This document shows positions 1 through 64,000 of a stretch of DNA of 64,000 bases, one piece after another (positions within the stretch are counted from its first letter, which is position 1; each line of letters starts with the position of its first letter). The position numbers were made by a program, and so were the translations under genes. Below the pieces are notes generated by a model that worked only from the letters and a program-made list of their open reading frames with translations, searched no databases and was not told where the DNA came from. The DNA is from Reinekea thalattae (GTDB lineage Bacteria > Pseudomonadota > Gammaproteobacteria > Pseudomonadales > Natronospirillaceae): assembly GCF_008041945.1 (NCBI RefSeq), contig NZ_VKAD01000001.1, positions 1,674,001 through 1,738,000 of the forward strand, written 5' to 3'.

Positions 1-1249
1 AAATTAAATCAGCAATATCCACTAAGCCTGCCCGATATTTTTCAATGTAATTCTCTAAGCTTTGCTCCGAACTTTGCAGCGCAACTTCAAGATGGGCTTG
101 TTGTGCCGCTAAAGACCGCTCACTCGATAACGCCTCTTCCACTTCGTTGACTGCATTCAATAGCGTTTCCTGATATTGCCAATAGGCTAATTCTGCGGAC
201 AACTCTGCCTCAGCTGCAGCAGCTTTTAACTCACCTGCGTTGAAGATAGGTGCCGACAATTGACCCAGCAAATTCCAAACAGGGCTGGTAAATAACGACT
301 CCACCAATGAATCCGATGAATCCATTAACGCCAAGCTTAAATTAAAACTAGGGAGAAGATCTTTATAGGCTGCAACTGCACGGTAGTCGCTGGCCTCGAT
401 ATTATAGTAAGCACTTTTTAAATCAGGGCGGCGCGATAAGTCTTGCTCTGGTATAGAAACCAATGGCGATAACACTTCAGGAAATTGACTGTCGACATCC
501 ACTGACAAATCGACCCCTAAAACACCAACCAACAACGCAAGACTTCGTTGATTCGAAGTTAATGTCTGCTGATATGCCTGATAGTTTGAAAGTGCCGTTG
601 CCAGTGTGGTTTTAGCGGCGTCCAAATCTTCTAGATCGCCTAAGCCGGCACGGTACTGTTGTAGAATAATAGCTTCGTTAGCTTCTAAAACAGTTAATCG
701 GCGTGATTGTATTTCTAACACCTGCTGTTGATAACTAATTTGCAACCAAGAGCGCATAATACTGGCAGCCAGAGTATCCTTAGCTTCCTGAACACCAGCT
801 AACTGACTGGCGATATCTTTGCTTGCGGCTTTGTTCCTTGCGCTCAGTTTACGCCAAACATCCAACTCCCAGCTGATGGTTAAATCAGTTGAGAACGAAA
901 CATCCGAGCCTTCTTCTTTCTCCGCATCTAGCCCTGCGGTCACGCTTGGCCAGCTGTCACTTGCCGTTGAGGTTCGCTGAGCATAAGCCGTTTTTAGCGC
1001 AATAATGGTTTGCTGCAAACTAGGATTACTGGCCATAGCCTGTTCGATAAGCAGGTTTAACTCAGAGATATTTATCAGATCGGTAATCAGCAAGGCTTCT
1101 TCGGCCTGTTGCTGCTCTCCTTGCCACTGACTAATTTCAGGCGAAGATTGCTCCGCCAGTTCAGCGTAGTTTTGTTTTGGTGTGATGGCGCAACTGGCCA
1201 AAGCAGCCATAGCGGCCCCTGCCAACAGATGGCGACGTCCATAGAGCAT
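1..1249 (-). CDS. Outer-membrane efflux lipoprotein (TolC/NodT/OprM family), 3' end outside window
   Basis: Outer-membrane channel of a tripartite RND-type efflux pump. Reading leftward from an ATG at 1249, the protein starts MLYGRRHLLAGAAMAALASC, a type II signal peptide with lipobox LASC, so it is a lipoprotein. The mature part shows the two repeated coiled-coil halves of the family, with the typical phrases QYRAGLGDLEDL and KYRAGLVDIADL at matching places and the motif SRRPDL between them. About 416 codons are present and the C-terminus runs off the window. The inner-membrane pump and adaptor are not visible and probably lie to the left. A direct repeat upstream (1301-1317) may be its response-regulator site. 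Substrate unknown. Confidence 0.9.
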   Translation of the reverse strand, partial: MLYGRRHLLAGAAMAALASCAITPKQNYAELAEQSSPEISQWQGEQQQAEEALLITDLINISELNLLIEQAMASNPSLQQTIIALKTAYAQRTSTASDSWPSVTAGLDAEKEEGSDVSFSTDLTISWELDVWRKLSARNKAASKDIASQLAGVQEAKDTLAASIMRSWLQISYQQQVLEIQSRRLTVLEANEAIILQQYRAGLGDLEDLDAAKTTLATALSNYQAYQQTLTSNQRSLALLVGVLGVDLSVDVDSQFPEVLSPLVSIPEQDLSRRPDLKSAYYNIEASDYRAVAAYKDLLPSFNLSLALMDSSDSLVESLFTSPVWNLLGQLSAPIFNAGELKAAAAEAELSAELAYWQYQETLLNAVNEVEEALSSERSLAAQQAHLEVALQSSEQSLENYIEKYRAGLVDIADLI

Positions 1250-1300
1250 AATAATGATCCATTTCCATTAGTGATTAGCACACAGTATAGGCAGGCTTAG

Positions 1301-1317
1301 GTTAAGATCAGGTTAAG
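1301..1317 (-). promoter_or_regulatory. Direct repeat GTTAAG-N5-GTTAAG upstream of the efflux gene
   Basis: GTTAAG at 1301-1306 and again at 1312-1317, one helical turn apart (11 bp), about 50 nt before the efflux lipoprotein start. The spacing and sequence resemble sites of OmpR/PhoB-type response regulators such as PmrA/QseB. That a two-component system controls the pump is inference. Confidence 0.4.
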
Positions 1318-1361
1318 ACGGTCGCTTTTTTACCTAGAAGGGTTAGCTCAGCCGACTTAAG

Positions 1362-1679
1362 TTAGTCAGCAAAGCCATAAAGGTTATGCTTGTGGTACAG
1401 CGCATAGTTAACCACCGCGACAATACGATTTAATGAGTTACGCTCTTCTTCGTTTAACTCAGCGGTCATCGACTCAACTAAACTCGGGTAAGCTGCTTGG
1501 CAATCGCTTAGGCTGATTTCGATATCATCAAAATAGACCGAAAACTGCGCAATAAAGTCGGAATTTAACTTTTCTGCTAACGATGAGATATAACGTAATT
1601 CATCAAAATCGATAGCACCGATAAAGGCTAAATTGCCTGAATCGACGGTTGAGGTTCCAGAAAATAATTCAAATGCCAT
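1362..1679 (-). CDS. Hypothetical protein, 105 aa
   Basis: I do not recognise this protein. It is acidic, without signal peptide or membrane segment, rich in Asp, Glu and Ser, and looks mostly helical (for example ELRYISSLAEKL and NRIVAVVNYALYHKHNL). It stands alone between the efflux gene and a LysR regulator on the same strand. The ATG at 1679 follows a weak purine-rich stretch. The regular amino-acid composition and full use of the space suggest a real cytoplasmic protein, but no function can be assigned. Confidence 0.55.
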   Translation of the reverse strand: MAFELFSGTSTVDSGNLAFIGAIDFDELRYISSLAEKLNSDFIAQFSVYFDDIEISLSDCQAAYPSLVESMTAELNEEERNSLNRIVAVVNYALYHKHNLYGFAD

Positions 1680-1818
1680 GCTTAGCCACCTGCCTGCTGC
1701 TGTTTAGATAAGTAAAAGTTACCAGCTTTAAGCCAAGGATTCTAATCAGTGCCTGTCAGCTCTAGAAATTGCGTAAAGCAATCAACAATAACGAGGATGG
1801 CACCGACCGGTAGATGAT

Positions 1819-2706
1819 TTAATCCACCAACTGATCTTTCACCTGTTCCAGCAAGAAATCCCTTAACACCTGATTTGCATGAGAAAGATAACTGTCCTTA
1901 CGCCAAGCAATACTCAGATCAACATAGGTTGGTTCTTCGAACGGCCGAGTTACAATTTGATCGTCTTCCTGAATCGCTACCTTCCACATAGTGGTAATGG
2001 CATAGCCTCGTCGAATAAGCTGTTTCATTAGTGGGAGTAGATTGGTTCGATAGCCGATTCTCGGCACCATATCTTCACGCCGACTAATGCTATTTAAAAA
2101 ATTCTGATAAAAATAACTCTTCCGAAACAGCACCAATTCATAGGCGAGAAAATCGCGATAGTAGATGACTTCTTGCTCTGCCAATGGATGATCTTCCGCC
2201 ATGCACACAATCATTTCTTCACGTGCTAGAAGACCACTTTCCAATTCAGGCCCAACAGCGTTTTCGGCAATGACACCCAGTTCAAGATCACCATCGATTA
2301 ATGACTGCCGAATACTGCCCGTACCTGCATCCAAAATATTCAAGGCAATATCAGGATACTGATGTTTAAACGCCATTAATAACGGAGGTAAAAAGTAAGA
2401 GCCTAACATGCCTGGCACGACGATTTCGGCCTCACCTTGCTGCAACCCTTCTAGGGCGCCCATGGCTAATTTCGCATCTTTGGTTTGCTTAAGAATTTGC
2501 CTAGCGTACTGCATGAATTGGCGGCCGGCTTCGGTTAAATCAACACCTCGATCACGGCGATGGAACAGCCGGACGTTTAAATCCTCTTCGAGCTTTTTGA
2601 TGCTCGCGCTGATTGCGGGTTGCGCCAAGTGTAGCTTACGGGCCGCAGCAGAGATGGTGCCATTTTCGGCCACGCTGACAAAGTGCTGTAACTGGCGAAT
2701 TTCCAT
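1819..2706 (-). CDS. LysR-family transcriptional regulator
   Basis: N-terminal winged helix-turn-helix of the LysR family (residues 1-60: MEIRQLQHFVSVAENG, then AAARKLHLAQPAISASIKKL), followed by a substrate-binding-like effector domain (from about residue 90). At 295 residues it has normal family length. I chose the ATG at 2706, where the family N-terminus begins and AGAGG stands about 8 nt upstream; a further upstream start would add seven unlikely residues. It is divergent from an MFS transporter across a 136-nt gap, the usual arrangement for a LysR protein controlling its neighbour. Effector unknown. Confidence 0.9.
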   Translation of the reverse strand: MEIRQLQHFVSVAENGTISAAARKLHLAQPAISASIKKLEEDLNVRLFHRRDRGVDLTEAGRQFMQYARQILKQTKDAKLAMGALEGLQQGEAEIVVPGMLGSYFLPPLLMAFKHQYPDIALNILDAGTGSIRQSLIDGDLELGVIAENAVGPELESGLLAREEMIVCMAEDHPLAEQEVIYYRDFLAYELVLFRKSYFYQNFLNSISRREDMVPRIGYRTNLLPLMKQLIRRGYAITTMWKVAIQEDDQIVTRPFEEPTYVDLSIAWRKDSYLSHANQVLRDFLLEQVKDQLVD

Positions 2707-2842
2707 GCTTAAGGCCTCTGGTAACACTGAAGGTATAAATATTATCTATACACTGAATAAATACAAAATATTTTTTTTATTGCCCTTAACACCTTACCCT
2801 ACGCGCACTTTCAGCCCACTCCTATGTTTAGAAGTTAATACA

Positions 2843-4045
2843 TTGAAACCACTGCATCACAGCCAACTCATTACTGTGTCAATTTGCCTCTGTTCTGTTG
2901 TCACCTTCTTTAATCTTTATTGGGTACAGCCACTGCTACCCTTACTGCAAAAAGATTTTGGCATTAGCTCGCTGGGTGCGACGCTTTCAATATCTTCAGC
3001 TCTGATGGGGGTCGGGCTAGGCTTACTCATTTTTGCTAGCTGGTCAGATGCTATTGGGCGTTGTAAATTGCTCATCATTGGCACGGCAGGCGGATTATCG
3101 ATCACGCTCATCATGCCTCTTATTGAAAACTACAATGTATTTATTGCCCTGCGTTTCATTCAAGGTACCTTATTAGCTGCCTGCCCTGCGGTTGGTGTAC
3201 CGCTATTGGGAGATGAGCTGAGAAAAAGTTGGCTTGCGCCTGCTATTGGCTTTTATATCGCAGCCAATTCTATTGGCAGTGTCAGTAGTCGCCTTATTGC
3301 TGGTTTATGCGCCAGCATCGGCGGTAGCTGGCAATCTGCAGCAATGGTTGTTGCTCTTTTAAGCATGCTGCTATTTGCAATCGTGTTATATATCTTACCT
3401 GCCCAAAAACGTTTTAAGCCTACTCCATTCAATTTAAAAGACTGCTTAAAATCTTATCAACGACATTTGCGCAGGCCGCGACTCATTTTGCTGTACGTTA
3501 TTATTAGCCTAATGTTTGGTAGTTTTGTGAATCTATTTAGTTTCTTAATGATTACGCTAGGTGCAGCGCCTTATGAGTTACCCAGCAGTATTCTTAGTCT
3601 AATGTTCATTACTTTTTTTGGCGGTACGATCAGTGCTTCGATGGCAGGAAATTACGCCAAAAAGCATGGCCAGATTTCCGGCGTCGCTATCGGTATTGGC
3701 ATTATGTTATGTGCAAATCTATTTTTGCTTGAGGGTCATTTAACGGCAATGGTCATAGGCATGATCATTATGGCATCAGGTTTCTTTTTCGGTCATGCTC
3801 ATGCTTCTACGCTAGTCGGTCGCAGCTGCAAAAAACATAAGGGCAGCGCCCAAGCACTATACAGTTTATTTTATTATGGCGGCGCTAGTGCTGGCGCATT
3901 CGTACTTGATCCTTTTTATCAAGCTTGGGGCTGGTCAGGTATTGTTTTTGGAACCAGTACTGCCTTTATTATTTGCTTAGCCTTAATTGCCATAGAGTAT
4001 TACTACATCACCGACGCTCGCGATGCTAAAGCGTCGGCGGCTTAA
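2843..4045 (+). CDS. MFS transporter (YnfM/multidrug-resistance-like)
   Basis: Twelve-helix major facilitator, 400 residues. The phrase SWSDAIGRCKLLIIGTAGG between helices 2 and 3 matches the MFS loop 2-3 motif, and the first helix region reads FNLYWVQPLLPLL as in the YnfM/arabinose-efflux-like group. The open frame extends far upstream through the LysR gene, but that part has no transporter character. The likely start is the TTG at 2843, which has GAAG 8 nt upstream; no in-frame ATG is available. It is divergent from the LysR gene, its probable regulator. It converges with arsJ with only 11 nt between stops, where small hairpins (4011-4037, 4038-4050) may end transcription. Confidence 0.8.
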   Translation: MKPLHHSQLITVSICLCSVVTFFNLYWVQPLLPLLQKDFGISSLGATLSISSALMGVGLGLLIFASWSDAIGRCKLLIIGTAGGLSITLIMPLIENYNVFIALRFIQGTLLAACPAVGVPLLGDELRKSWLAPAIGFYIAANSIGSVSSRLIAGLCASIGGSWQSAAMVVALLSMLLFAIVLYILPAQKRFKPTPFNLKDCLKSYQRHLRRPRLILLYVIISLMFGSFVNLFSFLMITLGAAPYELPSSILSLMFITFFGGTISASMAGNYAKKHGQISGVAIGIGIMLCANLFLLEGHLTAMVIGMIIMASGFFFGHAHASTLVGRSCKKHKGSAQALYSLFYYGGASAGAFVLDPFYQAWGWSGIVFGTSTAFIICLALIAIEYYYITDARDAKASAA

Positions 4046-4056
4046 AGCCGAAGTCT

Positions 4057-5274
4057 CTACGCACTCGCTTTTTTAGGTAACCAGAACGAAATGACACTCG
4101 CAATAACAATAAAGAACGCCGAAACCCAAAGGCAGGCAACCAAGCCATAAACTTGAAATATCCAGCCAGACAGCACCGTTCCTAACAAGCGGCCCATAGC
4201 GTTGGCCATGTAATAAAAGCCGACATCAAGTGAGACACCATCGTCACCTGCGTAACTGACAATCAAATAGCTGTGCAGTGACGAGTTGATCGCAAATAAA
4301 GCACCAAAAATCATCAGGCCGACAATTAAACTCACCTGCGGCTGAATATTAAAATTCAATGCTAAGGCGATCAGCGCAGCAGATAAGGCCAGCGGCAATG
4401 CCCAATAAAAAGCATGCCTGCCATCCGGTGTTTTTGCCTGTTTACTGCCGGTCAGTTTGGGCGCAAAGCCTTGCACAAAACCATAAGCAATTACCCAGCA
4501 AGCTAAAAAGCCACCAACCCACCAATGATTCCAATTAAATTGCGCCGCCAAGTACACTGGCAACGCAACCACAAACCAAACATCACGTGCGCCAAACAAA
4601 AACATCCTAGCGGCCGAAAGCAAATTGATAGCGCGGCTTTTAGAAAAAATCTCATTAAATTTAGGTTTATTTTTGGCTTTGCCTAAATCCTGTTTCAGAG
4701 TAAAAAGGCTGGCAATCAAAACAGCCAACAGTGCAATAGCCATTGCCAATAGCGCGCCCTGAAAACCTAGCAGTGTGAGTAAGGCTCCGCCGAGAAAAAA
4801 GCCAACGCCTTTAAGTGCATTTTTAGAACCGGTCAGAATAGCAACCCATTTATAAAGCTGGCTTTGAGAATCCTTAGGTACCAATAATTTAATTGAGCTT
4901 TTCGCGCTCATTTTGTTTAAATCTTTAGCAATACCGGACATCGCTTGTGCAGCCATGACCCAAGGCACGGTCAACAGACTTACCGGAACCAACAACATCG
5001 ACAGCGCTAATATCTGCAACAGCAAGCCAACGTTCATGGTTTTGTTCAGCCCTAAGTGCGCACCCAGCCAACCACCGACTAGATTGGTAATAACGCCAAA
5101 AACTTCATAAAAAATAAACAGCATGGCAATCTGCAAAGGGCTGTAGCCCAAGCCATGAAAATAAAGCACAACCAACATTCGCAGTGCGCCGTCGGTCAGT
5201 GTAAAGGCCCAATAATTACCCGTAACAATAATGTACTGACGTACCTCAGATGATAGCTGCGCTAATGCTTTCAT
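4057..5274 (-). CDS. arsJ: Organoarsenical efflux MFS transporter ArsJ
   Basis: Twelve-helix MFS protein of 405 residues. The N-terminus (ITGNYWAFTLTDGALRM type, here TGNYWAFTLTDGALRMLVV) and GLGYSPLQIAMLFIFYE are characteristic of ArsJ. ArsJ is known to export 1-arseno-3-phosphoglycerate, the unstable product made when GAPDH uses arsenate in place of phosphate. The GAPDH gene lies only 3 nt upstream on the same strand, exactly the known arsJ-gapdh pairing. Acts in the inner membrane. No arsR or arsC is seen in the neighbourhood. Confidence 0.88.
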   Translation of the reverse strand: MKALAQLSSEVRQYIIVTGNYWAFTLTDGALRMLVVLYFHGLGYSPLQIAMLFIFYEVFGVITNLVGGWLGAHLGLNKTMNVGLLLQILALSMLLVPVSLLTVPWVMAAQAMSGIAKDLNKMSAKSSIKLLVPKDSQSQLYKWVAILTGSKNALKGVGFFLGGALLTLLGFQGALLAMAIALLAVLIASLFTLKQDLGKAKNKPKFNEIFSKSRAINLLSAARMFLFGARDVWFVVALPVYLAAQFNWNHWWVGGFLACWVIAYGFVQGFAPKLTGSKQAKTPDGRHAFYWALPLALSAALIALALNFNIQPQVSLIVGLMIFGALFAINSSLHSYLIVSYAGDDGVSLDVGFYYMANAMGRLLGTVLSGWIFQVYGLVACLWVSAFFIVIASVISFWLPKKASA

Positions 5275-5277
5275 AGT

Positions 5278-6291
5278 TTATGCCTTATCAGATAAACCGA
5301 CTTTTAATGCCAATTCTGCAACCCGATTTGAATAACCCCATTCGTTATCGTACCAGGCATAAATTTTCACTTGGGTTTCATTAATTACCATGGTCGACAA
5401 GGCATCAATAATGCTCGATCGCGGATCGGTCTTATAATCAATAGAAACCAACGGGCGCTCTTCAAACCCTAAGATATCTTTCAGTTCGTTTTCGCTTGCC
5501 GACTTCAATAACGCATTAACCTCTTCGGCAGTGGTCGCTCGTTCAACTTCAAAAACGCAATCGGTTAGCGATGCGTTAGTCAGTGGAATGCGAACCGCAT
5601 GGCCGTTTAACTTGCCTTTAAGCTCAGGGAAAATTTGCGTAATGGCTGTTGCTGAACCCGTCGTCGTCGGAATCAAACTGGTGCCACACGAACGCGCTCG
5701 GCGTAAATCTTTATGTGGCGAATCGATGATCGTTTGGGTATTGGTAATATCGTGAATGGTGGTCATCGAACCATGCTTGATACCCAATTTTTCGTGAATC
5801 ACTTTAACAACCGGCGCTAAACAGTTAGTGGTACACGAGGCGGCTGTCACAATAGGGTGCAGTTCTTTATTGTATAAATCGTCATTCACACCGACAACGA
5901 CATTCAATACGCTGCCATCCTTTACCGGTGCAGTGACCACGACACGCTTAACACCCTGATCCAAATAGGCTTGCAACAAAGCTTGGCTTTTCATCTTGCC
6001 GCTGGCTTCAATCACCACATCGCAGCCACTCCAATCGGTATCAGCAATCGCTTTGTTTTGAGTACAAGAAACTTGTTTATCATTAACAGAAAACGAAGCG
6101 CCATCGGTTGCTACAGCTTCGTGTTGCCAGCGACCATGAACGGAGTCGAAATTTAATAGATGCGATAACGCTAAAGCATCACCTGCTGGGTCGTTAACCT
6201 GTACAAACTCTAAATCTTTCGAGCCAAAACCTGCGCGCATCGCCAAGCGGCCCATGCGGCCAAAACCATTAATCCCGACTTTGATTGTCAT
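5278..6291 (-). CDS. Glyceraldehyde-3-phosphate dehydrogenase (ArsJ-associated type)
   Basis: Complete type I GAPDH, 337 residues: N-terminal Rossmann motif [14 protein letters not shown], catalytic Cys in [12 protein letters not shown] (about residue 150), and the phosphate-binding stretch TTTGSATAI. Because it lies directly before arsJ in an operon, its job is probably arsenate resistance rather than glycolysis: oxidising G3P with arsenate to 1-arseno-3-phosphoglycerate for export. That role is known for the gene pair. The housekeeping GAPDH should lie elsewhere in the genome. Start ATG at 6291 is preceded by GGAGAG. Confidence 0.92.
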
Positions 6292-6355
6292 CGTAAGCTC
6301 TCCTATGTGCCATTTAATTCGCCGCTCAACGCCGCAAAAATAGAATCAGTAAAAA

Positions 6356-6853
6356 TTATTCGCCAATTGAATAGTGTGTTTTTAAATAATTAAGATGTGG
6401 TGCCAGCGTTAACGCCTTTGGTCGTATCGACTGAATTTGAGTTTTCGTCTCTTGCCAGCTAAAGCCTGCTTCCAACATTAAAATGGCGGCCATTAAGCCA
6501 GTACGACCGGTGCCACCGCGACAATGTATCGCAAGCGTGTTTTTATTTTCGACCAACTCTAATAGCGCGGCTTTATTTGCTTGCCATGCTTCGGCAAAAG
6601 CAGCCTCAGGTTCACAGTCATCTTCAACGGGTAATTGAAACCAACGCATACCCATATCGGCAATTTCATCACCCAACGTAGCAACACCCAATTGGCTGAG
6701 TTCTGCATCACCATTCATGGTAATAACCGCGGTTGCGCCTGCTTGTTGCAATACCGTAAGAGCATCGCTAATGGAGGTTTCTTTGGTGCCAGGGCAAGGG
6801 GTGAATACGAATGTCGAACCATTCGCTAAGGCTAGCGTATCATGTGGGTGCAT
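6356..6853 (-). CDS. Dual-specificity/tyrosine phosphatase-like protein in ars operon
   Basis: 165-residue cysteine phosphatase of the CDKN3/dual-specificity type. The P-loop is HCRGGTGRTGLMAAI (about residues 109-123), with the catalytic Cys and Arg six apart (CX5R). A likely general acid lies in QLPVEDDCEPE. It is first in the operon with GAPDH and arsJ, 64 nt upstream of GAPDH. It is unrelated to the low-molecular-weight phosphatase fold of ArsC, and its P-loop keeps the glycines of true phosphatases, so I read it as a phosphatase. Its substrate in arsenic metabolism is unknown. A phosphoester or arseno-ester intermediate is conceivable, which is inference. Confidence 0.8.
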   Translation of the reverse strand: MHPHDTLALANGSTFVFTPCPGTKETSISDALTVLQQAGATAVITMNGDAELSQLGVATLGDEIADMGMRWFQLPVEDDCEPEAAFAEAWQANKAALLELVENKNTLAIHCRGGTGRTGLMAAILMLEAGFSWQETKTQIQSIRPKALTLAPHLNYLKTHYSIGE

Positions 6854-6944
6854 ATAGAATTCCTCTGTTAAAACTGACTGTCGAGTGCTGCTACCTGACT
6901 TAATTACGGCAGGGTGACTATATAAAAGGCTGAGTCTTATACAG

Positions 6945-7004
6945 GCCTAGCTACTAAAGGCCTAATTACTAAAGACTTAGTTATTAAAGGCTTAGTTATT
7001 AAGA
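6945..7004. repeat. Four degenerate 15-bp tandem units
   Basis: Units GCCTAGCTACTAAAG (6945), GCCTAATTACTAAAG (6960), ACTTAGTTATTAAAG (6975) and GCTTAGTTATTAAGA (6990) follow each other without gap, upstream of the phosphatase-GAPDH-arsJ operon. The 12-bp palindrome AACATATATGTT lies beside them at 7046-7057. No coding potential. Confidence 0.85.
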
Positions 7005-7122
7005 CTTTGCATAAAGGCATAGTACTACGACGACATATGCGGGAAAACATATATGTTCAATATGACAAAGAGATGACAGCCCGCCAACCTAAGAAACAGA
7101 CTGGCGAATGGCAGCGAGCCAA

Positions 7123-9111
7123 CTAATGAGCGAGGCGGCTGCGAAGCAATAAGAAGATAAAGTAGCAGCCACCAATAATAGCCACAATGGTTCCGGCTGC
7201 GATCTGCGCGGGGTACAGCACCAGCTGACCAAACGTATCGGCAACGAGCATCAAATTAGCGCCGACCAATAAGGCACAAATAAGCTGAGCTAAAACCTTA
7301 CGCGCGCCAAGCATGACGGCAATATGAGGCGCCAGCAAACCAACAAACGCGACCGGCCCCATGACACTGGTCACTAACGCAACGAGCAGCGCTACGGCAC
7401 ACAAAAGCAGCAGAAATGCCCGCTGCACATTGAGTCCACGGGCATGAGCAAAACTACGGCCACCTGAAATCAGCGTTAACCAACGATGCGCTGTAAACAC
7501 CAAAGCGAGAATAACCCCAACTACAACAGCTAAAAGAAGCGCCGCCTGTTGCGATACTCGATACGTCGAGCCTGCCAACCAAGCCAAGATGTTATAGGAA
7601 GTTTCATCGCCGCGCGCCATGCAAAAATGCACCAGCGCTTCGATCATGGCACCAATCGAAATACCGATCAGCACCACAATAGAGGGCGCGTATTGCTGCT
7701 TTCTTGCCAAGAGAATTAACGCCAACAACGCCAACGCACTACCGAGCAACGCCAACAGTGGCCCAGAATGATAGATGTTATGACCAAAGAAAATACTCGC
7801 CGCGACCAGCATTAATGTCGCACCTGCGGAAATCCCGAGCACATCAGGGCTGGCGAGCGGGTTATAAATAAGCCGTTGCAATAACACACCAGCAACTGCC
7901 GTTGCACTGCCAGCACTGATCGCGGTCAGCATTCTTGGCCAACGTAACGACCAGTTATAGGAACCTGGCAACGAAAACTGCCAACGCTTACCAAGCTCTG
8001 TAACATCAATATGAATAAAGCTGGCAAAGCTGATCATTAACAACAGCAGTAATACCAACAGACCCACAGTCACATGAGTAAAGCGAAATCGGCTGTCTGG
8101 CAAAGCAAGGTGTAGATTATCTTTAGCCTGTAATTTCACGCGAGAAAAATAGATCAACGCCGGTGCGCCGATCATCGCTGTGGCAACACCAGTGGGCAGT
8201 AAGTTAGTGCTAACATTAGTAATAGCAATGGCGAGCGAGTCGGCCAACATTAATATGGCGGCACCTAAAAAGGCACTTAATACTAATTCTTGCCGTGGTA
8301 AACGAGCGCCCATTAGCCGCGAGGCGTTGGGTGCCAATAAGCCAATAAAGCTGATCACACCGACGCTGGCAATCGCCACCGACAAACTCCAAATCGCTAA
8401 ACAGAAGAGCAATAAAAAAGCAGGGATTAAAGAAAGCCCGCGCGCAGAAGCATTGCTCTGCCCTAGGCGTAATAGCATTAACACTCTAGGCGCAAAAACT
8501 AAAATCAATAATAACGGCGAAAGCCTTGGCGCTAACCATTGGAAGGTCTGCCAACCGTTCTGTTCTAAATCACCCGCACCCCAAATAAATAAACCCGTCG
8601 CGTATTGGTTGTGCAGTAAAATAATAGCAGTCGCAATAGAGCCAAAGAGTATATTGACCGCCAAGCCTGCCAGTACAATCGGCAAGCCTGAAAGATTAGA
8701 AAAACCTGCAATCAATATCACCAAGACTAAAGCCAGCATCGCGCCAAACATAGCGATGTATAAACTTAAGTTGGCGGTAATAACCGGCAGCCAAATAGAG
8801 CCGATGACTAACGCTAGCCAAGCACCTGAAGCCGTGCCTAACGTGAGTGGCGACACCAACGGATTTTGCGTCAACTGCTGCATTAGGCTGCCAACGATGC
8901 CTAATGTCGCACCGACAAACAACGCAACCGCTAAACGAGGCAACCTATTTTCCAGCATCAAAATCGCATCGAAGCTCAGCTCTATATTCTGCTGCAACAA
9001 GGCAGATTTAATCAGCAAAAGTTGCTCACTGAACGCCACATCAATACCAACCTGAAGGCTAAAAATTGCCACCAAGCTAAGTATTAAAAATCCGCCGATC
9101 GTCCTTTTCAT
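7123..9111 (-). CDS. fhuB: Iron-hydroxamate ABC transporter permease, two fused FecCD domains (FhuB-like)
   Basis: 662 residues with two tandem FecCD-type permease halves (about 1-325 and 340-662), each with its own GLLAP coupling-loop motif (FIGLLAPNASRLMGA and FVGLLAPHIAVMLGA), as in Escherichia coli FhuB of nearly the same length. It forms the inner-membrane channel for ferric siderophores with FhuC and FhuD, encoded just upstream on the same strand. Last gene of the iron operon. It has about twenty hydrophobic segments. The hydroxamate class is inferred from the fused form plus the FhuF homologue, not from a binding site. Confidence 0.92.
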   Translation of the reverse strand: MKRTIGGFLILSLVAIFSLQVGIDVAFSEQLLLIKSALLQQNIELSFDAILMLENRLPRLAVALFVGATLGIVGSLMQQLTQNPLVSPLTLGTASGAWLALVIGSIWLPVITANLSLYIAMFGAMLALVLVILIAGFSNLSGLPIVLAGLAVNILFGSIATAIILLHNQYATGLFIWGAGDLEQNGWQTFQWLAPRLSPLLLILVFAPRVLMLLRLGQSNASARGLSLIPAFLLLFCLAIWSLSVAIASVGVISFIGLLAPNASRLMGARLPRQELVLSAFLGAAILMLADSLAIAITNVSTNLLPTGVATAMIGAPALIYFSRVKLQAKDNLHLALPDSRFRFTHVTVGLLVLLLLLMISFASFIHIDVTELGKRWQFSLPGSYNWSLRWPRMLTAISAGSATAVAGVLLQRLIYNPLASPDVLGISAGATLMLVAASIFFGHNIYHSGPLLALLGSALALLALILLARKQQYAPSIVVLIGISIGAMIEALVHFCMARGDETSYNILAWLAGSTYRVSQQAALLLAVVVGVILALVFTAHRWLTLISGGRSFAHARGLNVQRAFLLLLCAVALLVALVTSVMGPVAFVGLLAPHIAVMLGARKVLAQLICALLVGANLMLVADTFGQLVLYPAQIAAGTIVAIIGGCYFIFLLLRSRLAH

Positions 9112-9163
9112 TTACGTCATCATTTCCAAAAGTTATTTAACTCAGCTACTCGCTTTACTTCTC

Positions 9164-9200
9164 AAGTGCTAACTTTTTATTTAGGTGCTAACTCTAATAG
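9164..9200. repeat. Two degenerate 18-19-bp units spanning the fhuD stop codon
   Basis: AAGTGCTAACTTTTTATTT (from 9164) and AGGTGCTAACTCTAATAG (from 9183) stand side by side. The second covers the last codons of the upstream binding-protein gene and the first lies just beyond its stop, as if the gene end had been duplicated. Confidence 0.6.
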
Positions 9201-10106
9201 AGCATTGGTCAACACTTCGGCGTTGTACAAAATCGCCATAGCGCCACCGTAGTTCCAAGCAGGCTCAACCGCAGCAACATTGCCTGCTTTTACAAATGGA
9301 ATCGCCTGCCAAAGGTTGGATTTATCAAGCTCAGCCTGTTGTTCAAACGGCAAATAATAGAGCGCCAATGTTTCGGCCGGTAAACGGCCTAGTTCTTTAA
9401 CACGTTTTTGAGTAACACCCCATTGAGTTGCAGGTTGTGGCATTGCAGGCTCAAAACCTAAACGCTGCAAGGCATACTGAGGGATTGAATTATCGCCATA
9501 CAGATAAATCGATTTTGTGTCGGCAAAGCGGTAGCTAATAACTTTTGGAAAATCATTATTATAGGCTGCGGCTAGCTTTTCTTTCATTGCATCAAGCTGG
9601 CTTTCCATCTGCGCTAGGCGCTGCTCGGCGTAGGCTTCTTTACCTAATGCTTTAGCCATTAGACGATAATTTTTAATCGCCGCCTCTGCATTGTTGTGAT
9701 CTTCATTATAGGTATGGAAATAAAGCACAGGCGCAATGGCTTCTAATTTTTTTTGCAAGCCAAGCTGCGGTGAAGCAATGATAATAACGTCCGGTTTTAA
9801 TTCTGCTAAACGCTCTAGGTTTGGCTCCATACGGGTACCAATATCTTCAACCGATTCTGGTACCGCAGGGCGAACAACCCATTCGCTGTATTCTTTAATG
9901 TTAGGTACAACAATCGGCGTCACACCAAGCTCTAAAACTTGCTCGGCGATATCCCAGTTCAGTGCTGCTACACGCTGCGGAGTTTTTGGCAAGGTTTGCA
10001 TACCATGACTGTCTTCAACCTGAATATCGGCAAACGCACTTACCGCAAAAGTGAAGACAGCTGCACTGAGCAGTGCTTGTTTTAATAATTTGATTTTCTT
10101 CATCAT
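9177..10106 (-). CDS. fhuD: Periplasmic ferric-siderophore binding protein (FhuD-like)
   Basis: 309 residues. Signal peptide with cleavage after AVSAFA (about residue 26), then a type III periplasmic binding fold of the TroA/FhuD group: VAALNWDIAEQVLELGVTP at the start of lobe 1 and LAELKPDVIIIASPQ. It delivers ferric siderophore to FhuB in the inner membrane. Its ATG overlaps the end of fhuC by 4 nt (ATGA), so the two are translationally coupled. The gene end carries a short tandem duplication. Confidence in the uptake role is high; the siderophore is unknown. Confidence 0.9.
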   Translation of the reverse strand: MMKKIKLLKQALLSAAVFTFAVSAFADIQVEDSHGMQTLPKTPQRVAALNWDIAEQVLELGVTPIVVPNIKEYSEWVVRPAVPESVEDIGTRMEPNLERLAELKPDVIIIASPQLGLQKKLEAIAPVLYFHTYNEDHNNAEAAIKNYRLMAKALGKEAYAEQRLAQMESQLDAMKEKLAAAYNNDFPKVISYRFADTKSIYLYGDNSIPQYALQRLGFEPAMPQPATQWGVTQKRVKELGRLPAETLALYYLPFEQQAELDKSNLWQAIPFVKAGNVAAVEPAWNYGGAMAILYNAEVLTNALLELAPK

Positions 10107-10867
10107 AAAATAACCACCTGTTCTGATCGGGTTGGGTGTGGGATAAGCTGTATTTCTGTGTTGTAAAGTTGCGACAAATTTTCTGCCGTCAGTACCGTTT
10201 TTGCTTCACCGGTAAATAAAACTTCGCCTTGCTTGAGAGCAATAACTTGGCTTGCGTAGCGCAATGCCAAATTTAAATCGTGCAAAATAACCACGATGCC
10301 GCGCTGGTTAATTTGGTTAACTGCCTTAAGCAGCTCCATCACTTGAATTTGGTATTGAATGTCGAGCGCAGAGGTTGGCTCATCTAAAATTAGCAAGCCG
10401 GATTGCTGTGCTAACAGCATCGCGATCCAAGCACGCTGACGTTCACCGCCAGAAAGCTCATCAGCCAAATGCTGTCGCAGCGCCGCCAAGCCGGTTTGAT
10501 TAATCGCCTGATCAATATATTTTTGATCCTCATCGTTCCAACGACCCAACGCGCCGCGCCAAGGGTAACGACCTAAACGGATCAACTCTTCAACATTTAA
10601 ACCTGAAACCTCGGGTAATTTTTGCGGTAAATACGCAACCTGCTGTGCCAAGATTTTTTTGTTGTAGTCAGTTACTGGTTTATCTTGCCATGCCACCGAA
10701 CCATGATCGGCCTGTAACTCTGCGGCCAGTAATTTAACCAGCGTCGACTTGCCTGAGCCGTTATGGCCTAACACGACAGTAAAGTCGCCAGCAGCAATGG
10801 TTAAATCCGGAACATTAAGAATTTTTTTTCCGTCGCGAATCACTTCAACATCAGTCAGTCGATACAC
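10103..10867 (-). CDS. fhuC: Ferric-siderophore ABC transporter ATPase (FhuC-like)
   Basis: 254-residue ABC ATPase: Walker A GHNGSGKSTLVKLLA (about residues 34-48), Q-loop YLPQKLPEVSGLNVEELI, signature LSGGERQRAWIAMLL, Walker B LLILDEPTSALD, and switch His in VVILHDLNLALRYA. The RYPWRG element after the Q-loop is typical of the FhuC/FepC group. It powers FhuB on the cytoplasmic face. It lies 2 nt after the FhuF-like gene and overlaps fhuD by 4 nt, so fhuF-fhuC-fhuD-fhuB are one transcription unit. Confidence 0.93.
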   Translation of the reverse strand: MYRLTDVEVIRDGKKILNVPDLTIAAGDFTVVLGHNGSGKSTLVKLLAAELQADHGSVAWQDKPVTDYNKKILAQQVAYLPQKLPEVSGLNVEELIRLGRYPWRGALGRWNDEDQKYIDQAINQTGLAALRQHLADELSGGERQRAWIAMLLAQQSGLLILDEPTSALDIQYQIQVMELLKAVNQINQRGIVVILHDLNLALRYASQVIALKQGEVLFTGEAKTVLTAENLSQLYNTEIQLIPHPTRSEQVVIL

Positions 10868-10869
10868 GG

Positions 10870-11622
10870 TTATTTCCTATTTATTTTTTGTCGATGTAAG
10901 CGCGGGCAGTCAGAACAGAGCTCACCACCTTGCGTTTTGTAAACCAAACAGCAACTGCGCCGCACAAAATTAAGCGAACCATCATCGGCTATATTAAACG
11001 CTGATAAATAATTTTCGGATAATGAAAAAGCCGCCAACCATTGCTTGCCCTGTTGCAAAATTTGCTCGCCGCTAAACTCCGGCTTCAATTTTTGTAACAG
11101 CACTAGATTTGCCAAAATTGAATCCGCTAACAGCACCTGAGTAAAACTTAACGGGCAACGCTTCCAGCGATCAATTTGCTCACGGTAATGATCAAAAAGT
11201 GGTTTTAATTGTTGGCCTGAGTTTTTGATAAGACTGGCTTGATTCGCACTATAAATCTGGGCACGTTCAAAACCAAAACCCATAATATAAACGCTGTGTC
11301 GTTTTTGCGAAAAGCCTTTAAACGACGGCACGCAACCAAACTCGTAAGTGCCAATCATGGCGATATAAAGCGGCTGCCATAACAACAGGCTCCAACAACG
11401 CGCCAACCAATAGCTGTGTCCGGCTTCAGGCGTTTGCTCGGCAATGGCGTCATACAGCTGCTGAATAACGGCTAGGTCTTGCTCACCACCAGCGACATCC
11501 TCTGAACGCGGCGAAGCCAACTCGCCCTTTAAATAGGGCGAAATCTGTTGGCAAGCATCGAACAGCTTTGCCAGCATCGCATCATCCGTTATGTCGTTGC
11601 TATCTAACATCAGGGCCGTCAT
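10870..11622 (-). CDS. fhuF: FhuF-like siderophore-iron reductase
   Basis: About 250 residues. The C-terminus has the FhuF-type [2Fe-2S] ligand pattern C-C-X10-C-X2-C (RSCCLVYKTQGGELCSDCP), known in E. coli FhuF, which reduces ferric hydroxamates in the cytoplasm to release iron. The central part (LLLWQPLYIAMIGTYEFG) is usual for the family. I chose the ATG at 11622 because AAGGTG lies 5 nt upstream; a GTG at 11640 is the alternative. First gene of the inner-membrane transport unit, below the receptor. Confidence 0.88.
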   Translation of the reverse strand: MTALMLDSNDITDDAMLAKLFDACQQISPYLKGELASPRSEDVAGGEQDLAVIQQLYDAIAEQTPEAGHSYWLARCWSLLLWQPLYIAMIGTYEFGCVPSFKGFSQKRHSVYIMGFGFERAQIYSANQASLIKNSGQQLKPLFDHYREQIDRWKRCPLSFTQVLLADSILANLVLLQKLKPEFSGEQILQQGKQWLAAFSLSENYLSAFNIADDGSLNFVRRSCCLVYKTQGGELCSDCPRLHRQKINRK

Positions 11623-11679
11623 ATTCACCTTATAGATCACACATCGACAAAAAAATTATCGACCTTACAAGCGCTCAAT

Positions 11680-11698
11680 AGCCCGCACAAGGCGGGCT
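11680..11698 (-). terminator. Hairpin between receptor and transport genes
   Basis: AGCCCGC (11680-11686) and GCGGGCT (11692-11698) form a 7-bp GC-rich stem with a 5-nt loop just after the receptor stop codon. On the transcribed strand no clear T-run follows, so it may be a processing or partial termination signal that lowers expression of the downstream uptake genes. Confidence 0.45.
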
Positions 11699-11727
11699 AA
11701 AATTTTTTATCTAATTAAGCTAACCGA

Positions 11728-13890
11728 TTAGAATTTAATATTTAAATTCGCAGTGATATTTCGCTCTGCGCCATACCAGCAATTTTCTGAATCGTAACAG
11801 CTGTAATACTCTTCATCGAGTAGGTTATTTACCACAACACTAACCGTCGCATCTTCAACCTTTGGAATCACTGAGCCTAAGTTATAGCCAAGTGATAAAT
11901 CGAATAACGTATAGTCAGGCACGGTACCTGTGTTAGCTGCGTCAATCTGCATTTCGCCAACGTAGCGGACACCACCGCCGATACGCGTACCGGCTAATAT
12001 TCCACCGTCAACAAAGTAATTGGCCCACAGGCTAGCACTGTGTTCTGGAACCCAGATAGGCTGCTTACCTTCATAACCATTGTCGTCATCTTCCGTGATT
12101 TCCATATTAATGTAAGTATAGCTAGCCGCTAAGTTAAGGCTCGGAGTTAAAGCAATTTTTGCGTCTAACTCAGCACCTTGAGAAACCAACTCACCTACCT
12201 GTAGGTATGGTGCGTAAACGTTGCTCGGGTCTGGCAATAGCGCATCGGTTTTAGTGATATGGAATGCAGAGCCAGTAAATTCGACATTGCCCGCGTAAGG
12301 AGCATATTTAATACCGGCTTCTAGTTGCTGACCTAACTCTGGCTCGTAGGCATTGCCGTCAGAGTCTGTTCCTGCGGCAGGTTCAAAGCTCGTCGCATAG
12401 CTAGCAAAAGGCGACAGACCATTTGCAAATTCATACAGTGAGCCTACTCGGTAAGAGAATGCTTGGTGATCGGCGTCACTTTCATATACAACGTCATAAG
12501 TAAAGTCTTCAAAATAGCTGCTGCTTTGATAATCATCATAGCGGCCACCTGCAATCACCACGAGCGAACCTAAGCGAAGCTGATCTTGGAAGTACACACC
12601 AAGCTGCTCAACTTCAACATCGTCAACGGCGACATAACTTTCAACTACCGTGTCGGTATCGAGCAAATAATTATCCGCATCGAAAATGTTAAAGCCGTAG
12701 AAAGATGCGTCGGTTGTATAGTATTCACTATAGTCACTTACACCGCTGGTAGATTGGTAATCTAGACCTGCTAGTAAACTATGCGTTATTGGGCCGGTAG
12801 TGATTAAACCCGATAACTGGTTATCGATCGCTATCGATGACAACTCTTCATCGGTGCTATAAATATTACGCGCCAACTCTCCTGTAGATTCATCAAATAC
12901 ACCGGATTGATGATAAGTATTTTGCTGAGCTAAAGCGCCATCTGTGTATCGAGCATTCTGTAAGAAGCTCCAGTTTTTAGATAGCTCGTGGCTAATCTTA
13001 TAACCCAGCATTAGCACTTGGCGATCGAACTCATCCCAGTTGGCATCACCTGCGTAAGTAGAAGAATCGGTTGAGCCGTTAGCGTTGTCGTAAATCATTC
13101 CAGAAGCAGGCAACGCTGAATTCATACCCATACTTGGATCGTTCTGATAATAGGCATTCACATTAATGAGCGTTTTGTCGCTGACATTCCAGTCTACTGA
13201 AGGAGCGATTAAATAAGACTCTTCTTCTGTGGTATCGACCTGACCTTCTTTATAACTGCCCTTAGCAATTAACCGATAGTTAAAGTCGCTATCGCCAACT
13301 TGTCCTGTGGTATCTACAGAGCCTTGACGCAACAAACCCGTACCAGTGGCAAGGTTAACTTCGGTAGAGCTAACGCTGCTAGGTGCTTTAGCGATAATGT
13401 TCACCATGCCGCCCGGTGGCATTGTGCCATACAGCACCGATGTTGGGCCTTTAAAGACTTCAAGCTGCTCAATAGCAACAGGGTCAATTTGCGGCTGTAA
13501 ATTCCAGCCATTCAACGGGCTTAGAACGAGGCCATCGTAGTAGCTACGATCCACATCAAAGCCACGAATATTGAAAGTATCGTACATAGTTACACCGCCG
13601 CCACGCACTTCTGTATTAACGCCTGGCGTAAAACGTAATGCTTGGGTAACAGAATCCGCGGCTTGTTGCGCGATTTCTTCCGCACTAATAATGCTAATGC
13701 CTTGCGGTGTTTCTTCTGGGCGCAACGATGTTTTGGTGGCTGTGTTGCGGTAGGTTTCGCCTTTAACTTCAATGGTTTCGGTTTCTTGCTCGGCGCCATA
13801 GGCTGGCACTGCAAGCGCTAGAGCTGCCGAAGCAACAGCAATACTAACGGCAAGTTGTTTTAAACCTGCGTATTCAGGAATTCGGTTCAT
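11728..13890 (-). CDS. TonB-dependent siderophore receptor
   Basis: 720-residue outer-membrane beta-barrel. Signal peptide ends near AVPAYGAEQ; a TonB box-like ETIEVKG follows. The plug domain (about residues 60-175) includes TPQGISIISAEEIAQQ, FNIRGFDVDRSYYDG and VEVFKGPTSVLYG-like EVFKGPTSVLYGTMPPGG. The barrel ends in a terminal Phe (ITANLNIKF), required for outer-membrane insertion. This is the ferrichrome/FhuA-like siderophore group, and the context indicates hydroxamates. The ATG at 13890 has a strong GAGGGTGGAAG site; an ORF start 17 codons earlier lacks one. A Fur box lies at 13938-13956. Confidence 0.93.
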   Translation of the reverse strand: MNRIPEYAGLKQLAVSIAVASAALALAVPAYGAEQETETIEVKGETYRNTATKTSLRPEETPQGISIISAEEIAQQAADSVTQALRFTPGVNTEVRGGGVTMYDTFNIRGFDVDRSYYDGLVLSPLNGWNLQPQIDPVAIEQLEVFKGPTSVLYGTMPPGGMVNIIAKAPSSVSSTEVNLATGTGLLRQGSVDTTGQVGDSDFNYRLIAKGSYKEGQVDTTEEESYLIAPSVDWNVSDKTLINVNAYYQNDPSMGMNSALPASGMIYDNANGSTDSSTYAGDANWDEFDRQVLMLGYKISHELSKNWSFLQNARYTDGALAQQNTYHQSGVFDESTGELARNIYSTDEELSSIAIDNQLSGLITTGPITHSLLAGLDYQSTSGVSDYSEYYTTDASFYGFNIFDADNYLLDTDTVVESYVAVDDVEVEQLGVYFQDQLRLGSLVVIAGGRYDDYQSSSYFEDFTYDVVYESDADHQAFSYRVGSLYEFANGLSPFASYATSFEPAAGTDSDGNAYEPELGQQLEAGIKYAPYAGNVEFTGSAFHITKTDALLPDPSNVYAPYLQVGELVSQGAELDAKIALTPSLNLAASYTYINMEITEDDDNGYEGKQPIWVPEHSASLWANYFVDGGILAGTRIGGGVRYVGEMQIDAANTGTVPDYTLFDLSLGYNLGSVIPKVEDATVSVVVNNLLDEEYYSCYDSENCWYGAERNITANLNIKF

Positions 13891-13937
13891 GATACTTCCA
13901 CCCTCAAGGGATTTGTAAGTGATAAGCAGACTCTTGT

Positions 13938-13956
13938 GCAAATGAGAATCATTAGC
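13938..13956 (-). promoter_or_regulatory. Fur box upstream of the siderophore receptor
   Basis: GCAAATGAGAATCATTAGC matches the 19-bp Fur consensus GATAATGATAATCATTATC at 15 positions by my count. It lies about 50 nt before the receptor start, so the uptake operon should be repressed by iron through Fur. Confidence 0.82.
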
Positions 13957-14057
13957 AAAATAGTACCGCTGAACCGATCCATAAAATTAACAATTTGGTG
14001 CAACTTTGCAGTTTGTTTGAATTTTTTAAGCAGAGAGCTGAGATAAGGCTCGGTGGC

Positions 14058-14097
14058 TAGAAACGAATAATTAGAAGCGAATGAGAAACGAATAAAG
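14058..14097. repeat. Three degenerate 13-14-bp tandem units beside the AraC gene end
   Basis: TAGAAACGAATAAT (14058), TAGAAGCGAATGA (14072) and GAAACGAATAAAG (14085) follow each other and stop 2 nt from the end of the AraC-family gene. Non-coding. Confidence 0.65.
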
Positions 14098-14099
14098 TG

Positions 14100-14993
14100 C
14101 TAGAGGCTGATAATCGGCAGCCAATACTCTGCTTTGACCTCTTTTCGAGTGGAGTCGTAAGGCGGGTAATAGATTTCAATTTCGTAAACATCGTCCAAGC
14201 CAGCATAGCCAGAAGCCGGCAACCAAGAAGCCATCAACCAAATAATGGCTTTATGGAATTGCTCGACTGGGCCCTGATAAGGCAATACCGCGTAATCGTG
14301 CTCTAGCGTGCGTTTGTGTTCAATGCCATCGCCGACCAGCACCGCATCGATATGGTCAGCATCTATTCCGGCCCAATACCGTAGCTCGCCTTGAATACGC
14401 TGACTAAAACCGTCGATTAGACCAATGTGCGGCACTTGCCGTAAAGCCTCATTCGGCAAACGGCCAAAAAAATCATCCCACGCACGCGGCACGCTGATGC
14501 CAAAATCGGGCTCGGCCGAGAGCAACCCTTTAACTGTGTAAGGCGAACCAACAAAGTCGAATGATTTACCGCGCTCTAAACGCACCTGATAAAGCGACGC
14601 TTCAGGGTATTGAGCAAACTGGTCGTCTGGTTTTTTCAGTGGCGTTTTCACGCCAGTAAGAACACCACGGCTGCGATATTCTTTTGGTGAACAGCCAAAA
14701 AACTGTTTAAAGGCTCGGCTGAAGGTGATTTCTGAACTAAAACCAAACTCCAGCGCGATATCCATAATCCGATGATCAGTCACTAACAGCTGTTCCGCGC
14801 ATCGACTGAGTTTTATTTCGCGCACATATTGCGCCACGCTGTAGCCGGTATAGTCCTGAAACACCCGCTGCAACTGCCAACGCGACCAACAGCTGTGCTC
14901 AGCCAAGCCTTCTAAAGTGAGCGACTGACGAATGTTCTGATGGATGTGGTCCAAAACCTTTTCTATTCGGTTGAAGGTTGCGGCTGCAGGCAC
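14100..14993 (-). CDS. AraC-family regulator with C-terminal GyrI-like domain (Rob/SoxS type)
   Basis: 297 residues. N-terminal AraC-type double helix-turn-helix (about 8-108: LEGLAEHSCWSRWQLQRVFQ and IALEFGFSSEITFSRAFKQF), then a GyrI/BmrR-type effector-binding domain (about 125-297), the order found in Rob-like regulators. It may sense a small ligand such as a siderophore or toxic compound. A Fur box lies 40-60 nt upstream and the receptor gene is next on the same strand, so it is probably an iron-regulated activator of the uptake locus (inference). ATG at 14993 chosen as the first Met; the HTH starts soon after. Confidence 0.88.
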   Translation of the reverse strand: MPAAATFNRIEKVLDHIHQNIRQSLTLEGLAEHSCWSRWQLQRVFQDYTGYSVAQYVREIKLSRCAEQLLVTDHRIMDIALEFGFSSEITFSRAFKQFFGCSPKEYRSRGVLTGVKTPLKKPDDQFAQYPEASLYQVRLERGKSFDFVGSPYTVKGLLSAEPDFGISVPRAWDDFFGRLPNEALRQVPHIGLIDGFSQRIQGELRYWAGIDADHIDAVLVGDGIEHKRTLEHDYAVLPYQGPVEQFHKAIIWLMASWLPASGYAGLDDVYEIEIYYPPYDSTRKEVKAEYWLPIISL

Positions 14994-15033
14994 GGCTATT
15001 ACTCGTGATGACGGAATGGCGTTATGATAACGC

Positions 15034-15052
15034 GAAAATGAGAATGATTATA
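15034..15052 (-). promoter_or_regulatory. Fur box upstream of the AraC regulator
   Basis: GAAAATGAGAATGATTATA matches the Fur 19-bp consensus at 15 positions by my count. It sits between the AraC gene (start 14993) and the divergent DMT transporter, so it could regulate either, but the regulator is much closer. Confidence 0.75.
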
Positions 15053-15192
15053 TTTTATATTCTAATAAGTCGATGGTCTTTTGCTATATAAAACGCCCCT
15101 CGACTAGCCTGAACCCTGTTATAACCTTTAACTCACCCAACATTGCTTTATGTTACTCTTGTGACAAATCATCAATACCTGCCGACATCTAT

Positions 15193-16107
15193 ATGACTCA
15201 AAACAGCTCTTCTCACCTACCGCAATGGTTGGCGGTTACCATTTTAATTAGTGTTGCCACCATGTTTGCAGGCAATCATGTTGCCGCCCGACTTGCTTTC
15301 GATAGTGGCGCAGGCCTTATGATCGCGTTAATTGCCCGCAGCGGATTTGCCTTAATCATTATGGTCAGTCTGGTTATTTGGCAAGGCCATTCGATTCGCA
15401 TTCCAAAAGGTAAGCGCCGCTACCAACTTCTTCTAGGAGTTATGATTACACTACAAAGCCTGTGTTTGTATTCTTCTGTCGCGCGCATTCCTGTTCCCAT
15501 TGCTTTATTGCTCGTTAACTCTTGGCCAATTGTTTATACGCTTCTTAACTGGGTGCTTTCAGGCGTACGACCAACGCGTTTTTTTGTGATGGTTTTAGCC
15601 ATGATCAGCTTCGGCCTGCTATTAGTTTTAAATATTCCACAGCTGTTATCTGGAAGTCACACACAGGATGAAAACTGGGCGTCTGGTGTTACCTTAGGTG
15701 CAATGTCTGGTTTCTTTCTCGCAGTCGCGATGCGCTTAATGGACAATCAACTTTCTCAAATAAGCGGCTCTGTTCGCAGTAGTTTTTCAATGCTGCTTGT
15801 GTTTTCAGTTATATTAATTGCTGGGTTTGCGGATATTGTACCCAATGGCATGGCATTACCAACGCACTCCATCGGCTGGGTCGGCCTTGGCGCATTAGCG
15901 TTGCTCTATGGTGCAGGCTCATCGCTTCTATTTATTCTTCTGCCACATTTAAATATGGCGCGTAACGCACCTATCGTAAACTTCGAACCCGTTGCTTCTT
16001 TGTTTTTAAGCTTCTGGATTTTGAGCCAGATGCTAACCTTTATTCAATTAGTTGGCGGCGCCATCGTTATGACGGGCATCTTGTTATTAAGTTTTTCTAA
16101 ACGCTGA
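15193..16107 (+). CDS. DMT-superfamily (EamA) transporter
   Basis: 304-residue integral membrane protein with about ten hydrophobic segments in two EamA repeats. It begins MTQNSSSHLPQWLAVTI at an ATG (15193); an open frame 40 codons longer has no membrane or signal character. Conserved traits include FAGNHVAARLAF in helix 1 and PIVNFEPVASLFLSFWIL near the end. Such proteins export amino acids or other metabolites; the substrate here is unknown. It is divergent from the Fur-boxed AraC gene, with more than 100 nt between the Fur box and its start. Confidence 0.85.
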   Translation: MTQNSSSHLPQWLAVTILISVATMFAGNHVAARLAFDSGAGLMIALIARSGFALIIMVSLVIWQGHSIRIPKGKRRYQLLLGVMITLQSLCLYSSVARIPVPIALLLVNSWPIVYTLLNWVLSGVRPTRFFVMVLAMISFGLLLVLNIPQLLSGSHTQDENWASGVTLGAMSGFFLAVAMRLMDNQLSQISGSVRSSFSMLLVFSVILIAGFADIVPNGMALPTHSIGWVGLGALALLYGAGSSLLFILLPHLNMARNAPIVNFEPVASLFLSFWILSQMLTFIQLVGGAIVMTGILLLSFSKR

Positions 16108-16139
16108 TTGAAGGCTCTGGCCCCTTTGATTCCTAATGT

Positions 16140-16655
16140 TTATAACGTACTTATAAAGGCCGTGATTTTTTTAAGGGGCTCACCTGAATGGTAATGTATT
16201 AGTTGAATATTTAGCTTTGAGCTTATTCTAATAGCCATTTCAAGCTCTGCATCTTGAAGTTGCTGCAATAGTTCTATATCAAATGTTGCGCCGTCTCTTT
16301 CTTTTAACCTGCTGTGAATGGTTTTTACATCGCAAGTTAGGACGACAACGGCTGAGAGGTTCAAGGATTCAAATACACTATCTTTGAGCCTTAAAACAGA
16401 GTTACTTTTATCGATAAGGCAGAAATGACCATCTAACAATAATTTTTTATCTGAAATTTGATTCAATGCTTCAATTAGTACTAGTTGATTCCGTTCAGCC
16501 TTATCTATAGCTTTCGATGTTTCTATGTACTCTGAATTTGCTTTTATAAGAGAACTGCATGAATAGTGTTTAATTGCCACGTCTTCCTGTATTTTTTTGC
16601 AAAAAGTTGTTTTTCCAACTCCATGTATACCTGCAATAAACACTATTTTTTTCAT
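16140..16655 (-). CDS. P-loop NTPase, predicted small-molecule or nucleic-acid kinase
   Basis: 171-residue P-loop protein. Walker A is GIHGVGKTTFCKKI (about residues 8-21). A likely substrate/Mg site is LLLDGHFCLID (Asp-Gly-His), followed by the arginine-containing LKERDGATFDIELL, a lid-like segment as in adenylate-kinase-type enzymes. The ATG at 16655 puts MKKIVFIAGIHG at the N-terminus. It lies 1 nt after the ASCH-like gene, last of the three-gene AT-rich cassette. Nothing shows its substrate. It could phosphorylate a nucleotide, an RNA end or an antibiotic; this is open. Confidence 0.75.
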   Translation of the reverse strand: MKKIVFIAGIHGVGKTTFCKKIQEDVAIKHYSCSSLIKANSEYIETSKAIDKAERNQLVLIEALNQISDKKLLLDGHFCLIDKSNSVLRLKDSVFESLNLSAVVVLTCDVKTIHSRLKERDGATFDIELLQQLQDAELEMAIRISSKLNIQLIHYHSGEPLKKITAFISTL

Positions 16656-16656
16656 A

Positions 16657-17055
16657 TTATGCCATCTTTGGAAACATATCGTCATTTAAGTAGCTGAATG
16701 ATTGTGGAGCGGTCACTTTTTTCGATAACTGACTAAGCTTAATGGGAGTGTCATACTTAATAACATCGGCTATCTCAATAGCGTAAGCTTTTTTTCTGCC
16801 TATAAAATAGGAATCAAAAAAGCTTTTCTGTATTCCAGAACTTTTTTTAGTTTTTTTCCATATTAATTCAGGTGAATTGTCATGTATTTGTTCGATTGAA
16901 AACTCACCAACTATTTTTCCTTCAGGCATTGTTGAGTAAATGACGATTTTTTTAATATCGTTCCTTTTGAATATGGACTTTCTATACTCAAACTTCTTCT
17001 CGCCTGAAAATATTCTTTCAACATATTCTGGCTTAATTGATAATAAAACGTTCAT
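16657..17055 (-). CDS. ASCH/PUA-like domain protein
   Basis: 132-residue protein whose N-terminus (MNVLLSIKPEYVERIFSGEKKFEYRK from the ATG at 17055) is the hallmark of ASCH-like PUA-superfamily domains: a short strand, the helix with the conserved Lys-Pro, then GEKxxEYR. Such domains bind RNA or modified bases. Later comes KIVIYSTMPEGKIVGEFSI, the second conserved strand pair. ATG 17055 is preferred over ATG 17061 because AGG lies at proper distance. It overlaps the GNAT gene by 23 nt and almost touches the NTPase gene, so the three are co-translated. Confidence 0.72.
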   Translation of the reverse strand: MNVLLSIKPEYVERIFSGEKKFEYRKSIFKRNDIKKIVIYSTMPEGKIVGEFSIEQIHDNSPELIWKKTKKSSGIQKSFFDSYFIGRKKAYAIEIADVIKYDTPIKLSQLSKKVTAPQSFSYLNDDMFPKMA

Positions 17056-18085
17056 TGACATTACCTAGTCCTAGCATTTTTAAATAATTAGAATGACTTA
17101 CTTCTAATAGGTTTATTCTTTCATCCAAGATGCAACCCTCTTCAATAAGTTGCCCTCTTGTTACTCTGTTCTTAAATGCCGTGTTATATGTGAATCTTAT
17201 AATGTTGGGGTATCTTTTTGAATTGTAAAAAGAAACTAATTCGTTTTCTGTAAAGACTGAATAAGCCGATGTATACCTTAGGAAATCGTCGAGAGTGTCA
17301 AACTCATTGATTGATCTTACTTCCTCAACTACGCATAGTGATGTTATAACTGATCGATACCATGCTTGACCAGGGCGATCACTGGTACGATATATTATTA
17401 AACCATCACCTCTTCTTAGATTCTGAACGCCGTGCGCAGCGCACAAATAAATTTTATGAATGCTATTTGTATGTGAGACATCTTGGATTATATCGTATGT
17501 TTCATTATTTAAAATTGAATCCGGTAACATTCTAGTGTGATAGTCTGGGTATATTGAAAGTAAATACTTTCTAGAGTTAGAGCTAACCATTGGATAGTTT
17601 TCTAACATATCTGTTTTAGTGTTATACATGTCTTTTGTTAAGACATTTTCTATTCCATTCGATGTCATCTTTGACCCGTGTATAACAAAGCCATATCTCT
17701 GAAATAGATTCATTAAATAGTCGTGTTTTGAAAACACGGTGACATATATATTGTCTGAATTAAACTCAAATGCGAGATCAAACATTTTTTTAATAAACCG
17801 CTCACCACGCCTTGTACCAACTGATTCAAATTTAAATGTACCAATTTTTAAATGTTTACCATTTGGTAGAGATGGTGAAATGTCGTTCACTTCTCCATCT
17901 TCTATTTTTAGGTACATAAAACCTTCGATACCGTTGCTAGTATTGTAAAGAACATAAGCAGATGATCCTTCATTTGCTTTTTTCATAAACCAGTCAGAGA
18001 ATTCAGTGTAATCAGCTTTGAGACTGTCAAAAAAAATATCGTTTAAATTAATGTTCGAGAAGTTTTGGTATACGAGGTTTTCCAT
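17033..18085 (-). CDS. GNAT-like acetyltransferase fused to a PUA/EVE-like C-terminal domain
   Basis: 350 residues. The N-terminal half (about 1-150) has GNAT character: an acceptor strand YLKIEDGEV, then SVGTRRGERFIKKMFDLA as the acetyl-CoA-binding turn and helix, and LFQRYGFVIHG as the final GNAT strand-helix. The C-terminal half (about 195-340) contains RRGDGLIIYRTSDRPGQAWY then RSVITSLCVVEEV, which looks like a PUA/EVE-type beta-barrel. Visibly AT-rich compared with flanking genes, suggesting transfer. First gene of the GNAT/ASCH/NTPase cassette; a perfect hairpin lies 20 nt upstream. An RNA-acetylating enzyme is one possibility (inference). Confidence 0.68.
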   Translation of the reverse strand: MENLVYQNFSNINLNDIFFDSLKADYTEFSDWFMKKANEGSSAYVLYNTSNGIEGFMYLKIEDGEVNDISPSLPNGKHLKIGTFKFESVGTRRGERFIKKMFDLAFEFNSDNIYVTVFSKHDYLMNLFQRYGFVIHGSKMTSNGIENVLTKDMYNTKTDMLENYPMVSSNSRKYLLSIYPDYHTRMLPDSILNNETYDIIQDVSHTNSIHKIYLCAAHGVQNLRRGDGLIIYRTSDRPGQAWYRSVITSLCVVEEVRSINEFDTLDDFLRYTSAYSVFTENELVSFYNSKRYPNIIRFTYNTAFKNRVTRGQLIEEGCILDERINLLEVSHSNYLKMLGLGNVNERFIIN

Positions 18086-18105
18086 GATTATCCCTTTTTA
18101 AAATG

Positions 18106-18131
18106 GATGTTTTGATAGGCATCAAAACATC
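18106..18131 (-). promoter_or_regulatory. Perfect inverted repeat before the GNAT/ASCH/NTPase cassette
   Basis: GATGTTTTGAT (18106-18116) and ATCAAAACATC (18121-18131) form an uninterrupted 11-bp stem with the 4-nt loop AGGC, ending 20 nt before the GNAT start codon. It is either an operator for a cassette protein or an mRNA leader hairpin. It lacks a T-run, so it is not an ordinary terminator. Confidence 0.7.
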
Positions 18132-18892
18132 TTCCTTAGTTATCTACATTTATATTAATTTGATCTCATAGGGATCGTTACACTCTGGCAGTCCTTTTTC
18201 TGACATTTTTTGAACCTTGTTAGTCAGATGGCCTCTCAGCCTTCCTTTCCTACTTCACTACACTGGAAAAATCCGGTGCCGGTATTGCCACTCCATTTAA
18301 TCAGGATAACTGGAGTCATTAGTAATCCCTTTACTACGAAGAGCTGAGCAAGATTACCTACCCATTTAACGCCATGTGAAGGTGTGAACAACGCAATACC
18401 AATACTACCGCATACCACCTTAAACACTAAATCCAATGCATTTTCTGAAGTCGTAATTGCTGCTCTGGTACCCAACCCGGTGAACTAGGTGCTCTTGATA
18501 AACGCTGCATGATGACAAGATTAGCAGCTCACCGTACTCACTTTCACAACACGAACGTAATGAATGGGCCACTCGCTAATTGAGTTTGTGAGCCTCTAAA
18601 TACGCTCTTGCCTCCATACATAGCGAAAGGCATCGTTTTTAGTATCGGAAACAATGCTCTGACTCTGTTCTAACAGCCATAAAACCGCCCCAACCAGAAG
18701 GATATCGCATTTCTACTGCTGCTTAATAAAGCTCTTTTTCGATATCATCGAGCGCCATAACACTTTATTCCACCGCCTAAGCAGCATTATACGGAGCGAT
18801 TTTTAAGACTTCTTAAAACAAAAAGCTCCGCTGAATAATCCTAATATGCTATCTCTTGCGCTAGCCTGTCAATTTGAATATTAAAAAATCTG
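18132..18892. other. Non-coding or decayed accessory DNA
   Basis: No convincing gene. On the minus strand a 79-codon frame (18236-18475) has two hydrophobic stretches (GSIGIALFTP, LFVVKGLLMTPVILIKW) but only a TTG start right after a stop. Further right a 40-codon frame encodes AVLWLLEQSQSIVSDTKNDA between two stops. Another frame holds ALDDIEKELY. This looks like pieces of old genes broken by stops and frameshifts, at the edge of the AT-rich cassette. I could not identify the ancestors. Confidence 0.5.
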
Positions 18893-18922
18893 CTATAAAA
18901 AAAGCCGACAAATATCGGCTTT
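18893..18922 (-). terminator. Rho-independent terminator of the alginate lyase gene
   Basis: AAAGCCGA (18901-18908) pairs with TCGGCTTT (18915-18922); read leftward, the stem is followed by a run of seven T. It lies about 40 nt after the lyase stop codon. Confidence 0.85.
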
Positions 18923-18963
18923 AAAAAGATTAGCTGAACGGTATTAGCCGCAGTGGCTAAGGA

Positions 18964-20448
18964 TTAATAGTTATAACCATCGTGACTGTTGCTAAGTTCG
19001 TAAATACTCAACTTGGCAGAATCATCACTGTCGCTCACATCATCATTTAAATAAATGCCGGCTTTAAAGAACATATAATTGTTGGAATCATCATAGCCGC
19101 TGCTCGACATGCTTATTTGCTTATATGCTAATTCTTGGCCATCCTGACTGATGGTGACAGATAAATAATCGCCATCGACATCGATGCTATAGGAGAAGGT
19201 TTCATTCAGTTTAATGCCGTCAGAAGGGTCAGTGAGGTTGGCCATATCTTCAACGTCAACATAGCTATTGTCACTGTTATCAATCATGTTACCCAACAGG
19301 CCGTACCATTTTTCTTTTTCACCATCCTCTTTTGCTTCTACTGAAGGCTCGTGCGCAAAGTAGATAGAGCCATAGGTGTTGTATGGGTACTTATGATAAT
19401 AAAGTCGGATCGGTTCGTTACCACTGGCGTGGATTTGACCAATCACAATGCGGCCAACTTTTTTGTAGTTCTCTAAGTCATCTTCATCCGAAGGGTTCGG
19501 GTCAAGCGAGCCAGTTGTGGTGACTTTATTAACAGCCAGCGTTACATCTAATGTGCCATCAATACCGCCAAACTCATCGTAGTCGCTACTGTTAATTGTT
19601 GAGAATGCCCAGTTATTGAGACGACCATTTCCGTCTGGGTCATCTTCATAGTCATAGCTAGTATCAATGCTGGTATCACCACGGCGAAGCATTTCTCTTA
19701 ACTCGGTACGGGTATATTTTGTACCCGATGATGTTTTGTAACCGCCAACGGTACATTCAAATACCATGGCGCCGCTGTCTTCATCGGTGTAAAAATATTC
19801 GCTTTCGTAGTTTTCATCATTGAGTTGATCTTCTTTGATGGAGTCGGCTTTACCGTCACCGTTGGTATCGGTCGGTACACTTAAATACCAATCCCAAAGA
19901 TCAAAGTTTCCTGCTGGTGCAACATCAGTACTCAGACCATAGTCACCGCCATTTGAACCGCCGCCTGAAGAACTGCCACCTGAAATAGTAACTTCGTTAA
20001 TATCGGTCCAGTCCGAACCGGTACTATTGGAGAAAGTTTTAATGCGAACATAACGAGCAGATACAGAATCGAAACTGTAGCTTTCAAAATCACCATTGCT
20101 GCTAACCAAACTGCTGCTGCCATAATAAACTTTGGTCCAGTCACTGGAGTCACCATTTTCGCTCAGCACTCGAATTTCAAAGTTGTAAGTGCGTGAGTCG
20201 CCTCGACCCCAAGCGATAGAAACTTCGTTCACCGATTGATCGCTAGCCAAATCTAATACTAGGTTTTCTGATGCGCCGTTTGCTGCGGCCCAACGAGTTT
20301 CCCAAGCACTGCTACCGTCGATAGCATTGCTGGCAGGGTAACTGCTGTGAGAACCACCCCAGTCGCTGGCATTGTCGATGTTTAATGTTGCTGCGTGCGC
20401 ACCTGCCGCTGCCAATAAGGCAGAGCATAGAAGCCAATTTTTTTTCAT
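18964..20448 (-). CDS. Secreted alginate lyase, CBM32 (F5/8 type C) plus PL7
   Basis: 494 residues: signal peptide (cleavage after AAAGAHA), an F5/8-type-C/CBM32 carbohydrate-binding module (about 22-160, with VNEVSIAWGRGDSRTYNFEI and ARYVRIKTFSNS), a Gly/Ser linker (about 162-172), and a PL7 alginate lyase domain (about 178-494). The three PL7 hallmarks are present: RTELREML, QIH (in VIGQIHASG) and YFKAG-type FFKAGIYLND. QIH rather than QVH is usually linked with guluronate-rich substrate. It cleaves algal alginate outside the cell by beta-elimination. No other alginate gene is nearby, so it stands alone. Nested inverted repeats upstream may be its operator. Confidence 0.93.
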   Translation of the reverse strand: MKKNWLLCSALLAAAGAHAATLNIDNASDWGGSHSSYPASNAIDGSSAWETRWAAANGASENLVLDLASDQSVNEVSIAWGRGDSRTYNFEIRVLSENGDSSDWTKVYYGSSSLVSSNGDFESYSFDSVSARYVRIKTFSNSTGSDWTDINEVTISGGSSSGGGSNGGDYGLSTDVAPAGNFDLWDWYLSVPTDTNGDGKADSIKEDQLNDENYESEYFYTDEDSGAMVFECTVGGYKTSSGTKYTRTELREMLRRGDTSIDTSYDYEDDPDGNGRLNNWAFSTINSSDYDEFGGIDGTLDVTLAVNKVTTTGSLDPNPSDEDDLENYKKVGRIVIGQIHASGNEPIRLYYHKYPYNTYGSIYFAHEPSVEAKEDGEKEKWYGLLGNMIDNSDNSYVDVEDMANLTDPSDGIKLNETFSYSIDVDGDYLSVTISQDGQELAYKQISMSSSGYDDSNNYMFFKAGIYLNDDVSDSDDSAKLSIYELSNSHDGYNY

Positions 20449-20534
20449 TGTGTAACCTTTATATTTTTATTGTTAATTAGGTTTTGATTTAAAGTCTATT
20501 GGCGTTTGAAACACTCAATAGTTCATGTGCCCTA

Positions 20535-20590
20535 ACGGTAAATAGATTTGCGTTTAAATTTTATTTTTATTTATAAACGCGACTTACCGT
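20535..20590. promoter_or_regulatory. Nested inverted repeats upstream of the alginate lyase
   Basis: Outer arms ACGGTAA (20535-20541) and TTACCGT (20584-20590), inner arms GCGTTTA (20550-20556) and TAAACGC (20574-20580), centred about 115 nt before the lyase start. The rest of the 411-nt gap to the flagellin gene shows no gene. This looks like a regulator site or pair of sites; which protein binds is unknown. Confidence 0.5.
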
Positions 20591-20859
20591 AAAACTAGGT
20601 TGAGTCGTCGACTTCTTTACAGACGACATCAGAAAAATACACTAACTTCTCAAAATGGCAATGCTATTTGTCATATTATATTCATAGAAATTGCGCTGAA
20701 TCTAACGAATCGGTGTTCTAGAAAATAAAACCAAGCTTGTTTTTAGCTAAGCCCAAAAAAGCGTCAAGAGTTTGGTATACAAAGCGAAACAGACGCACAG
20801 CAAAAAACCATTAAACTGCGTTGCAAAGACTTATTTTTTACAGAGCTTGGAGCCACATT

Positions 20860-21666
20860 ATGGTTATCTCTAACAACCCACTTTCGACTGGTTCATTAAA
20901 CAATACATCGAGCCGCATCGAGACACTGTTTGAACAGTTAAGCTCTGCAAAACAAATTAATAGTGCTGCCGACAATGCCGCAGGCCTTGCGATTTCGACT
21001 AGCTTCACTACCGAAACACAAGGAAATATTCAGGCGATTGAAAACGCCTCAACCGGAATTTCTTTAGCGCAAACAGCGGCCGGTTCTTTAGAAACCGTCA
21101 CAGACAACGTTCAGCGCATTCGTGAATTAGCAGTACAGGCGGCCAACGGCACTTACACCGACACGCAAAGAGAAGCGATTAACGCCGAAGCTCAACTGCT
21201 GATCGAAGACACGACAAACATTCTTGAAGAGTCTAATTTTAATGGTGTATCACTGTTTGACGGCGACCAAGCACAAGTCTTCCAAGTCGGTGCCGACGCT
21301 GGCGATACGCTGAGCGTCGAAAGTAATAGGTTAAGCGATGAAATTGCTGAATTAGATTTCAGCTCGATTGATCTTTCGACTATTGAGGGAGCAACGGCGG
21401 CCTTAGATATTAGCGACAGTATTATCGATGCTGTTAGTGCTACAGCGGCAGAATATGGCGCTGTGCAAAACCGATTTGAGTCGACCATCAGTTCATTAGA
21501 AGAAACGGTACTCAACAGTATTGAAGCGACCTCGCGTATCCAAGATACCGACTACGCAGAAGCCACCAGCCAATTGGCCAGCGAACAGGTAAAAGAGAAA
21601 GTTGGCATTGCCATGCAAGCACAAGCCAATGCCGACCAAGAAACCGTTCTCAAACTGCTGGGCTAA
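20860..21666 (+). CDS. Flagellin, short form, outside a flagellar cluster
   Basis: 268 residues with the conserved D0/D1 ends of flagellin: QLSSAKQINSAADNAAGLAI near residue 30 and RIRELAVQAANGT near 90, and at the C-terminus SRIQDTDYAEATSQLA and QANADQETVLKLLG. The variable D2/D3 part is almost absent. It would be exported by the flagellar type III system and polymerise into the filament. I start at the ATG 20860, which has GGAG 8 nt upstream and fits the family N-terminus. No flagellar gene, chaperone FliS or cap gene adjoins it, and I saw no clear sigma-28 or sigma-54 promoter. Confidence 0.9.
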   Translation: MVISNNPLSTGSLNNTSSRIETLFEQLSSAKQINSAADNAAGLAISTSFTTETQGNIQAIENASTGISLAQTAAGSLETVTDNVQRIRELAVQAANGTYTDTQREAINAEAQLLIEDTTNILEESNFNGVSLFDGDQAQVFQVGADAGDTLSVESNRLSDEIAELDFSSIDLSTIEGATAALDISDSIIDAVSATAAEYGAVQNRFESTISSLEETVLNSIEATSRIQDTDYAEATSQLASEQVKEKVGIAMQAQANADQETVLKLLG

Positions 21667-21717
21667 TTGAACCAGCCAAAAACTCTCGGCTATTTTTTAA
21701 TAGCGCGTTATCGGCCG

Positions 21718-21960
21718 CTATTTCAACCAACTTTTTATATCGTCTTCTTTTGGTATGCCTCCGGCATGAACGATTTTTTCATCGATCACCACTGCCGGTG
21801 TTGACATCACTCCGTAAGCCATAATATCGGCAGGGCTATCCACCTTTTGTAAATCAATTTCAACAGCCAACGAGTCTGCGGCTTGCTTAATGAGTTCTGC
21901 TGTTGCGACGCAACTTTTACAACCACTGCCTAACACTTTAATCGTTTTGATAGTTTTCAT
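21718..21960 (-). CDS. Small redox-active thioredoxin-like protein
   Basis: 80-residue minimal thioredoxin fold of the MTH895/redox-disulfide type: active site SGCKSCVAT (CXXC about residues 13-16), cis-Pro in VMSTPAVVIDEKIV. Encoded 39 nt after a DUF318/ArsP-like permease on the same strand, the usual pairing. It may pass electrons to the permease cysteines or handle metalloid-thiol chemistry (inference). GGAG-type site before the ATG at 21960. Confidence 0.88.
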   Translation of the reverse strand: MKTIKTIKVLGSGCKSCVATAELIKQAADSLAVEIDLQKVDSPADIMAYGVMSTPAVVIDEKIVHAGGIPKEDDIKSWLK

Positions 21961-21999
21961 ATTTTTCTCCTAATAAATTTAAGCTTGGTTTTATAATGT

Positions 22000-23010
22000 T
22001 TAAAACAGGCTGACGGTGTTAAAAATCCACCCAATCAGGGTAAAGGCGGTTAACAGAATGGCGAACACTGTCGCCAATAAACGCCACTGCATCACCTGCT
22101 TTAACAACAAAAATTCTGGAAAACTCGCCGCCACTGTACTCATACAAAAGGCGAGCGTGGTACCAACTGGCAAACCATTGATAAGCAGACTTTCCATAAT
22201 TGGAATAACACCGGTGGCATTCGAATAAAGCGGTATACCTAACAAAACCGCCGCTGGAACCGACCACCATTGGCCTGCACCCAAGTGTTCAGCGATCCAA
22301 CCGTCTGGCACAAAACCATGTAATGCGGCACCTAAACCGACACCAATAATCACCCACTTCCAGATGCGTTTAAAAATACTCAGCACCTCTTCTGCAGCAA
22401 ACTGATGGCGCTGTTTGAATGTTATTTTTTCAGCCTGCGCTGAGGTCGTCTCAGTCGTTGGCGCTAACGCAGCGTCGCTATCTTGCTGTCCTTGCGCTAA
22501 GGCTTTAGCGGCAAAATCTTGCAACCAGCGTTCAGCTTTTATGGCATCCAAAAACATTCCCGATAACACACCAACACTGATACCGACCAAAATATAAAGA
22601 GCGGTAAATTGCCAACCCAGAAGGCCAACCAATAGCAATACCGCAACCTCATTAATTAACGGTGACGTAATAAGAAACGCCATGGTGATACCTAAAGGAA
22701 TGCCCGCCGACGTAAAGCCTAAAAATACCGGGATGCTGGAGCAGGAACAGAAGGGGGTGATTGAGCCAAACATCGCGCCTAACCAATAGCCTAAAAATCG
22801 ATTCTTGCCGGATAAAAAGGTACGTACCCGCTCAACATTTAACGACGCGCGTAACAGCGCGATAAGATAGATCATCACCAACAGTAGGGCGAAAATTTTG
22901 CTGGTGTCTTCAATAAAAAAGTGCAGCGCTTGGCCGGCTTTCGTTTCTGGGTTCATTGCCAACAGCTGATAAACGACCCAAGACGCAAATTGAGTAAATA
23001 TCTGGAACAT
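22000..23010 (-). CDS. DUF318/ArsP-like permease
   Basis: 336-residue integral membrane protein of COG0701. The signature FGSITPFCSCSSIPVFLGF with its Cys-X-Cys pair lies about residue 80, and a second repeat begins SNATGVIPIMESLL. Eight or more hydrophobic segments, with a cytoplasmic loop of about 50 polar residues (160-210). Members include ArsP, which exports trivalent organoarsenicals, but the family is wider. It is followed by the thioredoxin-like gene and preceded by a SigZ-type sigma factor on the same strand, so the three may form one stress-response unit. Confidence 0.88.
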   Translation of the reverse strand: MFQIFTQFASWVVYQLLAMNPETKAGQALHFFIEDTSKIFALLLVMIYLIALLRASLNVERVRTFLSGKNRFLGYWLGAMFGSITPFCSCSSIPVFLGFTSAGIPLGITMAFLITSPLINEVAVLLLVGLLGWQFTALYILVGISVGVLSGMFLDAIKAERWLQDFAAKALAQGQQDSDAALAPTTETTSAQAEKITFKQRHQFAAEEVLSIFKRIWKWVIIGVGLGAALHGFVPDGWIAEHLGAGQWWSVPAAVLLGIPLYSNATGVIPIMESLLINGLPVGTTLAFCMSTVAASFPEFLLLKQVMQWRLLATVFAILLTAFTLIGWIFNTVSLF

Positions 23011-23118
23011 AAGCTACCTCTATTTGTATACCGTTTTAATAAAGACGGTTGGGTAGCGAAAAGGATGCGCATTATTTTTATTTTTTTAACGCCAATAGCT
23101 TAAACCGCTATAAGCGAC

Positions 23119-23673
23119 TTAGTCGCGTGCGGTAAAACCAGCAACATGTTGCTGTTCATCAAACTGAACCTGACAGGCCGTTTGCAACTGGGCTTGTAAG
23201 CGCTGCCGTGCTCTTCGCAGCCGTGACTTTACTGCCGTAATAGTCAAACCATGTTGGGCGGCATAATCGGCCTGTTTCATGCCGTCAATATCACAGGCTT
23301 GCAATATGGCTCGATCATCGTCTGAAATCTCACTCAGTACTCTTGGCAAACAGCATTGTGCTAGGTAGTCGATCAGTTCTAGCTCGTCTTCGGGTTGTTC
23401 GATAGAGAATTCATCGATATCAACCTTACCGGCGTGCTTACGTTGCTGATCAATCAGTAGGTTTTTGGCCACACGAAACAACCAAGCTTTGGTATGGGTT
23501 ACCTGACAAAAACCGTCTCGCTGACGCAGCAGTTTTAAAAAAACCTCTTGAGTTAGGTCTTCCGGTAATAGGTTGTCATGTTTAATGGTTTTTTTGAGCC
23601 ATGATAACAACTCAGCTTCATGATCTTGCCAAGCTTTTAACGCACATGGCACTGCACCTACATTATTTTCCAT
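23119..23673 (-). CDS. sigZ: ECF-type RNA polymerase sigma factor, SigZ-like
   Basis: 184 residues. Region 2 (about 15-85) includes PEDLTQEVFLKLLRQ and TKAWLFRVAKNLLIDQQRK. Region 4 (about 115-170) includes YAAQHGLTITAVKSRLRRARQRL, the -35-binding helix-turn-helix. The C-terminal tail with a Cys (TACQVQFDEQQHVAGF) is usual in SigZ. No anti-sigma gene adjoins it. The ATG at 23673 has AGGA about 9 nt upstream. Downstream on the same strand come the permease and thioredoxin genes, its probable targets (inference). Confidence 0.88.
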   Translation of the reverse strand: MENNVGAVPCALKAWQDHEAELLSWLKKTIKHDNLLPEDLTQEVFLKLLRQRDGFCQVTHTKAWLFRVAKNLLIDQQRKHAGKVDIDEFSIEQPEDELELIDYLAQCCLPRVLSEISDDDRAILQACDIDGMKQADYAAQHGLTITAVKSRLRRARQRLQAQLQTACQVQFDEQQHVAGFTARD

Positions 23674-23761
23674 CGCTGTCATTCCTAAAACCCAGTTAAG
23701 CGATAGTAACGCGAACATTGCTGAGGCGCTTGCAGTAGATCAAACAAGCTATTTTTTGCAT

Positions 23762-23792
23762 AAAAAAAGCCGGCGATAGCGCCAGCTTTTTC
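23762..23792 (-). terminator. Rho-independent terminator after the D-amino-acid transaminase gene
   Basis: Read leftward: AGCTGGCG, 4-nt loop, CGCCGGCT with one G-T pair, then a run of seven T. About 25 nt past the stop codon. Confidence 0.82.
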
Positions 23793-23816
23793 AGGTTATT
23801 TAAATAACACTTATAT

Positions 23817-24674
23817 TTAGCAATCGATGTCGTAACAGTGTTTGCTATAGAGTGTTTGTGCTTTAAGCCAAACGTCGCCAATTTCGCCAGAACCGACTTT
23901 TTGGCCATCCACTTGGATAACAGGGCCGACTTCTTTACTGGCACTGGTCATCCAAATTTCATCGGCATCTAACACTTCTTGCTTGCTAACCGCGCGCTCA
24001 ACCACTTTGATATCGCTGTGCTCAGCAAGAATAGTTAATAGGATTTTTCGGGTAATCCCAGGCAACAGTTCATCGCTTAATGGCGGTGTATAAACCACAC
24101 CGTCCTTAACAATATAGGCATTCGAGGAACTGCCTTCTGTTAAGTTACCGTCACCATTAAACAGTAGGGTTTCATCGTAACCCTCGCCGTAACTCTGTTG
24201 GAAATGCAAAACATTACCGAGCAGTGAGGTCGATTTAATATGACAACGCTGCCAACGCAGATCATCAGCAGTTACAACCTTTAGGGTATGAGCTTGTGCT
24301 TTATCGGCGACATGAGCTGGGCCAATTTGCCATGTGTAAGCAAACACTGTTGGCTCAACTTTATCGGGGAAACCATGAAAACGTTTTTCGTAGGTGCCTC
24401 GGCTAACTTGGATATAAACGTTTAAATCGTCACCGTCGTTTTTTTCTAACAGCTCTGCAATCACTTGCTTCAATGGCTCTGCATCGAACTCTACGCCAAT
24501 AGAACGCAAACCGTTTTCCATACGCTTTAAATGCAGACCTAAGCCAACACCCTTACCCTGATGCGTTGGAATGACTTCATAGATACCGTCACCAAATAAA
24601 AAACCACGGTCCATTGGTGATATTTTTGCCTCAGAGGCTTCCATATAAGCACCATTTAAATAGACGATCGACAT
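23817..24674 (-). CDS. dat: D-amino-acid transaminase (class IV PLP)
   Basis: 285 residues, fold-type IV aminotransferase. It begins MSIVYLNGAYMEASEAKISP, then MDRGFLFGDGIYEVIP as in D-amino-acid transaminases. The PLP lysine lies in CHIKSTSLLGNV (about residue 145), and EGSSSNAYIV and LPGITRKILL bind the cofactor phosphate. It moves amino groups between D-amino acids and 2-oxo acids (D-Ala/D-Glu). Last of a three-gene operon with the two halves of D-glutamate cyclase, 20 nt after the upstream gene, so the operon probably degrades D-amino acids via D-glutamate. Confidence 0.9.
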   Translation of the reverse strand: MSIVYLNGAYMEASEAKISPMDRGFLFGDGIYEVIPTHQGKGVGLGLHLKRMENGLRSIGVEFDAEPLKQVIAELLEKNDGDDLNVYIQVSRGTYEKRFHGFPDKVEPTVFAYTWQIGPAHVADKAQAHTLKVVTADDLRWQRCHIKSTSLLGNVLHFQQSYGEGYDETLLFNGDGNLTEGSSSNAYIVKDGVVYTPPLSDELLPGITRKILLTILAEHSDIKVVERAVSKQEVLDADEIWMTSASKEVGPVIQVDGQKVGSGEIGDVWLKAQTLYSKHCYDIDC

Positions 24675-24694
24675 AATGCCTTCACTCCTGCCAG

Positions 24695-25549
24695 TTACAA
24701 AGATTGACGGTAATTTGCCGCCAATAGGGTTAGTTCATTTAATAATGCAATGCCCACTTCCATGGACAATCCATCTTCGGTTAATTCATTTTTACGGGTA
24801 ACGCCATCGACACTGCCCAGTTCAGATAAGAAACTTAAAATCTCAGCGGGCTTATGCTGGCTAAGCAAAGGCTTATTAGTAATGCACTCCAACAAGGCAA
24901 CCAAACCAATCGCTCCCCAGTTAGAGACATCTGCCAATACCAGTTCAGTACAGCTGGTATGTGCTGGCTGAATATCTAAAGAGCGAACCGCTTCTTTAAC
25001 TTTGCCCATACCGATTTCATTGCCGCCATCGCCAATGGCAATGGTTTCGCACTGTGCGTTTTCAAAAAAGGAATCGAAACAGGCGGCGCGTTCGCTGATG
25101 ACTTCGCCGCGCATATTGTAATACTGGCCGTCTTCAGAAAGCCCCGGTCGCTCAATAGAAATCAGCAACTCAGGCTGCCAATGCGCCAATGCCGATAACG
25201 CTTCTGATTTTCGCTCGGCATGCGGGCCAACAATGAGAGGATGAACGCGATAGCTCTTCCTTAATTGTGTAGAAAGCGGCGCGCCACAGACTAATACAGG
25301 CTCGGCACCTAAGGCTTCCAGTGCGTTATATAAACAAATCGCGCCAACAGGGCCATCGGTTTCGAAGGTGTCGCCTACTGGAAAGCCAGTGCCAATCAAT
25401 ACCGAACCCTTAACGTTGGCCATTAATTGCGCCGCACGTAATAACGAGCCGCCTTCTATTTTGCTGTATACATCTTGCATGCCGCGCAAATTACGCTGCA
25501 CCAAGATGGCTTCCATTTTTAAGCCCAGCGCTTCTAGTGTTGTTGCCAT
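24695..25549 (-). CDS. DUF4392 protein, C-terminal half of D-glutamate cyclase
   Basis: 284 residues of the DUF4392 family: GSVLIGTGFPVGDTFETDGP near residue 50 and IAIGDGGNEIGMGKV near 170, both nearly invariant. In mammals this domain is fused to a DUF1445 domain in DGLUCY, shown to convert D-glutamate to 5-oxo-D-proline. Here the DUF1445 protein is a separate gene 10 nt upstream. With the D-amino-acid transaminase downstream, a role in D-glutamate disposal is likely. Confidence 0.85.
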   Translation of the reverse strand: MATTLEALGLKMEAILVQRNLRGMQDVYSKIEGGSLLRAAQLMANVKGSVLIGTGFPVGDTFETDGPVGAICLYNALEALGAEPVLVCGAPLSTQLRKSYRVHPLIVGPHAERKSEALSALAHWQPELLISIERPGLSEDGQYYNMRGEVISERAACFDSFFENAQCETIAIGDGGNEIGMGKVKEAVRSLDIQPAHTSCTELVLADVSNWGAIGLVALLECITNKPLLSQHKPAEILSFLSELGSVDGVTRKNELTEDGLSMEVGIALLNELTLLAANYRQSL

Positions 25550-25559
25550 AAACGCCTCG

Positions 25560-26336
25560 TTAAAAAACAGCTAACTTACTGTTTGGAATGTCAGTGACCA
25601 ACATAGCGCCAGGGCTATGGGTGATGCAGATCGGTGGTTTTGCCTGTTTTATAACTGCTTGTGGTGTGACACCACAGGCGGTAAAGACCGGTAGTTCGTC
25701 GTCATTAACGGTTACGGCTTCGCCATAGTCCGGCGATTGAATATCGCTGATACCAATCAGTGCTGGGTCGCCCAAATGCACCGGCGCACCATGAACATCG
25801 GGGAAACGGCTGCAAATTTGGATCATGCGGATCGCATCGGCAGCTTTAAAAGGACGCATACTGACCACCTGATTACCATAAAAGCGTTCAGTCGGCTGGC
25901 AGGCCATATTGGTGTTAAACATGGGGACGTTTTTCTTTTCGCTGATATTGCGAATTTCCAAACCATCCGCCAATAAGGCCTCTTCAAAAGAAAACGAGCA
26001 GCCAATCAAAAAGGTGACAAAGTCATCTTGCCATAGGTCAGCGACATTATTGGGCTCATCGGTCATTTCACCTTCGCGCCACACTCGGTATTGCGGTAGA
26101 TCAGAACGGATATCGATCTCTTTACCACCGATGTTTAAAATCGGGTCGCCCGGCGTCTTAGAAAACGCCACGATAGGGCAGGCTTTGGGATTTTGCTGAG
26201 CAAAGACAAAAAACTCATCGGCCCAGTCTTTTGGCAATATCACCAGGTTAGCCTGCACAAAACCGGCACAATAGCCCGATGTATGGCTAGTGAAGCTGCC
26301 GTCACGACAAGCTAAGCGTAATTCTTCAGGTGTCAT
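25560..26336 (-). CDS. DUF1445 (putative hydro-lyase), N-terminal half of D-glutamate cyclase
   Basis: 258 residues of the DUF1445/YcsI family: [17 protein letters not shown] near the start, [14 protein letters not shown] in the middle, and CGVTPQAVI plus [12 protein letters not shown] near the end. Usually annotated putative hydro-lyase; it is homologous to the N-terminal half of mammalian D-glutamate cyclase. First gene of the D-amino-acid operon. The 242-nt gap upstream, shared with a LysR gene on the same strand, is AT-rich and contains an imperfect ATTTAACT/AGTTAAAT inverted repeat near 26458-26492 but no gene. Confidence 0.85.
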
Positions 26337-26578
26337 CTACTCTCTCCAAAGGATCCTGTTCACAGATAGGGTGTTTTACAAGCAATCTTTATGCGTAAAC
26401 CCGCCTGTGTTTTTCAACCGTCATCTTAGCAAATTAGAATTAACAGTTCGTTAGGCTATTTAACTTAAATAAAGTAAGAATAAAGAGTTAAATTCTGTAT
26501 TAATAAACAAAATAGATGAAACCACTTAAAATAAATTAATATTCAGGAATTAACTCGATGTGTGAATTTGATCACCTG

Positions 26579-27481
26579 TTATCGATCCCAATAGGGCTGA
26601 TCACCAAGCTGCTCGGCAATAAAATCGATCAGCAATCGGCAACGCTGAGGCAAAAATCGATTGCGCGGATAGACCGCATAGGCGGCGCTTTCTGGCCAGC
26701 GATATTCGTTCAGTAATGGCACTAACAAGCCCTGCTTTATCGACTGATAAACTAAAAAGCTCGGCAACATGGTGATGCCATGCCCGTTAATGGCAAGTTG
26801 CTGCATAAAGTCGCCATTATTCACCTGTACACTGGAATTTAAGCGCAATTGCCGGTGTCGGCCCTGCTCATCAATGCACTTCAACTCCGCCTGCTTAGCA
26901 AAGCCGTACTGCAAAAATTGGTGCGTCTGCAACTCTTCTAATGTTTGTGGCGCCCCCTGTTTTAGTAAGTAGTCGGGGCTGGCGCAAAGCACTTGCCGGA
27001 TACGGGTAAGCCGTTTGGCCTGATAACTGGAATCACGCAATTCACCAATGCGAATCGCCAGCTCAAAGCCCTCTTCAACAAGGTCGACACGTCGATCGGA
27101 AAAATCTAACTGCAGCTTGAGTTGAGGGTGCTCAACTAAATACTGGTCAATTAAAGGGCTTAGATGCATAAGGCCAAAAGACAACGGCAAGCTGAGTTTC
27201 AGCGTGCCTTCAACACTGCTATGCACGCCGCTGGTTTGTTCGTCGAGAGTTTTAATCTCATCGAGGATATTCATCGCCCGCTGATAATAATGCTCTCCCG
27301 CTTCGGTCAAACTGAACTTACGCGTAGTCCGGCTCAACAGTTGGCAACCAAGTCTGGTTTCCAATTCATTCAATCGTCGACTCACGGCCGATTTGGCGAT
27401 ACCCAATTGCTCAGCGGCTCTGGTTATACCACCGGTATCGACAATGCGTACCAGCATCGCCATTTCTTCAAGCTGCCCCAT
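26579..27481 (-). CDS. LysR-family transcriptional regulator
   Basis: 300 residues: winged helix-turn-helix (MGQLEEMAMLVRIVDTGG, AAEQLGIAKSAVSRRLNEL) and effector domain of the group that includes AaeR/DsdC-like and quinone- or aromatic-responsive members (for example RIGELRDSSYQAKRL). ATG 27481 has GGAG 6 nt upstream; an ATG four codons earlier does not. Divergent from the pirin/cytochrome b561/YceI genes over 98 nt, so it most likely controls them; by orientation it could also read into the D-amino-acid operon. Confidence 0.9.
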   Translation of the reverse strand: MGQLEEMAMLVRIVDTGGITRAAEQLGIAKSAVSRRLNELETRLGCQLLSRTTRKFSLTEAGEHYYQRAMNILDEIKTLDEQTSGVHSSVEGTLKLSLPLSFGLMHLSPLIDQYLVEHPQLKLQLDFSDRRVDLVEEGFELAIRIGELRDSSYQAKRLTRIRQVLCASPDYLLKQGAPQTLEELQTHQFLQYGFAKQAELKCIDEQGRHRQLRLNSSVQVNNGDFMQQLAINGHGITMLPSFLVYQSIKQGLLVPLLNEYRWPESAAYAVYPRNRFLPQRCRLLIDFIAEQLGDQPYWDR

Positions 27482-27579
27482 ATTGTTCTCCAAATCAGAA
27501 CTATGAATGCCATTTAAGCTAGTTTATCTATTCTTAGTCAACAAATACTCTAGCACCAACGCCAACTAAGGAGCGCAAT

Positions 27580-28431
27580 ATGAAAACGCAACGTACGCTA
27601 TTAAAAGCAATTCCCGGCACCGCTACGGCTGATGGTGCGGGAGTTAAACTGACTCGACTCATCGGAACTGCCGAGCTGGATATGTTCGACCCATTTTTAC
27701 TGCTCGACTGCTTTGAAAGTGACCAGAGCGAAGATTACATCGGCGGCTTTCCTGAACACCCACATCGCGGCTTTGAAACGGTCACCTATCTACTAAATGG
27801 CAAGATGCGCCATAAAGACAGTGCCGGTAACGAAGGCATCATCGAACCTGGCGGCGTTCAATGGATGACCGCAGGCCGAGGCATTCTGCATTCTGAAATG
27901 CCGGAACAGGTACAAGGCTTGATGAAAGGCTTCCAGCTGTGGGTAAACCTACCAGCCAAAGCCAAAATGATCGCACCTGCTTATCAAGAATACAGCCCAG
28001 ATAGTGTTCCGGTTGAACAGCATGAAAACGGCAGCCAAATTGCGGTTATTGCAGGCAAAACCGACTTAGGTACCACCGGGCCAGTGCTGAACCCATACAT
28101 CTCGCCGACCTATTTGGATATCACTCTGAGTGAATCGGCAATGCTGCAGCAAACGCTACCAGCAACACATAATGCCTTTATTTACATGATTGAGGGTGAG
28201 CTGAGCATTGGCGATGCAAACCAAGCTGAACAGACATTATCGGCGAAAACTCTAGGTCTACTTAGCCAAGGCGAGCAGGTAGAGTTCAAAGCAACAAGCA
28301 AGGGCGCTCGATTCTTACTGATCGCCGGTGAGCCACTGAACGAACCCGTTGCTCGTGGCGGCCCATTTGTGATGAACACTAAAGCCGAAATTGTACAGGC
28401 CTTTGCCGACTTTCATGCTGGTCGTTTTTAA
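27580..28431 (+). CDS. Pirin-family protein
   Basis: 283-residue bicupin. The metal site is HPHRGFETVTYLL (two His, about residue 60), a further His in ILHSEMPEQ with the Glu (about residue 103-106), all in the N-terminal cupin; the C-terminal cupin ends FADFHAGRF. Bacterial pirins such as YhhW act as iron-dependent quercetin dioxygenases or redox-sensitive regulators. AAGGAG precedes the ATG at 27580. Divergent LysR and downstream cytochrome b561/YceI suggest an oxidative or electrophile-stress unit. Confidence 0.92.
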   Translation: MKTQRTLLKAIPGTATADGAGVKLTRLIGTAELDMFDPFLLLDCFESDQSEDYIGGFPEHPHRGFETVTYLLNGKMRHKDSAGNEGIIEPGGVQWMTAGRGILHSEMPEQVQGLMKGFQLWVNLPAKAKMIAPAYQEYSPDSVPVEQHENGSQIAVIAGKTDLGTTGPVLNPYISPTYLDITLSESAMLQQTLPATHNAFIYMIEGELSIGDANQAEQTLSAKTLGLLSQGEQVEFKATSKGARFLLIAGEPLNEPVARGGPFVMNTKAEIVQAFADFHAGRF

Positions 28432-28547
28432 ATTAGACACCGATCACACTAAGACTAAAAACTGAGCCAGCATGACAACTAAACTGGGTTATGTTTGTCT
28501 GACTGTGTTGTGACTCACACGCTTTTGTCATTAAAAGGTATTGAACA

Positions 28548-29093
28548 ATGAACCACTCTTCTAATGCAAAAAACTACAGCTGGTTAATGATTAGCATCCA
28601 CTGGCTCAGTGCCTTGGTTGTTATTGCCATGTTTGCGCTCGGGCTGTGGATGGTTGGTCTAGATTATTACAGCCAGTGGTATCAAACAGCTCCGGCCTTA
28701 CATAAGTCGGTTGGTATCTTACTGTTTGCGCTCACGGCTGTGCGTTTTGGCATTAAGCTAGCCAGCCATACGCCAGAGGTGAGCGGCAAAATTTTTGAGG
28801 TTATCGCTGCCAAAGCCGTGCATCTGTTCATCTATTTTTTGATCTTATTGCTGTTTGTTTCTGGCTACTTGATTTCGACACCCGATGGGCGCGGTATCGA
28901 AGTATTTAATTGGTTTACTATTCCAAGCATCGGTGAGTTATTTGAAAATCAGTCAACCATTGCTGGACGCATTCATTACTTCACTGCCTTAACTCTGATC
29001 GCATTTGCAGCATTACACGCACTTGCGGCGTTAAAGCACCACTTTATTGATAAAGACAACACACTTAAAAAAATGATGGGGACATCGAAATGA
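28548..29093 (+). CDS. Cytochrome b561 family protein
   Basis: 181 residues, four membrane helices, di-haem b. Candidate haem ligands are the His in ISIHWLSAL (helix 1), PALHKSVGI (helix 2), and two in the last helices (RIHYFTALTL, ALHALAALKHHF). It transfers electrons in the inner membrane, probably from the quinone pool. Its stop overlaps the start of the yceI gene by 4 nt, so the two are coupled, as in E. coli yceJ-yceI. Confidence 0.92.
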   Translation: MNHSSNAKNYSWLMISIHWLSALVVIAMFALGLWMVGLDYYSQWYQTAPALHKSVGILLFALTAVRFGIKLASHTPEVSGKIFEVIAAKAVHLFIYFLILLLFVSGYLISTPDGRGIEVFNWFTIPSIGELFENQSTIAGRIHYFTALTLIAFAALHALAALKHHFIDKDNTLKKMMGTSK

Positions 29094-29689
29094 ACAAGAC
29101 TCAGCTGAATAAAAATGTTTTTTCAAAAACCGCTTTATCGACTCTTTTAAGCGCCGCTGCTGCGATGCCTTTAACTGTTTCTGCCGCTGATTACGTTATC
29201 GATACCGATGGCGCACATGCATCGGTAAACTTTAAAGTTAGCCACCTTGGTTACAGTTTTATAAATGGCCGCTTTAACGACTTCAGCGGTGACTTTTCTT
29301 ACGATGCAGACAACCTTTCCGCCTCTAAAATCTCAATGACGGTTAACACTAGCAGTCTAGATTCTAACCATGCTGAGCGCGACAAACACCTAACTGGCAA
29401 CCGCTTTATTAATGCTTCTAAATTTCCAGAAGCCAGCTTTACCAGCACCAGCGTAACGGATTTAGGTGACGGCAAACTATCTCTGGAAGGTGACATGACA
29501 CTTTACGGTGTGACCAAGCCTATAACGGTTGATGCAACCTTTATTGGCGAAGGCAAAGACCCTTGGGGTGGCTATCGCGCAGGCTTTATGGGCACAACCC
29601 GCTTAGAGTTAGCCGACTTTGGCATTCCTGTTTCTGGTGCATCCAGTTATGTTTTGCTAGAAGTACAGGTTGAAGGTGTGCGTAAGTAA
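29090..29689 (+). CDS. YceI-family periplasmic protein
   Basis: 199 residues: signal peptide ending MPLTVSAA, then a YceI lipocalin-like barrel, with typical YVIDTDGAHASVNFKVSHLGYS at the start, LDSNHAERDKHLTGNRF, and GVTKPITVDATF. Family members bind polyisoprenoids or ubiquinone-like molecules. Coupled to the cytochrome b561 gene, which supports a quinone-related role. Confidence 0.93.
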   Translation: MNKTQLNKNVFSKTALSTLLSAAAAMPLTVSAADYVIDTDGAHASVNFKVSHLGYSFINGRFNDFSGDFSYDADNLSASKISMTVNTSSLDSNHAERDKHLTGNRFINASKFPEASFTSTSVTDLGDGKLSLEGDMTLYGVTKPITVDATFIGEGKDPWGGYRAGFMGTTRLELADFGIPVSGASSYVLLEVQVEGVRK

Positions 29690-29742
29690 CAAGCGAAAAT
29701 AAATACACTAAAAATGTAGACTATTTAAATAATATCTAATCA

Positions 29743-29773
29743 TAAAAAAAACCGGCAGCTGCCGGTTTTTTTT
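29743..29773. terminator. Bidirectional terminator between yceI and the ABC importer
   Basis: ACCGGCAGCTGCCGGT forms a compact hairpin flanked by A-run and T-run on both sides, serving the converging yceI (+) and substrate-binding protein (-) genes. Confidence 0.9.
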
Positions 29774-29796
29774 ATCAGTATTAAATTCGTGAATTT

Positions 29797-30798
29797 TTAC
29801 ATAGACATCGCTTTATCAAACACTACGTGGCTATAAGCGCCAACAGGTTCTTTAGTGATAACTGGAGTTGAGTCACTATTTAATAGCACATCAACGGTAC
29901 GCTGATACGCCGCAGGATCTAAGTAACCAATACCTTTACCTGTTGTGTTAAGCAGCTTAGCGACTTCACCCATCATACGAACTTGGTGCTCTTCAGTTTG
30001 TGCGCCAGTGTCGTCATATTCTAGAACGATCATCGCGGCTTCTTCTGGGTTTTCTGCCGCCCACTGCCAACCTTTGATTGAAGCTTTTAGGAATTTAGCG
30101 TACTTCTCAACCATTTTAGGATCGGCTAAGTCTTCTTCTAAAACATAAAGACCGTCTTCTAGTGTCGCAACACCTTCGTCTTCATATTTGAAAAGTGTTA
30201 ACTCTTCTGGCGTTAAACCGCCATCCAATACTTGGCCGTATTCGTTATAGGTCATCGTTGAAACGCAGTCTGCCTGACCTTGGAAAATAGGGTCAACGTT
30301 AAAGCCTTGCTTTAATACAGTAACACCGCTGCCGCCAGTTGTTTCATAACCTAATTTCGACATCCAGCTTAGGAATGGGTATTCATTACCATAGAACCAA
30401 ACACCTAGCGTTTTACCGCCAAAGTCTTTTGGTGTCGAAATGCCACTGGTTTTTAAACAGGTCAACATCATGCCTGACTTGCCGTAGATTTGACCAATGT
30501 TAACCATTGGCAAACCCTTTTCACGAGTTGCTAACGCAGACGGTAACCAATCAACGATAACATCCGCGCCGCCGCCAGCAAGCGTTTGTGCTGGTGCGAT
30601 ATCTGGACCGCCGGGCTTAATGGTGACGTCCAAATCTAAATCATCGTAATAGCCATTTTCTAACGCAACATAGTAACCAGCAAACTGCGCTTGAGTTACC
30701 CATTTTAATTGCAAGGTTAATTTATCTGCGGCCTGTACAGCTACGCTCGAAGCGAAAAGAACCGCACCCACTGTCAGTGAAACAACGTACTTTTTCAT
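29797..30798 (-). CDS. NMT1/THI5-type ABC substrate-binding protein
   Basis: 333 residues with signal peptide (cleavage after VAVQAADK region), then an NMT1/THI5-like periplasmic fold: LQLKWVTQAQFAGYYVALEN, DVTIKPGGPDIAPAQTLAGG and a central MLTCLKTSGISTPKDF. Related proteins bind pyrimidine precursors, riboflavin or similar heterocycles. It is the last gene of the unit dihydropyrimidinase-ATPase-permease-permease, so its ligand is probably the ring compound the dihydropyrimidinase route degrades (uracil, thymine, a hydantoin or dihydropyrimidine; inference). Confidence 0.88.
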   Translation of the reverse strand: MKKYVVSLTVGAVLFASSVAVQAADKLTLQLKWVTQAQFAGYYVALENGYYDDLDLDVTIKPGGPDIAPAQTLAGGGADVIVDWLPSALATREKGLPMVNIGQIYGKSGMMLTCLKTSGISTPKDFGGKTLGVWFYGNEYPFLSWMSKLGYETTGGSGVTVLKQGFNVDPIFQGQADCVSTMTYNEYGQVLDGGLTPEELTLFKYEDEGVATLEDGLYVLEEDLADPKMVEKYAKFLKASIKGWQWAAENPEEAAMIVLEYDDTGAQTEEHQVRMMGEVAKLLNTTGKGIGYLDPAAYQRTVDVLLNSDSTPVITKEPVGAYSHVVFDKAMSM

Positions 30799-30837
30799 CT
30801 ATCTGTCCTCGTTTATGCTTAACAAATGCGCTTTACA

Positions 30838-31800
30838 TTACTTTGCTTGCGCTGAACGTACTGACGGATGCCAGAACAAAACAGCTCTCTCCAGCAGAGC
30901 TAAAGCACCGTAGCTTATGGAACCCGCTAGGGCAGCGACTAAAATAGTTGCCCAAACCATTTCCATATTCATCCGACCAACTTCTGTCGAAATTCGAAAC
31001 CCCATACCAACGATGGGTGTGCCAAAAAACTCAGCAACAATAGCGCCAATCAATGCCATGGTTGAGTTGAGTTTTAAGGCGTTAAAAATAAATGGCAGCG
31101 CTTGTGGAAACTGATTTTTCACAAATCGCTGAGTACTTTTTGCTGCATAGGTATGCATTAAATCGTTATGCAATGGATCAACCGACTTAAGCCCAGCCAA
31201 AGTATTAATGAACATCGGGAAGAAGGTCATCACCACAACCACAGCCGCTTTCGATTGCCAATCAAAGCCAAACCACATCACCATAATTGGCGCGATACCA
31301 ACAATAGGAATGGCTGAAACAAAGTTACCCAATGGCAATAGGCTGTTCTGCAAAAACCGGCTTTTAATCGCCCAACTGGCGACAACAAAACCAGACACGC
31401 AACCGATAAAGTAACCGGCTAACACCGCCTTCATATAGGTTTGTTTAAAGTCGGCCCACAGAGTTGGAATATTGCTGATAAAGGCAACAAAGATTTCACT
31501 CGGCGCAGGCAATAGTATTTTTGAAACATCAAAGCCTTTGGTCATACTTTGCCAAAATATCAAAACTACTAAGGCAAATAGCGCTGGCACTAACGGCTTG
31601 ATATAACGACTATTAACAACCTTGGCGTCAATTAGTTGAGTCAGAGTCGACATCAACTTAGCCGCAGAAAAAATAGCAACTGGCAATAATAGAATCAGCC
31701 ATTGTTGGTTTTTGTAAAAACCTGCACTAAAAAAGAAACATAGATATAGCTGCGCTAATAAAAGCAAACTATAAACCGAAGTCTTTATTGAATGTGTCAT
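30838..31800 (-). CDS. ABC transporter permease (SsuC/TauC type)
   Basis: 320 residues; inner-membrane permease with the binding-protein-dependent-transport domain (about 100-310) and coupling helix MHTYAAKSTQRFVKNQFPQA. Its start overlaps the end of the other permease by 4 nt. The two permeases differ in sequence and should form a heterodimer. Extra hydrophobic helices at the N-terminus (LLLLAQLYLCFFFSAG) make it longer than the SsuC norm. Confidence 0.88.
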   Translation of the reverse strand: MTHSIKTSVYSLLLLAQLYLCFFFSAGFYKNQQWLILLLPVAIFSAAKLMSTLTQLIDAKVVNSRYIKPLVPALFALVVLIFWQSMTKGFDVSKILLPAPSEIFVAFISNIPTLWADFKQTYMKAVLAGYFIGCVSGFVVASWAIKSRFLQNSLLPLGNFVSAIPIVGIAPIMVMWFGFDWQSKAAVVVVMTFFPMFINTLAGLKSVDPLHNDLMHTYAAKSTQRFVKNQFPQALPFIFNALKLNSTMALIGAIVAEFFGTPIVGMGFRISTEVGRMNMEMVWATILVAALAGSISYGALALLERAVLFWHPSVRSAQAK

Positions 31801-32678
31801 AAGGCGGCTCCTCTTCGACGCAATAAAATTCGTTCAAAGAGCGCAACGATATTAACCAACACCGAACCTAAAATAGCGGCCATTAACAGCGTCGCCCAAA
31901 TCATCACGGTTTGGCCATAATAGGAACCGCTAAGTAAGCGAGAACCTAATCCACCCTGAGCGCCGGTTGGTAATTCGGCAACCACTGCACCCACTAACGA
32001 AGCAGCAATACCAATTTTTAAACTGGCGAATAAATAGGGCTGTGCCGAATACCAACGCAGCTTCCAAAATAATTGCGTGCGCGAAGCGTTATAGGTTTGC
32101 AGTAATTCCATGTGTAATTTATCGGCGGAGCGAAGGCCTTTCACCATACCGATGGTCACAGGGAAGAATGACAAATACATCGCGATGATCGCTTTAGGTA
32201 CAACGCCGGTTAAATTAATGGCACCAAGAACGACGACAATGATCGGCGCTATCGCCAAGACAGGAATGGTTTGCGATGCAATAACCCACGGCATAAAACT
32301 CAATTCGAGTGTCCGGTTATGAACAATGCCAACAGCAATGGCAATACCTAACACCGAACCTAAACCAAAGCCTAATAACGTCGATTGCAAGGTGATCATC
32401 GAATGGAATACCAATGAGCGCTTTGAGCTTACCTTGGTATCAAAAACCGATTTATACCATTGCTGCAAGACTTGATGCGGCGGTGGCAACATGGGTCGTT
32501 TTACCGAAAACGACTCACTGACTACTTGACTGACCGTCCAGCTCTGACTTTTACGTTCGTAAGTTTTAGCTAATTGGTTAGCGTTCATCCATATCGAGGC
32601 GACATACCAAATGGCGATCACCGACACGATCGTACAGACGATAGCGAACCATTTTTGATGAATAAATTTTGCTTTCAT
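31797..32678 (-). CDS. ABC transporter permease (SsuC/TauC type)
   Basis: 293 residues, partner of the preceding permease: N-terminal membrane anchor, then the transport domain with coupling helix LQTYNASRTQLFWKLRWYSA and AASLVGAVVAELPTGAQGGL near the end, where the related HMP-precursor and riboflavin importers have a similar phrase. ATGA overlap with the downstream permease gene. It lies 18 nt after the ATPase gene. Confidence 0.88.
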   Translation of the reverse strand: MKAKFIHQKWFAIVCTIVSVIAIWYVASIWMNANQLAKTYERKSQSWTVSQVVSESFSVKRPMLPPPHQVLQQWYKSVFDTKVSSKRSLVFHSMITLQSTLLGFGLGSVLGIAIAVGIVHNRTLELSFMPWVIASQTIPVLAIAPIIVVVLGAINLTGVVPKAIIAMYLSFFPVTIGMVKGLRSADKLHMELLQTYNASRTQLFWKLRWYSAQPYLFASLKIGIAASLVGAVVAELPTGAQGGLGSRLLSGSYYGQTVMIWATLLMAAILGSVLVNIVALFERILLRRRGAAL

Positions 32679-32696
32679 TCTGATCCTGCCTCGGTG

Positions 32697-33524
32697 TTAG
32701 TCGATCGCATGTTCGTCCGCCAAGGCTTCTCGAATTTCGGCAGCCAACGCGTGGAAGGCTTCCGTATCGCGTAAAGCCAATGTCTTCATTCTTGGCAGCG
32801 GGCTTTCGATAACTTTGGTAATTCGACCCGGTCTCGGTGACATCACAACAATGTGCGTTGACAACATGACGGCCTCAGCAATCGAGTGGGTGACAAACAC
32901 CACTGTCTTTTGCGTTTCTTGCCAAATTTTTAATAATTCGACATTCATGTGATCGCGAGTAATTTCATCGAGCGCACCAAAGGGCTCATCCATCAGTAAC
33001 AAATCTGGCTCAATGCACAGAGCACGAGCAATGGAAGCACGTTGCTGCATGCCACCAGAAAGTTGCCAAGGGTATTTTTCATGGAAGTCTTGCAAGCCAA
33101 CCATCTTTAAGTATTTATCAATCTGCTTAGTTTGGTGTGCTTGCGAATGACCGGCGATCTCTAACGGCACCGCACAGTTCTTTTTAATGGTGCGCCACGG
33201 TAATAACGCCGCAGCTTGGAAAACATAACCGTAAAGTCGGTTGAGCCGTGCATCTTCTGGGCTGGTGCCGTTAACCTTAATATCACCTTGCGTCTGCTTT
33301 TCTAAATCGGCAATCACTCGCAACAGCGTTGTTTTACCGCAGCCAGACGGGCCAATAAAAGAAACGAAGTCACCCTCGTTAACGGTTAAATTAATATTAG
33401 AAAGTGCATTGACCGGACCGTCGTTGGTTTCAAAAACCAACGACAAGTCGTTCACTTCAATCATGGTACGGCCCGACGAATTTGCATCCGTCGTTGAGGC
33501 CTCTGTTTTTTCAGCTAGCGTCAT
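32697..33524 (-). CDS. ABC transporter ATPase (SsuB/TauB type)
   Basis: 275 residues with Walker A GPSGCGKTTLLRVIA (about residue 60), Q-loop YVFQAAALLPWRTI, signature LSGGMQQRASIARAL, Walker B LLLMDEPFGALDEIT, and the His switch in VFVTHSIAEAVML. It energises the pyrimidine-type importer from the cytoplasm. It follows the dihydropyrimidinase gene by 24 nt on the same strand. Confidence 0.92.
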   Translation of the reverse strand: MTLAEKTEASTTDANSSGRTMIEVNDLSLVFETNDGPVNALSNINLTVNEGDFVSFIGPSGCGKTTLLRVIADLEKQTQGDIKVNGTSPEDARLNRLYGYVFQAAALLPWRTIKKNCAVPLEIAGHSQAHQTKQIDKYLKMVGLQDFHEKYPWQLSGGMQQRASIARALCIEPDLLLMDEPFGALDEITRDHMNVELLKIWQETQKTVVFVTHSIAEAVMLSTHIVVMSPRPGRITKVIESPLPRMKTLALRDTEAFHALAAEIREALADEHAID

Positions 33525-33548
33525 TTAATCATCTCGCTCATGTTCGCA

Positions 33549-35015
<1,467 letters not shown>

Positions 35016-35085
35016 CTATTCTGTGCACGTTGCTGTTCTGTTTTTTAAGCAGGCACGTATAAACCTAATATTTATCTATGCAAGG

Positions 35086-35105
35086 TTTTGACCAATTGGA
35101 CAAAA
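35086..35105 (-). promoter_or_regulatory. RutR-like palindrome upstream of hydA
   Basis: TTTTGACCAATTGGACAAAA, a 20-bp palindrome broken only at one base pair. Its core agrees with the E. coli RutR box TTGACCAnnTGGTCAA at 13 of 14 fixed positions. It lies about 100 nt upstream of the dihydropyrimidinase start, fitting an operator of the promoter for hydA and the importer. The two RutR-like TetR proteins nearby are the obvious binders. Confidence 0.78.
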
Positions 35106-35722
35106 GGTGGCGGTTTTTTTAAACGCCTTGGTTTTGGCTATCGTTAGCGCGGTTATTTTTAAAAATACAAAAATAGAAAAAAAATTTATGAAAATTACGA
35201 ACCAAAAATGAGCACTGAATTATTGTTTTGCTCATTTGTGCCTAGTTATGGATAAAACGACAAGACAATCAGCTACCACCACAATAAATAAAATAAATTA
35301 TCGTTAACAAACAAAGACTTAAGGAAAAAATCAACAGATCTATTTAATTTTTAAATGCACCAATGAGTAACAGAATAAAACCTAACCGCCATTCATAACG
35401 GTAAAATTTAAAAATATAAGCAAGCCATATAAATGATGCGCTCATTTGTGGGGCATATGGTTTTTAGGAATGAAAAAATAAAGAGTAACAATAGAAAAAC
35501 AGAGCAGGGCTGTAGCGGTTTAATGGAACGACAATCTAACTTTTAAAACACTTTAAATAAAATTAAAAAACAGATAGGAAATTATAAACACAAATAGAAG
35601 AGCTAGTTAAAAAGCTAATTGAAGAGCAATGGTAGCTTGTAAAATAGCTACCATTACTCAACTTATAAAGCATAAGACATCAAGACTTATATCTGTATGC
35701 TCATTATTTTTACGAACACTTA
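35106..35722. other. AT-rich intergenic region without genes
   Basis: About 600 nt with no believable reading frame. It includes two copies of GCTCATTTGTG (35230-35240 and 35440-35450), 210 nt apart, and a perfect 10-bp hairpin AATGGTAGCT/AGCTACCATT (35628-35637 and 35646-35655) after the hydrolase stop, which may help end its transcript although no strong T-run follows. Confidence 0.6.
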
Positions 35723-36988
35723 TTAAACCGCAGCAGCACCTTCTTCTGCTTGCGATGCAATACGCTCACTGGCACCCAGCATGGCATGTAACAATACGTT
35801 AGCGCCCGCTTCACATTCCTCAGGCTTGGTATCTTCTAGCTCGTTATGGCTAATACCATCTTTACAAGGCGTGAAGATCATACCGGTTGGGACGATATCT
35901 GCCATGTAGCAGGCATCGTGACCAGCACCGGCATAAATATCCATGTGTGAATAATCTAATTCTTCGGCTGCTTTTTTAATATCGTCCGAAGCATTAAATT
36001 CAACTGGTGCGAAATACCAGAAATTATCCACCTCTATTTCGATATTGCGCTCTTTGGCAACTTTTGCACAGAACGCTTGGAACTCTTCATCCATCTTAGT
36101 CAGCACATCTGCGTTCGGGTTACGCAAGTCTACACTGAACTTAACTTCACCCGGAATAACGTTACGAGAGTTAGGGAACACCTGCATAAAACCAACCGTG
36201 CCTAAACCATTATCGTAACGGCCAGCCAACTCTTCGATCTCAGTGATAATTTTTGAGCTGGCAACCATGGCATCGTTACGCAAATACATCGGCGTAGTAC
36301 CCGAATGCGATTCACGACCTTTAACCGACACATTGTACCAACGAATACCCTGACCTAAGCGAACAACGCCAATGACTTTTTCTTGATCTTCAAGGATCGG
36401 ACCCTGCTCAATGTGCGCTTCAAAAAAGGCACCGAAGTTTCGGCTACCGGGTTCTGCATCACCGATGTAACCAATTTTTTCTAGCTCATCACCTAAGCGA
36501 ATGCCATCAACATCGGTTTTATTTAATTCAGTTTCTAAATCAAAACGCCCAACATAAACACCAGAACCTTGCATAGCAGGCTGGAAACGAGAACCCTCTT
36601 CGTTAGTCCATACCGTAAATTCCATCGGCGCTTCAGTAACAATGTTATTTTCGTGCAGGGTACGCAGCACTTCAACGCCAGCCAAGACACCAAACACGCC
36701 ATCGAACTTACCGCCGGTAGGCTGAGTATCTAAGTGACTGCCTGTAGCAACTGCGGGTAAATCATTATTCAAGCCATCACGGCGAGCAAACATATTGCCG
36801 AACTTATCGACTGTAACGGTGCAACCACAATCTTCAACCCACTTAACAAAAAGGTCTCGCGCCTTACCGTCAAGTTCTGTACCGACCAAACGTTTACAGC
36901 CGCCTTTGGGCGTTAAACCGAACTCGGCCATTTCCATTAGGCTGTCCCAAAGTCGCTCGCCATTGATTCGTAACTCTTTCATATTCAT
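35723..36988 (-). CDS. Zn-dependent N-carbamoyl amide hydrolase (beta-ureidopropionase / carbamoylase, M20 family)
   Basis: 421 residues, M20/HyuC-AmaB group. Metal and catalytic motifs: GSHLDTQPTGGKFDGVFGVL (His, Asp; about 80-99), WTNEEGSRFQPAMQGSGV (Glu pair; about 127), HIEQGPILE (about 193) and YAGAGHDACYM (His; about 383). It hydrolyses N-carbamoyl-beta-alanine or N-carbamoyl amino acids, the step after dihydropyrimidinase, giving beta-alanine, ammonia and CO2. Transcribed from its own promoter with a RutR-like palindrome at 37115-37130. Divergent from the TetR gene. Confidence 0.92.
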   Translation of the reverse strand: MNMKELRINGERLWDSLMEMAEFGLTPKGGCKRLVGTELDGKARDLFVKWVEDCGCTVTVDKFGNMFARRDGLNNDLPAVATGSHLDTQPTGGKFDGVFGVLAGVEVLRTLHENNIVTEAPMEFTVWTNEEGSRFQPAMQGSGVYVGRFDLETELNKTDVDGIRLGDELEKIGYIGDAEPGSRNFGAFFEAHIEQGPILEDQEKVIGVVRLGQGIRWYNVSVKGRESHSGTTPMYLRNDAMVASSKIITEIEELAGRYDNGLGTVGFMQVFPNSRNVIPGEVKFSVDLRNPNADVLTKMDEEFQAFCAKVAKERNIEIEVDNFWYFAPVEFNASDDIKKAAEELDYSHMDIYAGAGHDACYMADIVPTGMIFTPCKDGISHNELEDTKPEECEAGANVLLHAMLGASERIASQAEEGAAAV

Positions 36989-37114
36989 ACGAAGTCCTTA
37001 ATTTGTTAAGTCGCTGTTTTGCAGCGATTGTCTATCGTTTAGCCGACACCCTAACTTGCCCGTTGAACTCATCAGGCCAGCAATAGATAACCTGTTATTA
37101 GGCATCGACACCGC

Positions 37115-37130
37115 TTTACCAAATGGTAAA
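37115..37130 (-). promoter_or_regulatory. RutR-like palindrome upstream of the carbamoyl hydrolase
   Basis: TTTACCAAATGGTAAA is a 16-bp palindrome with perfect 7-bp arms, same core ACCAnnTGGT as the RutR box. It stands 127 nt before the hydrolase start in the 546-nt divergent gap to the TetR gene; the remaining gap is AT-rich and shows no gene. Confidence 0.75.
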
Positions 37131-37534
37131 AGCTTGTGGCAAAAAAATTTGATCGATGATTCATTTTTAACTAAGCGAATCATCGAAACAAAAACCACCA
37201 TGCAGTTTTTGTTCCCAAATTTTTTATTAGGGTTTAATTTTTTCTGATTTTTTTTAGATATTCCCTCTAAATAACAACAACTTAGCTAACAGTTAATAAA
37301 TATTTTTTACCTCTTAAACTCTGTTTAAATTCATCGTCAGCAACAACAATATGATTCAATATCGAGCATACAAAAGTCAGGCTCGCGCTTTATCGATGCA
37401 AAATTATTGCTGACGAACGCGTGCCGCTGTCGCACCAAAGGCTGCGTGAATAAGTTTGCCAATTCTGCCTATTTAACCCAGAATCCTAGTTTCAGCTTAT
37501 CACTCGTGATGACCTTCAAGGAGTAACAACCACT

Positions 37535-38191
37535 GTGACCACCTCTCGTATCCTGCCGCTTGCGCAGCAGTCGACCAAGCCTTCTTCAGCTCGCATAGCC
37601 ATGGAAACCAACATATTACGCGGCGCTGAAAAGGTATTCGCAGAATTTGGCTTTCACGGCTCAACTATGGATCGAATTGCCGATAACGTCGGTATTTCTA
37701 AGCAAAATCTTCTTTACTATTACCCGTCTAAAGAGCGTCTGTACCGCACTGTTTTGCAAAACATCGTTGACCTATGGCTGGAACGGATGACCTTTGCTGA
37801 CGAACCTAGCCAGTCACCAGAACAGATCATTGCTAACTATGTGCGTGGCAAACTGGAGTTATCTCGGGATTACCCAACGGCCTCAAAAGTGTTTGCGATG
37901 GAAGTCATTGCTGGTGCGCCAATTATTAAAGACTACTTACAAACCAGACTTAAACCCCTATTCGACAAGGACATAAAACTGGTTCGACGCTGGGTTCGGA
38001 ACAAGCAGCTTTCTAGTATCAAGCCGGAACATTTGTTTTTTTCTATTTGGGCGATGACACAAACCTATGCAGATTTTTCGGTACAAATCGAATTAATGAT
38101 GGGCAAACCAAAGCTGGAACAGAAAGATTTCGATCACGCGACCGAATTTTTAACCACGATGATTTTGCGCGGTATTGTCGACCCAAAATAA
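37535..38191 (+). CDS. TetR-family regulator, RutR-like
   Basis: 218 residues. The helix-turn-helix STMDRIADNVGISKQNLLYYYPSKERLY (about 45-72) and the YcdC/RutR-type C-terminal domain (IANYVRGKLELSRDYPTASKVFAMEVIAGAPII) mark it as close to RutR, which senses uracil and thymine. The start is a GTG at 37535 with GGAG about 11 nt upstream; an ATG at 37601 is possible but cuts close to the HTH. It lies between the hydrolase and the F420 genes, where RutR-like palindromes occur, so it most likely controls both. Confidence 0.88.
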   Translation: MTTSRILPLAQQSTKPSSARIAMETNILRGAEKVFAEFGFHGSTMDRIADNVGISKQNLLYYYPSKERLYRTVLQNIVDLWLERMTFADEPSQSPEQIIANYVRGKLELSRDYPTASKVFAMEVIAGAPIIKDYLQTRLKPLFDKDIKLVRRWVRNKQLSSIKPEHLFFSIWAMTQTYADFSVQIELMMGKPKLEQKDFDHATEFLTTMILRGIVDPK

Positions 38192-38445
38192 GGCACCTTA
38201 AAAAAAATTATCCGCTATTTAGCTAATTTTCCATTCTATCGGCACAGTCAACAGACAAATTTTGGATAGCAGACTGTGCCTCTGCTCAAACTCAAACCCT
38301 ACCTTTAAGCCATTGTATTTAACCAGATTCTGCTCTTTTTGCTGTAAAAATTCAGCGCCAATTCAATAAGCTGTTTTCGATAGATGACAAAAAAATCCCC
38401 ATTTTTGCGCGAGTCTCGCACCAAAATAATCCCAACAAACAAACC

Positions 38446-38461
38446 TTTACCATTTGGTAAA
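38446..38461 (+). promoter_or_regulatory. RutR-like palindrome upstream of cofG
   Basis: TTTACCATTTGGTAAA, a 16-bp palindrome with perfect 7-bp arms, identical in arms to the one before the carbamoyl hydrolase. It lies 103 nt before the cofG start and would place F420 synthesis in the same regulon as pyrimidine degradation. The rest of the 372-nt gap has no gene. Confidence 0.76.
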
Positions 38462-38563
38462 AACCGTGCTATTTGTAGTTTAACAATCAATTGACTGAGC
38501 TATTTTTAGCTTGGTAAAAATATCACCACGGTCGCTTATTGAGCGAAAAAAAGGGGACGCGAC

Positions 38564-39691
38564 ATGCTAACCGCCGAGCAGGCTTACACGTTAGAATCGA
38601 TCAGCGAGACTGAACTTAACGATCTCTGCGCCAGCGCCAGTAACTTACGTGAAAGTCACTGGGGTGATATTGTCACTTACTCTCGCAAAGTATTTATTCC
38701 GCTGACCAACATGTGTCGCGATACCTGTAAATACTGCACCTTTGTTAAAACGCCAGAATCTGGCGAAGCCAACCTGATGACGCCAGACGACGTTTTAGCC
38801 ACCGCTCGTGCTGGCGACAATCTCGGTTGCAAAGAAGCATTATTCAGCTTGGGCGAACGACCAGAAAAGCGTTATCGTCTGGCTAAAGATTTACTCGCCG
38901 CGCAAGGGCACGACTCAACGGTGAGCTATTTATACGCCATGGCGGAATTAGTCATGCAGCGCAGTCAATTAGTGCCTCACATTAATGCTGGTGCGTTAAC
39001 GGAAAACGAATTGCGGTTTTTACGTCCTGTCGCTGGCTCTATGGGCATGATGTTAGAAACCAACAGCCCTCGTTTAATGCAACCGGGACAAGCGCATCAC
39101 GCCTGCCCAGACAAACAACCCAAGCGACGCATGGCAACATTAGAAGCCGCGGGGAAACTCGATATTCCTTTTACCACTGGCTTACTTATTGGCATTGGCG
39201 AAACCTGGCAAGAGCGTGTCGATAGCCTTATCGCCATTAATCAGTGCCACCAGCAATACGGTCATATTCAAGAAGTCATCATTCAAAATTTTCGCGCTAA
39301 AGAAGGCACCGACATGGCAGGCGCTATTGAGCCAAGCCAGCAAGATATGCTTAAAACATTAGCAGTTGCTCGATTGATTCTCGACCCAAGCATCAGCTTA
39401 CAAGCGCCACCTAATTTAGAGCAGGATTATGCCCGCTACCTTGATGCAGGCATTAACGATTGGGGCGGTATCTCGCCAGTCACTCGCGACTTTATTAATC
39501 CAGAACGGGCTTGGCCTCAAATTGAAACACTGAGAAAACAATGCCAAGCGCAGCAACTAACCCTGCAAGAACGACTCACGGTTTACCCAAGCTATTTAAA
39601 ATCTGGCGCTCGCTACCTAGCAGAAAACGTAAACCAACGTATGCAACTTATTGCGTCTTCATCTGGCTTAGCTGCACATCAGTGCTTCTAG
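38564..39691 (+). CDS. cofG: FO synthase subunit 1, radical SAM (CofG)
   Basis: 375 residues. The radical-SAM [4Fe-4S] motif is CRDTCKYC (CX3CX2C, about 50-57). Further family stretches are LFSLGERPEKRY and TTGLLIGIGETWQERVDSL. With CofH it joins tyrosine to the flavin precursor 5-amino-6-ribitylaminouracil, giving FO, the chromophore of coenzyme F420. Strong AAGGGGA site before the ATG. In actinobacteria CofG and CofH are usually fused as FbiC; here they are separate as in archaea. First gene of a seven-gene run. Confidence 0.95.
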   Translation: MLTAEQAYTLESISETELNDLCASASNLRESHWGDIVTYSRKVFIPLTNMCRDTCKYCTFVKTPESGEANLMTPDDVLATARAGDNLGCKEALFSLGERPEKRYRLAKDLLAAQGHDSTVSYLYAMAELVMQRSQLVPHINAGALTENELRFLRPVAGSMGMMLETNSPRLMQPGQAHHACPDKQPKRRMATLEAAGKLDIPFTTGLLIGIGETWQERVDSLIAINQCHQQYGHIQEVIIQNFRAKEGTDMAGAIEPSQQDMLKTLAVARLILDPSISLQAPPNLEQDYARYLDAGINDWGGISPVTRDFINPERAWPQIETLRKQCQAQQLTLQERLTVYPSYLKSGARYLAENVNQRMQLIASSSGLAAHQCF

Positions 39692-39718
39692 CCGCGAACG
39701 TCTCTAAGGAGAATAAAT

Positions 39719-40966
39719 ATGTCCTTACATCAGCTCGCTTTAGACACCGAATCTTCAACGGCAAGCACGATTCAACTCGACCAAATAGCAGCGGACATCC
39801 GTGACATTTTAAGCCAAGCGCTGAACGGCGAAGAAATTTCTACCGAGCAGGCGATTAAGCTATTTGCCACAGAAGGCGCCGAGTATCGTGCTTTAATGCA
39901 GGTTGCCGATCGAGTTCGACAACAACGCTGTGGCGATGTTGGCAGCTTTGTCATTACTCGTAATATCAACTTTACCAACGTCTGCTATCAAGGCTGTAAG
40001 TTTTGTAACTTTGCAAAACGCAAAGACGACGATGACGCCGAATTTTTATCGCTCGAAGAAATTGCTAACCGCGCACAAGAAGCGTGGGATCGCGGCGCCA
40101 CCGAAGTTTGTATTCAAGGCGGCTTGCATCCAAAAATGAGCATCGACTTTTATCGCGATATTCTGCTCACCATAAAAGCGCGCTTACCTAGCATGCATAT
40201 TCATGCCTTTTCTCCGTTCGAAATTTGGTTCGGCGCTCGGCGTGCAAAAATGAGTTACCGAGATTTCTTAACCGACTTAAAACAGTGCGGCTTGGATTCT
40301 ATGCCTGGCACGGCGGCAGAAATTTTAGACACAGAAATACGCCAGCAATTAACCCGCAATAAACTCAGTACCGAAGATTGGGTTGAGATTGTTAAGACCG
40401 CGCATCAGGTTGGCATTCGCACCACATCGACCATTATGTACGGTCATATTGATCAGCCAAAACATTGGGCCGAACATTTGGCGCTGCTGCGTGACATCCA
40501 AAAACAAACCGGCGGCTTTACCGAATTTGTGCCGCTGGGTTTCATCCATTACGAAACCACGCTGTACAACGATAACCCTGACACGGTTCGCCCCGGCCCA
40601 ACTCGCAGTGAACATTTTAAAATGCATGCCATCGCTCGGCTCATGCTGCAAGGCCAGATCGATAACATTCAGGCCTCTTGGGTAAAAATGGGACCAGAAG
40701 TCGCTAGCCAAATGTTGCGTTGTGGCGCTAACGATTTAGGCGGCACTCTGATGAACGAAAGTATTTCGCGTGCCGCAGGCGGTGATCACGGCCAAGAAGT
40801 GCAGCCAGAAGACATGGTGGCGAATATTCATCGCGCCGGTTTAGAGGCTTATCAACGCTCTACGTTCTATAAAGAAGTTAAAGCCTATCCGTTGGCCGAG
40901 AGCATGAATCAGGCTAGCGTAATGCTACCGGAACAACAAATAAACTGCGTGAGCCAGTCGCTGTGA
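39719..40966 (+). CDS. cofH: FO synthase subunit 2, radical SAM (CofH)
   Basis: 415 residues. Cluster motif CYQGCKFC (CX3CX2C, about 85-92). TEVCIQGGLHPKM and HAFSPFEIWFGARR are typical of CofH and the related MqnC/MqnE enzymes. It makes the tyrosine-derived radical product used by CofG. TAAGGAG-type ribosome site 8 nt before the ATG; its stop overlaps cofD by 4 nt. The first 60 residues, before the radical-SAM core, are of usual family kind. Confidence 0.95.
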   Translation: MSLHQLALDTESSTASTIQLDQIAADIRDILSQALNGEEISTEQAIKLFATEGAEYRALMQVADRVRQQRCGDVGSFVITRNINFTNVCYQGCKFCNFAKRKDDDDAEFLSLEEIANRAQEAWDRGATEVCIQGGLHPKMSIDFYRDILLTIKARLPSMHIHAFSPFEIWFGARRAKMSYRDFLTDLKQCGLDSMPGTAAEILDTEIRQQLTRNKLSTEDWVEIVKTAHQVGIRTTSTIMYGHIDQPKHWAEHLALLRDIQKQTGGFTEFVPLGFIHYETTLYNDNPDTVRPGPTRSEHFKMHAIARLMLQGQIDNIQASWVKMGPEVASQMLRCGANDLGGTLMNESISRAAGGDHGQEVQPEDMVANIHRAGLEAYQRSTFYKEVKAYPLAESMNQASVMLPEQQINCVSQSL

Positions 40967-41976
40967 GCTCTTTAACTAATAATAGCTCTTTAAACAACAA
41001 GGACTCTTTAAACAATAAGAGTTCGGCGAAGATCACACTATTAGCTGGCGGTGTCGGCGGAGCAAAAGCAGCCGAAGGGCTTAATGCTAGCCGTTACCGT
41101 GATGGGCTTTCGATCATCGGCAACATTGGTGATGACCAAGCCTTTCATGGCCTTTGGGTGTCTCCCGATATCGACACCCTGACTTACAGCTTAGGTGATC
41201 GCATCAACCGTGAACAAGGTTGGGGCTTGGCTGGCGATACCTGCCAAGTGCTCAACGGTTTGCAGCAGCTGGGCGTTGATACTTGGATGCAGTTAGGCGA
41301 TTTAGATTTTGCCACTCACATTTATCGTACCGAACGACGACAGCGTGGCGAGCGTCCACAACAGATCGCAGAAGATATTGCCGTTGCAAACGGCGTCAAC
41401 GTCAGCCTGATTTTACCGACCGACGACGTCGTTGCTACACGCCTAAGAACGCAAGACGGCTGGCTGTCGTTCCAAGATTATTTTGTTCGCTTGCGCTGTG
41501 CTCCTGACGTGCTCGAAGTTGAATACCACAATGCCGAGCAAGCCAAAGCCAACCCAGAAGCGCTTGCCGCCCTGACTCAAGCCGACCTTATTATCATTGC
41601 GCCCAGTAACCCGATTTTAAGCATTGGTGCGATTTTAGCGATCGATGATCTTCGCACTCAACTTAAAGCTCGTACCGTACCAGCCATAGCGATCTCACCA
41701 TTAATTGGCGGCCAAGCGGTTAAAGGCCCAGCCGAAAAAATCATGACCAGCTTAGGTATGCGCGCCGATGCTTTAGGCATTGCACATTATTACCAAGGGT
41801 TGATCGACACGCTGGTCATCGACTCGTGCGACCAACACTTACAAGCCGATATCGAAGCGCTCGGCATTCAGGTGCATGTCACCAATATCTGGATGAAAAC
41901 GCCACAAGATAAAGAGCGGCTGATGAGCGAAGTGGCCGAGCTGGCATTACAAACAACCGTGGGAGAACTTGGATGA
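40963..41976 (+). CDS. cofD: 2-phospho-L-lactate (or analogue) transferase (CofD)
   Basis: 337 residues. Nucleotide-binding start ITLLAGGVGGAKAAEGLNAS (about 26), then GNIGDD and later PSNPILSIGAILAI and ISPLIGGQAVKGPAEKIM, all diagnostic of CofD/FbiA. It transfers the lactyl/PEP/phosphoglycerate phosphate part from the guanylylated intermediate to FO. GTG start overlapping cofH. The first 18 residues (SSLTNN, SSLNNK, DSLNNK) are a threefold tandem duplication in the DNA, absent from other CofD proteins that I know. Confidence 0.95.
   Translation: MSSLTNNSSLNNKDSLNNKSSAKITLLAGGVGGAKAAEGLNASRYRDGLSIIGNIGDDQAFHGLWVSPDIDTLTYSLGDRINREQGWGLAGDTCQVLNGLQQLGVDTWMQLGDLDFATHIYRTERRQRGERPQQIAEDIAVANGVNVSLILPTDDVVATRLRTQDGWLSFQDYFVRLRCAPDVLEVEYHNAEQAKANPEALAALTQADLIIIAPSNPILSIGAILAIDDLRTQLKARTVPAIAISPLIGGQAVKGPAEKIMTSLGMRADALGIAHYYQGLIDTLVIDSCDQHLQADIEALGIQVHVTNIWMKTPQDKERLMSEVAELALQTTVGELG
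40966..41019 (+). repeat. Three degenerate 18-bp tandem units inside the cofD 5' end
   Basis: AGCTCTTTAACTAATAAT (40966), AGCTCTTTAAACAACAAG (40984) and GACTCTTTAAACAATAAG (41002) encode a low-complexity Ser/Leu/Asn tail at the CofD N-terminus. The unit length keeps frame. Confidence 0.88.
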
Positions 41977-42617
41977 AGCCGAATGAGCTAAACATCGTTA
42001 TCCCGATGAAAGATCCGACTAAGGCGAAAAGCCGATTACGCGATGTGCTGGCACCACAAAACCGAGCCACATTGGCGTTAACGCTGTATCGAAACACGCT
42101 GCAATTTTTCGCGGAATTTTTCCCAGAGGCGAACCGCCTAGTGGTCACCGAATCCGCACAAATTGCTGCCATTGCCAAACAGTATCAGGCTGACGTTTTA
42201 CTCGAAGCAAAGGCTCAAGGGTTAAACCAAGCACTGAACGCAGCAACGCAGTGGAGCTTAAAGCACAAGTTTCATTATCAACTGATTATCCCAGCAGATA
42301 TCGCCCAATTGAGTGCACATGAAGTAAACCAGCTGTTACTGCAAATGCAACAGGGCCACGACGTCGTGATCGCCCAAGCCAAAGACGGCGGCACCAATGC
42401 ATTGGCCTGTTCACCACCAAACGCCATTAATTTTTGTTACGGCAAAGATTCTGCCGAGGCGCATTTACAACTGGCACGAGCCAACGGCTTGGCAGTGAAA
42501 TGCCTAACCCTAAGCCAACTCAGTTTGGACATTGATTGGCCGGCAGACCTTAAACAGCTGCACAGCTCGCACCAAGCCAACCCCTTAACCACTTTCGAGC
42601 CGAGGGCTGCTTTATGA
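41973..42617 (+). CDS. cofC: 2-phospho-L-lactate/PEP/3-phosphoglycerate guanylyltransferase (CofC)
   Basis: 214 residues, nucleotidyltransferase of the CofC/FbiD family: IVIPMKDPTKAKSRLRDVL at the N-terminus (GTP site), LIIPADIAQLS for the metal Asp, and DGGTNALACSPP. It guanylylates a three-carbon phosphate that becomes the side-chain linker of F420. Which phosphate is used (lactate, PEP or 3-phosphoglycerate) cannot be told by eye. ATGA overlaps at both ends with cofD and cofE show tight coupling. Confidence 0.92.
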   Translation: MKPNELNIVIPMKDPTKAKSRLRDVLAPQNRATLALTLYRNTLQFFAEFFPEANRLVVTESAQIAAIAKQYQADVLLEAKAQGLNQALNAATQWSLKHKFHYQLIIPADIAQLSAHEVNQLLLQMQQGHDVVIAQAKDGGTNALACSPPNAINFCYGKDSAEAHLQLARANGLAVKCLTLSQLSLDIDWPADLKQLHSSHQANPLTTFEPRAAL

Positions 42618-43408
42618 CACCAGCTTCACCCCAAACCAGCCCTGTGGAGATGCAAGTATTCAGCGTTGCAGGCTTGCCAGATTTCCAACCCGGCATGGAT
42701 TTAAGCCAAGCCATTATCGAGGCATTGGCGGCACAAAATACCGAGCTAATGGCCGGTGATATTTTAGTTATCGCCCACAAGGTGGTTTCAAAAACCGAAG
42801 GTGCGGTGATCGATATCGAACAGGTAACGCCATCGGATGAGGCAATTCAACTGGCAGCCGAGGTCAATAAGGACCCGCGCAAGGTTGAAGTTATTTTGCG
42901 TCAATCAAGCCGAATCATTCGCAGCATGAAACGACCAGAGCAAGAAGAAGGCACCATCATCGCCGAACACAAACTCGGTTTTATTTGCGCCAATGCCGCC
43001 GTTGATGAGTCTAACGCTGACCACGTCGGCCAATTAATTACGCTACCGGATGATCCGGATGCCAGCGCAATGAATGTCTGCAATGCACTAGAAAAACACT
43101 TTGGTTGCCAATTGGGTGTTGTTGTTAGTGACACCTTTGGCCGACCTTGGCGACTCGGGCAAACCAACGTCGCCGTTGGCTTAGCCCGAGTACCTGCCAT
43201 TACCAAGCTAGATGGCTCTGATGCTTGGGGTCGGGAATTAAAAGTCACGGCTCCAGCCTTTGCCGATGAATTAGCGGCGGCATCTGGCTTACTGATGAGT
43301 AAAGACGGCAAATGCCCGGTGATTATTTTTAGAGGCTTGGCATGGCAAGCAAGCGAGTCAAAAGCCCAAGATATTTTACGTTCTAAACGAGAGGATCTAT
43401 TTCGATGA
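42614..43408 (+). CDS. cofE: Coenzyme F420-0:L-glutamate ligase (CofE)
   Basis: 264 residues. [13 protein letters not shown] near residue 56, [19 protein letters not shown] near 172, and [20 protein letters not shown]: all standard CofE/FbiB ligase motifs. It adds the gamma-linked glutamate tail to F420-0. It stops where the archaeal type does: the C-terminal flavin (nitroreductase-like) domain of mycobacterial FbiB, which reduces dehydro-F420, is missing. ATGA overlaps with cofC and npdG. Confidence 0.94.
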
Positions 43409-44088
43409 CACAAACATCAACACTGGCCATTTTAGGTGGCACCGGACCACAGGGCACCGGCTTAGCTTTACGTTTTGCCAAAGCTGGCGTTCCGGTTGTG
43501 ATTGGCGGACGCGATGCAGATAAAGCTCGCGAACACGCCAAAGAACTCAGTCAGCAACTGCCTGATGGCAGCGCAGAAATTACCGGCACTGACAACGCAA
43601 CAGCAACCGAGCAGGCTGGCGAACTGGTTATTTTATCGGTGCCTTATGCAGCTCATAACGCAACGCTTAGCGAAATTAAACCTCTGTTAAGCGACAAGGT
43701 TTTAATCGACATTGTTGTGCCATTGGCTCCGAAAAATCCTAAGGCGGTTGAAATGCCACCCGAAGGTTCGGCTACCGAAGCGGCCCAAGCCTTATTGGGC
43801 GAAGACATTGCTGTTGTCGGTGCACTGCACAATGTTTCTGCGGTAACGCTAAACAAGGTTGATCAAGCCATTAACTGTGACGTTCTTGTCTGCGGTAATC
43901 AATTAGAACCGAAACGCAAAGTTATGGCATTAATTTCTAAACTGGGTGTTAACTGCTACAACGCAGGTCTGGCAGAAAGCGCTCGATGCGTTGAAGCCAT
44001 TACGCCTATTTTAATTCGCCTCAACATTTCTAAAGAGGTGCCATTCAGTCATGCGGGTATCACCATTTGCCCACCGGCTGAACATTAA
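43405..44088 (+). CDS. npdG: NADPH:F420 oxidoreductase
   Basis: 227 residues of the F420-dependent NADP reductase family: [18 protein letters not shown] (NADP Rossmann motif), [37 protein letters not shown], and [13 protein letters not shown]. It reduces F420 with NADPH, supplying F420H2 for the luciferase-like enzyme downstream. ATGA overlap with cofE completes a chain of translationally coupled F420 genes. Confidence 0.93.
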
Positions 44089-44151
44089 TAAAACGATCGT
44101 AACACAGAGAATTTTCACTCCAATTTTTAGTTAATAAACGAGGACAACAGA

Positions 44152-45159
44152 ATGGAATTTGGTATTACTTTTAAAGGCTTTGTAAGCCCAGATCGTGCCC
44201 GTAAACTGGTTCGCCAAGCAGAAGAAGCTGGCTTTACCTATTGCTGGTTTTATGACTCACACATTCTTTGGCGCGAATCTTTTGTTGCCATGGCAATGTG
44301 TATGGAACACACCACCAAAATGCGTTTTGGCCCTTGTGTGACTAACCCTAACATCCGTGATTGGTCATTAGCGGCCAGCCTTTATGGCAGCTTGGCATTA
44401 CAAAGTGAAGGCCGTATTGATATCGGTTTGGGCCGTGGTGATTCATCGATGCGTGTTATGGGTAAAAAACCTGCACCGCTTGCTCGCGTTGCCGAATTCA
44501 CTCAAAAAGTAAAAGCCATGGTCAAGGGTGAAGAAGAAGTCAGCTATGGCGAATGCGCCTCGCCGGTGAAATTCCCTTGGGCTAATGGTTATGATCTACC
44601 AGTTTGGATTGCCGCTTACGGACCAAAAGCACTGGCGACAGCAGGTGAACATGGCGATGGTTTGATTCTACAAATTGCCGAGCCACAATTGGTTAAATGG
44701 TTCTGCGATCAATCTTTAGAAGCGGGTAAAGCAGCAGGCCGCGATATGTCTAACTTTAAAGTTCAGGCAGCGGCTCCGGCTTACTTCGGCAGCAAAGAAG
44801 AATGCATCGAAGCAACCAAATGGTTCCCTGCGATGGTGGGTAACCACGTTGCCGATATTGTTGAAAAATACGGCAGCGACTCTGGCTTAGTGCCTCGCAG
44901 CTTGACCGACTATATCGAAAGCCGAAAAGGTTACGACTACTCGAAGCATGGCCAAAGCGACAACCCATATTTAGACTTTATCTCTGATGAAATTATCGAA
45001 AGTTTTTCTGTATTAGGCAGCGTTGATGATCACATTGCTAAAATCAAAAAACTGGAAGAAGCCGGTACGACTCAGTTTAATATTTATCTAGATAATGGCG
45101 ATGAAGAAAACATCATTGCTAATTACGGCAATCATATTATCCCTAAGTTTCAAGGCTAA
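44152..45159 (+). CDS. Luciferase-like F420-type oxidoreductase (CPS_4043-like family)
   Basis: 335-residue TIM-barrel protein of the bacterial luciferase-like superfamily: MEFGITFKGFVSPDRARKLV, FYDSHILWRESFVAMAM, GRIDIGLGRGDSSMRVMG. The overall pattern is that of the F420-dependent family named after CPS_4043 of Colwellia psychrerythraea (recognition from memory). Its substrate is not shown by sequence. Its gene follows npdG by 63 nt and is last in the F420 run; because the regulon also holds dihydropyrimidinase and carbamoylase, it may reduce the pyrimidine ring (inference). GAGG site before the ATG. Confidence 0.88.
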   Translation: MEFGITFKGFVSPDRARKLVRQAEEAGFTYCWFYDSHILWRESFVAMAMCMEHTTKMRFGPCVTNPNIRDWSLAASLYGSLALQSEGRIDIGLGRGDSSMRVMGKKPAPLARVAEFTQKVKAMVKGEEEVSYGECASPVKFPWANGYDLPVWIAAYGPKALATAGEHGDGLILQIAEPQLVKWFCDQSLEAGKAAGRDMSNFKVQAAAPAYFGSKEECIEATKWFPAMVGNHVADIVEKYGSDSGLVPRSLTDYIESRKGYDYSKHGQSDNPYLDFISDEIIESFSVLGSVDDHIAKIKKLEEAGTTQFNIYLDNGDEENIIANYGNHIIPKFQG

Positions 45160-45201
45160 TAAGATCTAGGATTAATAAGCTCTAGGGCTAAAAGCTTCAA
45201 G
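45154..45201 (+). repeat. Three degenerate 16-bp tandem units spanning the oxidoreductase stop codon
   Basis: GGCTAATAAGATCTAG (45154), GATTAATAAGCTCTAG (45170) and GGCTAAAAGCTTCAAG (45186). The first contains the last Gly codon and the TAA stop; the others lie beyond it. Confidence 0.75.
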
Positions 45202-45257
45202 GCTGATAGCCCAGCGATAATCTGATAACCAAGGCGAGTTCGAAAATCGCTTTAACA

Positions 45258-45290
45258 AGAGCCTAGCGGCAACGCTAGGCTCTTTTTTTT
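45258..45290 (+). terminator. Strong terminator of the F420 operon
   Basis: AGAGCCTAGCG, loop GCAA, CGCTAGGCTCT: an 11-bp perfect stem followed by eight T. About 100 nt after the last stop codon. Confidence 0.93.
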
Positions 45291-45316
45291 CATGATAGGT
45301 TATTAAGAGGTTTTTT

Positions 45317-45364
45317 CTGACAGGCCTTTTTGCTGACAGGCTTTTTCTCTGAAAGACTTATTGT
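45317..45364. repeat. Three degenerate 16-bp tandem units next to the second TetR gene end
   Basis: CTGACAGGCCTTTTTG (45317), CTGACAGGCTTTTTCT (45333) and CTGAAAGACTTATTGT (45349), ending 1 nt before the TetR stop codon. Confidence 0.75.
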
Positions 45365-45365
45365 G

Positions 45366-46019
45366 CTACTCGTCTAAACGAATACCACAGCCTTTTAGTA
45401 CAAGGCGCGTAATCAGCTCGATACCGGCATCATAGTCTTCATCCCCGAGGCGGTTTTTTTCTAGCATGATGCAGCTTTGCAATGCATGATCGGCATAGCC
45501 TTGTGTTGATGTCCATAGCATGAAGATTAAATGTTCTGGACTGATCGGATCCATCCATTTCTTTGCGATCCAGCCACGAAATACTTCGCAGGTTCGCTCA
45601 AACTGATCTTTCAAATCTGTTTCTAATTGCTGCCGTAAAAATTCAGCGCCATGCAATATTTCGGCGGCAAATATTTTTGATGCATGAGGGTGTTCTTGGG
45701 ATTGCTGAATTTTATTTTTAATATAACTCACCAATGCATCGCGCGGGTGTTGCTCAACGGTCATGGCATCCATGTGCCGCATCCAAATCGTCAATTGCTG
45801 ACTGAGTACCGTGCGATATAGCGCCTCTTTCGATTTAAAATAATACAGCACATTGGCTTTTGGTAACTCGGCCTCTTCTGCAATTGCCGCAATGGTTGTG
45901 CCACGATAGCCACGTTCGGCAAAAACTTTTTCTGCCACAGTTAGGATCTGCTCAGAATTTCCTTTGCGGATGTCTGCAAGTTTGCGACGTACCGGCACTG
46001 CACTTTTTTCCTGTTTCAT
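45366..46019 (-). CDS. TetR-family regulator, second RutR-like copy
   Basis: 217 residues from ATG 46019 (a GTG at 46031 is possible; neither has a good ribosome site). HTH: TTIAAIAEEAELPKANVLYYFKSKEALY, C-terminal RutR/YcdC-type domain: VSYIKNKIQQSQEHPHASKIFAAEILHGAEFL. It resembles the regulator at 37535 in both domains. It converges with the F420 operon. Two paralogous sensors in one cluster might read different ligands, for example uracil and a degradation product. No RutR-like palindrome was seen directly before it. Confidence 0.87.
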   Translation of the reverse strand: MKQEKSAVPVRRKLADIRKGNSEQILTVAEKVFAERGYRGTTIAAIAEEAELPKANVLYYFKSKEALYRTVLSQQLTIWMRHMDAMTVEQHPRDALVSYIKNKIQQSQEHPHASKIFAAEILHGAEFLRQQLETDLKDQFERTCEVFRGWIAKKWMDPISPEHLIFMLWTSTQGYADHALQSCIMLEKNRLGDEDYDAGIELITRLVLKGCGIRLDE

Positions 46020-46341
46020 GGTTGGTAACACAGCCTTTATTCACTTACGTAACAGCATCATACAAAGTGCTCGAAATAGATAATAAATAATGCAACAGAT
46101 TTGAGCCAATAACCATCCTCAGACTATTTGAACCAAAAAACATTGTCAGATTAAAGGTATGCCCGCGCCTGAAATATTTTCATGCCTAATACTTTTGGCT
46201 AATCGATGATCCTGCTGAATTAACGACAAAAATATATAACAGAGTGAGGCCGCGATAAAAGCTGTGTTCTCGCTTGATCTTTGCAAGCTTTTTAGCCAAA
46301 GTGACTGATTACCCAACCAGCTTACTTAGGAAGTCATAAAA
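46020..46341. other. Intergenic region
   Basis: About 320 nt between divergent genes. Only AT-rich sequence and ordinary promoter-like elements; no gene, repeat or clear operator seen. Confidence 0.6.
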
Positions 46342-46533
46342 ATGAAAAACAAATACATTGGTATTATTTTAATCGTGATTGGTACTGTGCTCGCTTACTG
46401 GGGTTACCAAGAATTCGATTCTGCTGGCTCACAGTTTAATCGTGCTTTAGGTGGCGATATCAGCATGGAAGCATTAGTCGGATTAGTCGGCGGTGCTGTT
46501 TGTATTGTGGTCGGAATTTTCCGCGTTAAATAA
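46342..46533 (+). CDS. DUF3185-family small membrane protein
   Basis: 63 residues: two hydrophobic helices (IGIILIVIGTVLAYWGYQ and LVGLVGGAVCIVVGIF) joined by a short polar loop with SAGSQFNRALGGD, the hallmark of DUF3185. Probably an inner-membrane protein; function unknown in the family. GGAAG upstream of the ATG. Followed by a terminator (46587-46616). Confidence 0.85.
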   Translation: MKNKYIGIILIVIGTVLAYWGYQEFDSAGSQFNRALGGDISMEALVGLVGGAVCIVVGIFRVK

Positions 46534-46586
46534 CAGCTTTGTTGCACAAAACAACCTTGCCCTAGCGTTCAGCTTTGGCAACTCAT

Positions 46587-46616
46587 AAGCCCACAGCCGT
46601 GGGTTTATTTTTTTTA
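46587..46616 (+). terminator. Terminator after the DUF3185 gene
   Basis: AAGCCCAC and GTGGGTTT form a stem with a 4-nt loop (one G-T pair), followed by a long T-rich tail. Confidence 0.8.
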
Positions 46617-46683
46617 TTCGCTATTGAAATCTCAGCGTAACCTGTCAAATTAGTAGCCATCTATTCTGATGATGGAGACAACT

Positions 46684-47325
46684 ATGACTGACACGTCACT
46701 TTCGAAACAGGCACAGCAACAATCAGCCGCTATGGACCATATTGCCCAACTGTATCAACAGGCGTTTAGCGACAACCCAACGCAAGTTGAAGCCAGCCAG
46801 TGGTTGGCCGAACAACTGCCTAAAGGAGCTAAAGTACTGGATGTCGGTTGCGGTAGCGGTGTACCAACGGCCAAGCTATTAGCCGACCAAGAGATGGATG
46901 TTCTAGGCATCGACTTTTCCAGCAAGATGATCGAGTTAGCTCAACAACAGGTCGCCAATGCCAAGTTTCAAATTATGGATATTAGTAATATCGATTTTGA
47001 AGCCGAAAGCTTCGATGCCATTGCTTGTTTCTTCTCATTATTAATGCTGAAAAAAGAGGATATTGTCAGCTCTCTTAAACAGCTCTACCAAACCTTAAAA
47101 CCTGGTGGCTACTTCCTTATCTCGATGGTTGAGGGTGACTTTGACTATATCGAAATTCCTTTTTTCGATACTAAAGTTAATGTTTCTGCCTATACGAAAT
47201 CAGCACTAGAAAGTGAATTAACAGCCGCAGGTTTCAGTATTATTAAAAGCCATGACGTCGAATTTCGTGCTTATAAAGAGGCCGCAGCTGAGCAGCAAAT
47301 ATTTATTTATTGCCAGCGTAACTAG
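46684..47325 (+). CDS. Class I SAM-dependent methyltransferase
   Basis: 213 residues with the SAM-binding Rossmann motif VLDVGCGSGVPTAKLLAD (about 52-69), VLGIDFSSKMIELAQ (motif II) and FDAIACFFSLLMLKKED. UbiE/MenG-like small-molecule methyltransferase; acceptor unknown. The ATG at 46684 has GGAG 6 nt upstream and is preferred to an ATG 5 codons earlier. Stands alone. Confidence 0.88.
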   Translation: MTDTSLSKQAQQQSAAMDHIAQLYQQAFSDNPTQVEASQWLAEQLPKGAKVLDVGCGSGVPTAKLLADQEMDVLGIDFSSKMIELAQQQVANAKFQIMDISNIDFEAESFDAIACFFSLLMLKKEDIVSSLKQLYQTLKPGGYFLISMVEGDFDYIEIPFFDTKVNVSAYTKSALESELTAAGFSIIKSHDVEFRAYKEAAAEQQIFIYCQRN

Positions 47326-47458
47326 CCTAAATAAAACCAATCGGAGTTCGAACCAACTCATAATACTGCCGCAAAAGATCAGCAATCTTTTCCGACACAG
47401 CTTAAAAATGGCTGCTAGACTCTAATAAGCGTTTAGACATTGAAAATAAGGAAACAAA

Positions 47459-48703
47459 GTGGCGGCAGTATTAATAGTTGAAGATTCAAAAATGGTCATG
47501 AAAGTGCTTAAGCACGTTGCTTCGCGAGAAGTCTTAGAGCATGACGTTATTTATGCACAATCACGTGCAGAGGCCAATAAACAGCTAGAAAGTCGCTCTG
47601 ACTGGCTGGCGGCTATTATTGACCTAAACCTTCCCGATGCACCTAACGGTGAATTGGTCGATGATGCTTTAGAAAAAGGCATCCCTGTCGTCGTACTGAC
47701 AGGCAGTGTCGACGATGAAAAGCGCGAACTACTGACGCGTAAAGGCATTGTCGACTATGTATTAAAAGAAGGTCGCTACAGCTACCAATACGCCGTTAAT
47801 CTGATTAATCGCCTGACCAAAAACCAGTCGATCAAGGTATTAGTCGCTGAAGACTCAACCGCCACTCGCAGCTATATTCGTGAAGTATTGAAACGTAATT
47901 TATTCCAAGTGGTTGAAGCGAGCGACGGCCAAGAAGCACTGAATGCGATCTTGGCTGACGATGAAATCCGCCTTGTGCTAACCGACTACAACATGCCAAA
48001 CATGGACGGCTTTGAGTTGGTACATGAATTACGCCATAAACACGAGAAAGTCGATCTCGTCATTATTGGCTTATCTTCGGCAAACGAAAGCCATCTATCG
48101 GCTAAGTTTATTAAAAGCGGCGCTAACGACTTTCTATTTAAACCCTTCTCGCAAGAAGAGTTCGCCTGCCGTATTTTCCAAGCGGTGGAATCCATGGAGC
48201 GGCTCGAAGAGATGCGCCGCGCTGCCTATACCGATTTATTAACCGGTGTTGGCAACCGTCGTCATCTGATCGAAAAAGCTCGCACCGCCTTTGCTCAAGC
48301 TTATGAATCGGGCAATCCATTGGCGCTGGCGGCTATCGACATCGACCAGTTTAAGCATATCAACGATGACTATGGCCACGATGCTGGCGACGCCATTCTG
48401 GTAGCCTTTGCCGCTCAGCTACAACAATCCTTTGGTCGCTTTATTGTTGCTCGTACCGGCGGCCAAGAGTTTTGCATTCTGTTCTCAGGCTTAAGCAGTG
48501 AGCAGGCAGCTAAAATGGTCGACCTAGTTCGACAGCAGGTCGAAAATGAGTTTTATCAAACCTCGGTTGGTGAAGTCAGTATGACCTTCAGTGCCGGTAT
48601 CGCTCAATTACCAGCAGAGAACCTAGAGGCATTAATGAGTGATGCAGACCAACAGCTGCAAGCTGCCAAAGAAGCCGGCCGTAATCAGGTCAGTTTCACC
48701 TAA
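47459..48703 (+). CDS. Double-receiver GGDEF response regulator with GGQEF signature
   Basis: 414 residues: receiver 1 (about 1-118; phospho-Asp in AIIDLNLPDAP), receiver 2 (about 123-245; Asp in VLTDYNMPNMDG), GGDEF domain (about 250-412). The GGDEF loop reads RTGGQEFCILF, so the third position is Gln rather than Asp/Glu, while the upstream metal site DIDQFKHINDDYGHDAGD is intact. It may make cyclic di-GMP weakly or act as a GTP or c-di-GMP sensor. GTG start at 47459. No kinase gene is adjacent. Confidence 0.9.
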   Translation: MAAVLIVEDSKMVMKVLKHVASREVLEHDVIYAQSRAEANKQLESRSDWLAAIIDLNLPDAPNGELVDDALEKGIPVVVLTGSVDDEKRELLTRKGIVDYVLKEGRYSYQYAVNLINRLTKNQSIKVLVAEDSTATRSYIREVLKRNLFQVVEASDGQEALNAILADDEIRLVLTDYNMPNMDGFELVHELRHKHEKVDLVIIGLSSANESHLSAKFIKSGANDFLFKPFSQEEFACRIFQAVESMERLEEMRRAAYTDLLTGVGNRRHLIEKARTAFAQAYESGNPLALAAIDIDQFKHINDDYGHDAGDAILVAFAAQLQQSFGRFIVARTGGQEFCILFSGLSSEQAAKMVDLVRQQVENEFYQTSVGEVSMTFSAGIAQLPAENLEALMSDADQQLQAAKEAGRNQVSFT

Positions 48704-49090
48704 GGCCTGCGCTCATTAGCTGCTTACTAGCCACCTATAAGAGCGGCAGCCGTTAACATACCGTCTGCCGAGCCGACACTAGGCGTTTAACATACTAAAC
48801 GCCTTAATTCAGCCTATCTATCAGTCCATAAAAGCGCTCCGTTCGGCTAGATTTTATGAATCAACAAACAAAACTGACGTCCTGTACTTTGCGCGCCCTT
48901 GGAATCATAACAATGGCCCTCATAGAAAGACGTTACGGCCTTGAATGGCGCAGGAACTTATTTCAGCCTCGCCACTCTATTGTTGTTACGATTATTGTTG
49001 CGCAGCGATTAATTGTGCTTACAAGCCACGAGTCGATCGACCGCATCGCAACGCCGCCTCAGCCAACCAGCAGCACGAAAGGGGAATACT
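48704..49090. other. Intergenic region with a hairpin
   Basis: About 390 nt. AGGCGTTTA/TAAACGCCT (48781-48804) makes a 9-bp stem after the GGDEF gene but without T-run. A 92-codon frame at 48856-49134 crosses the start of the binding-protein gene and has no family likeness, so I leave it out. Confidence 0.55.
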
Positions 49091-50650
49091 TTGAGAATCC
49101 TAACCTACAGCTTAATGCTAGCGCTTGGTGTTAGCGCCCAAGCCACCACTTTTAAATGGGCCGGCACTACCGACCCTCAAACCATGGACCCTCACGCCGT
49201 TAACTCTGCGCCGGTTCTTGGCTTCCTGAATAACATCTATGAAGGCCTCGTTCGTCGCGGTCCTGATATGTCTATTGAACCTTCTTTAGCAACCGCTTGG
49301 GAGCCGATTGGTAATGGCGAAGGCTGGCGCTTCCATTTACGTCAAGATGTCAGCTTCCATAACGGTGCCGAATTTAACGCCGACGATGTCGTGTTCTCTT
49401 ATCAACGTGCCAGCTCAGAACCTGCCGATGTGAAAGGCTGGTTTGCACCTATTGAGTCAGTCAAAAAAGTCGACGACTACACGGTCGATTTTTATACCAG
49501 TGCGCCAAACCCTATTTTCCCAGACAGCATTGCTAACTGGATGATTATGGATTCTGACTGGGCAAAAGAAGTCGGAGCTGAACTGCCAAATAAAGACGCA
49601 GGCAATGCCGCAACGCTACAAACTAATGGCACTGGCGCTTACATGCTAAAAAACCGCCAGCCGGGTTTAGAAACCACCCTAGTGCGTTTTAATAGTTGGT
49701 GGGGAGGCGAAACTGGCAATATTACTGAGGCCACCTTTACGCCAATTCAAAACCCAGCAACAGCCGTTGCCGCTTTGCTGTCTGGCGATGTTGATATGAT
49801 CAACCCGGTACCGATTCAAGATGCCGCTCGCTTAGAAGGCAATGCCAATGTTCGTGTGATTAAAGGCATTGAAGCTCGCGTTATTATGCTTGGCTTTGCT
49901 CAAGGCGCAGACACATTAAAGTACGGTGCCAACAAGGGTGAGCCGAATCCATTCTTGGAACCTAAAGTGCGCCAAGCGGTTGCACACGCGATTAACGTAC
50001 CGGCGATTCTGCGTACTATTATGCGTGGTAATGCAGAACCTGCGAGCCAGTTAGTCAGCCCTGCGATGCGTGGTTACTCAACTGAGCACAGCGCTCGCCC
50101 TGAATTTGATGTCGCCAAAGCGAAAGCTCTATTGGCCGAAGCTGGCTACGCGGATGGTTTCTCATTTGGCCTAAAATGCCCGAACGACCGCTATCTCAAT
50201 GACGAGGCCGTTTGCCAAGCGGTGACCTCAATGCTTGCCAAAGTTGGTATTAACGCAGAGCTCGACGCCATGCCTGTTCGTAACTACTGGCCAGAATTGC
50301 GCGAAGATAACTTCGATATGTACTTACTCGGCTGGTCGCCAGGTACGTTCGACCACGAGCACCCAATTCGCTTTTTAGCCTCAACACCCAATGCTGAGAA
50401 AAAACTCGGCTCATGGAACTTTGGTGATTACTCCAACAGCCGTATCGATGAACTGTTGCCGATGATTCAATCAGAAATTGACGACTCAAAACGTCAGGCC
50501 ATGATTGATGAAGTCACCGAGCTTTATCAAAGCGAACAGGCTTATGTGCCGCTGTACATTCAGCCGTTAGTCTGGGGTACTGGCGCAGACGTAAGCTTGG
50601 TGCAGCGTCCAGACAACTTCTTTATTTTGCGTTGGGCCTCAGTAAACTAA
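49091..50650 (+). CDS. Dipeptide/oligopeptide-type ABC substrate-binding protein (SBP family 5)
   Basis: 519 residues from a TTG at 49091, with GGGGA 6 nt upstream; this start yields the signal peptide MRILTYSLMLALGVSAQA, whereas the longer frame has none. Family features: TDPQTMDPHAVNSAPVLGFL, NNIYEGLVRRG, WRFHLRQDVSFHNGAEFNADDVVFS. It binds peptides or similar solutes in the periplasm for the adjacent permeases and fused ATPase. A terminator-like hairpin after it should leave it in excess over the membrane parts. Confidence 0.92.
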   Translation: MRILTYSLMLALGVSAQATTFKWAGTTDPQTMDPHAVNSAPVLGFLNNIYEGLVRRGPDMSIEPSLATAWEPIGNGEGWRFHLRQDVSFHNGAEFNADDVVFSYQRASSEPADVKGWFAPIESVKKVDDYTVDFYTSAPNPIFPDSIANWMIMDSDWAKEVGAELPNKDAGNAATLQTNGTGAYMLKNRQPGLETTLVRFNSWWGGETGNITEATFTPIQNPATAVAALLSGDVDMINPVPIQDAARLEGNANVRVIKGIEARVIMLGFAQGADTLKYGANKGEPNPFLEPKVRQAVAHAINVPAILRTIMRGNAEPASQLVSPAMRGYSTEHSARPEFDVAKAKALLAEAGYADGFSFGLKCPNDRYLNDEAVCQAVTSMLAKVGINAELDAMPVRNYWPELREDNFDMYLLGWSPGTFDHEHPIRFLASTPNAEKKLGSWNFGDYSNSRIDELLPMIQSEIDDSKRQAMIDEVTELYQSEQAYVPLYIQPLVWGTGADVSLVQRPDNFFILRWASVN

Positions 50651-50711
50651 GCACTCAGTGACAGTAAGGCAGCCACCAACACTGCCATTTATAAATTCAC
50701 TGATTCGTTAA

Positions 50712-50760
50712 AACCTCTGTTGTGGGCTTGCTGCTCATTGGCAACAGAGGTTGTTTTTTA
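50712..50760 (+). terminator. Partial terminator between binding-protein and permease genes
   Basis: AACCTCTGTTG (50712-50722) pairs fully with CAACAGAGGTT (50742-50752), then GTTTTTTATT. Within an operon this type of hairpin allows partial read-through. Confidence 0.8.
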
Positions 50761-50810
50761 TTGATACCATACACACCCAATCTATTTTCAATGTCGCCCG
50801 GAGAAGCACG

Positions 50811-51782
50811 GTGATTAACTACATTGTTAAGCGAATCGCACAGTCCTGTCTGGTTCTATTAGTCGTTGGCCTGGTCGCCTTTTCTATGTTTCGCTTTATT
50901 GGCGATCCGATCGACAATATGCTCGGACAAGAACGCACCGAACAGGATATCGCTCGGCTGCGCACTGAGTTAGGACTCGACCAACCCTTTGTTGTGCAAT
51001 ACCTCAGCTTTTTAAAACAGGCGATTCAAGGTGACTTTGGCGTCAGTTATCGCCAAGGCCGACCGGTAGCGCAAATTATTGCCGAACGCGCACCAGCAAC
51101 GCTTGAGCTTGCTGCGGTCAGCGCATTTTTTGCCATTTCAATCGGCATCGCCTTGGGCGTATTTACCGCCATTCGGCGTCACGGCGCTAGCTCTCATATT
51201 GTTATGGCCGCCTCGCTGATTGGCGTTAGCCTGCCGACCTTTTTAATTGGCATTCTGCTGATCTACACCTTCAGTGTGGCATTAGGCTGGCTGCCAAGTT
51301 TTGGCCGAGGAGAAACCGTACAGCTGGGCGCTTGGAGCACCGGCTTTTTGACCAAAAGCGGCTTAATGGCTTTGATTCTACCTTCGATAACCTTAGGGCT
51401 TTATCAGATGACGCTGATCATGCGTTTAGTTCGCTCTGAGATGCTCGAAGTGTTACGCCAAGACTATATTCGTTTTGCCCGTGCGCGCGGCTTAAGTGAA
51501 CGAGTCGTCAACTTTCGTCATGCGTTAAAAAATACTCTGGTGCCGGTTATTACCGTCACCGGCTTGCAGCTGGGTTCCATTATTGCGTTTGCCATTATTA
51601 CCGAGTCGGTCTTTCAATGGCCGGGCTTGGGGCTGTTGTTTATCAACGCTATCCAATTTGTCGATATTCCAGTCATGGCCGCTTACTTGATGCTGATATC
51701 CGTCATGTTTGTTGCCATCAATCTGATCGTCGACCTGCTCTATGTTTTCATTGATCCGCGCTTACGCACCGGAGGCCTATAA
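50811..51782 (+). CDS. Peptide ABC transporter permease (DppB type)
   Basis: 323 residues. The GTG at 50811 follows GGAG and gives the family N-terminus MINYIVKRIAQSCLVLLVVG. Typical DppB features: IARLRTELGLDQPFVVQYL, GDFGVSYRQGRPV, and the coupling motif RARGLSERVVNFRHALKNTL. Six helices. It forms the channel with the DppC-like protein encoded 3 nt later. Confidence 0.93.
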   Translation: MINYIVKRIAQSCLVLLVVGLVAFSMFRFIGDPIDNMLGQERTEQDIARLRTELGLDQPFVVQYLSFLKQAIQGDFGVSYRQGRPVAQIIAERAPATLELAAVSAFFAISIGIALGVFTAIRRHGASSHIVMAASLIGVSLPTFLIGILLIYTFSVALGWLPSFGRGETVQLGAWSTGFLTKSGLMALILPSITLGLYQMTLIMRLVRSEMLEVLRQDYIRFARARGLSERVVNFRHALKNTLVPVITVTGLQLGSIIAFAIITESVFQWPGLGLLFINAIQFVDIPVMAAYLMLISVMFVAINLIVDLLYVFIDPRLRTGGL

Positions 51783-51785
51783 CCG

Positions 51786-52715
51786 ATGCCTAGTCTTATT
51801 TCTTCTCGTTTACATCGCCTGTGGCAAAGTGATCTTAGCTGGGCGTTTCGCCATTCGCCTGTGGCAATGCTGTCGCTGTTGGTGGTGTTTATTCTTATTT
51901 TCAGTGCCTTATTTGCACCATGGCTGGCGCCTGTAAACCCTTACGATCCGGCTGGCTTGGATTTGATGAACGGCTTTACCGCGCCCCTCACTGCCAATGA
52001 TTTTACCGGCGAGTCCTTCTTGTTAGGTACCGACGATCAAGGCCGTGATGTGCTTTCGACCATCCTTTATGGCATGCGAATTTCTTTGTTTGTTGGTTTT
52101 GCCGCCGTTACCTTTGCCATGGTTTTAGGCATTTCATTAGGCTTGTTGGCTGGCTATTTAGGTGGCTGGGTCGACACGGTCATTATGCGTATTGCCGATG
52201 TGCAATTAACCTTTCCTTCTATTTTAGTCGCCATGTTGATCTTTGGTATCGCCAAAGGTGTCACGCCAGTTGAATACCGCGACCAGATGGCAATATGGGT
52301 GTTGATTATTGCCATTGGCCTTTCCGATTGGGTGCAATTTGCCCGCGTTGTGCGCGGTGCTGCCATGGTAGAAAAGCAGCGCGAGTATGTGCTCGCTGCG
52401 CAGCTTATCGGCCAGCCTTCAATCACCATTATGTTGCGCCATATTTTGCCAAATGTACTTAGTCCTGTATTTGTTATTGCCACTATCTCGCTGGCGCTGG
52501 CGATTATCGCTGAAGCGACGCTGAGCTTTTTAGGCGTTGGCGCACCACCAACGCAGCCAAGCCTCGGTACGCTGATCCGTATTGGCCAAGGCTTTATGTT
52601 TTCAGGTGAATGGTGGATTTTATTATTCCCAGCCTTAACGCTTTTAGCACTGGCACTGTCTGTTAATCTATTGGGCGACTGGTTACGCGACGCCCTCAAC
52701 CCTAAGCTGAGGTAA
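51786..52715 (+). CDS. Peptide ABC transporter permease (DppC type)
   Basis: 309 residues with the OppC-type N-terminal segment (HSPVAMLSLLVVFILIFSAL), FLLGTDDQGRDVLSTILYG and the coupling sequence AAQLIGQPSITIMLRHILPN. Ends LGDWLRDALNPKLR, usual for the family. Partner of the DppB-like permease; 2 nt before the ATPase gene. Confidence 0.93.
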   Translation: MPSLISSRLHRLWQSDLSWAFRHSPVAMLSLLVVFILIFSALFAPWLAPVNPYDPAGLDLMNGFTAPLTANDFTGESFLLGTDDQGRDVLSTILYGMRISLFVGFAAVTFAMVLGISLGLLAGYLGGWVDTVIMRIADVQLTFPSILVAMLIFGIAKGVTPVEYRDQMAIWVLIIAIGLSDWVQFARVVRGAAMVEKQREYVLAAQLIGQPSITIMLRHILPNVLSPVFVIATISLALAIIAEATLSFLGVGAPPTQPSLGTLIRIGQGFMFSGEWWILLFPALTLLALALSVNLLGDWLRDALNPKLR

Positions 52716-52717
52716 GC

Positions 52718-54403
52718 ATGTCTCTGTTAGATATTGAAAATTTAACCGTTGCCTTCCCTCATCGAGAGCAGGAATTTATTGCCGTCAACAATGCCAGCCT
52801 AAAAGTAGAAGCGGGCCAAATTCATGGTTTAGTCGGCGAATCCGGTGCTGGTAAATCGACTGTCGGCGCGGCGATTATGGGTTTGCTCGACAAGCCCGGC
52901 TACATAAAAAGCGGCACCATTTCGCTGAATGGAGAAACCATATCGGGCCTCAACAGCGATGCCATGCGCGAGCTGCGCGGCCAAAAAATCAGCATGATTT
53001 TTCAAGACCCGCTAACCTCGCTCAACCCCTTGCTAACGGTAGGCGACCAGCTGGTTGAAACCATCCGCTGTCATCTGCACCTGTCCGAACGCGAAGCCCA
53101 TTTACGCGCGCTCGATTTGCTCAAGCAAGTGCGAATCCCTGACCCTGAAACGCGCCTTACGCAATACCCACATCAGTTTTCTGGCGGCATGCGGCAACGC
53201 ATTGTTATTGCATTAGCGCTCTGTTCTGAACCGGATGTGATTATCGCCGACGAACCAACCACCGCGTTGGATGTTTCGGTTCAGGCGCAGATTCTGCAAC
53301 TCATTAAAGAGTTGGTGAAAGAAAAACAGGTTGGCGTTATTTTGGTCACTCACGACATGGGCGTCATTGCCGAAACCACCGATGTCGTCAGTGTCATGTA
53401 TCAAGGCCAAGTGATTGAAAGCGGGGCGACGCAACAACTATTGCGCCAGCCGAGTCACGCCTATACTCAAAGCTTAATTTCAGCGGTACCAAGACCGGAT
53501 AAAAAGCTGCATCGTTTTCCATTGGTGAATTACCAAAAGCAGGTCGCTGATTTTAATGTTGAGCAACTGGCAAAGCACTGGCAAAAATCGCAACTGAATA
53601 TCGAGCAACCCTTGCTTGAGGTGAGCGGTGTCAGCAAAGAATTTTTAACTCATGCGTCGTTATTGCCATCCAAAAGGCGCTACTTAAAGGCCGTCGATAA
53701 CGTCAGCTTTTCTATCGAGCAGGGACAAGTCTTTGGTATTGTCGGTGAAAGTGGTTCCGGCAAATCAACCATCGCTCGCGTCATTGCTGGCCTTTATAAA
53801 GCCAATGCAGGCAGCATTCGCTTTGCTGGCCAAAGCGCATTCGATAGCTCTGAGCAGGTGGCGCAGTACCGCCGACAAATCCAGATGATTTTTCAGGACC
53901 CCTATTCCTCGTTAAACCCACGCATGCGCATAGACGCCATTATCGCTGAACCGGCCAAGCACCATAAACTGCTAACCGGTAAAGCTTTGCAACACCGCGT
54001 TGACGAATTGCTGGATCAGGTCGGTTTGGGCCATGACGCTGGCAAAAAATACCCGCACGAATTTTCCGGCGGCCAACGCCAACGCATTTCTATCGCCCGT
54101 GCGCTAGCAACCCAACCTCGGCTTTTAATATGTGACGAGCCAACCTCGGCGCTGGATGTTTCGATACAGGCGCAGATACTGAACATCCTAAAAGACCTGC
54201 AACAGCATTTGAATTTAACGATGCTGTTTATCAGCCACGACTTGCCCGTTATACGGCAAATGTGCGATCAGGTCGGCGTCATGCAAAATGGCATCATGGT
54301 TGAACAGCAGGCAACAGAAGAGTTGTTTAATCACCCGCAACATCGGTACACTGAAGAGCTGCTTTCCTATATGCCTAAATTCGACGCAGTCGTTGCAGGT
54401 TAA
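52718..54403 (+). CDS. Fused peptide ABC transporter ATPases (DppD-DppF)
   Basis: 561 residues holding two ABC ATPases in one chain. Domain 1 (about 1-265): GESGAGKSTVGAA, FSGGMRQRIVIAL, VIIADEPTTALDVS. Domain 2 (about 300-555): GESGSGKSTIARV, FSGGQRQRISIAR, LLICDEPTSALDVS. Each has the C-terminal oligopeptide-transporter extension. A single fused protein replaces the usual DppD and DppF pair. Last gene of the importer; a terminator follows (54449-54485). Confidence 0.94.
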   Translation: MSLLDIENLTVAFPHREQEFIAVNNASLKVEAGQIHGLVGESGAGKSTVGAAIMGLLDKPGYIKSGTISLNGETISGLNSDAMRELRGQKISMIFQDPLTSLNPLLTVGDQLVETIRCHLHLSEREAHLRALDLLKQVRIPDPETRLTQYPHQFSGGMRQRIVIALALCSEPDVIIADEPTTALDVSVQAQILQLIKELVKEKQVGVILVTHDMGVIAETTDVVSVMYQGQVIESGATQQLLRQPSHAYTQSLISAVPRPDKKLHRFPLVNYQKQVADFNVEQLAKHWQKSQLNIEQPLLEVSGVSKEFLTHASLLPSKRRYLKAVDNVSFSIEQGQVFGIVGESGSGKSTIARVIAGLYKANAGSIRFAGQSAFDSSEQVAQYRRQIQMIFQDPYSSLNPRMRIDAIIAEPAKHHKLLTGKALQHRVDELLDQVGLGHDAGKKYPHEFSGGQRQRISIARALATQPRLLICDEPTSALDVSIQAQILNILKDLQQHLNLTMLFISHDLPVIRQMCDQVGVMQNGIMVEQQATEELFNHPQHRYTEELLSYMPKFDAVVAG

Positions 54404-54448
54404 AGGGCTGAGTGAGCTTTGCGTTACATCGCCAAGCTTCGCGCCACT

Positions 54449-54485
54449 AAAGACATAAGCTGGCTCAGCTCAGTTTATGTCTTTT
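54449..54485 (+). terminator. Terminator of the peptide transporter operon
   Basis: AAAGACATAA and TTATGTCTTT form a 10-bp stem with a 16-nt loop, then T. Confidence 0.7.
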
Positions 54486-54598
54486 ACTGTTGATGGCTTC
54501 GGATTGCAGCCTATTTTTTATTAACAAATGTTGTAACCTATCGGGCTTGGCTCGTTATAATCCTGTTTGCTAGGCCCTTACGTTTTATGGAAATCTCA

Positions 54599-55483
54599 AT
54601 GTCTAAATTTTGTTTGACCGTCTCTTGTCCTGCCCGTCGTGGCATCGTAGCAGCCATCTCTGGATTCTTAGCTGAAAAAGGCTGTTCAATCGCAGACAGT
54701 GCTCAGTTTGACGACCCAGACACGCGACACTTCTTTACTCGTATTAGCCTTGAGAGCGAAGAGGGCGCAAGCCTTGAACAACTGCAACAGGGGTTCACGG
54801 CAATCGCCAATGAATTTTCGATGCAGTGGGCCATTCGTCCAGAAGATGAAAAGATGAAAGTTTTGATTATGGTGTCGCGTTACGGCCATTGCTTAAATGA
54901 CCTACTGTATCGCAGCCGTATTGGTACCTTACCGATCGAGATTGTCGGCGTGGTTTCGAACCATATGGATTACCAAAAGTTAGTGGTCAACAACGATATT
55001 CCGTATCACCATGTTAAAGTCACGCCAGAAAACAAAGCCGAAGCCGAAGCGCAGCTGTTAAACATCGTTGAAGAAAGCGGTGCTGAACTGATTGTGCTGG
55101 CGCGCTATATGCAAATTCTGTCTGACGTTTTATGCCAAAAAATGTCTGGCCGCATCATCAATATTCACCACTCGTTTTTACCTTCGTTTAAAGGCGCAAA
55201 CCCATACATGCAAGCCTTTAAAAAAGGCGTGAAATTAATTGGCGCGACCTCGCATTACGTTACTGCCGATCTCGACGAAGGCCCGATTATTGAGCAGGAC
55301 ACAACACGTGTAACCCATGCGCAATCACCAGCCGATTACGTCAGCCTCGGCCAAGAAGTAGAGTCTTCCGTACTGGCTCGTGCCATTCACGCTCACGTTA
55401 ATCACCGCGTCTTTATGAATGGTGACAAAACCATCGTCTTCCCGCCATCACCAGGCAGTTACTCTGCAACTTCGATTGGTTGA
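54599..55483 (+). CDS. purU: Formyltetrahydrofolate deformylase
   Basis: 294 residues: N-terminal ACT domain (about 5-80: LTVSCPARRGIVAAISGFL) and C-terminal formyltransferase-fold domain (about 90-290) with ISNHMDYQ-like VSNHMDYQKL, NIHHSFLPSFKGANPY and GATSHYVTADLDEGPIIEQD, where the Asn, His and Asp of the catalytic triad lie. It releases formate from 10-formyl-THF, balancing one-carbon units and feeding PurT. I start at ATG 54599, as the ACT domain begins there. Confidence 0.95.
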   Translation: MSKFCLTVSCPARRGIVAAISGFLAEKGCSIADSAQFDDPDTRHFFTRISLESEEGASLEQLQQGFTAIANEFSMQWAIRPEDEKMKVLIMVSRYGHCLNDLLYRSRIGTLPIEIVGVVSNHMDYQKLVVNNDIPYHHVKVTPENKAEAEAQLLNIVEESGAELIVLARYMQILSDVLCQKMSGRIINIHHSFLPSFKGANPYMQAFKKGVKLIGATSHYVTADLDEGPIIEQDTTRVTHAQSPADYVSLGQEVESSVLARAIHAHVNHRVFMNGDKTIVFPPSPGSYSATSIG

Positions 55484-55511
55484 TTCTTAAAGCTATAAAT
55501 CTGATAGCCAT

Positions 55512-55536
55512 AAAAAAGCCGACATAACGTCGGCTT
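55512..55536 (-). terminator. 25-bp hairpin, identical to 59291-59315
   Basis: AAGCCGAC, loop ATAA, GTCGGCTT with an A-run on the left, so its T-run serves leftward transcripts, here the broken gene at 55608-56053. The same 25 bp recur at 59291-59315. Confidence 0.82.
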
Positions 55537-55607
55537 CTAATCAAACACTCTGACCCTTTTTACTGATTTTATTAAGTTTACTTTTAATTTATCAGGCCTT
55601 TTGAACG

Positions 55608-56053
55608 TTATTGCCACCTATCATGGCGCGCTACTTGTTCTTTAAATGCAGAAGAAAATGATCTCATTTTAGCCTGTAGTAGGCGTTTTTTTCCTGCATC
55701 TGTTCTTGTATAAATCAGTTCAGATATGCAATCAGCAAACATGGAGGTTTCTACAATACCTGCTTGGCAAAGAGATTCGATTACGGCCTTGCCAATTTGT
55801 CTTAATGCTCCATCAACCGGCAAATAAAATATTAGAATTTTTAACATTGCGATTGTTTTAGGAAATTTATAAATCAACATACCAACTATACAAAGGAATA
55901 ATATTCCGAGGTAGTTGTTTGGCGCGGCTGATCTAGCAAAGTAAGACCATAGTACGGCGCTAAAAATTAACGCCGCGAAGTGCTGGTATTGTGTTGGTTT
56001 TAACTGCGGGAACGACTCTCGATATAGTGCTTAATGTTAGAGCCTGCTGCCAT
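55608..56053 (-). pseudogene. Frameshifted gene for a small membrane protein
   Basis: Reading leftward from ATG 56053, the frame gives MAAGSNIKHYIESRSRS and stops at 56000. Shifted by one base it continues QLKPTQYQHFAALIF, then membrane-like SAVLWSYFARSAAP and YLGILFLCIVGMLIYKF, and runs to 55608 with a soluble tail (ELIYTRTDAGKKRL). The two parts fit as one protein of about 147 residues with two membrane segments. Either the gene is inactivated or there is a sequence error near 56003. An ATG at 55880 within the frame would give only a 90-residue remnant. Family unknown. Confidence 0.5.
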
Positions 56054-56107
56054 CGTTTAGTTATGTTGGTTAATCTGTATTAGTTCCGATCTAATCTGAC
56101 ACTATAT

Positions 56108-57322
56108 TCAATCGTTATCTGTCAAAGTAAAAAGAGAGGGGACGTTTTCATCAATGTAAATGATAGGTTGGCTTTGCTGTAAGGTGTATTCCTTTGCAAG
56201 TTCTTTTGCTTGGGCCAGCTCGGCTTCAGAGATAGGGTCTAAACCATTGTCTTCAAGGTAGAACTGGTCAAAAATTCCTTGGTAAGATCTGGAGCTTAAA
56301 GACGTGTTGTCATAGGCAATGGCTCGAGCCATACCTTGTACTGCATAGCGTCGATCTTCACGAGCTTTTTTACTGTAGTATTCATATATGGTTAAAACTT
56401 TTCTACTGTCTGAAAAAGGAATCAATCGCTCCATGGTGGCTTCGGGGTACCCTTCAGGGTAACGCTCTGCATCGTAATTGACCCATAACATGGCTCTGGC
56501 ATCGTTATTGTTGGCCGCAATTTCAACCACCTTGAATAAATTTGCCTCTTCAAGTGGTGATAAAGGGACTTTATCCATATTGAAAAGCTCTATAGAAGTT
56601 CGGTTTCGGTATAATGTGGCTAGCTTAAGTAAAGGCCGATAATAATGCTGTTTTATTCCATCGTTGGCAGCCTTCAATAATATCTGAAAAGGGTCGTCTT
56701 CCTTAACTTCGTAGCCTTTGTCGAAGAATAGGTTGCGTTCCTTGTAAAGATATTTCTGATCTAAAAACAGGGCGTAACCGGCTTTGGCATCCCCTTGCGC
56801 GGCACGCTCAATTAATATTTTTCGACCCAATTCGCCCCATTTTTTATCACAGTAATAAGCCATATTTTCTTGGCATTCGTAATTATTTTCATCCAGCATC
56901 ATGGCCGCATAGGGGTTACCAAGTTTTGCAGCTCGCACAAACCAGCCCGCTCCAACTAATCCTGTCAAAGCACCACTATAGTTGATTTGTCCTAACCAAA
57001 ACATAGCATCGGCATTGCCTTGATCTGCCAATACTTTGAGCTTTTCCTCAGCAACCGACCAGCGCTTTACCTGTATATAGGCGACAGCTTCATACAAAGG
57101 GTCTCCGGGTCGATAGGTACTGGCCGCATAAGGGTCATCATTAATGGGGACACCTTCTTCGGCAAGGGCGATCAAGTTGACAATCGCCTTATTTGGCCCT
57201 TCAGCTATTTGTAACTCTGTGTCTGTTGGTATCCTCAAATAGAGTTCATAACCAAACACACCTAAAAAGCCCACCAAGGCGATGGTAACAACGGAGATGG
57301 TCATTTTTTTAACGATTGTCAT
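56108..57322 (-). CDS. Sel1-like/TPR repeat protein, membrane-anchored
   Basis: 404 residues: N-terminal membrane anchor or uncleaved signal (ISVVTIALVGFLGVFGYELYL, about 9-29), then a periplasmic helical-repeat region with Sel1-like phrases (LADQGNADAMFWLGQINYSG, AAKLGNPYAAMMLDE, IERAAQGDAKAGYALF). Such repeats scaffold protein contacts. Partner unknown. It lies in the accessory stretch between the two identical hairpins. Confidence 0.75.
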   Translation of the reverse strand: MTIVKKMTISVVTIALVGFLGVFGYELYLRIPTDTELQIAEGPNKAIVNLIALAEEGVPINDDPYAASTYRPGDPLYEAVAYIQVKRWSVAEEKLKVLADQGNADAMFWLGQINYSGALTGLVGAGWFVRAAKLGNPYAAMMLDENNYECQENMAYYCDKKWGELGRKILIERAAQGDAKAGYALFLDQKYLYKERNLFFDKGYEVKEDDPFQILLKAANDGIKQHYYRPLLKLATLYRNRTSIELFNMDKVPLSPLEEANLFKVVEIAANNNDARAMLWVNYDAERYPEGYPEATMERLIPFSDSRKVLTIYEYYSKKAREDRRYAVQGMARAIAYDNTSLSSRSYQGIFDQFYLEDNGLDPISEAELAQAKELAKEYTLQQSQPIIYIDENVPSLFTLTDND

Positions 57323-57459
57323 TTAGTGTCCGTACCTCTGTATCCACTACGTATTTTCCCTATAAAGTTAAATTCAATTATTACCAATCAAATTAGTTCG
57401 AGAGGGCACATTTTCATCAAAGGGGTATTATCCTTTTTTTTATCAACCCTTTGATTTAG

Positions 57460-59124
57460 CTAATGAGGCTCATAGCCCGATTTCACAGAACTCATATCCC
57501 AAGCACTGATATCTTGATTGAAGGAAGATGCTTCATCGAACATATCATACATGTCTCTGACATTACTGGTTTTCCAGTTACTAATGTCGCTATTAAAAGC
57601 ACTTGCGTAGGTAAACATCTGACGCATGGTTGTTACTTGGCTAACGTCCCAAGTATTAATGTCACTATTAAATAAACTACTCACTAAAAACATCTCACGC
57701 ATATTTGTCACTTGGCTAACATCCCAAGTGCTAATGTCTCCATTAAATTTATGTGTGTGGGTAAACATACCTCTCATGTTTGTCACTTTACCTGTGTTCC
57801 ATTTATTTAAATTCTGATCGAAAACAAAGGCTTGATTAAACATGAAGGACATATTTTTGACATGGCTAACATCCCAATTGCCAATGTCTTGGTTAAATGA
57901 TTCGGCATGCGAAAAGGTTTCAGCCATGTTGATAACGCGACTAGTATCCCACTGCCCAATATCTTGATTAAATGACTTCGCACCGTAAAACATTTTGTAC
58001 ATGGTATTAACACTACTGGTATCCCATGAAGATATATCAAGATTAAATGTTGTCATACCATTGAAGAGATTTGATAAGTCTGTAATACCGCTGACATCGG
58101 CATTTTTAATGTTATCTGCCATCTGTATTACTTCAGTGGCATTAGGGTTTACTTGATAAGCTTTATGATAGTCGGCGACTAGGTTGTAGAGTGCAATGCG
58201 TTTTTGACCAATAAGAGTGGTTGAATCATCATCGTCATGTAAGCGCTCAGCATCATATAAATTTAATAACCTTAAAAACCCCCAATGATATTCAGCCATC
58301 CCACCATCCATAGAATAGTAATCACGCAGCCCCTTTAATAGTTGGTGACATTCGTCATCACCTAATAAAGTACAAACAAAGAGTCGCTCGATAAGATCAT
58401 AAAGTTGATGCTCACCAATATTTGGCATAGGGGTTAATACACTGGCTTTTATCGAGGCAATTTCTTCAGCGGTGACTTGTTGCTCAGGTAGTAAAAAATG
58501 CGGATCTGATAAGGTGAAAACACCGTTAACTTCTCGCCCTCGTCTTTCAATAAGTGGATACCTTTGTTCTCGCCAGCCTTTTCCGATAGGTAATATAGGG
58601 GATTCTTGAATGACAACGCCGTCGTTCGTATATTCCATAAAATGGTAAATGTAATACCCTTGTGCATCCATCAACAATTCGCCTGTACTGCAGTTTTGCA
58701 AGGCGAATGTATCTAACAGCACTTTATTTTTGCCATCGCTTTGGTGAACTGAACCGCAAGCAGATAAATCCGTATTGCCTACTTTTTTAGAAAAAGCAGG
58801 CTTTAACTTTTCTCCCATAAAATACTCACTGCTGCATTCACAGCTATTTGCATCGCTTTGAATTTTATAGGGCGAAATCCTACTTTTATGGACATAACCT
58901 TTTATTGTACGGTGCTTTATATACCACCAAGAGGAAGTGTTGCTTGGGATATAATCAAACTTACCCTCATAATCGTAAAACTTACCGACCACTCTAGCAT
59001 TGCCTTGAGGTTGCTCTCGAACATTAACATAACCATCTATGTCGTTAATCACGCCTTCTTTAAACTCAGCAGCATGCACGCTAAAGCTGATGGCAAGGGA
59101 AATAAATAAGATAATGGATTTCAT
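57460..59124 (-). CDS. Secreted SH3-domain protein with BspA-type DUF285 repeats
   Basis: 554 residues: signal peptide (cleavage after SFSVHA), a bacterial SH3 domain (about 22-85: INDIDGYVNVREQPQ, WWYIKHRTIKGYVHKSRI), a middle region of about 250 residues without clear family, and eight 25-residue DUF285/BspA repeats (343-542) with the core NMxxMFxxAxxFNxDIxxWD. DUF285 repeats occur in surface proteins of mycoplasmas, Bacteroidetes and protists and form leucine-rich-like solenoids; binding partner unknown. Ends with a short DMSSVKSGYEPH tail, so the last repeat is incomplete. Confidence 0.85.
   Translation of the reverse strand: MKSIILFISLAISFSVHAAEFKEGVINDIDGYVNVREQPQGNARVVGKFYDYEGKFDYIPSNTSSWWYIKHRTIKGYVHKSRISPYKIQSDANSCECSSEYFMGEKLKPAFSKKVGNTDLSACGSVHQSDGKNKVLLDTFALQNCSTGELLMDAQGYYIYHFMEYTNDGVVIQESPILPIGKGWREQRYPLIERRGREVNGVFTLSDPHFLLPEQQVTAEEIASIKASVLTPMPNIGEHQLYDLIERLFVCTLLGDDECHQLLKGLRDYYSMDGGMAEYHWGFLRLLNLYDAERLHDDDDSTTLIGQKRIALYNLVADYHKAYQVNPNATEVIQMADNIKNADVSGITDLSNLFNGMTTFNLDISSWDTSSVNTMYKMFYGAKSFNQDIGQWDTSRVINMAETFSHAESFNQDIGNWDVSHVKNMSFMFNQAFVFDQNLNKWNTGKVTNMRGMFTHTHKFNGDISTWDVSQVTNMREMFLVSSLFNSDINTWDVSQVTTMRQMFTYASAFNSDISNWKTSNVRDMYDMFDEASSFNQDISAWDMSSVKSGYEPH
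57499..58098 (-). repeat. Eight 75-bp coding repeats (BspA/DUF285)
   Basis: Eight consecutive 25-codon units without insertions, ending in W; several neighbours are close (for example STWDVSQVTNM and NTWDVSQVTTM), which points to recent unit duplication. Confidence 0.9.
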
Positions 59125-59290
59125 AGCAAACCTAAATTATAAGACTGAGTCGTAAAACGCTATTTAACAGAGTGAAAAGGTTATCACTAATAATCTAGTC
59201 AGGACACTCACAGATAAAATTTAGCCTTAAATGGCAGGCCTAATAGGTTGGCTTTTTCGGAGTTGGATCTGATTGATTTTCGAAAGCCAC

Positions 59291-59315
59291 AAAAAAGCCG
59301 ACATAACGTCGGCTT
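59291..59315 (-). terminator. 25-bp hairpin terminator of the aminotransferase gene
   Basis: AAGCCGAC, loop ATAA, GTCGGCTT; read leftward it ends in a T-run, about 30 nt past the aminotransferase stop codon. Identical over 25 bp with 55512-55536. Confidence 0.88.
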
Positions 59316-59345
59316 ATTCTATTGGAAATTATCAACCTCATTTCA

Positions 59346-60743
59346 CTAAGACAATTGCGCAGCAACTTCGTTAATTGCATCGACCAAGGTGACGGCAATA
59401 AAATCGGCTTCGTCTTTTGTTAGCGTCAACATCGGGCATAAACAGAGCGTGTTGTTATAGCGACCAAAAGAGCGATTAGTGCGGCCAATCATTAAACCTT
59501 TTTTCATGCATAGCCCCGCGACTTGCATGGCGATACTTTCTTCAACCGGCTCTTTGGAGACTTTGTCTTTAACCAGTTCAATGCCGATCAATAATCCTTT
59601 TCCGCGAACATCACCGATAATTCGGCTATCCAATTGCTGTTCACGCAGCAGCGTTAAAAGGTATTCGCCCATCGTCGCGCTGTTTTCAATTAGGTTTTCT
59701 TGTTCCAGAATCCGGATGTTTTCTAATGCCGCTGCTGGGCCTGCGGTACAGCCACCAAAGGTACTGATATCACGGAAGTAGTTGGCACGCTCACTCGGTT
59801 CGTCCATAAACTCTTGGAAGACGGCCTCTGTTGTCACCGTACAAGAAATTGCGGCGTAACTGGAAGCAACGCCTTTTGCTAACGTGACAATATCTGGCTG
59901 AATGCCGTAATGCTGATAACCAAACCATTTACCGGTTCGACCTAAACCACAGACCACTTCATCGATATGCAGCAACACCTGATACTTTTTGCAGATCGCC
60001 TGAATTTCTTGCCAGTAACCTTCTGGCGGCGTAATGACTCCACCACCGGCGGTGATGGTTTCTAATACAACAGCACCAACAGTATCGGCGCCTTCACGCA
60101 GAATGGCTTTTTCTAATTCTTGCGCCGCTAAATAGCCGTAATTTTCAACTTCGCCAAACTGACTGCGGTATTCACAGCAATGACCAAATTCTGCAAAGCC
60201 TGGAACGAATGGGCCATACTGGTCTCGGCGCTCTTCTTGGCCTGTTGCACTCAAGGCTGCAATGGTGGAGCCATGATAATCTCGCTCGCGGTATAAAATT
60301 TTATGCTTTTTACCGCCGTATTTTTTATGTGCGATTTGACGAACAATTTTAAATGCCTTTTCGTTGGCTTCAGAACCAGAACTGGCGTAATAAACTCGGC
60401 TCATGCCCGGCATTTTTTCGATCAACTTATGAGCTAATTCTGCACCCGGCGCTGTCGCGGCGGTACCAGCAAAAAAGTTAAGCTCAACTAGCTGGCGGCT
60501 GACGGCTTCGGCAATTTCGGTGCGGCCATAGCCAACGTTAACGCACCAAACTCCGCCCGCTGTGGCATCTAAATAGCTGTTACCTTTGGCATCCCAAACA
60601 CGAGAACCTTCACCCTTTACAATCATCATCGGGTCTTGCTTCTCGTAAACGCTGTGCTGACTCAGATGATGCCAGACATGGGATTTATCTTTCTCAATCG
60701 CCGAGGCAAATTCAACTGTTTGAGGGCTTATTGTTTGCGTCAT
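59346..60743 (-). CDS. Class III aminotransferase (omega-amino acid:pyruvate type)
   Basis: 465 residues. PLP lysine in VTLAKGVASSYAA (about residue 290), DEVVCGLGRTGKWFG with the cofactor Asp, and YYASSGSEANEKAFKIVRQ for the phosphate. The N-terminus WHHLSQHSVYEKQDPMMIVKGEGSRV is that of taurine- or beta-alanine:pyruvate transaminases. With the divergent YdfG-like dehydrogenase, beta-alanine to malonic semialdehyde is an attractive reaction, which would take up the beta-alanine made by the pyrimidine genes at 33-37 kb (inference). No RutR-like box is seen upstream. Confidence 0.88.
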   Translation of the reverse strand: MTQTISPQTVEFASAIEKDKSHVWHHLSQHSVYEKQDPMMIVKGEGSRVWDAKGNSYLDATAGGVWCVNVGYGRTEIAEAVSRQLVELNFFAGTAATAPGAELAHKLIEKMPGMSRVYYASSGSEANEKAFKIVRQIAHKKYGGKKHKILYRERDYHGSTIAALSATGQEERRDQYGPFVPGFAEFGHCCEYRSQFGEVENYGYLAAQELEKAILREGADTVGAVVLETITAGGGVITPPEGYWQEIQAICKKYQVLLHIDEVVCGLGRTGKWFGYQHYGIQPDIVTLAKGVASSYAAISCTVTTEAVFQEFMDEPSERANYFRDISTFGGCTAGPAAALENIRILEQENLIENSATMGEYLLTLLREQQLDSRIIGDVRGKGLLIGIELVKDKVSKEPVEESIAMQVAGLCMKKGLMIGRTNRSFGRYNNTLCLCPMLTLTKDEADFIAVTLVDAINEVAAQLS

Positions 60744-60912
60744 AGCATCGCTCCATATTGGCTTTTAGCACGTCTTGGCAATTTATGCTGCCAAAGACGC
60801 TAGCCATAGTGCCAGCCTTATAAATCCCTACGTCCAGACAAAGCTAATGAGGATAAATAAGTGACGTGACAGTAAAGGCTCGATAAGATCACAGCACTAC
60901 TGTTATTTTTAA

Positions 60913-61686
<774 letters not shown>

Positions 61687-61708
61687 GCGCTTCTAATAGC
61701 ACTGAAAC

Positions 61709-61737
61709 AAAAAAGCCCCGACGAATCGGGGCTTTTT
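61709..61737. terminator. Bidirectional terminator between ydfG and the chemoreceptor
   Basis: GCCCCGA, loop CGAA, TCGGGGC flanked by A-run and T-run; works for both converging genes. Confidence 0.92.
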
Positions 61738-61760
61738 TATGCATGATCGAATGACTCGCG

Positions 61761-63677
61761 TTATTCGACCAACTTAAAACGTCCAACAATATTATCGAGT
61801 TTTCTATTTAGCTCAGAAATATCCTCGGTACCCTGCTGTAGGTTTTCGCCGTTGTCAGTGAGGTTTTCAACCATATTGTGAATGCGGTTCATGTTCTCGC
61901 TGATCTCCTGTACAACTCGATTTTGCTCATTCGCAGAGGTTGAGATGTGCACACTGATGTCGTTAATTTTGCTGACATAACCAGTCATCGACTCAAGGCT
62001 TTCAGAAATTGCTTCAGCCTCTTCAATGGTCTGCTCACTGGTTTGCTTAGTGCTCTCAATCGAGCTAACCACAGAGCCTGCACCCTGTTTAAGCTGGGTC
62101 AAAGATTTATCAATCTCACCTGTGCTTTCTTGGGTGCGCCCTGCCAAGGCACGTACTTCATCAGCAACCACCGCAAAGCCTCGTCCTTGCTCACCAGCAC
62201 GCGCAGCCTCAATCGCAGCATTCAGTGCTAATAAATTGGTTTGCTCAGCAATTTCACCAATTACCGTCAAAATAGAACCAATGTCTTCTGTTTCTTTGCT
62301 CATCTGATTAACGCGCTCGGTAGCACCGTTAATTTCTTCTGCCAGTCGGTTCAAGCTCGCCTGGGCATTAACAATGGTTTCTTTTGAACGCTCACCTGAC
62401 TTATTGGCGTCTTCAACAAATTGCGCCGCTTCATCCGCACTCTGCGCGACCATTTCTGACGACGAGCCGAGCTCATCCATCGCGACCACAATTTGATTGG
62501 TTTCTTCTTGGTGCTCACTCAACACTTCGGTGTTTTTTTGCATGTTATGGCGCAACTGACCGATGCTATTGATCAACTCACCGCTAACCGCCTTAACATC
62601 AAGCATCATGGCATTTAGGTTTTCAACAAAGCGATTCACGCCCTGAGCAATATCGCCTAAATCGTCTTTTGAACGAACTTCTAAACGCTGAGTTAAGTCT
62701 CCGTTACCACTGGATAAGCCTAAAATAAGATTCTTAAGTGCGATAACTGGGCGGTAAATGCGCGCCAACACCACCAACAGGATCATTAACGAAATGATAC
62801 TGATAACAACGCAAATCATCGTCAAATACTTAGAAGCCTCATACACAGGCCCTAAAGCTGTTTGTTTGTCGACCGCGTTGACTAAGAACCAATAGCCACC
62901 ACCCAGTAGATTAATTTGCGATGACAGCACCAAACGCTCACGACCTTCAATGACTAGCTCGTTAATGGTTGCTTCACTGGATAAAACTTCTGACGCAATA
63001 TCGGCAAAACCTTCGGCTGCCGTGAACTCGTCTCGGATTAGGATGTTTTCTGAAGTAGAGGCCAAGATCATGCCGTTTTTATCGACGATCAAAGAGATAG
63101 TTCCCGGCTGAATATCAATACCTTCGACAATTTCTTGCAGGTTAGTCAAACGAATATCTGCGCTCAACACGCCATCTTTAATTGGTTGAACAGCCGCAGC
63201 TAAAGGCACGCCCTGTTTAGTGAAAAATACGTCGGTAACGGCTAAACCACTCTGAGCCAAACCAAATTGATACCACGGTCGGGTGCGTGGATCATACCGC
63301 TCCAGTAGGCCAACACCGTTAGGGAAGCTTTTTGAGGGTTTGGAAACATAGGAGCGACCATCATTAAAGCCGAGCGTAATTTTAGAGACGCTGCCTGTTA
63401 CGGCTGCCATTTCAACGATTTTTTCATGACCTTCTTGGTATTGGTACTTATCGTAAAGTGTCGCTAGTTGAGCGATCGGTTGGGATGCATTGTAGATATA
63501 CTCTTCGACGTTTTTAATTTCATAGCCAGCAGACGTCTGTATACGCTCAATAACTTTTTCGGTAACCACCTTCTCAAGCTGCTGAACCGCCAAATAACTC
63601 GTGGCCGCCAACGATAGTGACACAATCACCATCATCGATATTACCAGTACCGCTTTAAACCCTAACAACTTCTTCAT
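61761..63677 (-). CDS. Methyl-accepting chemotaxis protein with dCache sensor domain
   Basis: 638 residues: transmembrane helix 1 (about 9-29), periplasmic dCache-type domain (about 35-280, with [20 protein letters not shown] and [17 protein letters not shown]), transmembrane helix 2 (about 282-305), HAMP (306-358) and signalling domain (about 360-638) with the hairpin tip [20 protein letters not shown], then [18 protein letters not shown]. dCache domains of this pattern often bind amino acids or other small carbon sources. No chemotaxis genes adjoin it. ATG 63677 starts directly before the first helix. Confidence 0.95.
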
Positions 63678-64000
63678 TGCTATATTCCTTATATCCTACA
63701 TCCCATTCGAACAGTGTACGTTTAAGCGCCTACTATGGCTTTACCGCTTTAAGAACACAACGCCTTACACTATTTAATTACCTGGACTATTTCTTTTATT
63801 TCTTGCAGCAACGACCTTATTGTTATTGGTGCTCGTCGATACAAGTATCTCTGACCTTAATCAGCATTATGAACTTGTTATAAAGATTATCGGTCAGTGC
63901 GCTATAAAGTTTAGCCTATTCTTATATATTGACTGCTCACGGCAACAAATCGATACAAATTGATGTGCTACACTTTATGCTATAGCTCAAACACTGAAAC
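63678..64000. other. Upstream region at window end
   Basis: 323 nt with the promoter region of the chemoreceptor gene. No further gene is supported here; a 68-codon plus-strand frame lacks any family character. Confidence 0.6.

Follow-up and report, generated by a model that had tools for sequence, protein, structure and literature searches.

What is a full set of F420 biosynthesis genes doing among genes for pyrimidine breakdown in Reinekea thalattae? The window analysed here, a stretch of 64,000 nt (GCF_008041945.1, NZ_VKAD01000001.1, positions 1,674,001-1,738,000) whose numbering is used for all cluster positions, holds between 29797 and 46031 an ABC importer, a dihydropyrimidinase, a Zn-dependent carbamoyl-amidohydrolase, two RutR-like regulators, cofGHDCE, npdG and a luciferase-like F420 enzyme of family TIGR03842 (44152-45159; LLM in the following). 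Very probably, these genes serve the reductive breakdown of pyrimidines, with a replacement for the usual first enzyme and with F420 made as a catabolic accessory. The genes named in a preliminary description were all found in their places; of its span, 29797..46019, the start stands but the end does not, as the final open reading frame runs to 46031. The features are given below, G284 being a congener of the host.

29797..30798, minus strand: NMT1/THI5-like substrate-binding protein of an ABC importer (PF09084; 86% identical in G284)
30838..31800, minus strand: ABC permease (PF00528; 73% identical in G284)
31797..32678, minus strand: ABC permease (75% identical in G284; 31% to the other permease)
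32697..33524, minus strand: ABC ATPase (88% identical in G284; 37% to an annotated Paracoccus ABC ATPase)
33549..34997, minus strand: dihydropyrimidinase HydA (TIGR02033, 598.4 bits, cut-off 393.25; 85% identical in G284)
35088..35103: candidate RutR-type operator TTGACCAATTGGACAA, roughly 90 bp ahead of hydA, one mismatch to TTGACCANNTGGTCAA
35723..36988, minus strand: Zn-dependent carbamoyl-amidohydrolase (TIGR01879, 436.1 bits, cut-off 204; NF006769, 601.3 bits, cut-off 452)
37115..37130: candidate RutR-type operator TTTACCAAATGGTAAA, in the intergenic region from which the carbamoylase gene and rutR1 diverge
37535..38191, plus strand: RutR-like TetR regulator 1, rutR1 (PF08362; 44% identical to E. 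coli RutR)
38446..38461: candidate RutR-type operator TTTACCATTTGGTAAA, roughly 100 bp ahead of cofG
38564..39691, plus strand: cofG, FO synthase subunit (TIGR03550, 463.9 bits, cut-off 213.35)
39719..40966, plus strand: cofH, FO synthase subunit (TIGR03551, 511.8 bits, cut-off 374.1)
40963..41976, plus strand: cofD (TIGR01819, 278.1 bits, cut-off 257.45)
41973..42617, plus strand: cofC (PF01983, 87.7 bits, above the Pfam cut-off)
42614..43408, plus strand: cofE (PF01996, 221.6 bits, above the Pfam cut-off)
43405..44088, plus strand: npdG, NADPH:F420 reductase (TIGR01915, 196.4 bits, cut-off 149.8)
44152..45159, plus strand: LLM, putative F420H2-dependent uracil/thymine reductase (TIGR03842, 511.5 bits, cut-off 295.45, 329/329 positions)
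45366..46031, minus strand: RutR-like TetR regulator 2 (PF08362; 75% identical to a G284 regulator encoded divergently from preTA)

The proposed enzyme of the first step

The best solved relative of HydA is a D-hydantoinase/dihydropyrimidinase (5ykd, 771 bits), and the Zn-dependent enzyme is probably an N-carbamoyl-beta-alanine amidohydrolase, judging from solved relatives that include 8c46, an enzyme of that name, and 1r3n, a beta-alanine synthase, along with N-carbamoyl-L-amino acid hydrolases. The first step is where the host departs from the known arrangement. Searches of its genome (2.94 Mb, 98.5% complete) gave no match to PreA (NF006183, E <= 1e-95) or RutA (TIGR03612, E <= 1e-130), so that their absence, as first described, is borne out across the genome by these searches. 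PF01180 (DHO_dh) matches at E <= 0.001 just one protein, PyrD of pyrimidine biosynthesis, and the sole luciferase-family match (PF00296) besides LLM is a 327-aa protein of the MsnO8 family (TIGR03558, 425.8 bits, cut-off 166.95).

LLM is a full member of TIGR03842 (F420_CPS_4043), which NCBIfam lists as a hypothetical equivalog without function. In a fold search with its predicted structure (pLDDT 90), the top eight matches were F420-dependent Mer and the following 11 other F420-dependent enzymes. Mer, an enzyme of F420 hydride transfer, is the nearest solved relative by sequence as well as by fold, at 25-29% identity; LLM is nevertheless not a Mer member, since it scores 120.1 bits against TIGR03555, under the cut-off of 348.7. 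At the position of Glu6 in Mer, the residue mutated in 8qq8, each of the 44 members aligned has Thr, Cys or Val. Binding and use of F420 by LLM are predicted from its fold and its gene neighbourhood: cofGHDCE share one run of genes with LLM, so the genome has an F420 biosynthesis set.

Most likely, LLM is an F420H2-dependent uracil/thymine reductase that stands in place of PreTA. With the substrate, direction and cofactor that we infer, NpdG would use NADPH to reduce F420, and LLM would reduce the C5=C6 bond of uracil (or thymine) by hydride transfer from F420H2, which makes a 5,6-dihydropyrimidine; going by their families, the dihydropyrimidinase would then open the ring and the Zn amidohydrolase would yield beta-alanine, CO2 and ammonia. 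The ABC importer may take up the pyrimidine or a precursor, and F420 production would be an accessory of pyrimidine catabolism. The cluster shares with the PreTA pathway the dihydropyrimidinase, the carbamoyl amidohydrolase, RutR-like regulators and an importer, but has, instead of PreA, an unrelated luciferase-fold F420 enzyme with npdG and the full F420 biosynthesis set. With the Rut pathway it has in common a luciferase-like first enzyme, predicted here to act on the pyrimidine, and probable RutR-type control, whereas the host has a dihydropyrimidinase and no detected RutA, and LLM does not belong to TIGR03612. The "third entry into pyrimidine degradation" of the preliminary description is loosely worded; what we propose is that the established reductive route starts with a new enzyme and draws on a new reductant.

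Distribution of LLM and its neighbours

Among 293 genomes of the host's order, a dihydropyrimidinase is present in 13 of the 14 with LLM as against 18 of the 279 without it (p 2e-13), and none of the 14 carries PreA or RutA. The 31 dihydropyrimidinase genomes of this sample comprise 13 with LLM, 13 with PreA, none with both (p 4e-5) and five with neither; if each genus contributes a single unit for each state, this mutual exclusion reaches only P=0.037. The association of LLM with dihydropyrimidinase and its avoidance of PreA and RutA, for which a genome survey had been suggested, are thus borne out in the order. LLM occurs without a dihydropyrimidinase in one genome, G105, whose LLM is 43% identical to that of the host.

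The linkage is found again in other genera and phyla. Named loci led to 49 LLM genomes, at least two of which are also in the order sample; a dihydropyrimidinase scores above cut-off in 47. Speaking against replacement, seven of the 49 also have PreA (Leisingera/Limimaricola-type loci and one record labelled Nocardioides), though in each of these seven a dihydropyrimidinase sits next to PreA and another is encoded besides. The neighbours of LLM at 80 named loci include HydA (35), the Zn carbamoylase (23), a CN hydrolase (13), a class III aminotransferase (24), cof genes (48) and npdG (44), and in no case PreA, PreT or RutA. Also on the negative side, no pathway hydrolase lies in the fetched stretch at 38 of the 80, and 13, including Eremiobacterota and Deltaproteobacteria, have neither hydrolase nor cof; some of these loci are on short contigs. 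The CN hydrolases, which recur near LLM together with the aminotransferases, Chloroflexota included, are nearest to beta-ureidopropionases: one of them (L098) has its highest scores with Drosophila CG3027-PA, at 197.6 bits, and with beta-ureidopropionases, at 192, followed by N-carbamoylputrescine amidohydrolases (182), with D-carbamoylases far lower (83). An aminotransferase (L110) has mixed class III relatives and so gives no specific pointer to beta-alanine. On Leisingera plasmids, pntAB joins the LLM gene set.

Close to a natural replacement experiment is the congener G284, where preTA takes the place of cof-LLM around the same genes. Its run HydA-ABC-ABC-ABC-SBP is 73-88% identical to that of the host, its RutR2 orthologue 75% and its Zn hydrolase 60%; preT-preA are present, and cof and LLM are absent from that stretch. 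That region also encodes a cytosine deaminase (603.4 bits to NF006685, where the cut-off is 483) and contains further genes of the PucR and cytosine/purine permease types. The preTA arrangement recurs in two further genomes (G074 and G156), and an Azospirillum locus (L055) has the order preT-preA-Zn hydrolase-TetR-hydA. This comparative evidence supports the original proposal that the F420-dependent enzyme acts as the initial ring reductase, an activity that is predicted.

Candidate operators

Both TetR proteins carry the YcdC/RutR C-terminal domain PF08362 (164.4 and 153.4 bits) yet score under the RutR cut-offs (TIGR03613, 207.1 and 170.8 against 368; NF011584, 193.6 and 153.9 against 230), so "RutR-like", as they were first called, is the right label. 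The three candidate operators are the best RutR-type sites in the window. With TTGACCANNTGGTCAA, which we take to be the RutR consensus, three sites at up to two mismatches compare with 0.20 expected, and none of 100 shuffles reaches three. Exact TTKACCANNTGGTMAA occurs at three places genome-wide, two of the window operators and one upstream of pntA, and a one-mismatch site stands before xdhA, the gene for the small subunit of xanthine dehydrogenase.

Probably, a RutR-like regulator jointly represses the cof-LLM run, hydA-ABC and carbamoylase/rutR1 by way of these common palindromic sites. The sites give substance to the "regulon" of the preliminary description. Of 22 lineages examined, 12 have a box at up to one mismatch before cofG; among 490 control stretches, 7 do. 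The boxes are not general among relatives: at the same stringency none precedes hydA of relatives (0/43) and two precede LLM itself (2/96), where random stretches give 1.15%. Summed genome-wide over 28 genomes, the one-mismatch pattern has 175 hits and its reversed control 137. The pntA box has two to three mismatches in three congeners, and the E. coli rutA-rutR interval has three to the consensus used here.

Related proposals and alternative readings

Our search of the open-access literature found no report of F420-driven pyrimidine breakdown and two related F420 proposals. PMC10714638 describes SSGG-03002/NpsU of mureidomycin/napsamycin biosynthesis, a putative F420/FMN oxidoreductase that is genetically needed for reduction of the uracil C5=C6 bond, though the authors' in-vitro assays failed; it serves antibiotic tailoring, not catabolism, and we liken it to LLM by its description. 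PMC12507026 proposes a putative F420-dependent yanthine reductase in uricolytic clusters of Chloroflexota. Like LLM, this would be a luciferase-family F420 enzyme reducing a heterocycle before its opening by an amidohydrolase, but in a purine pathway with SsnA.

If our reading is right, a widespread F420 family now listed as hypothetical gains a function, F420 biosynthesis in scattered Gram-negative bacteria is accounted for, pyrimidine catabolism acquires an F420-driven enzyme unrelated to dihydropyrimidine dehydrogenase, and there is a case in which one regulation covers both a cofactor pathway and its apparent user, which also co-occur on plasmids. On balance we also favour, with less assurance, a broader view: F420H2 would dearomatise uracil and thymine in many Gram-negatives and some Chloroflexota and Actinomycetota, and the Gram-negative F420 pathway would be a catabolic accessory that a RutR-like regulator switches along with the main F420 user, while the genes of NADPH supply (npdG, pntAB) would have been recruited to that regulon or plasmid cluster.

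It is unlikely that LLM reduces another ring ahead of a cyclic amidohydrolase, for instance an oxopurine product such as yanthine, with similar downstream hydrolases. The putative Chloroflexota enzyme and the operator before xdhA would fit such a role, but LLM repeatedly has beta-ureidopropionase-like CN hydrolases and class III aminotransferases as neighbours, also in Chloroflexota, the congener has PreA in the place of LLM beside a cytosine deaminase and a permease, and the two regulators are RutR-like. Very unlikely is a system for hydantoins or other non-aromatic cyclic ureides, with LLM in a side reaction or product handling. Dihydropyrimidinases act on hydantoins too, the Zn hydrolase family takes in N-carbamoyl-L-amino acid hydrolases, and NCS1 permeases include hydantoin carriers; hydantoin hydrolysis, however, requires no reductant and so leaves cof-npdG-LLM unexplained, as it does the exclusivity of PreA and LLM in the order, and the partner enzymes are nearer to beta-ureidopropionase than to D-carbamoylase. 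More doubtful still is a general redox role for LLM, merely carried along with pyrimidine genes, or the reverse reaction, dihydropyrimidine oxidation: the 13 loci without hydrolases and cof would suit such a reading, but the linkage in several phyla, the common operators and the PreA exclusivity speak against it, and npdG, like pntAB in Leisingera, points to F420H2 production. Least likely of all is that LLM is a RutA-like flavin monooxygenase and not an F420 hydride-transfer enzyme, for although the two share a superfamily and uracil is the substrate of RutA as well, RutA-type opening leaves no need for a dihydropyrimidinase, TIGR03612 is absent among the 20 families matched in the profile search, all of the top 19 fold matches are F420-dependent enzymes, and LLM shares its run of genes with cof and npdG.

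A candidate F420H2-driven entry into pyrimidine degradation

Which reaction could the cluster at 29797-46031 initiate? Its genes are arranged as follows.

29797-46031, minus strand: NMT1/THI5-like ABC importer, dihydropyrimidinase (HydA), Zn carbamoyl-amidohydrolase (carbamoylase)
29797-46031, plus strand: RutR-like regulator RutR1, cofG, cofH, cofD, cofC, cofE, npdG, and the luciferase-like F420 protein of family TIGR03842 (LLM; 44152-45159)
29797-46031, distal end, after LLM, minus strand: second RutR-like regulator, RutR2

From cofH to npdG successive genes overlap by a few bases each, and the gaps before cofH and before LLM measure 27 and 63 bases; this spacing makes a single operon from cofG to LLM likely. 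The preliminary description had proposed that an F420-dependent enzyme fed by NpdG reduces the pyrimidine ring, with dihydropyrimidinase and carbamoylase acting afterwards. Our analysis strengthens this proposal, and we consider F420H2-driven reductive pyrimidine degradation, the leading explanation of the cluster, to be highly probable. In such a reaction, F420H2 would donate a hydride to C6 of the pyrimidine, while C5 would be protonated by a putative proton-donating residue. By sequence and by fold, the latter compared through an LLM model with a pLDDT of 90.1, the closest relative is F420-dependent Mer (25-29% identity), followed by FGD2, Adf and FGD1. At the position of Glu6 of Mer, the residue mutated in 8qq8, 24 of the 44 aligned TIGR03842 members carry Thr, 17 carry Cys and 3 carry Val, and the substrate chemistry of LLM should therefore differ from that of Mer.

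A PreA or RutA set elsewhere in the genome (2.94 Mb, completeness 98.5%) was looked for and not found. LLM is the sole TIGR03842 member found there, and a PF00296 search returned only LLM and an MsnO8-family protein of 327 aa (L008). A hidden PreA can be rejected, as PF01180 matched PyrD (L009) alone and the PreA profile NF006183 had no match at the thresholds used; a RutA-like oxygenation by LLM can likewise be rejected, since under these thresholds TIGR03612 (RutA) matched neither LLM nor anything else in the genome.

The NCBIfam entry TIGR03842 is a hypothetical equivalog, and we found no paper assigning it to F420-driven pyrimidine reduction in the open-access literature, subscription journals lying mostly outside the search; nor did this literature yield anything on F420 in Gram-negatives or on the RutR box. 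An F420-dependent luciferase-family yanthine reductase has been suggested in Chloroflexota as a proposal only (PMC12507026), and an enzyme assay of a putative F420/FMN oxidoreductase, required genetically for reduction of the uracil C5=C6 bond, failed in its authors' hands (PMC10714638). While the reductive pyrimidine degradation pathway is already known, its first enzyme, the cofactor of this enzyme and the co-regulated cofactor biosynthesis would be new.

Association of LLM with dihydropyrimidinase

In an even draw of 293 genomes of the order, carriers over the family cut-offs numbered 14 for TIGR03842, 31 for TIGR02033 dihydropyrimidinase, 5 for RutA and 20 for PreA, the last including a partial match barely above cut-off (G266). 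Dihydropyrimidinase was present in 13 of the 14 genomes with LLM versus 18 of the 279 without, and none of the 14 had PreA or RutA. The 31 dihydropyrimidinase genomes divide into 13 with LLM, 13 with PreA, five with neither and none with both (Fisher p 4e-5, treating related genomes as independent although seven LLM carriers belong to one genus); when each genus counts only once for each state, which leaves 17 units, the probability of zero overlap is 0.037. TIGR02033 was missing from seven PreA genomes. The distribution of LLM is patchy, as it is missing from all three other sampled genomes of the window's genus and from 4 of 11 members of the genus richest in carriers.

The expectation that LLM accompanies hydA in genomes devoid of preA and rutA thus holds in the order, but its second half holds only in part among 49 genomes reached through 50 of 80 named LLM loci; at least two of these genomes (L061, L062) overlap the order sample. 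Dihydropyrimidinase exceeds the cut-off in 47 of these 49 (48 at E 1e-90), and PreA occurs in seven (L072, L073, L075, L077, L079, L084, L129), belonging to Leisingera, Limimaricola and one record labelled Nocardioides, so that strict exclusivity of PreA and LLM is rejected. Each of the seven has, besides a dihydropyrimidinase located 2.4 to 3.1 kb from PreA, a second one elsewhere; judged by this gene content, they seem to carry two parallel degradation sets. The L079 record, labelled Nocardioides marinus, has a Leisingera-like cluster with a TetR 92% identical to that of Leisingera, and is probably mislabelled or a mixed assembly.

The 80 loci themselves stem from a contig scan, with neighbours called at fixed identity thresholds and many loci truncated by contig ends. 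Near LLM we found HydA in 35, Zn carbamoylase in 23, CN hydrolase in 13, class III aminotransferase in 24, NCS1 permease in 18, the window-type binding protein in 12, a RutR-like regulator in 26, cof genes in 48 and npdG in 44, while PreA, PreT and RutA were found in none of the 80. At least one pathway hydrolase lies in 42 loci and a hydrolase or cof gene in 67; the 13 with neither are L078, L090, L094, L096, L103, L107, L108, L111, L114, L127, L128, L130 and L135. With taxa assigned by hand from record titles, HydA lies near LLM in 7/21 Gammaproteobacteria, 12/36 Alphaproteobacteria, 13/15 Chloroflexota, 2/3 Actinomycetota, 1/1 Acidobacteriota and 0/4 of the remaining groups. This recurrence, together with the co-occurrence in the order, leads us to reject a chance neighbourhood. 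Three contiguous sets are:

L083: NCS1-HydA-LLM-aminotransferase
L098: CN hydrolase-HydA-LLM
L110: aminotransferase-CN hydrolase-LLM-HydA, with an ABC importer adjoining

The CN hydrolase of L098 is closest to CG3027-PA (197.6 bits), which we take to be a beta-alanine synthase, and to beta-ureidopropionases (192), ahead of N-carbamoylputrescine amidohydrolases (182, 178) and D-carbamoylases (83), which favours, without proving, N-carbamoyl-beta-alanine as its substrate. Relatives of the L110 aminotransferase are mixed class III.

Seven loci of uncultured Alphaproteobacteria (L085-L088, L091, L092, L097) share a compact run of cofD-cofE-npdG-LLM-Zn hydrolase-HydA-ABC-SBP, to which L085 adds a class III aminotransferase and a gene for an EamA transporter; the four of these genomes that were sized measure 1.6-2.2 Mb. 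No cofG, cofH or cofC was detected within the 20 kb examined, and FO synthase may be encoded elsewhere or FO scavenged. Two LLM genes neighbour each other at L115:10001-12100, sharing 59 and 60% identity with the LLM of the window. On the Caballeronia plasmid pSBC2-6 (L006:10001-13991), an LLM remnant covering 38% of the query adjoins a Zn hydrolase, alanine dehydrogenase and a short transhydrogenase beta gene (pntB-annotated), possibly a decaying plasmid copy of the cluster.

preTA in the position of cof-npdG-LLM in a congener

In G284, of the same genus, preA-preT is divergent from a RutR2 orthologue (75% identity), followed by cytosine deaminase (NF006685, 603.4 bits, cut-off 483), a PucR-type gene, a cytosine/purine permease and a Zn hydrolase 60% identical to that of the window; its HydA-ABC-ABC-ABC-SBP run is 85, 88, 75, 73 and 86% identical. 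G074 and G156 likewise combine preTA, a RutR2-like regulator, Zn hydrolase, HydA and the same importer. The window thus holds the same module, with cof-npdG-LLM in the position of its relatives' preTA; the genes flanking the module are not common to the window and G284. A second PreA gene of G284 (L138, contig C15; 584.9 bits to NF006183, 51% to Azospirillum PreA) is accompanied by an aminotransferase, an orthologue of RutR1 (67%) and distant homologues of HydA and carbamoylase; together these genes may encode a further reductive pathway of ring opening.

Candidate RutR-type operators

The E. coli RutR consensus, which we take to be TTGACCANNTGGTCAA, has three matches in the window at up to two mismatches versus 0.20 expected (0/100 shuffles reach three), and six at three mismatches versus 2.68. 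The putative operators, with an exact box found elsewhere in the genome, are:

35088: about 90 bp upstream of hydA
37115: between carbamoylase and rutR1
38446: about 100 bp upstream of cofG
G000:C1:993433-993448 (L153:4934): about 310 bp upstream of pntA

The last three are the only exact occurrences of TTKACCANNTGGTMAA in the genome. With one mismatch allowed there are eight places versus four for the reversed control, and 175 versus 137 summed over 28 genomes, so that single boxes mean little alone. Before cofG, boxes at up to one, two and three mismatches occur in 12, 16 and 19 of 22 scored lineages, the window included (from 23 hand-picked representatives, each standing for one genus or MAG, minus Bermanella L064, in which no cofG could be scored), versus 7, 13 and 41 of 490 stretches upstream of unrelated mechanical ORFs in the same loci. 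Among all relatives examined, which include many Marinomonas and some genomes counted twice, boxes at up to one mismatch precede 62% of 45 cofG, 37% of 43 carbamoylase and 73% of 22 rutR1 genes, versus 1.15% of random stretches. There is no such enrichment before hydA (0/43) or LLM (2/96); those two LLM genes (L102, L106) lack cofG nearby, and L089 and L104 have boxes with two mismatches. The preT-RutR2 interval of G284 contains CTGACCATCTGGTCAG (two mismatches), and the E. coli rutA-rutR interval has three mismatches to the consensus used here.

The pntA gene matches TIGR00561 (697.3 bits, cut-off 444.4). Its box, exact in the window's genome, has two to three mismatches in three congeners, and none precedes pntA among the operators listed for other genomes, a list without congeners and most Marinomonas; a general feature is thus not supported. 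On Leisingera plasmids, pntAB lies inside the LLM cluster. A one-mismatch box is also found in the window's genome at G000:C2:104729-104744 (L156:2730), upstream of xdhA, the xanthine dehydrogenase small subunit gene (TIGR02963, 557.1 bits, cut-off 467).
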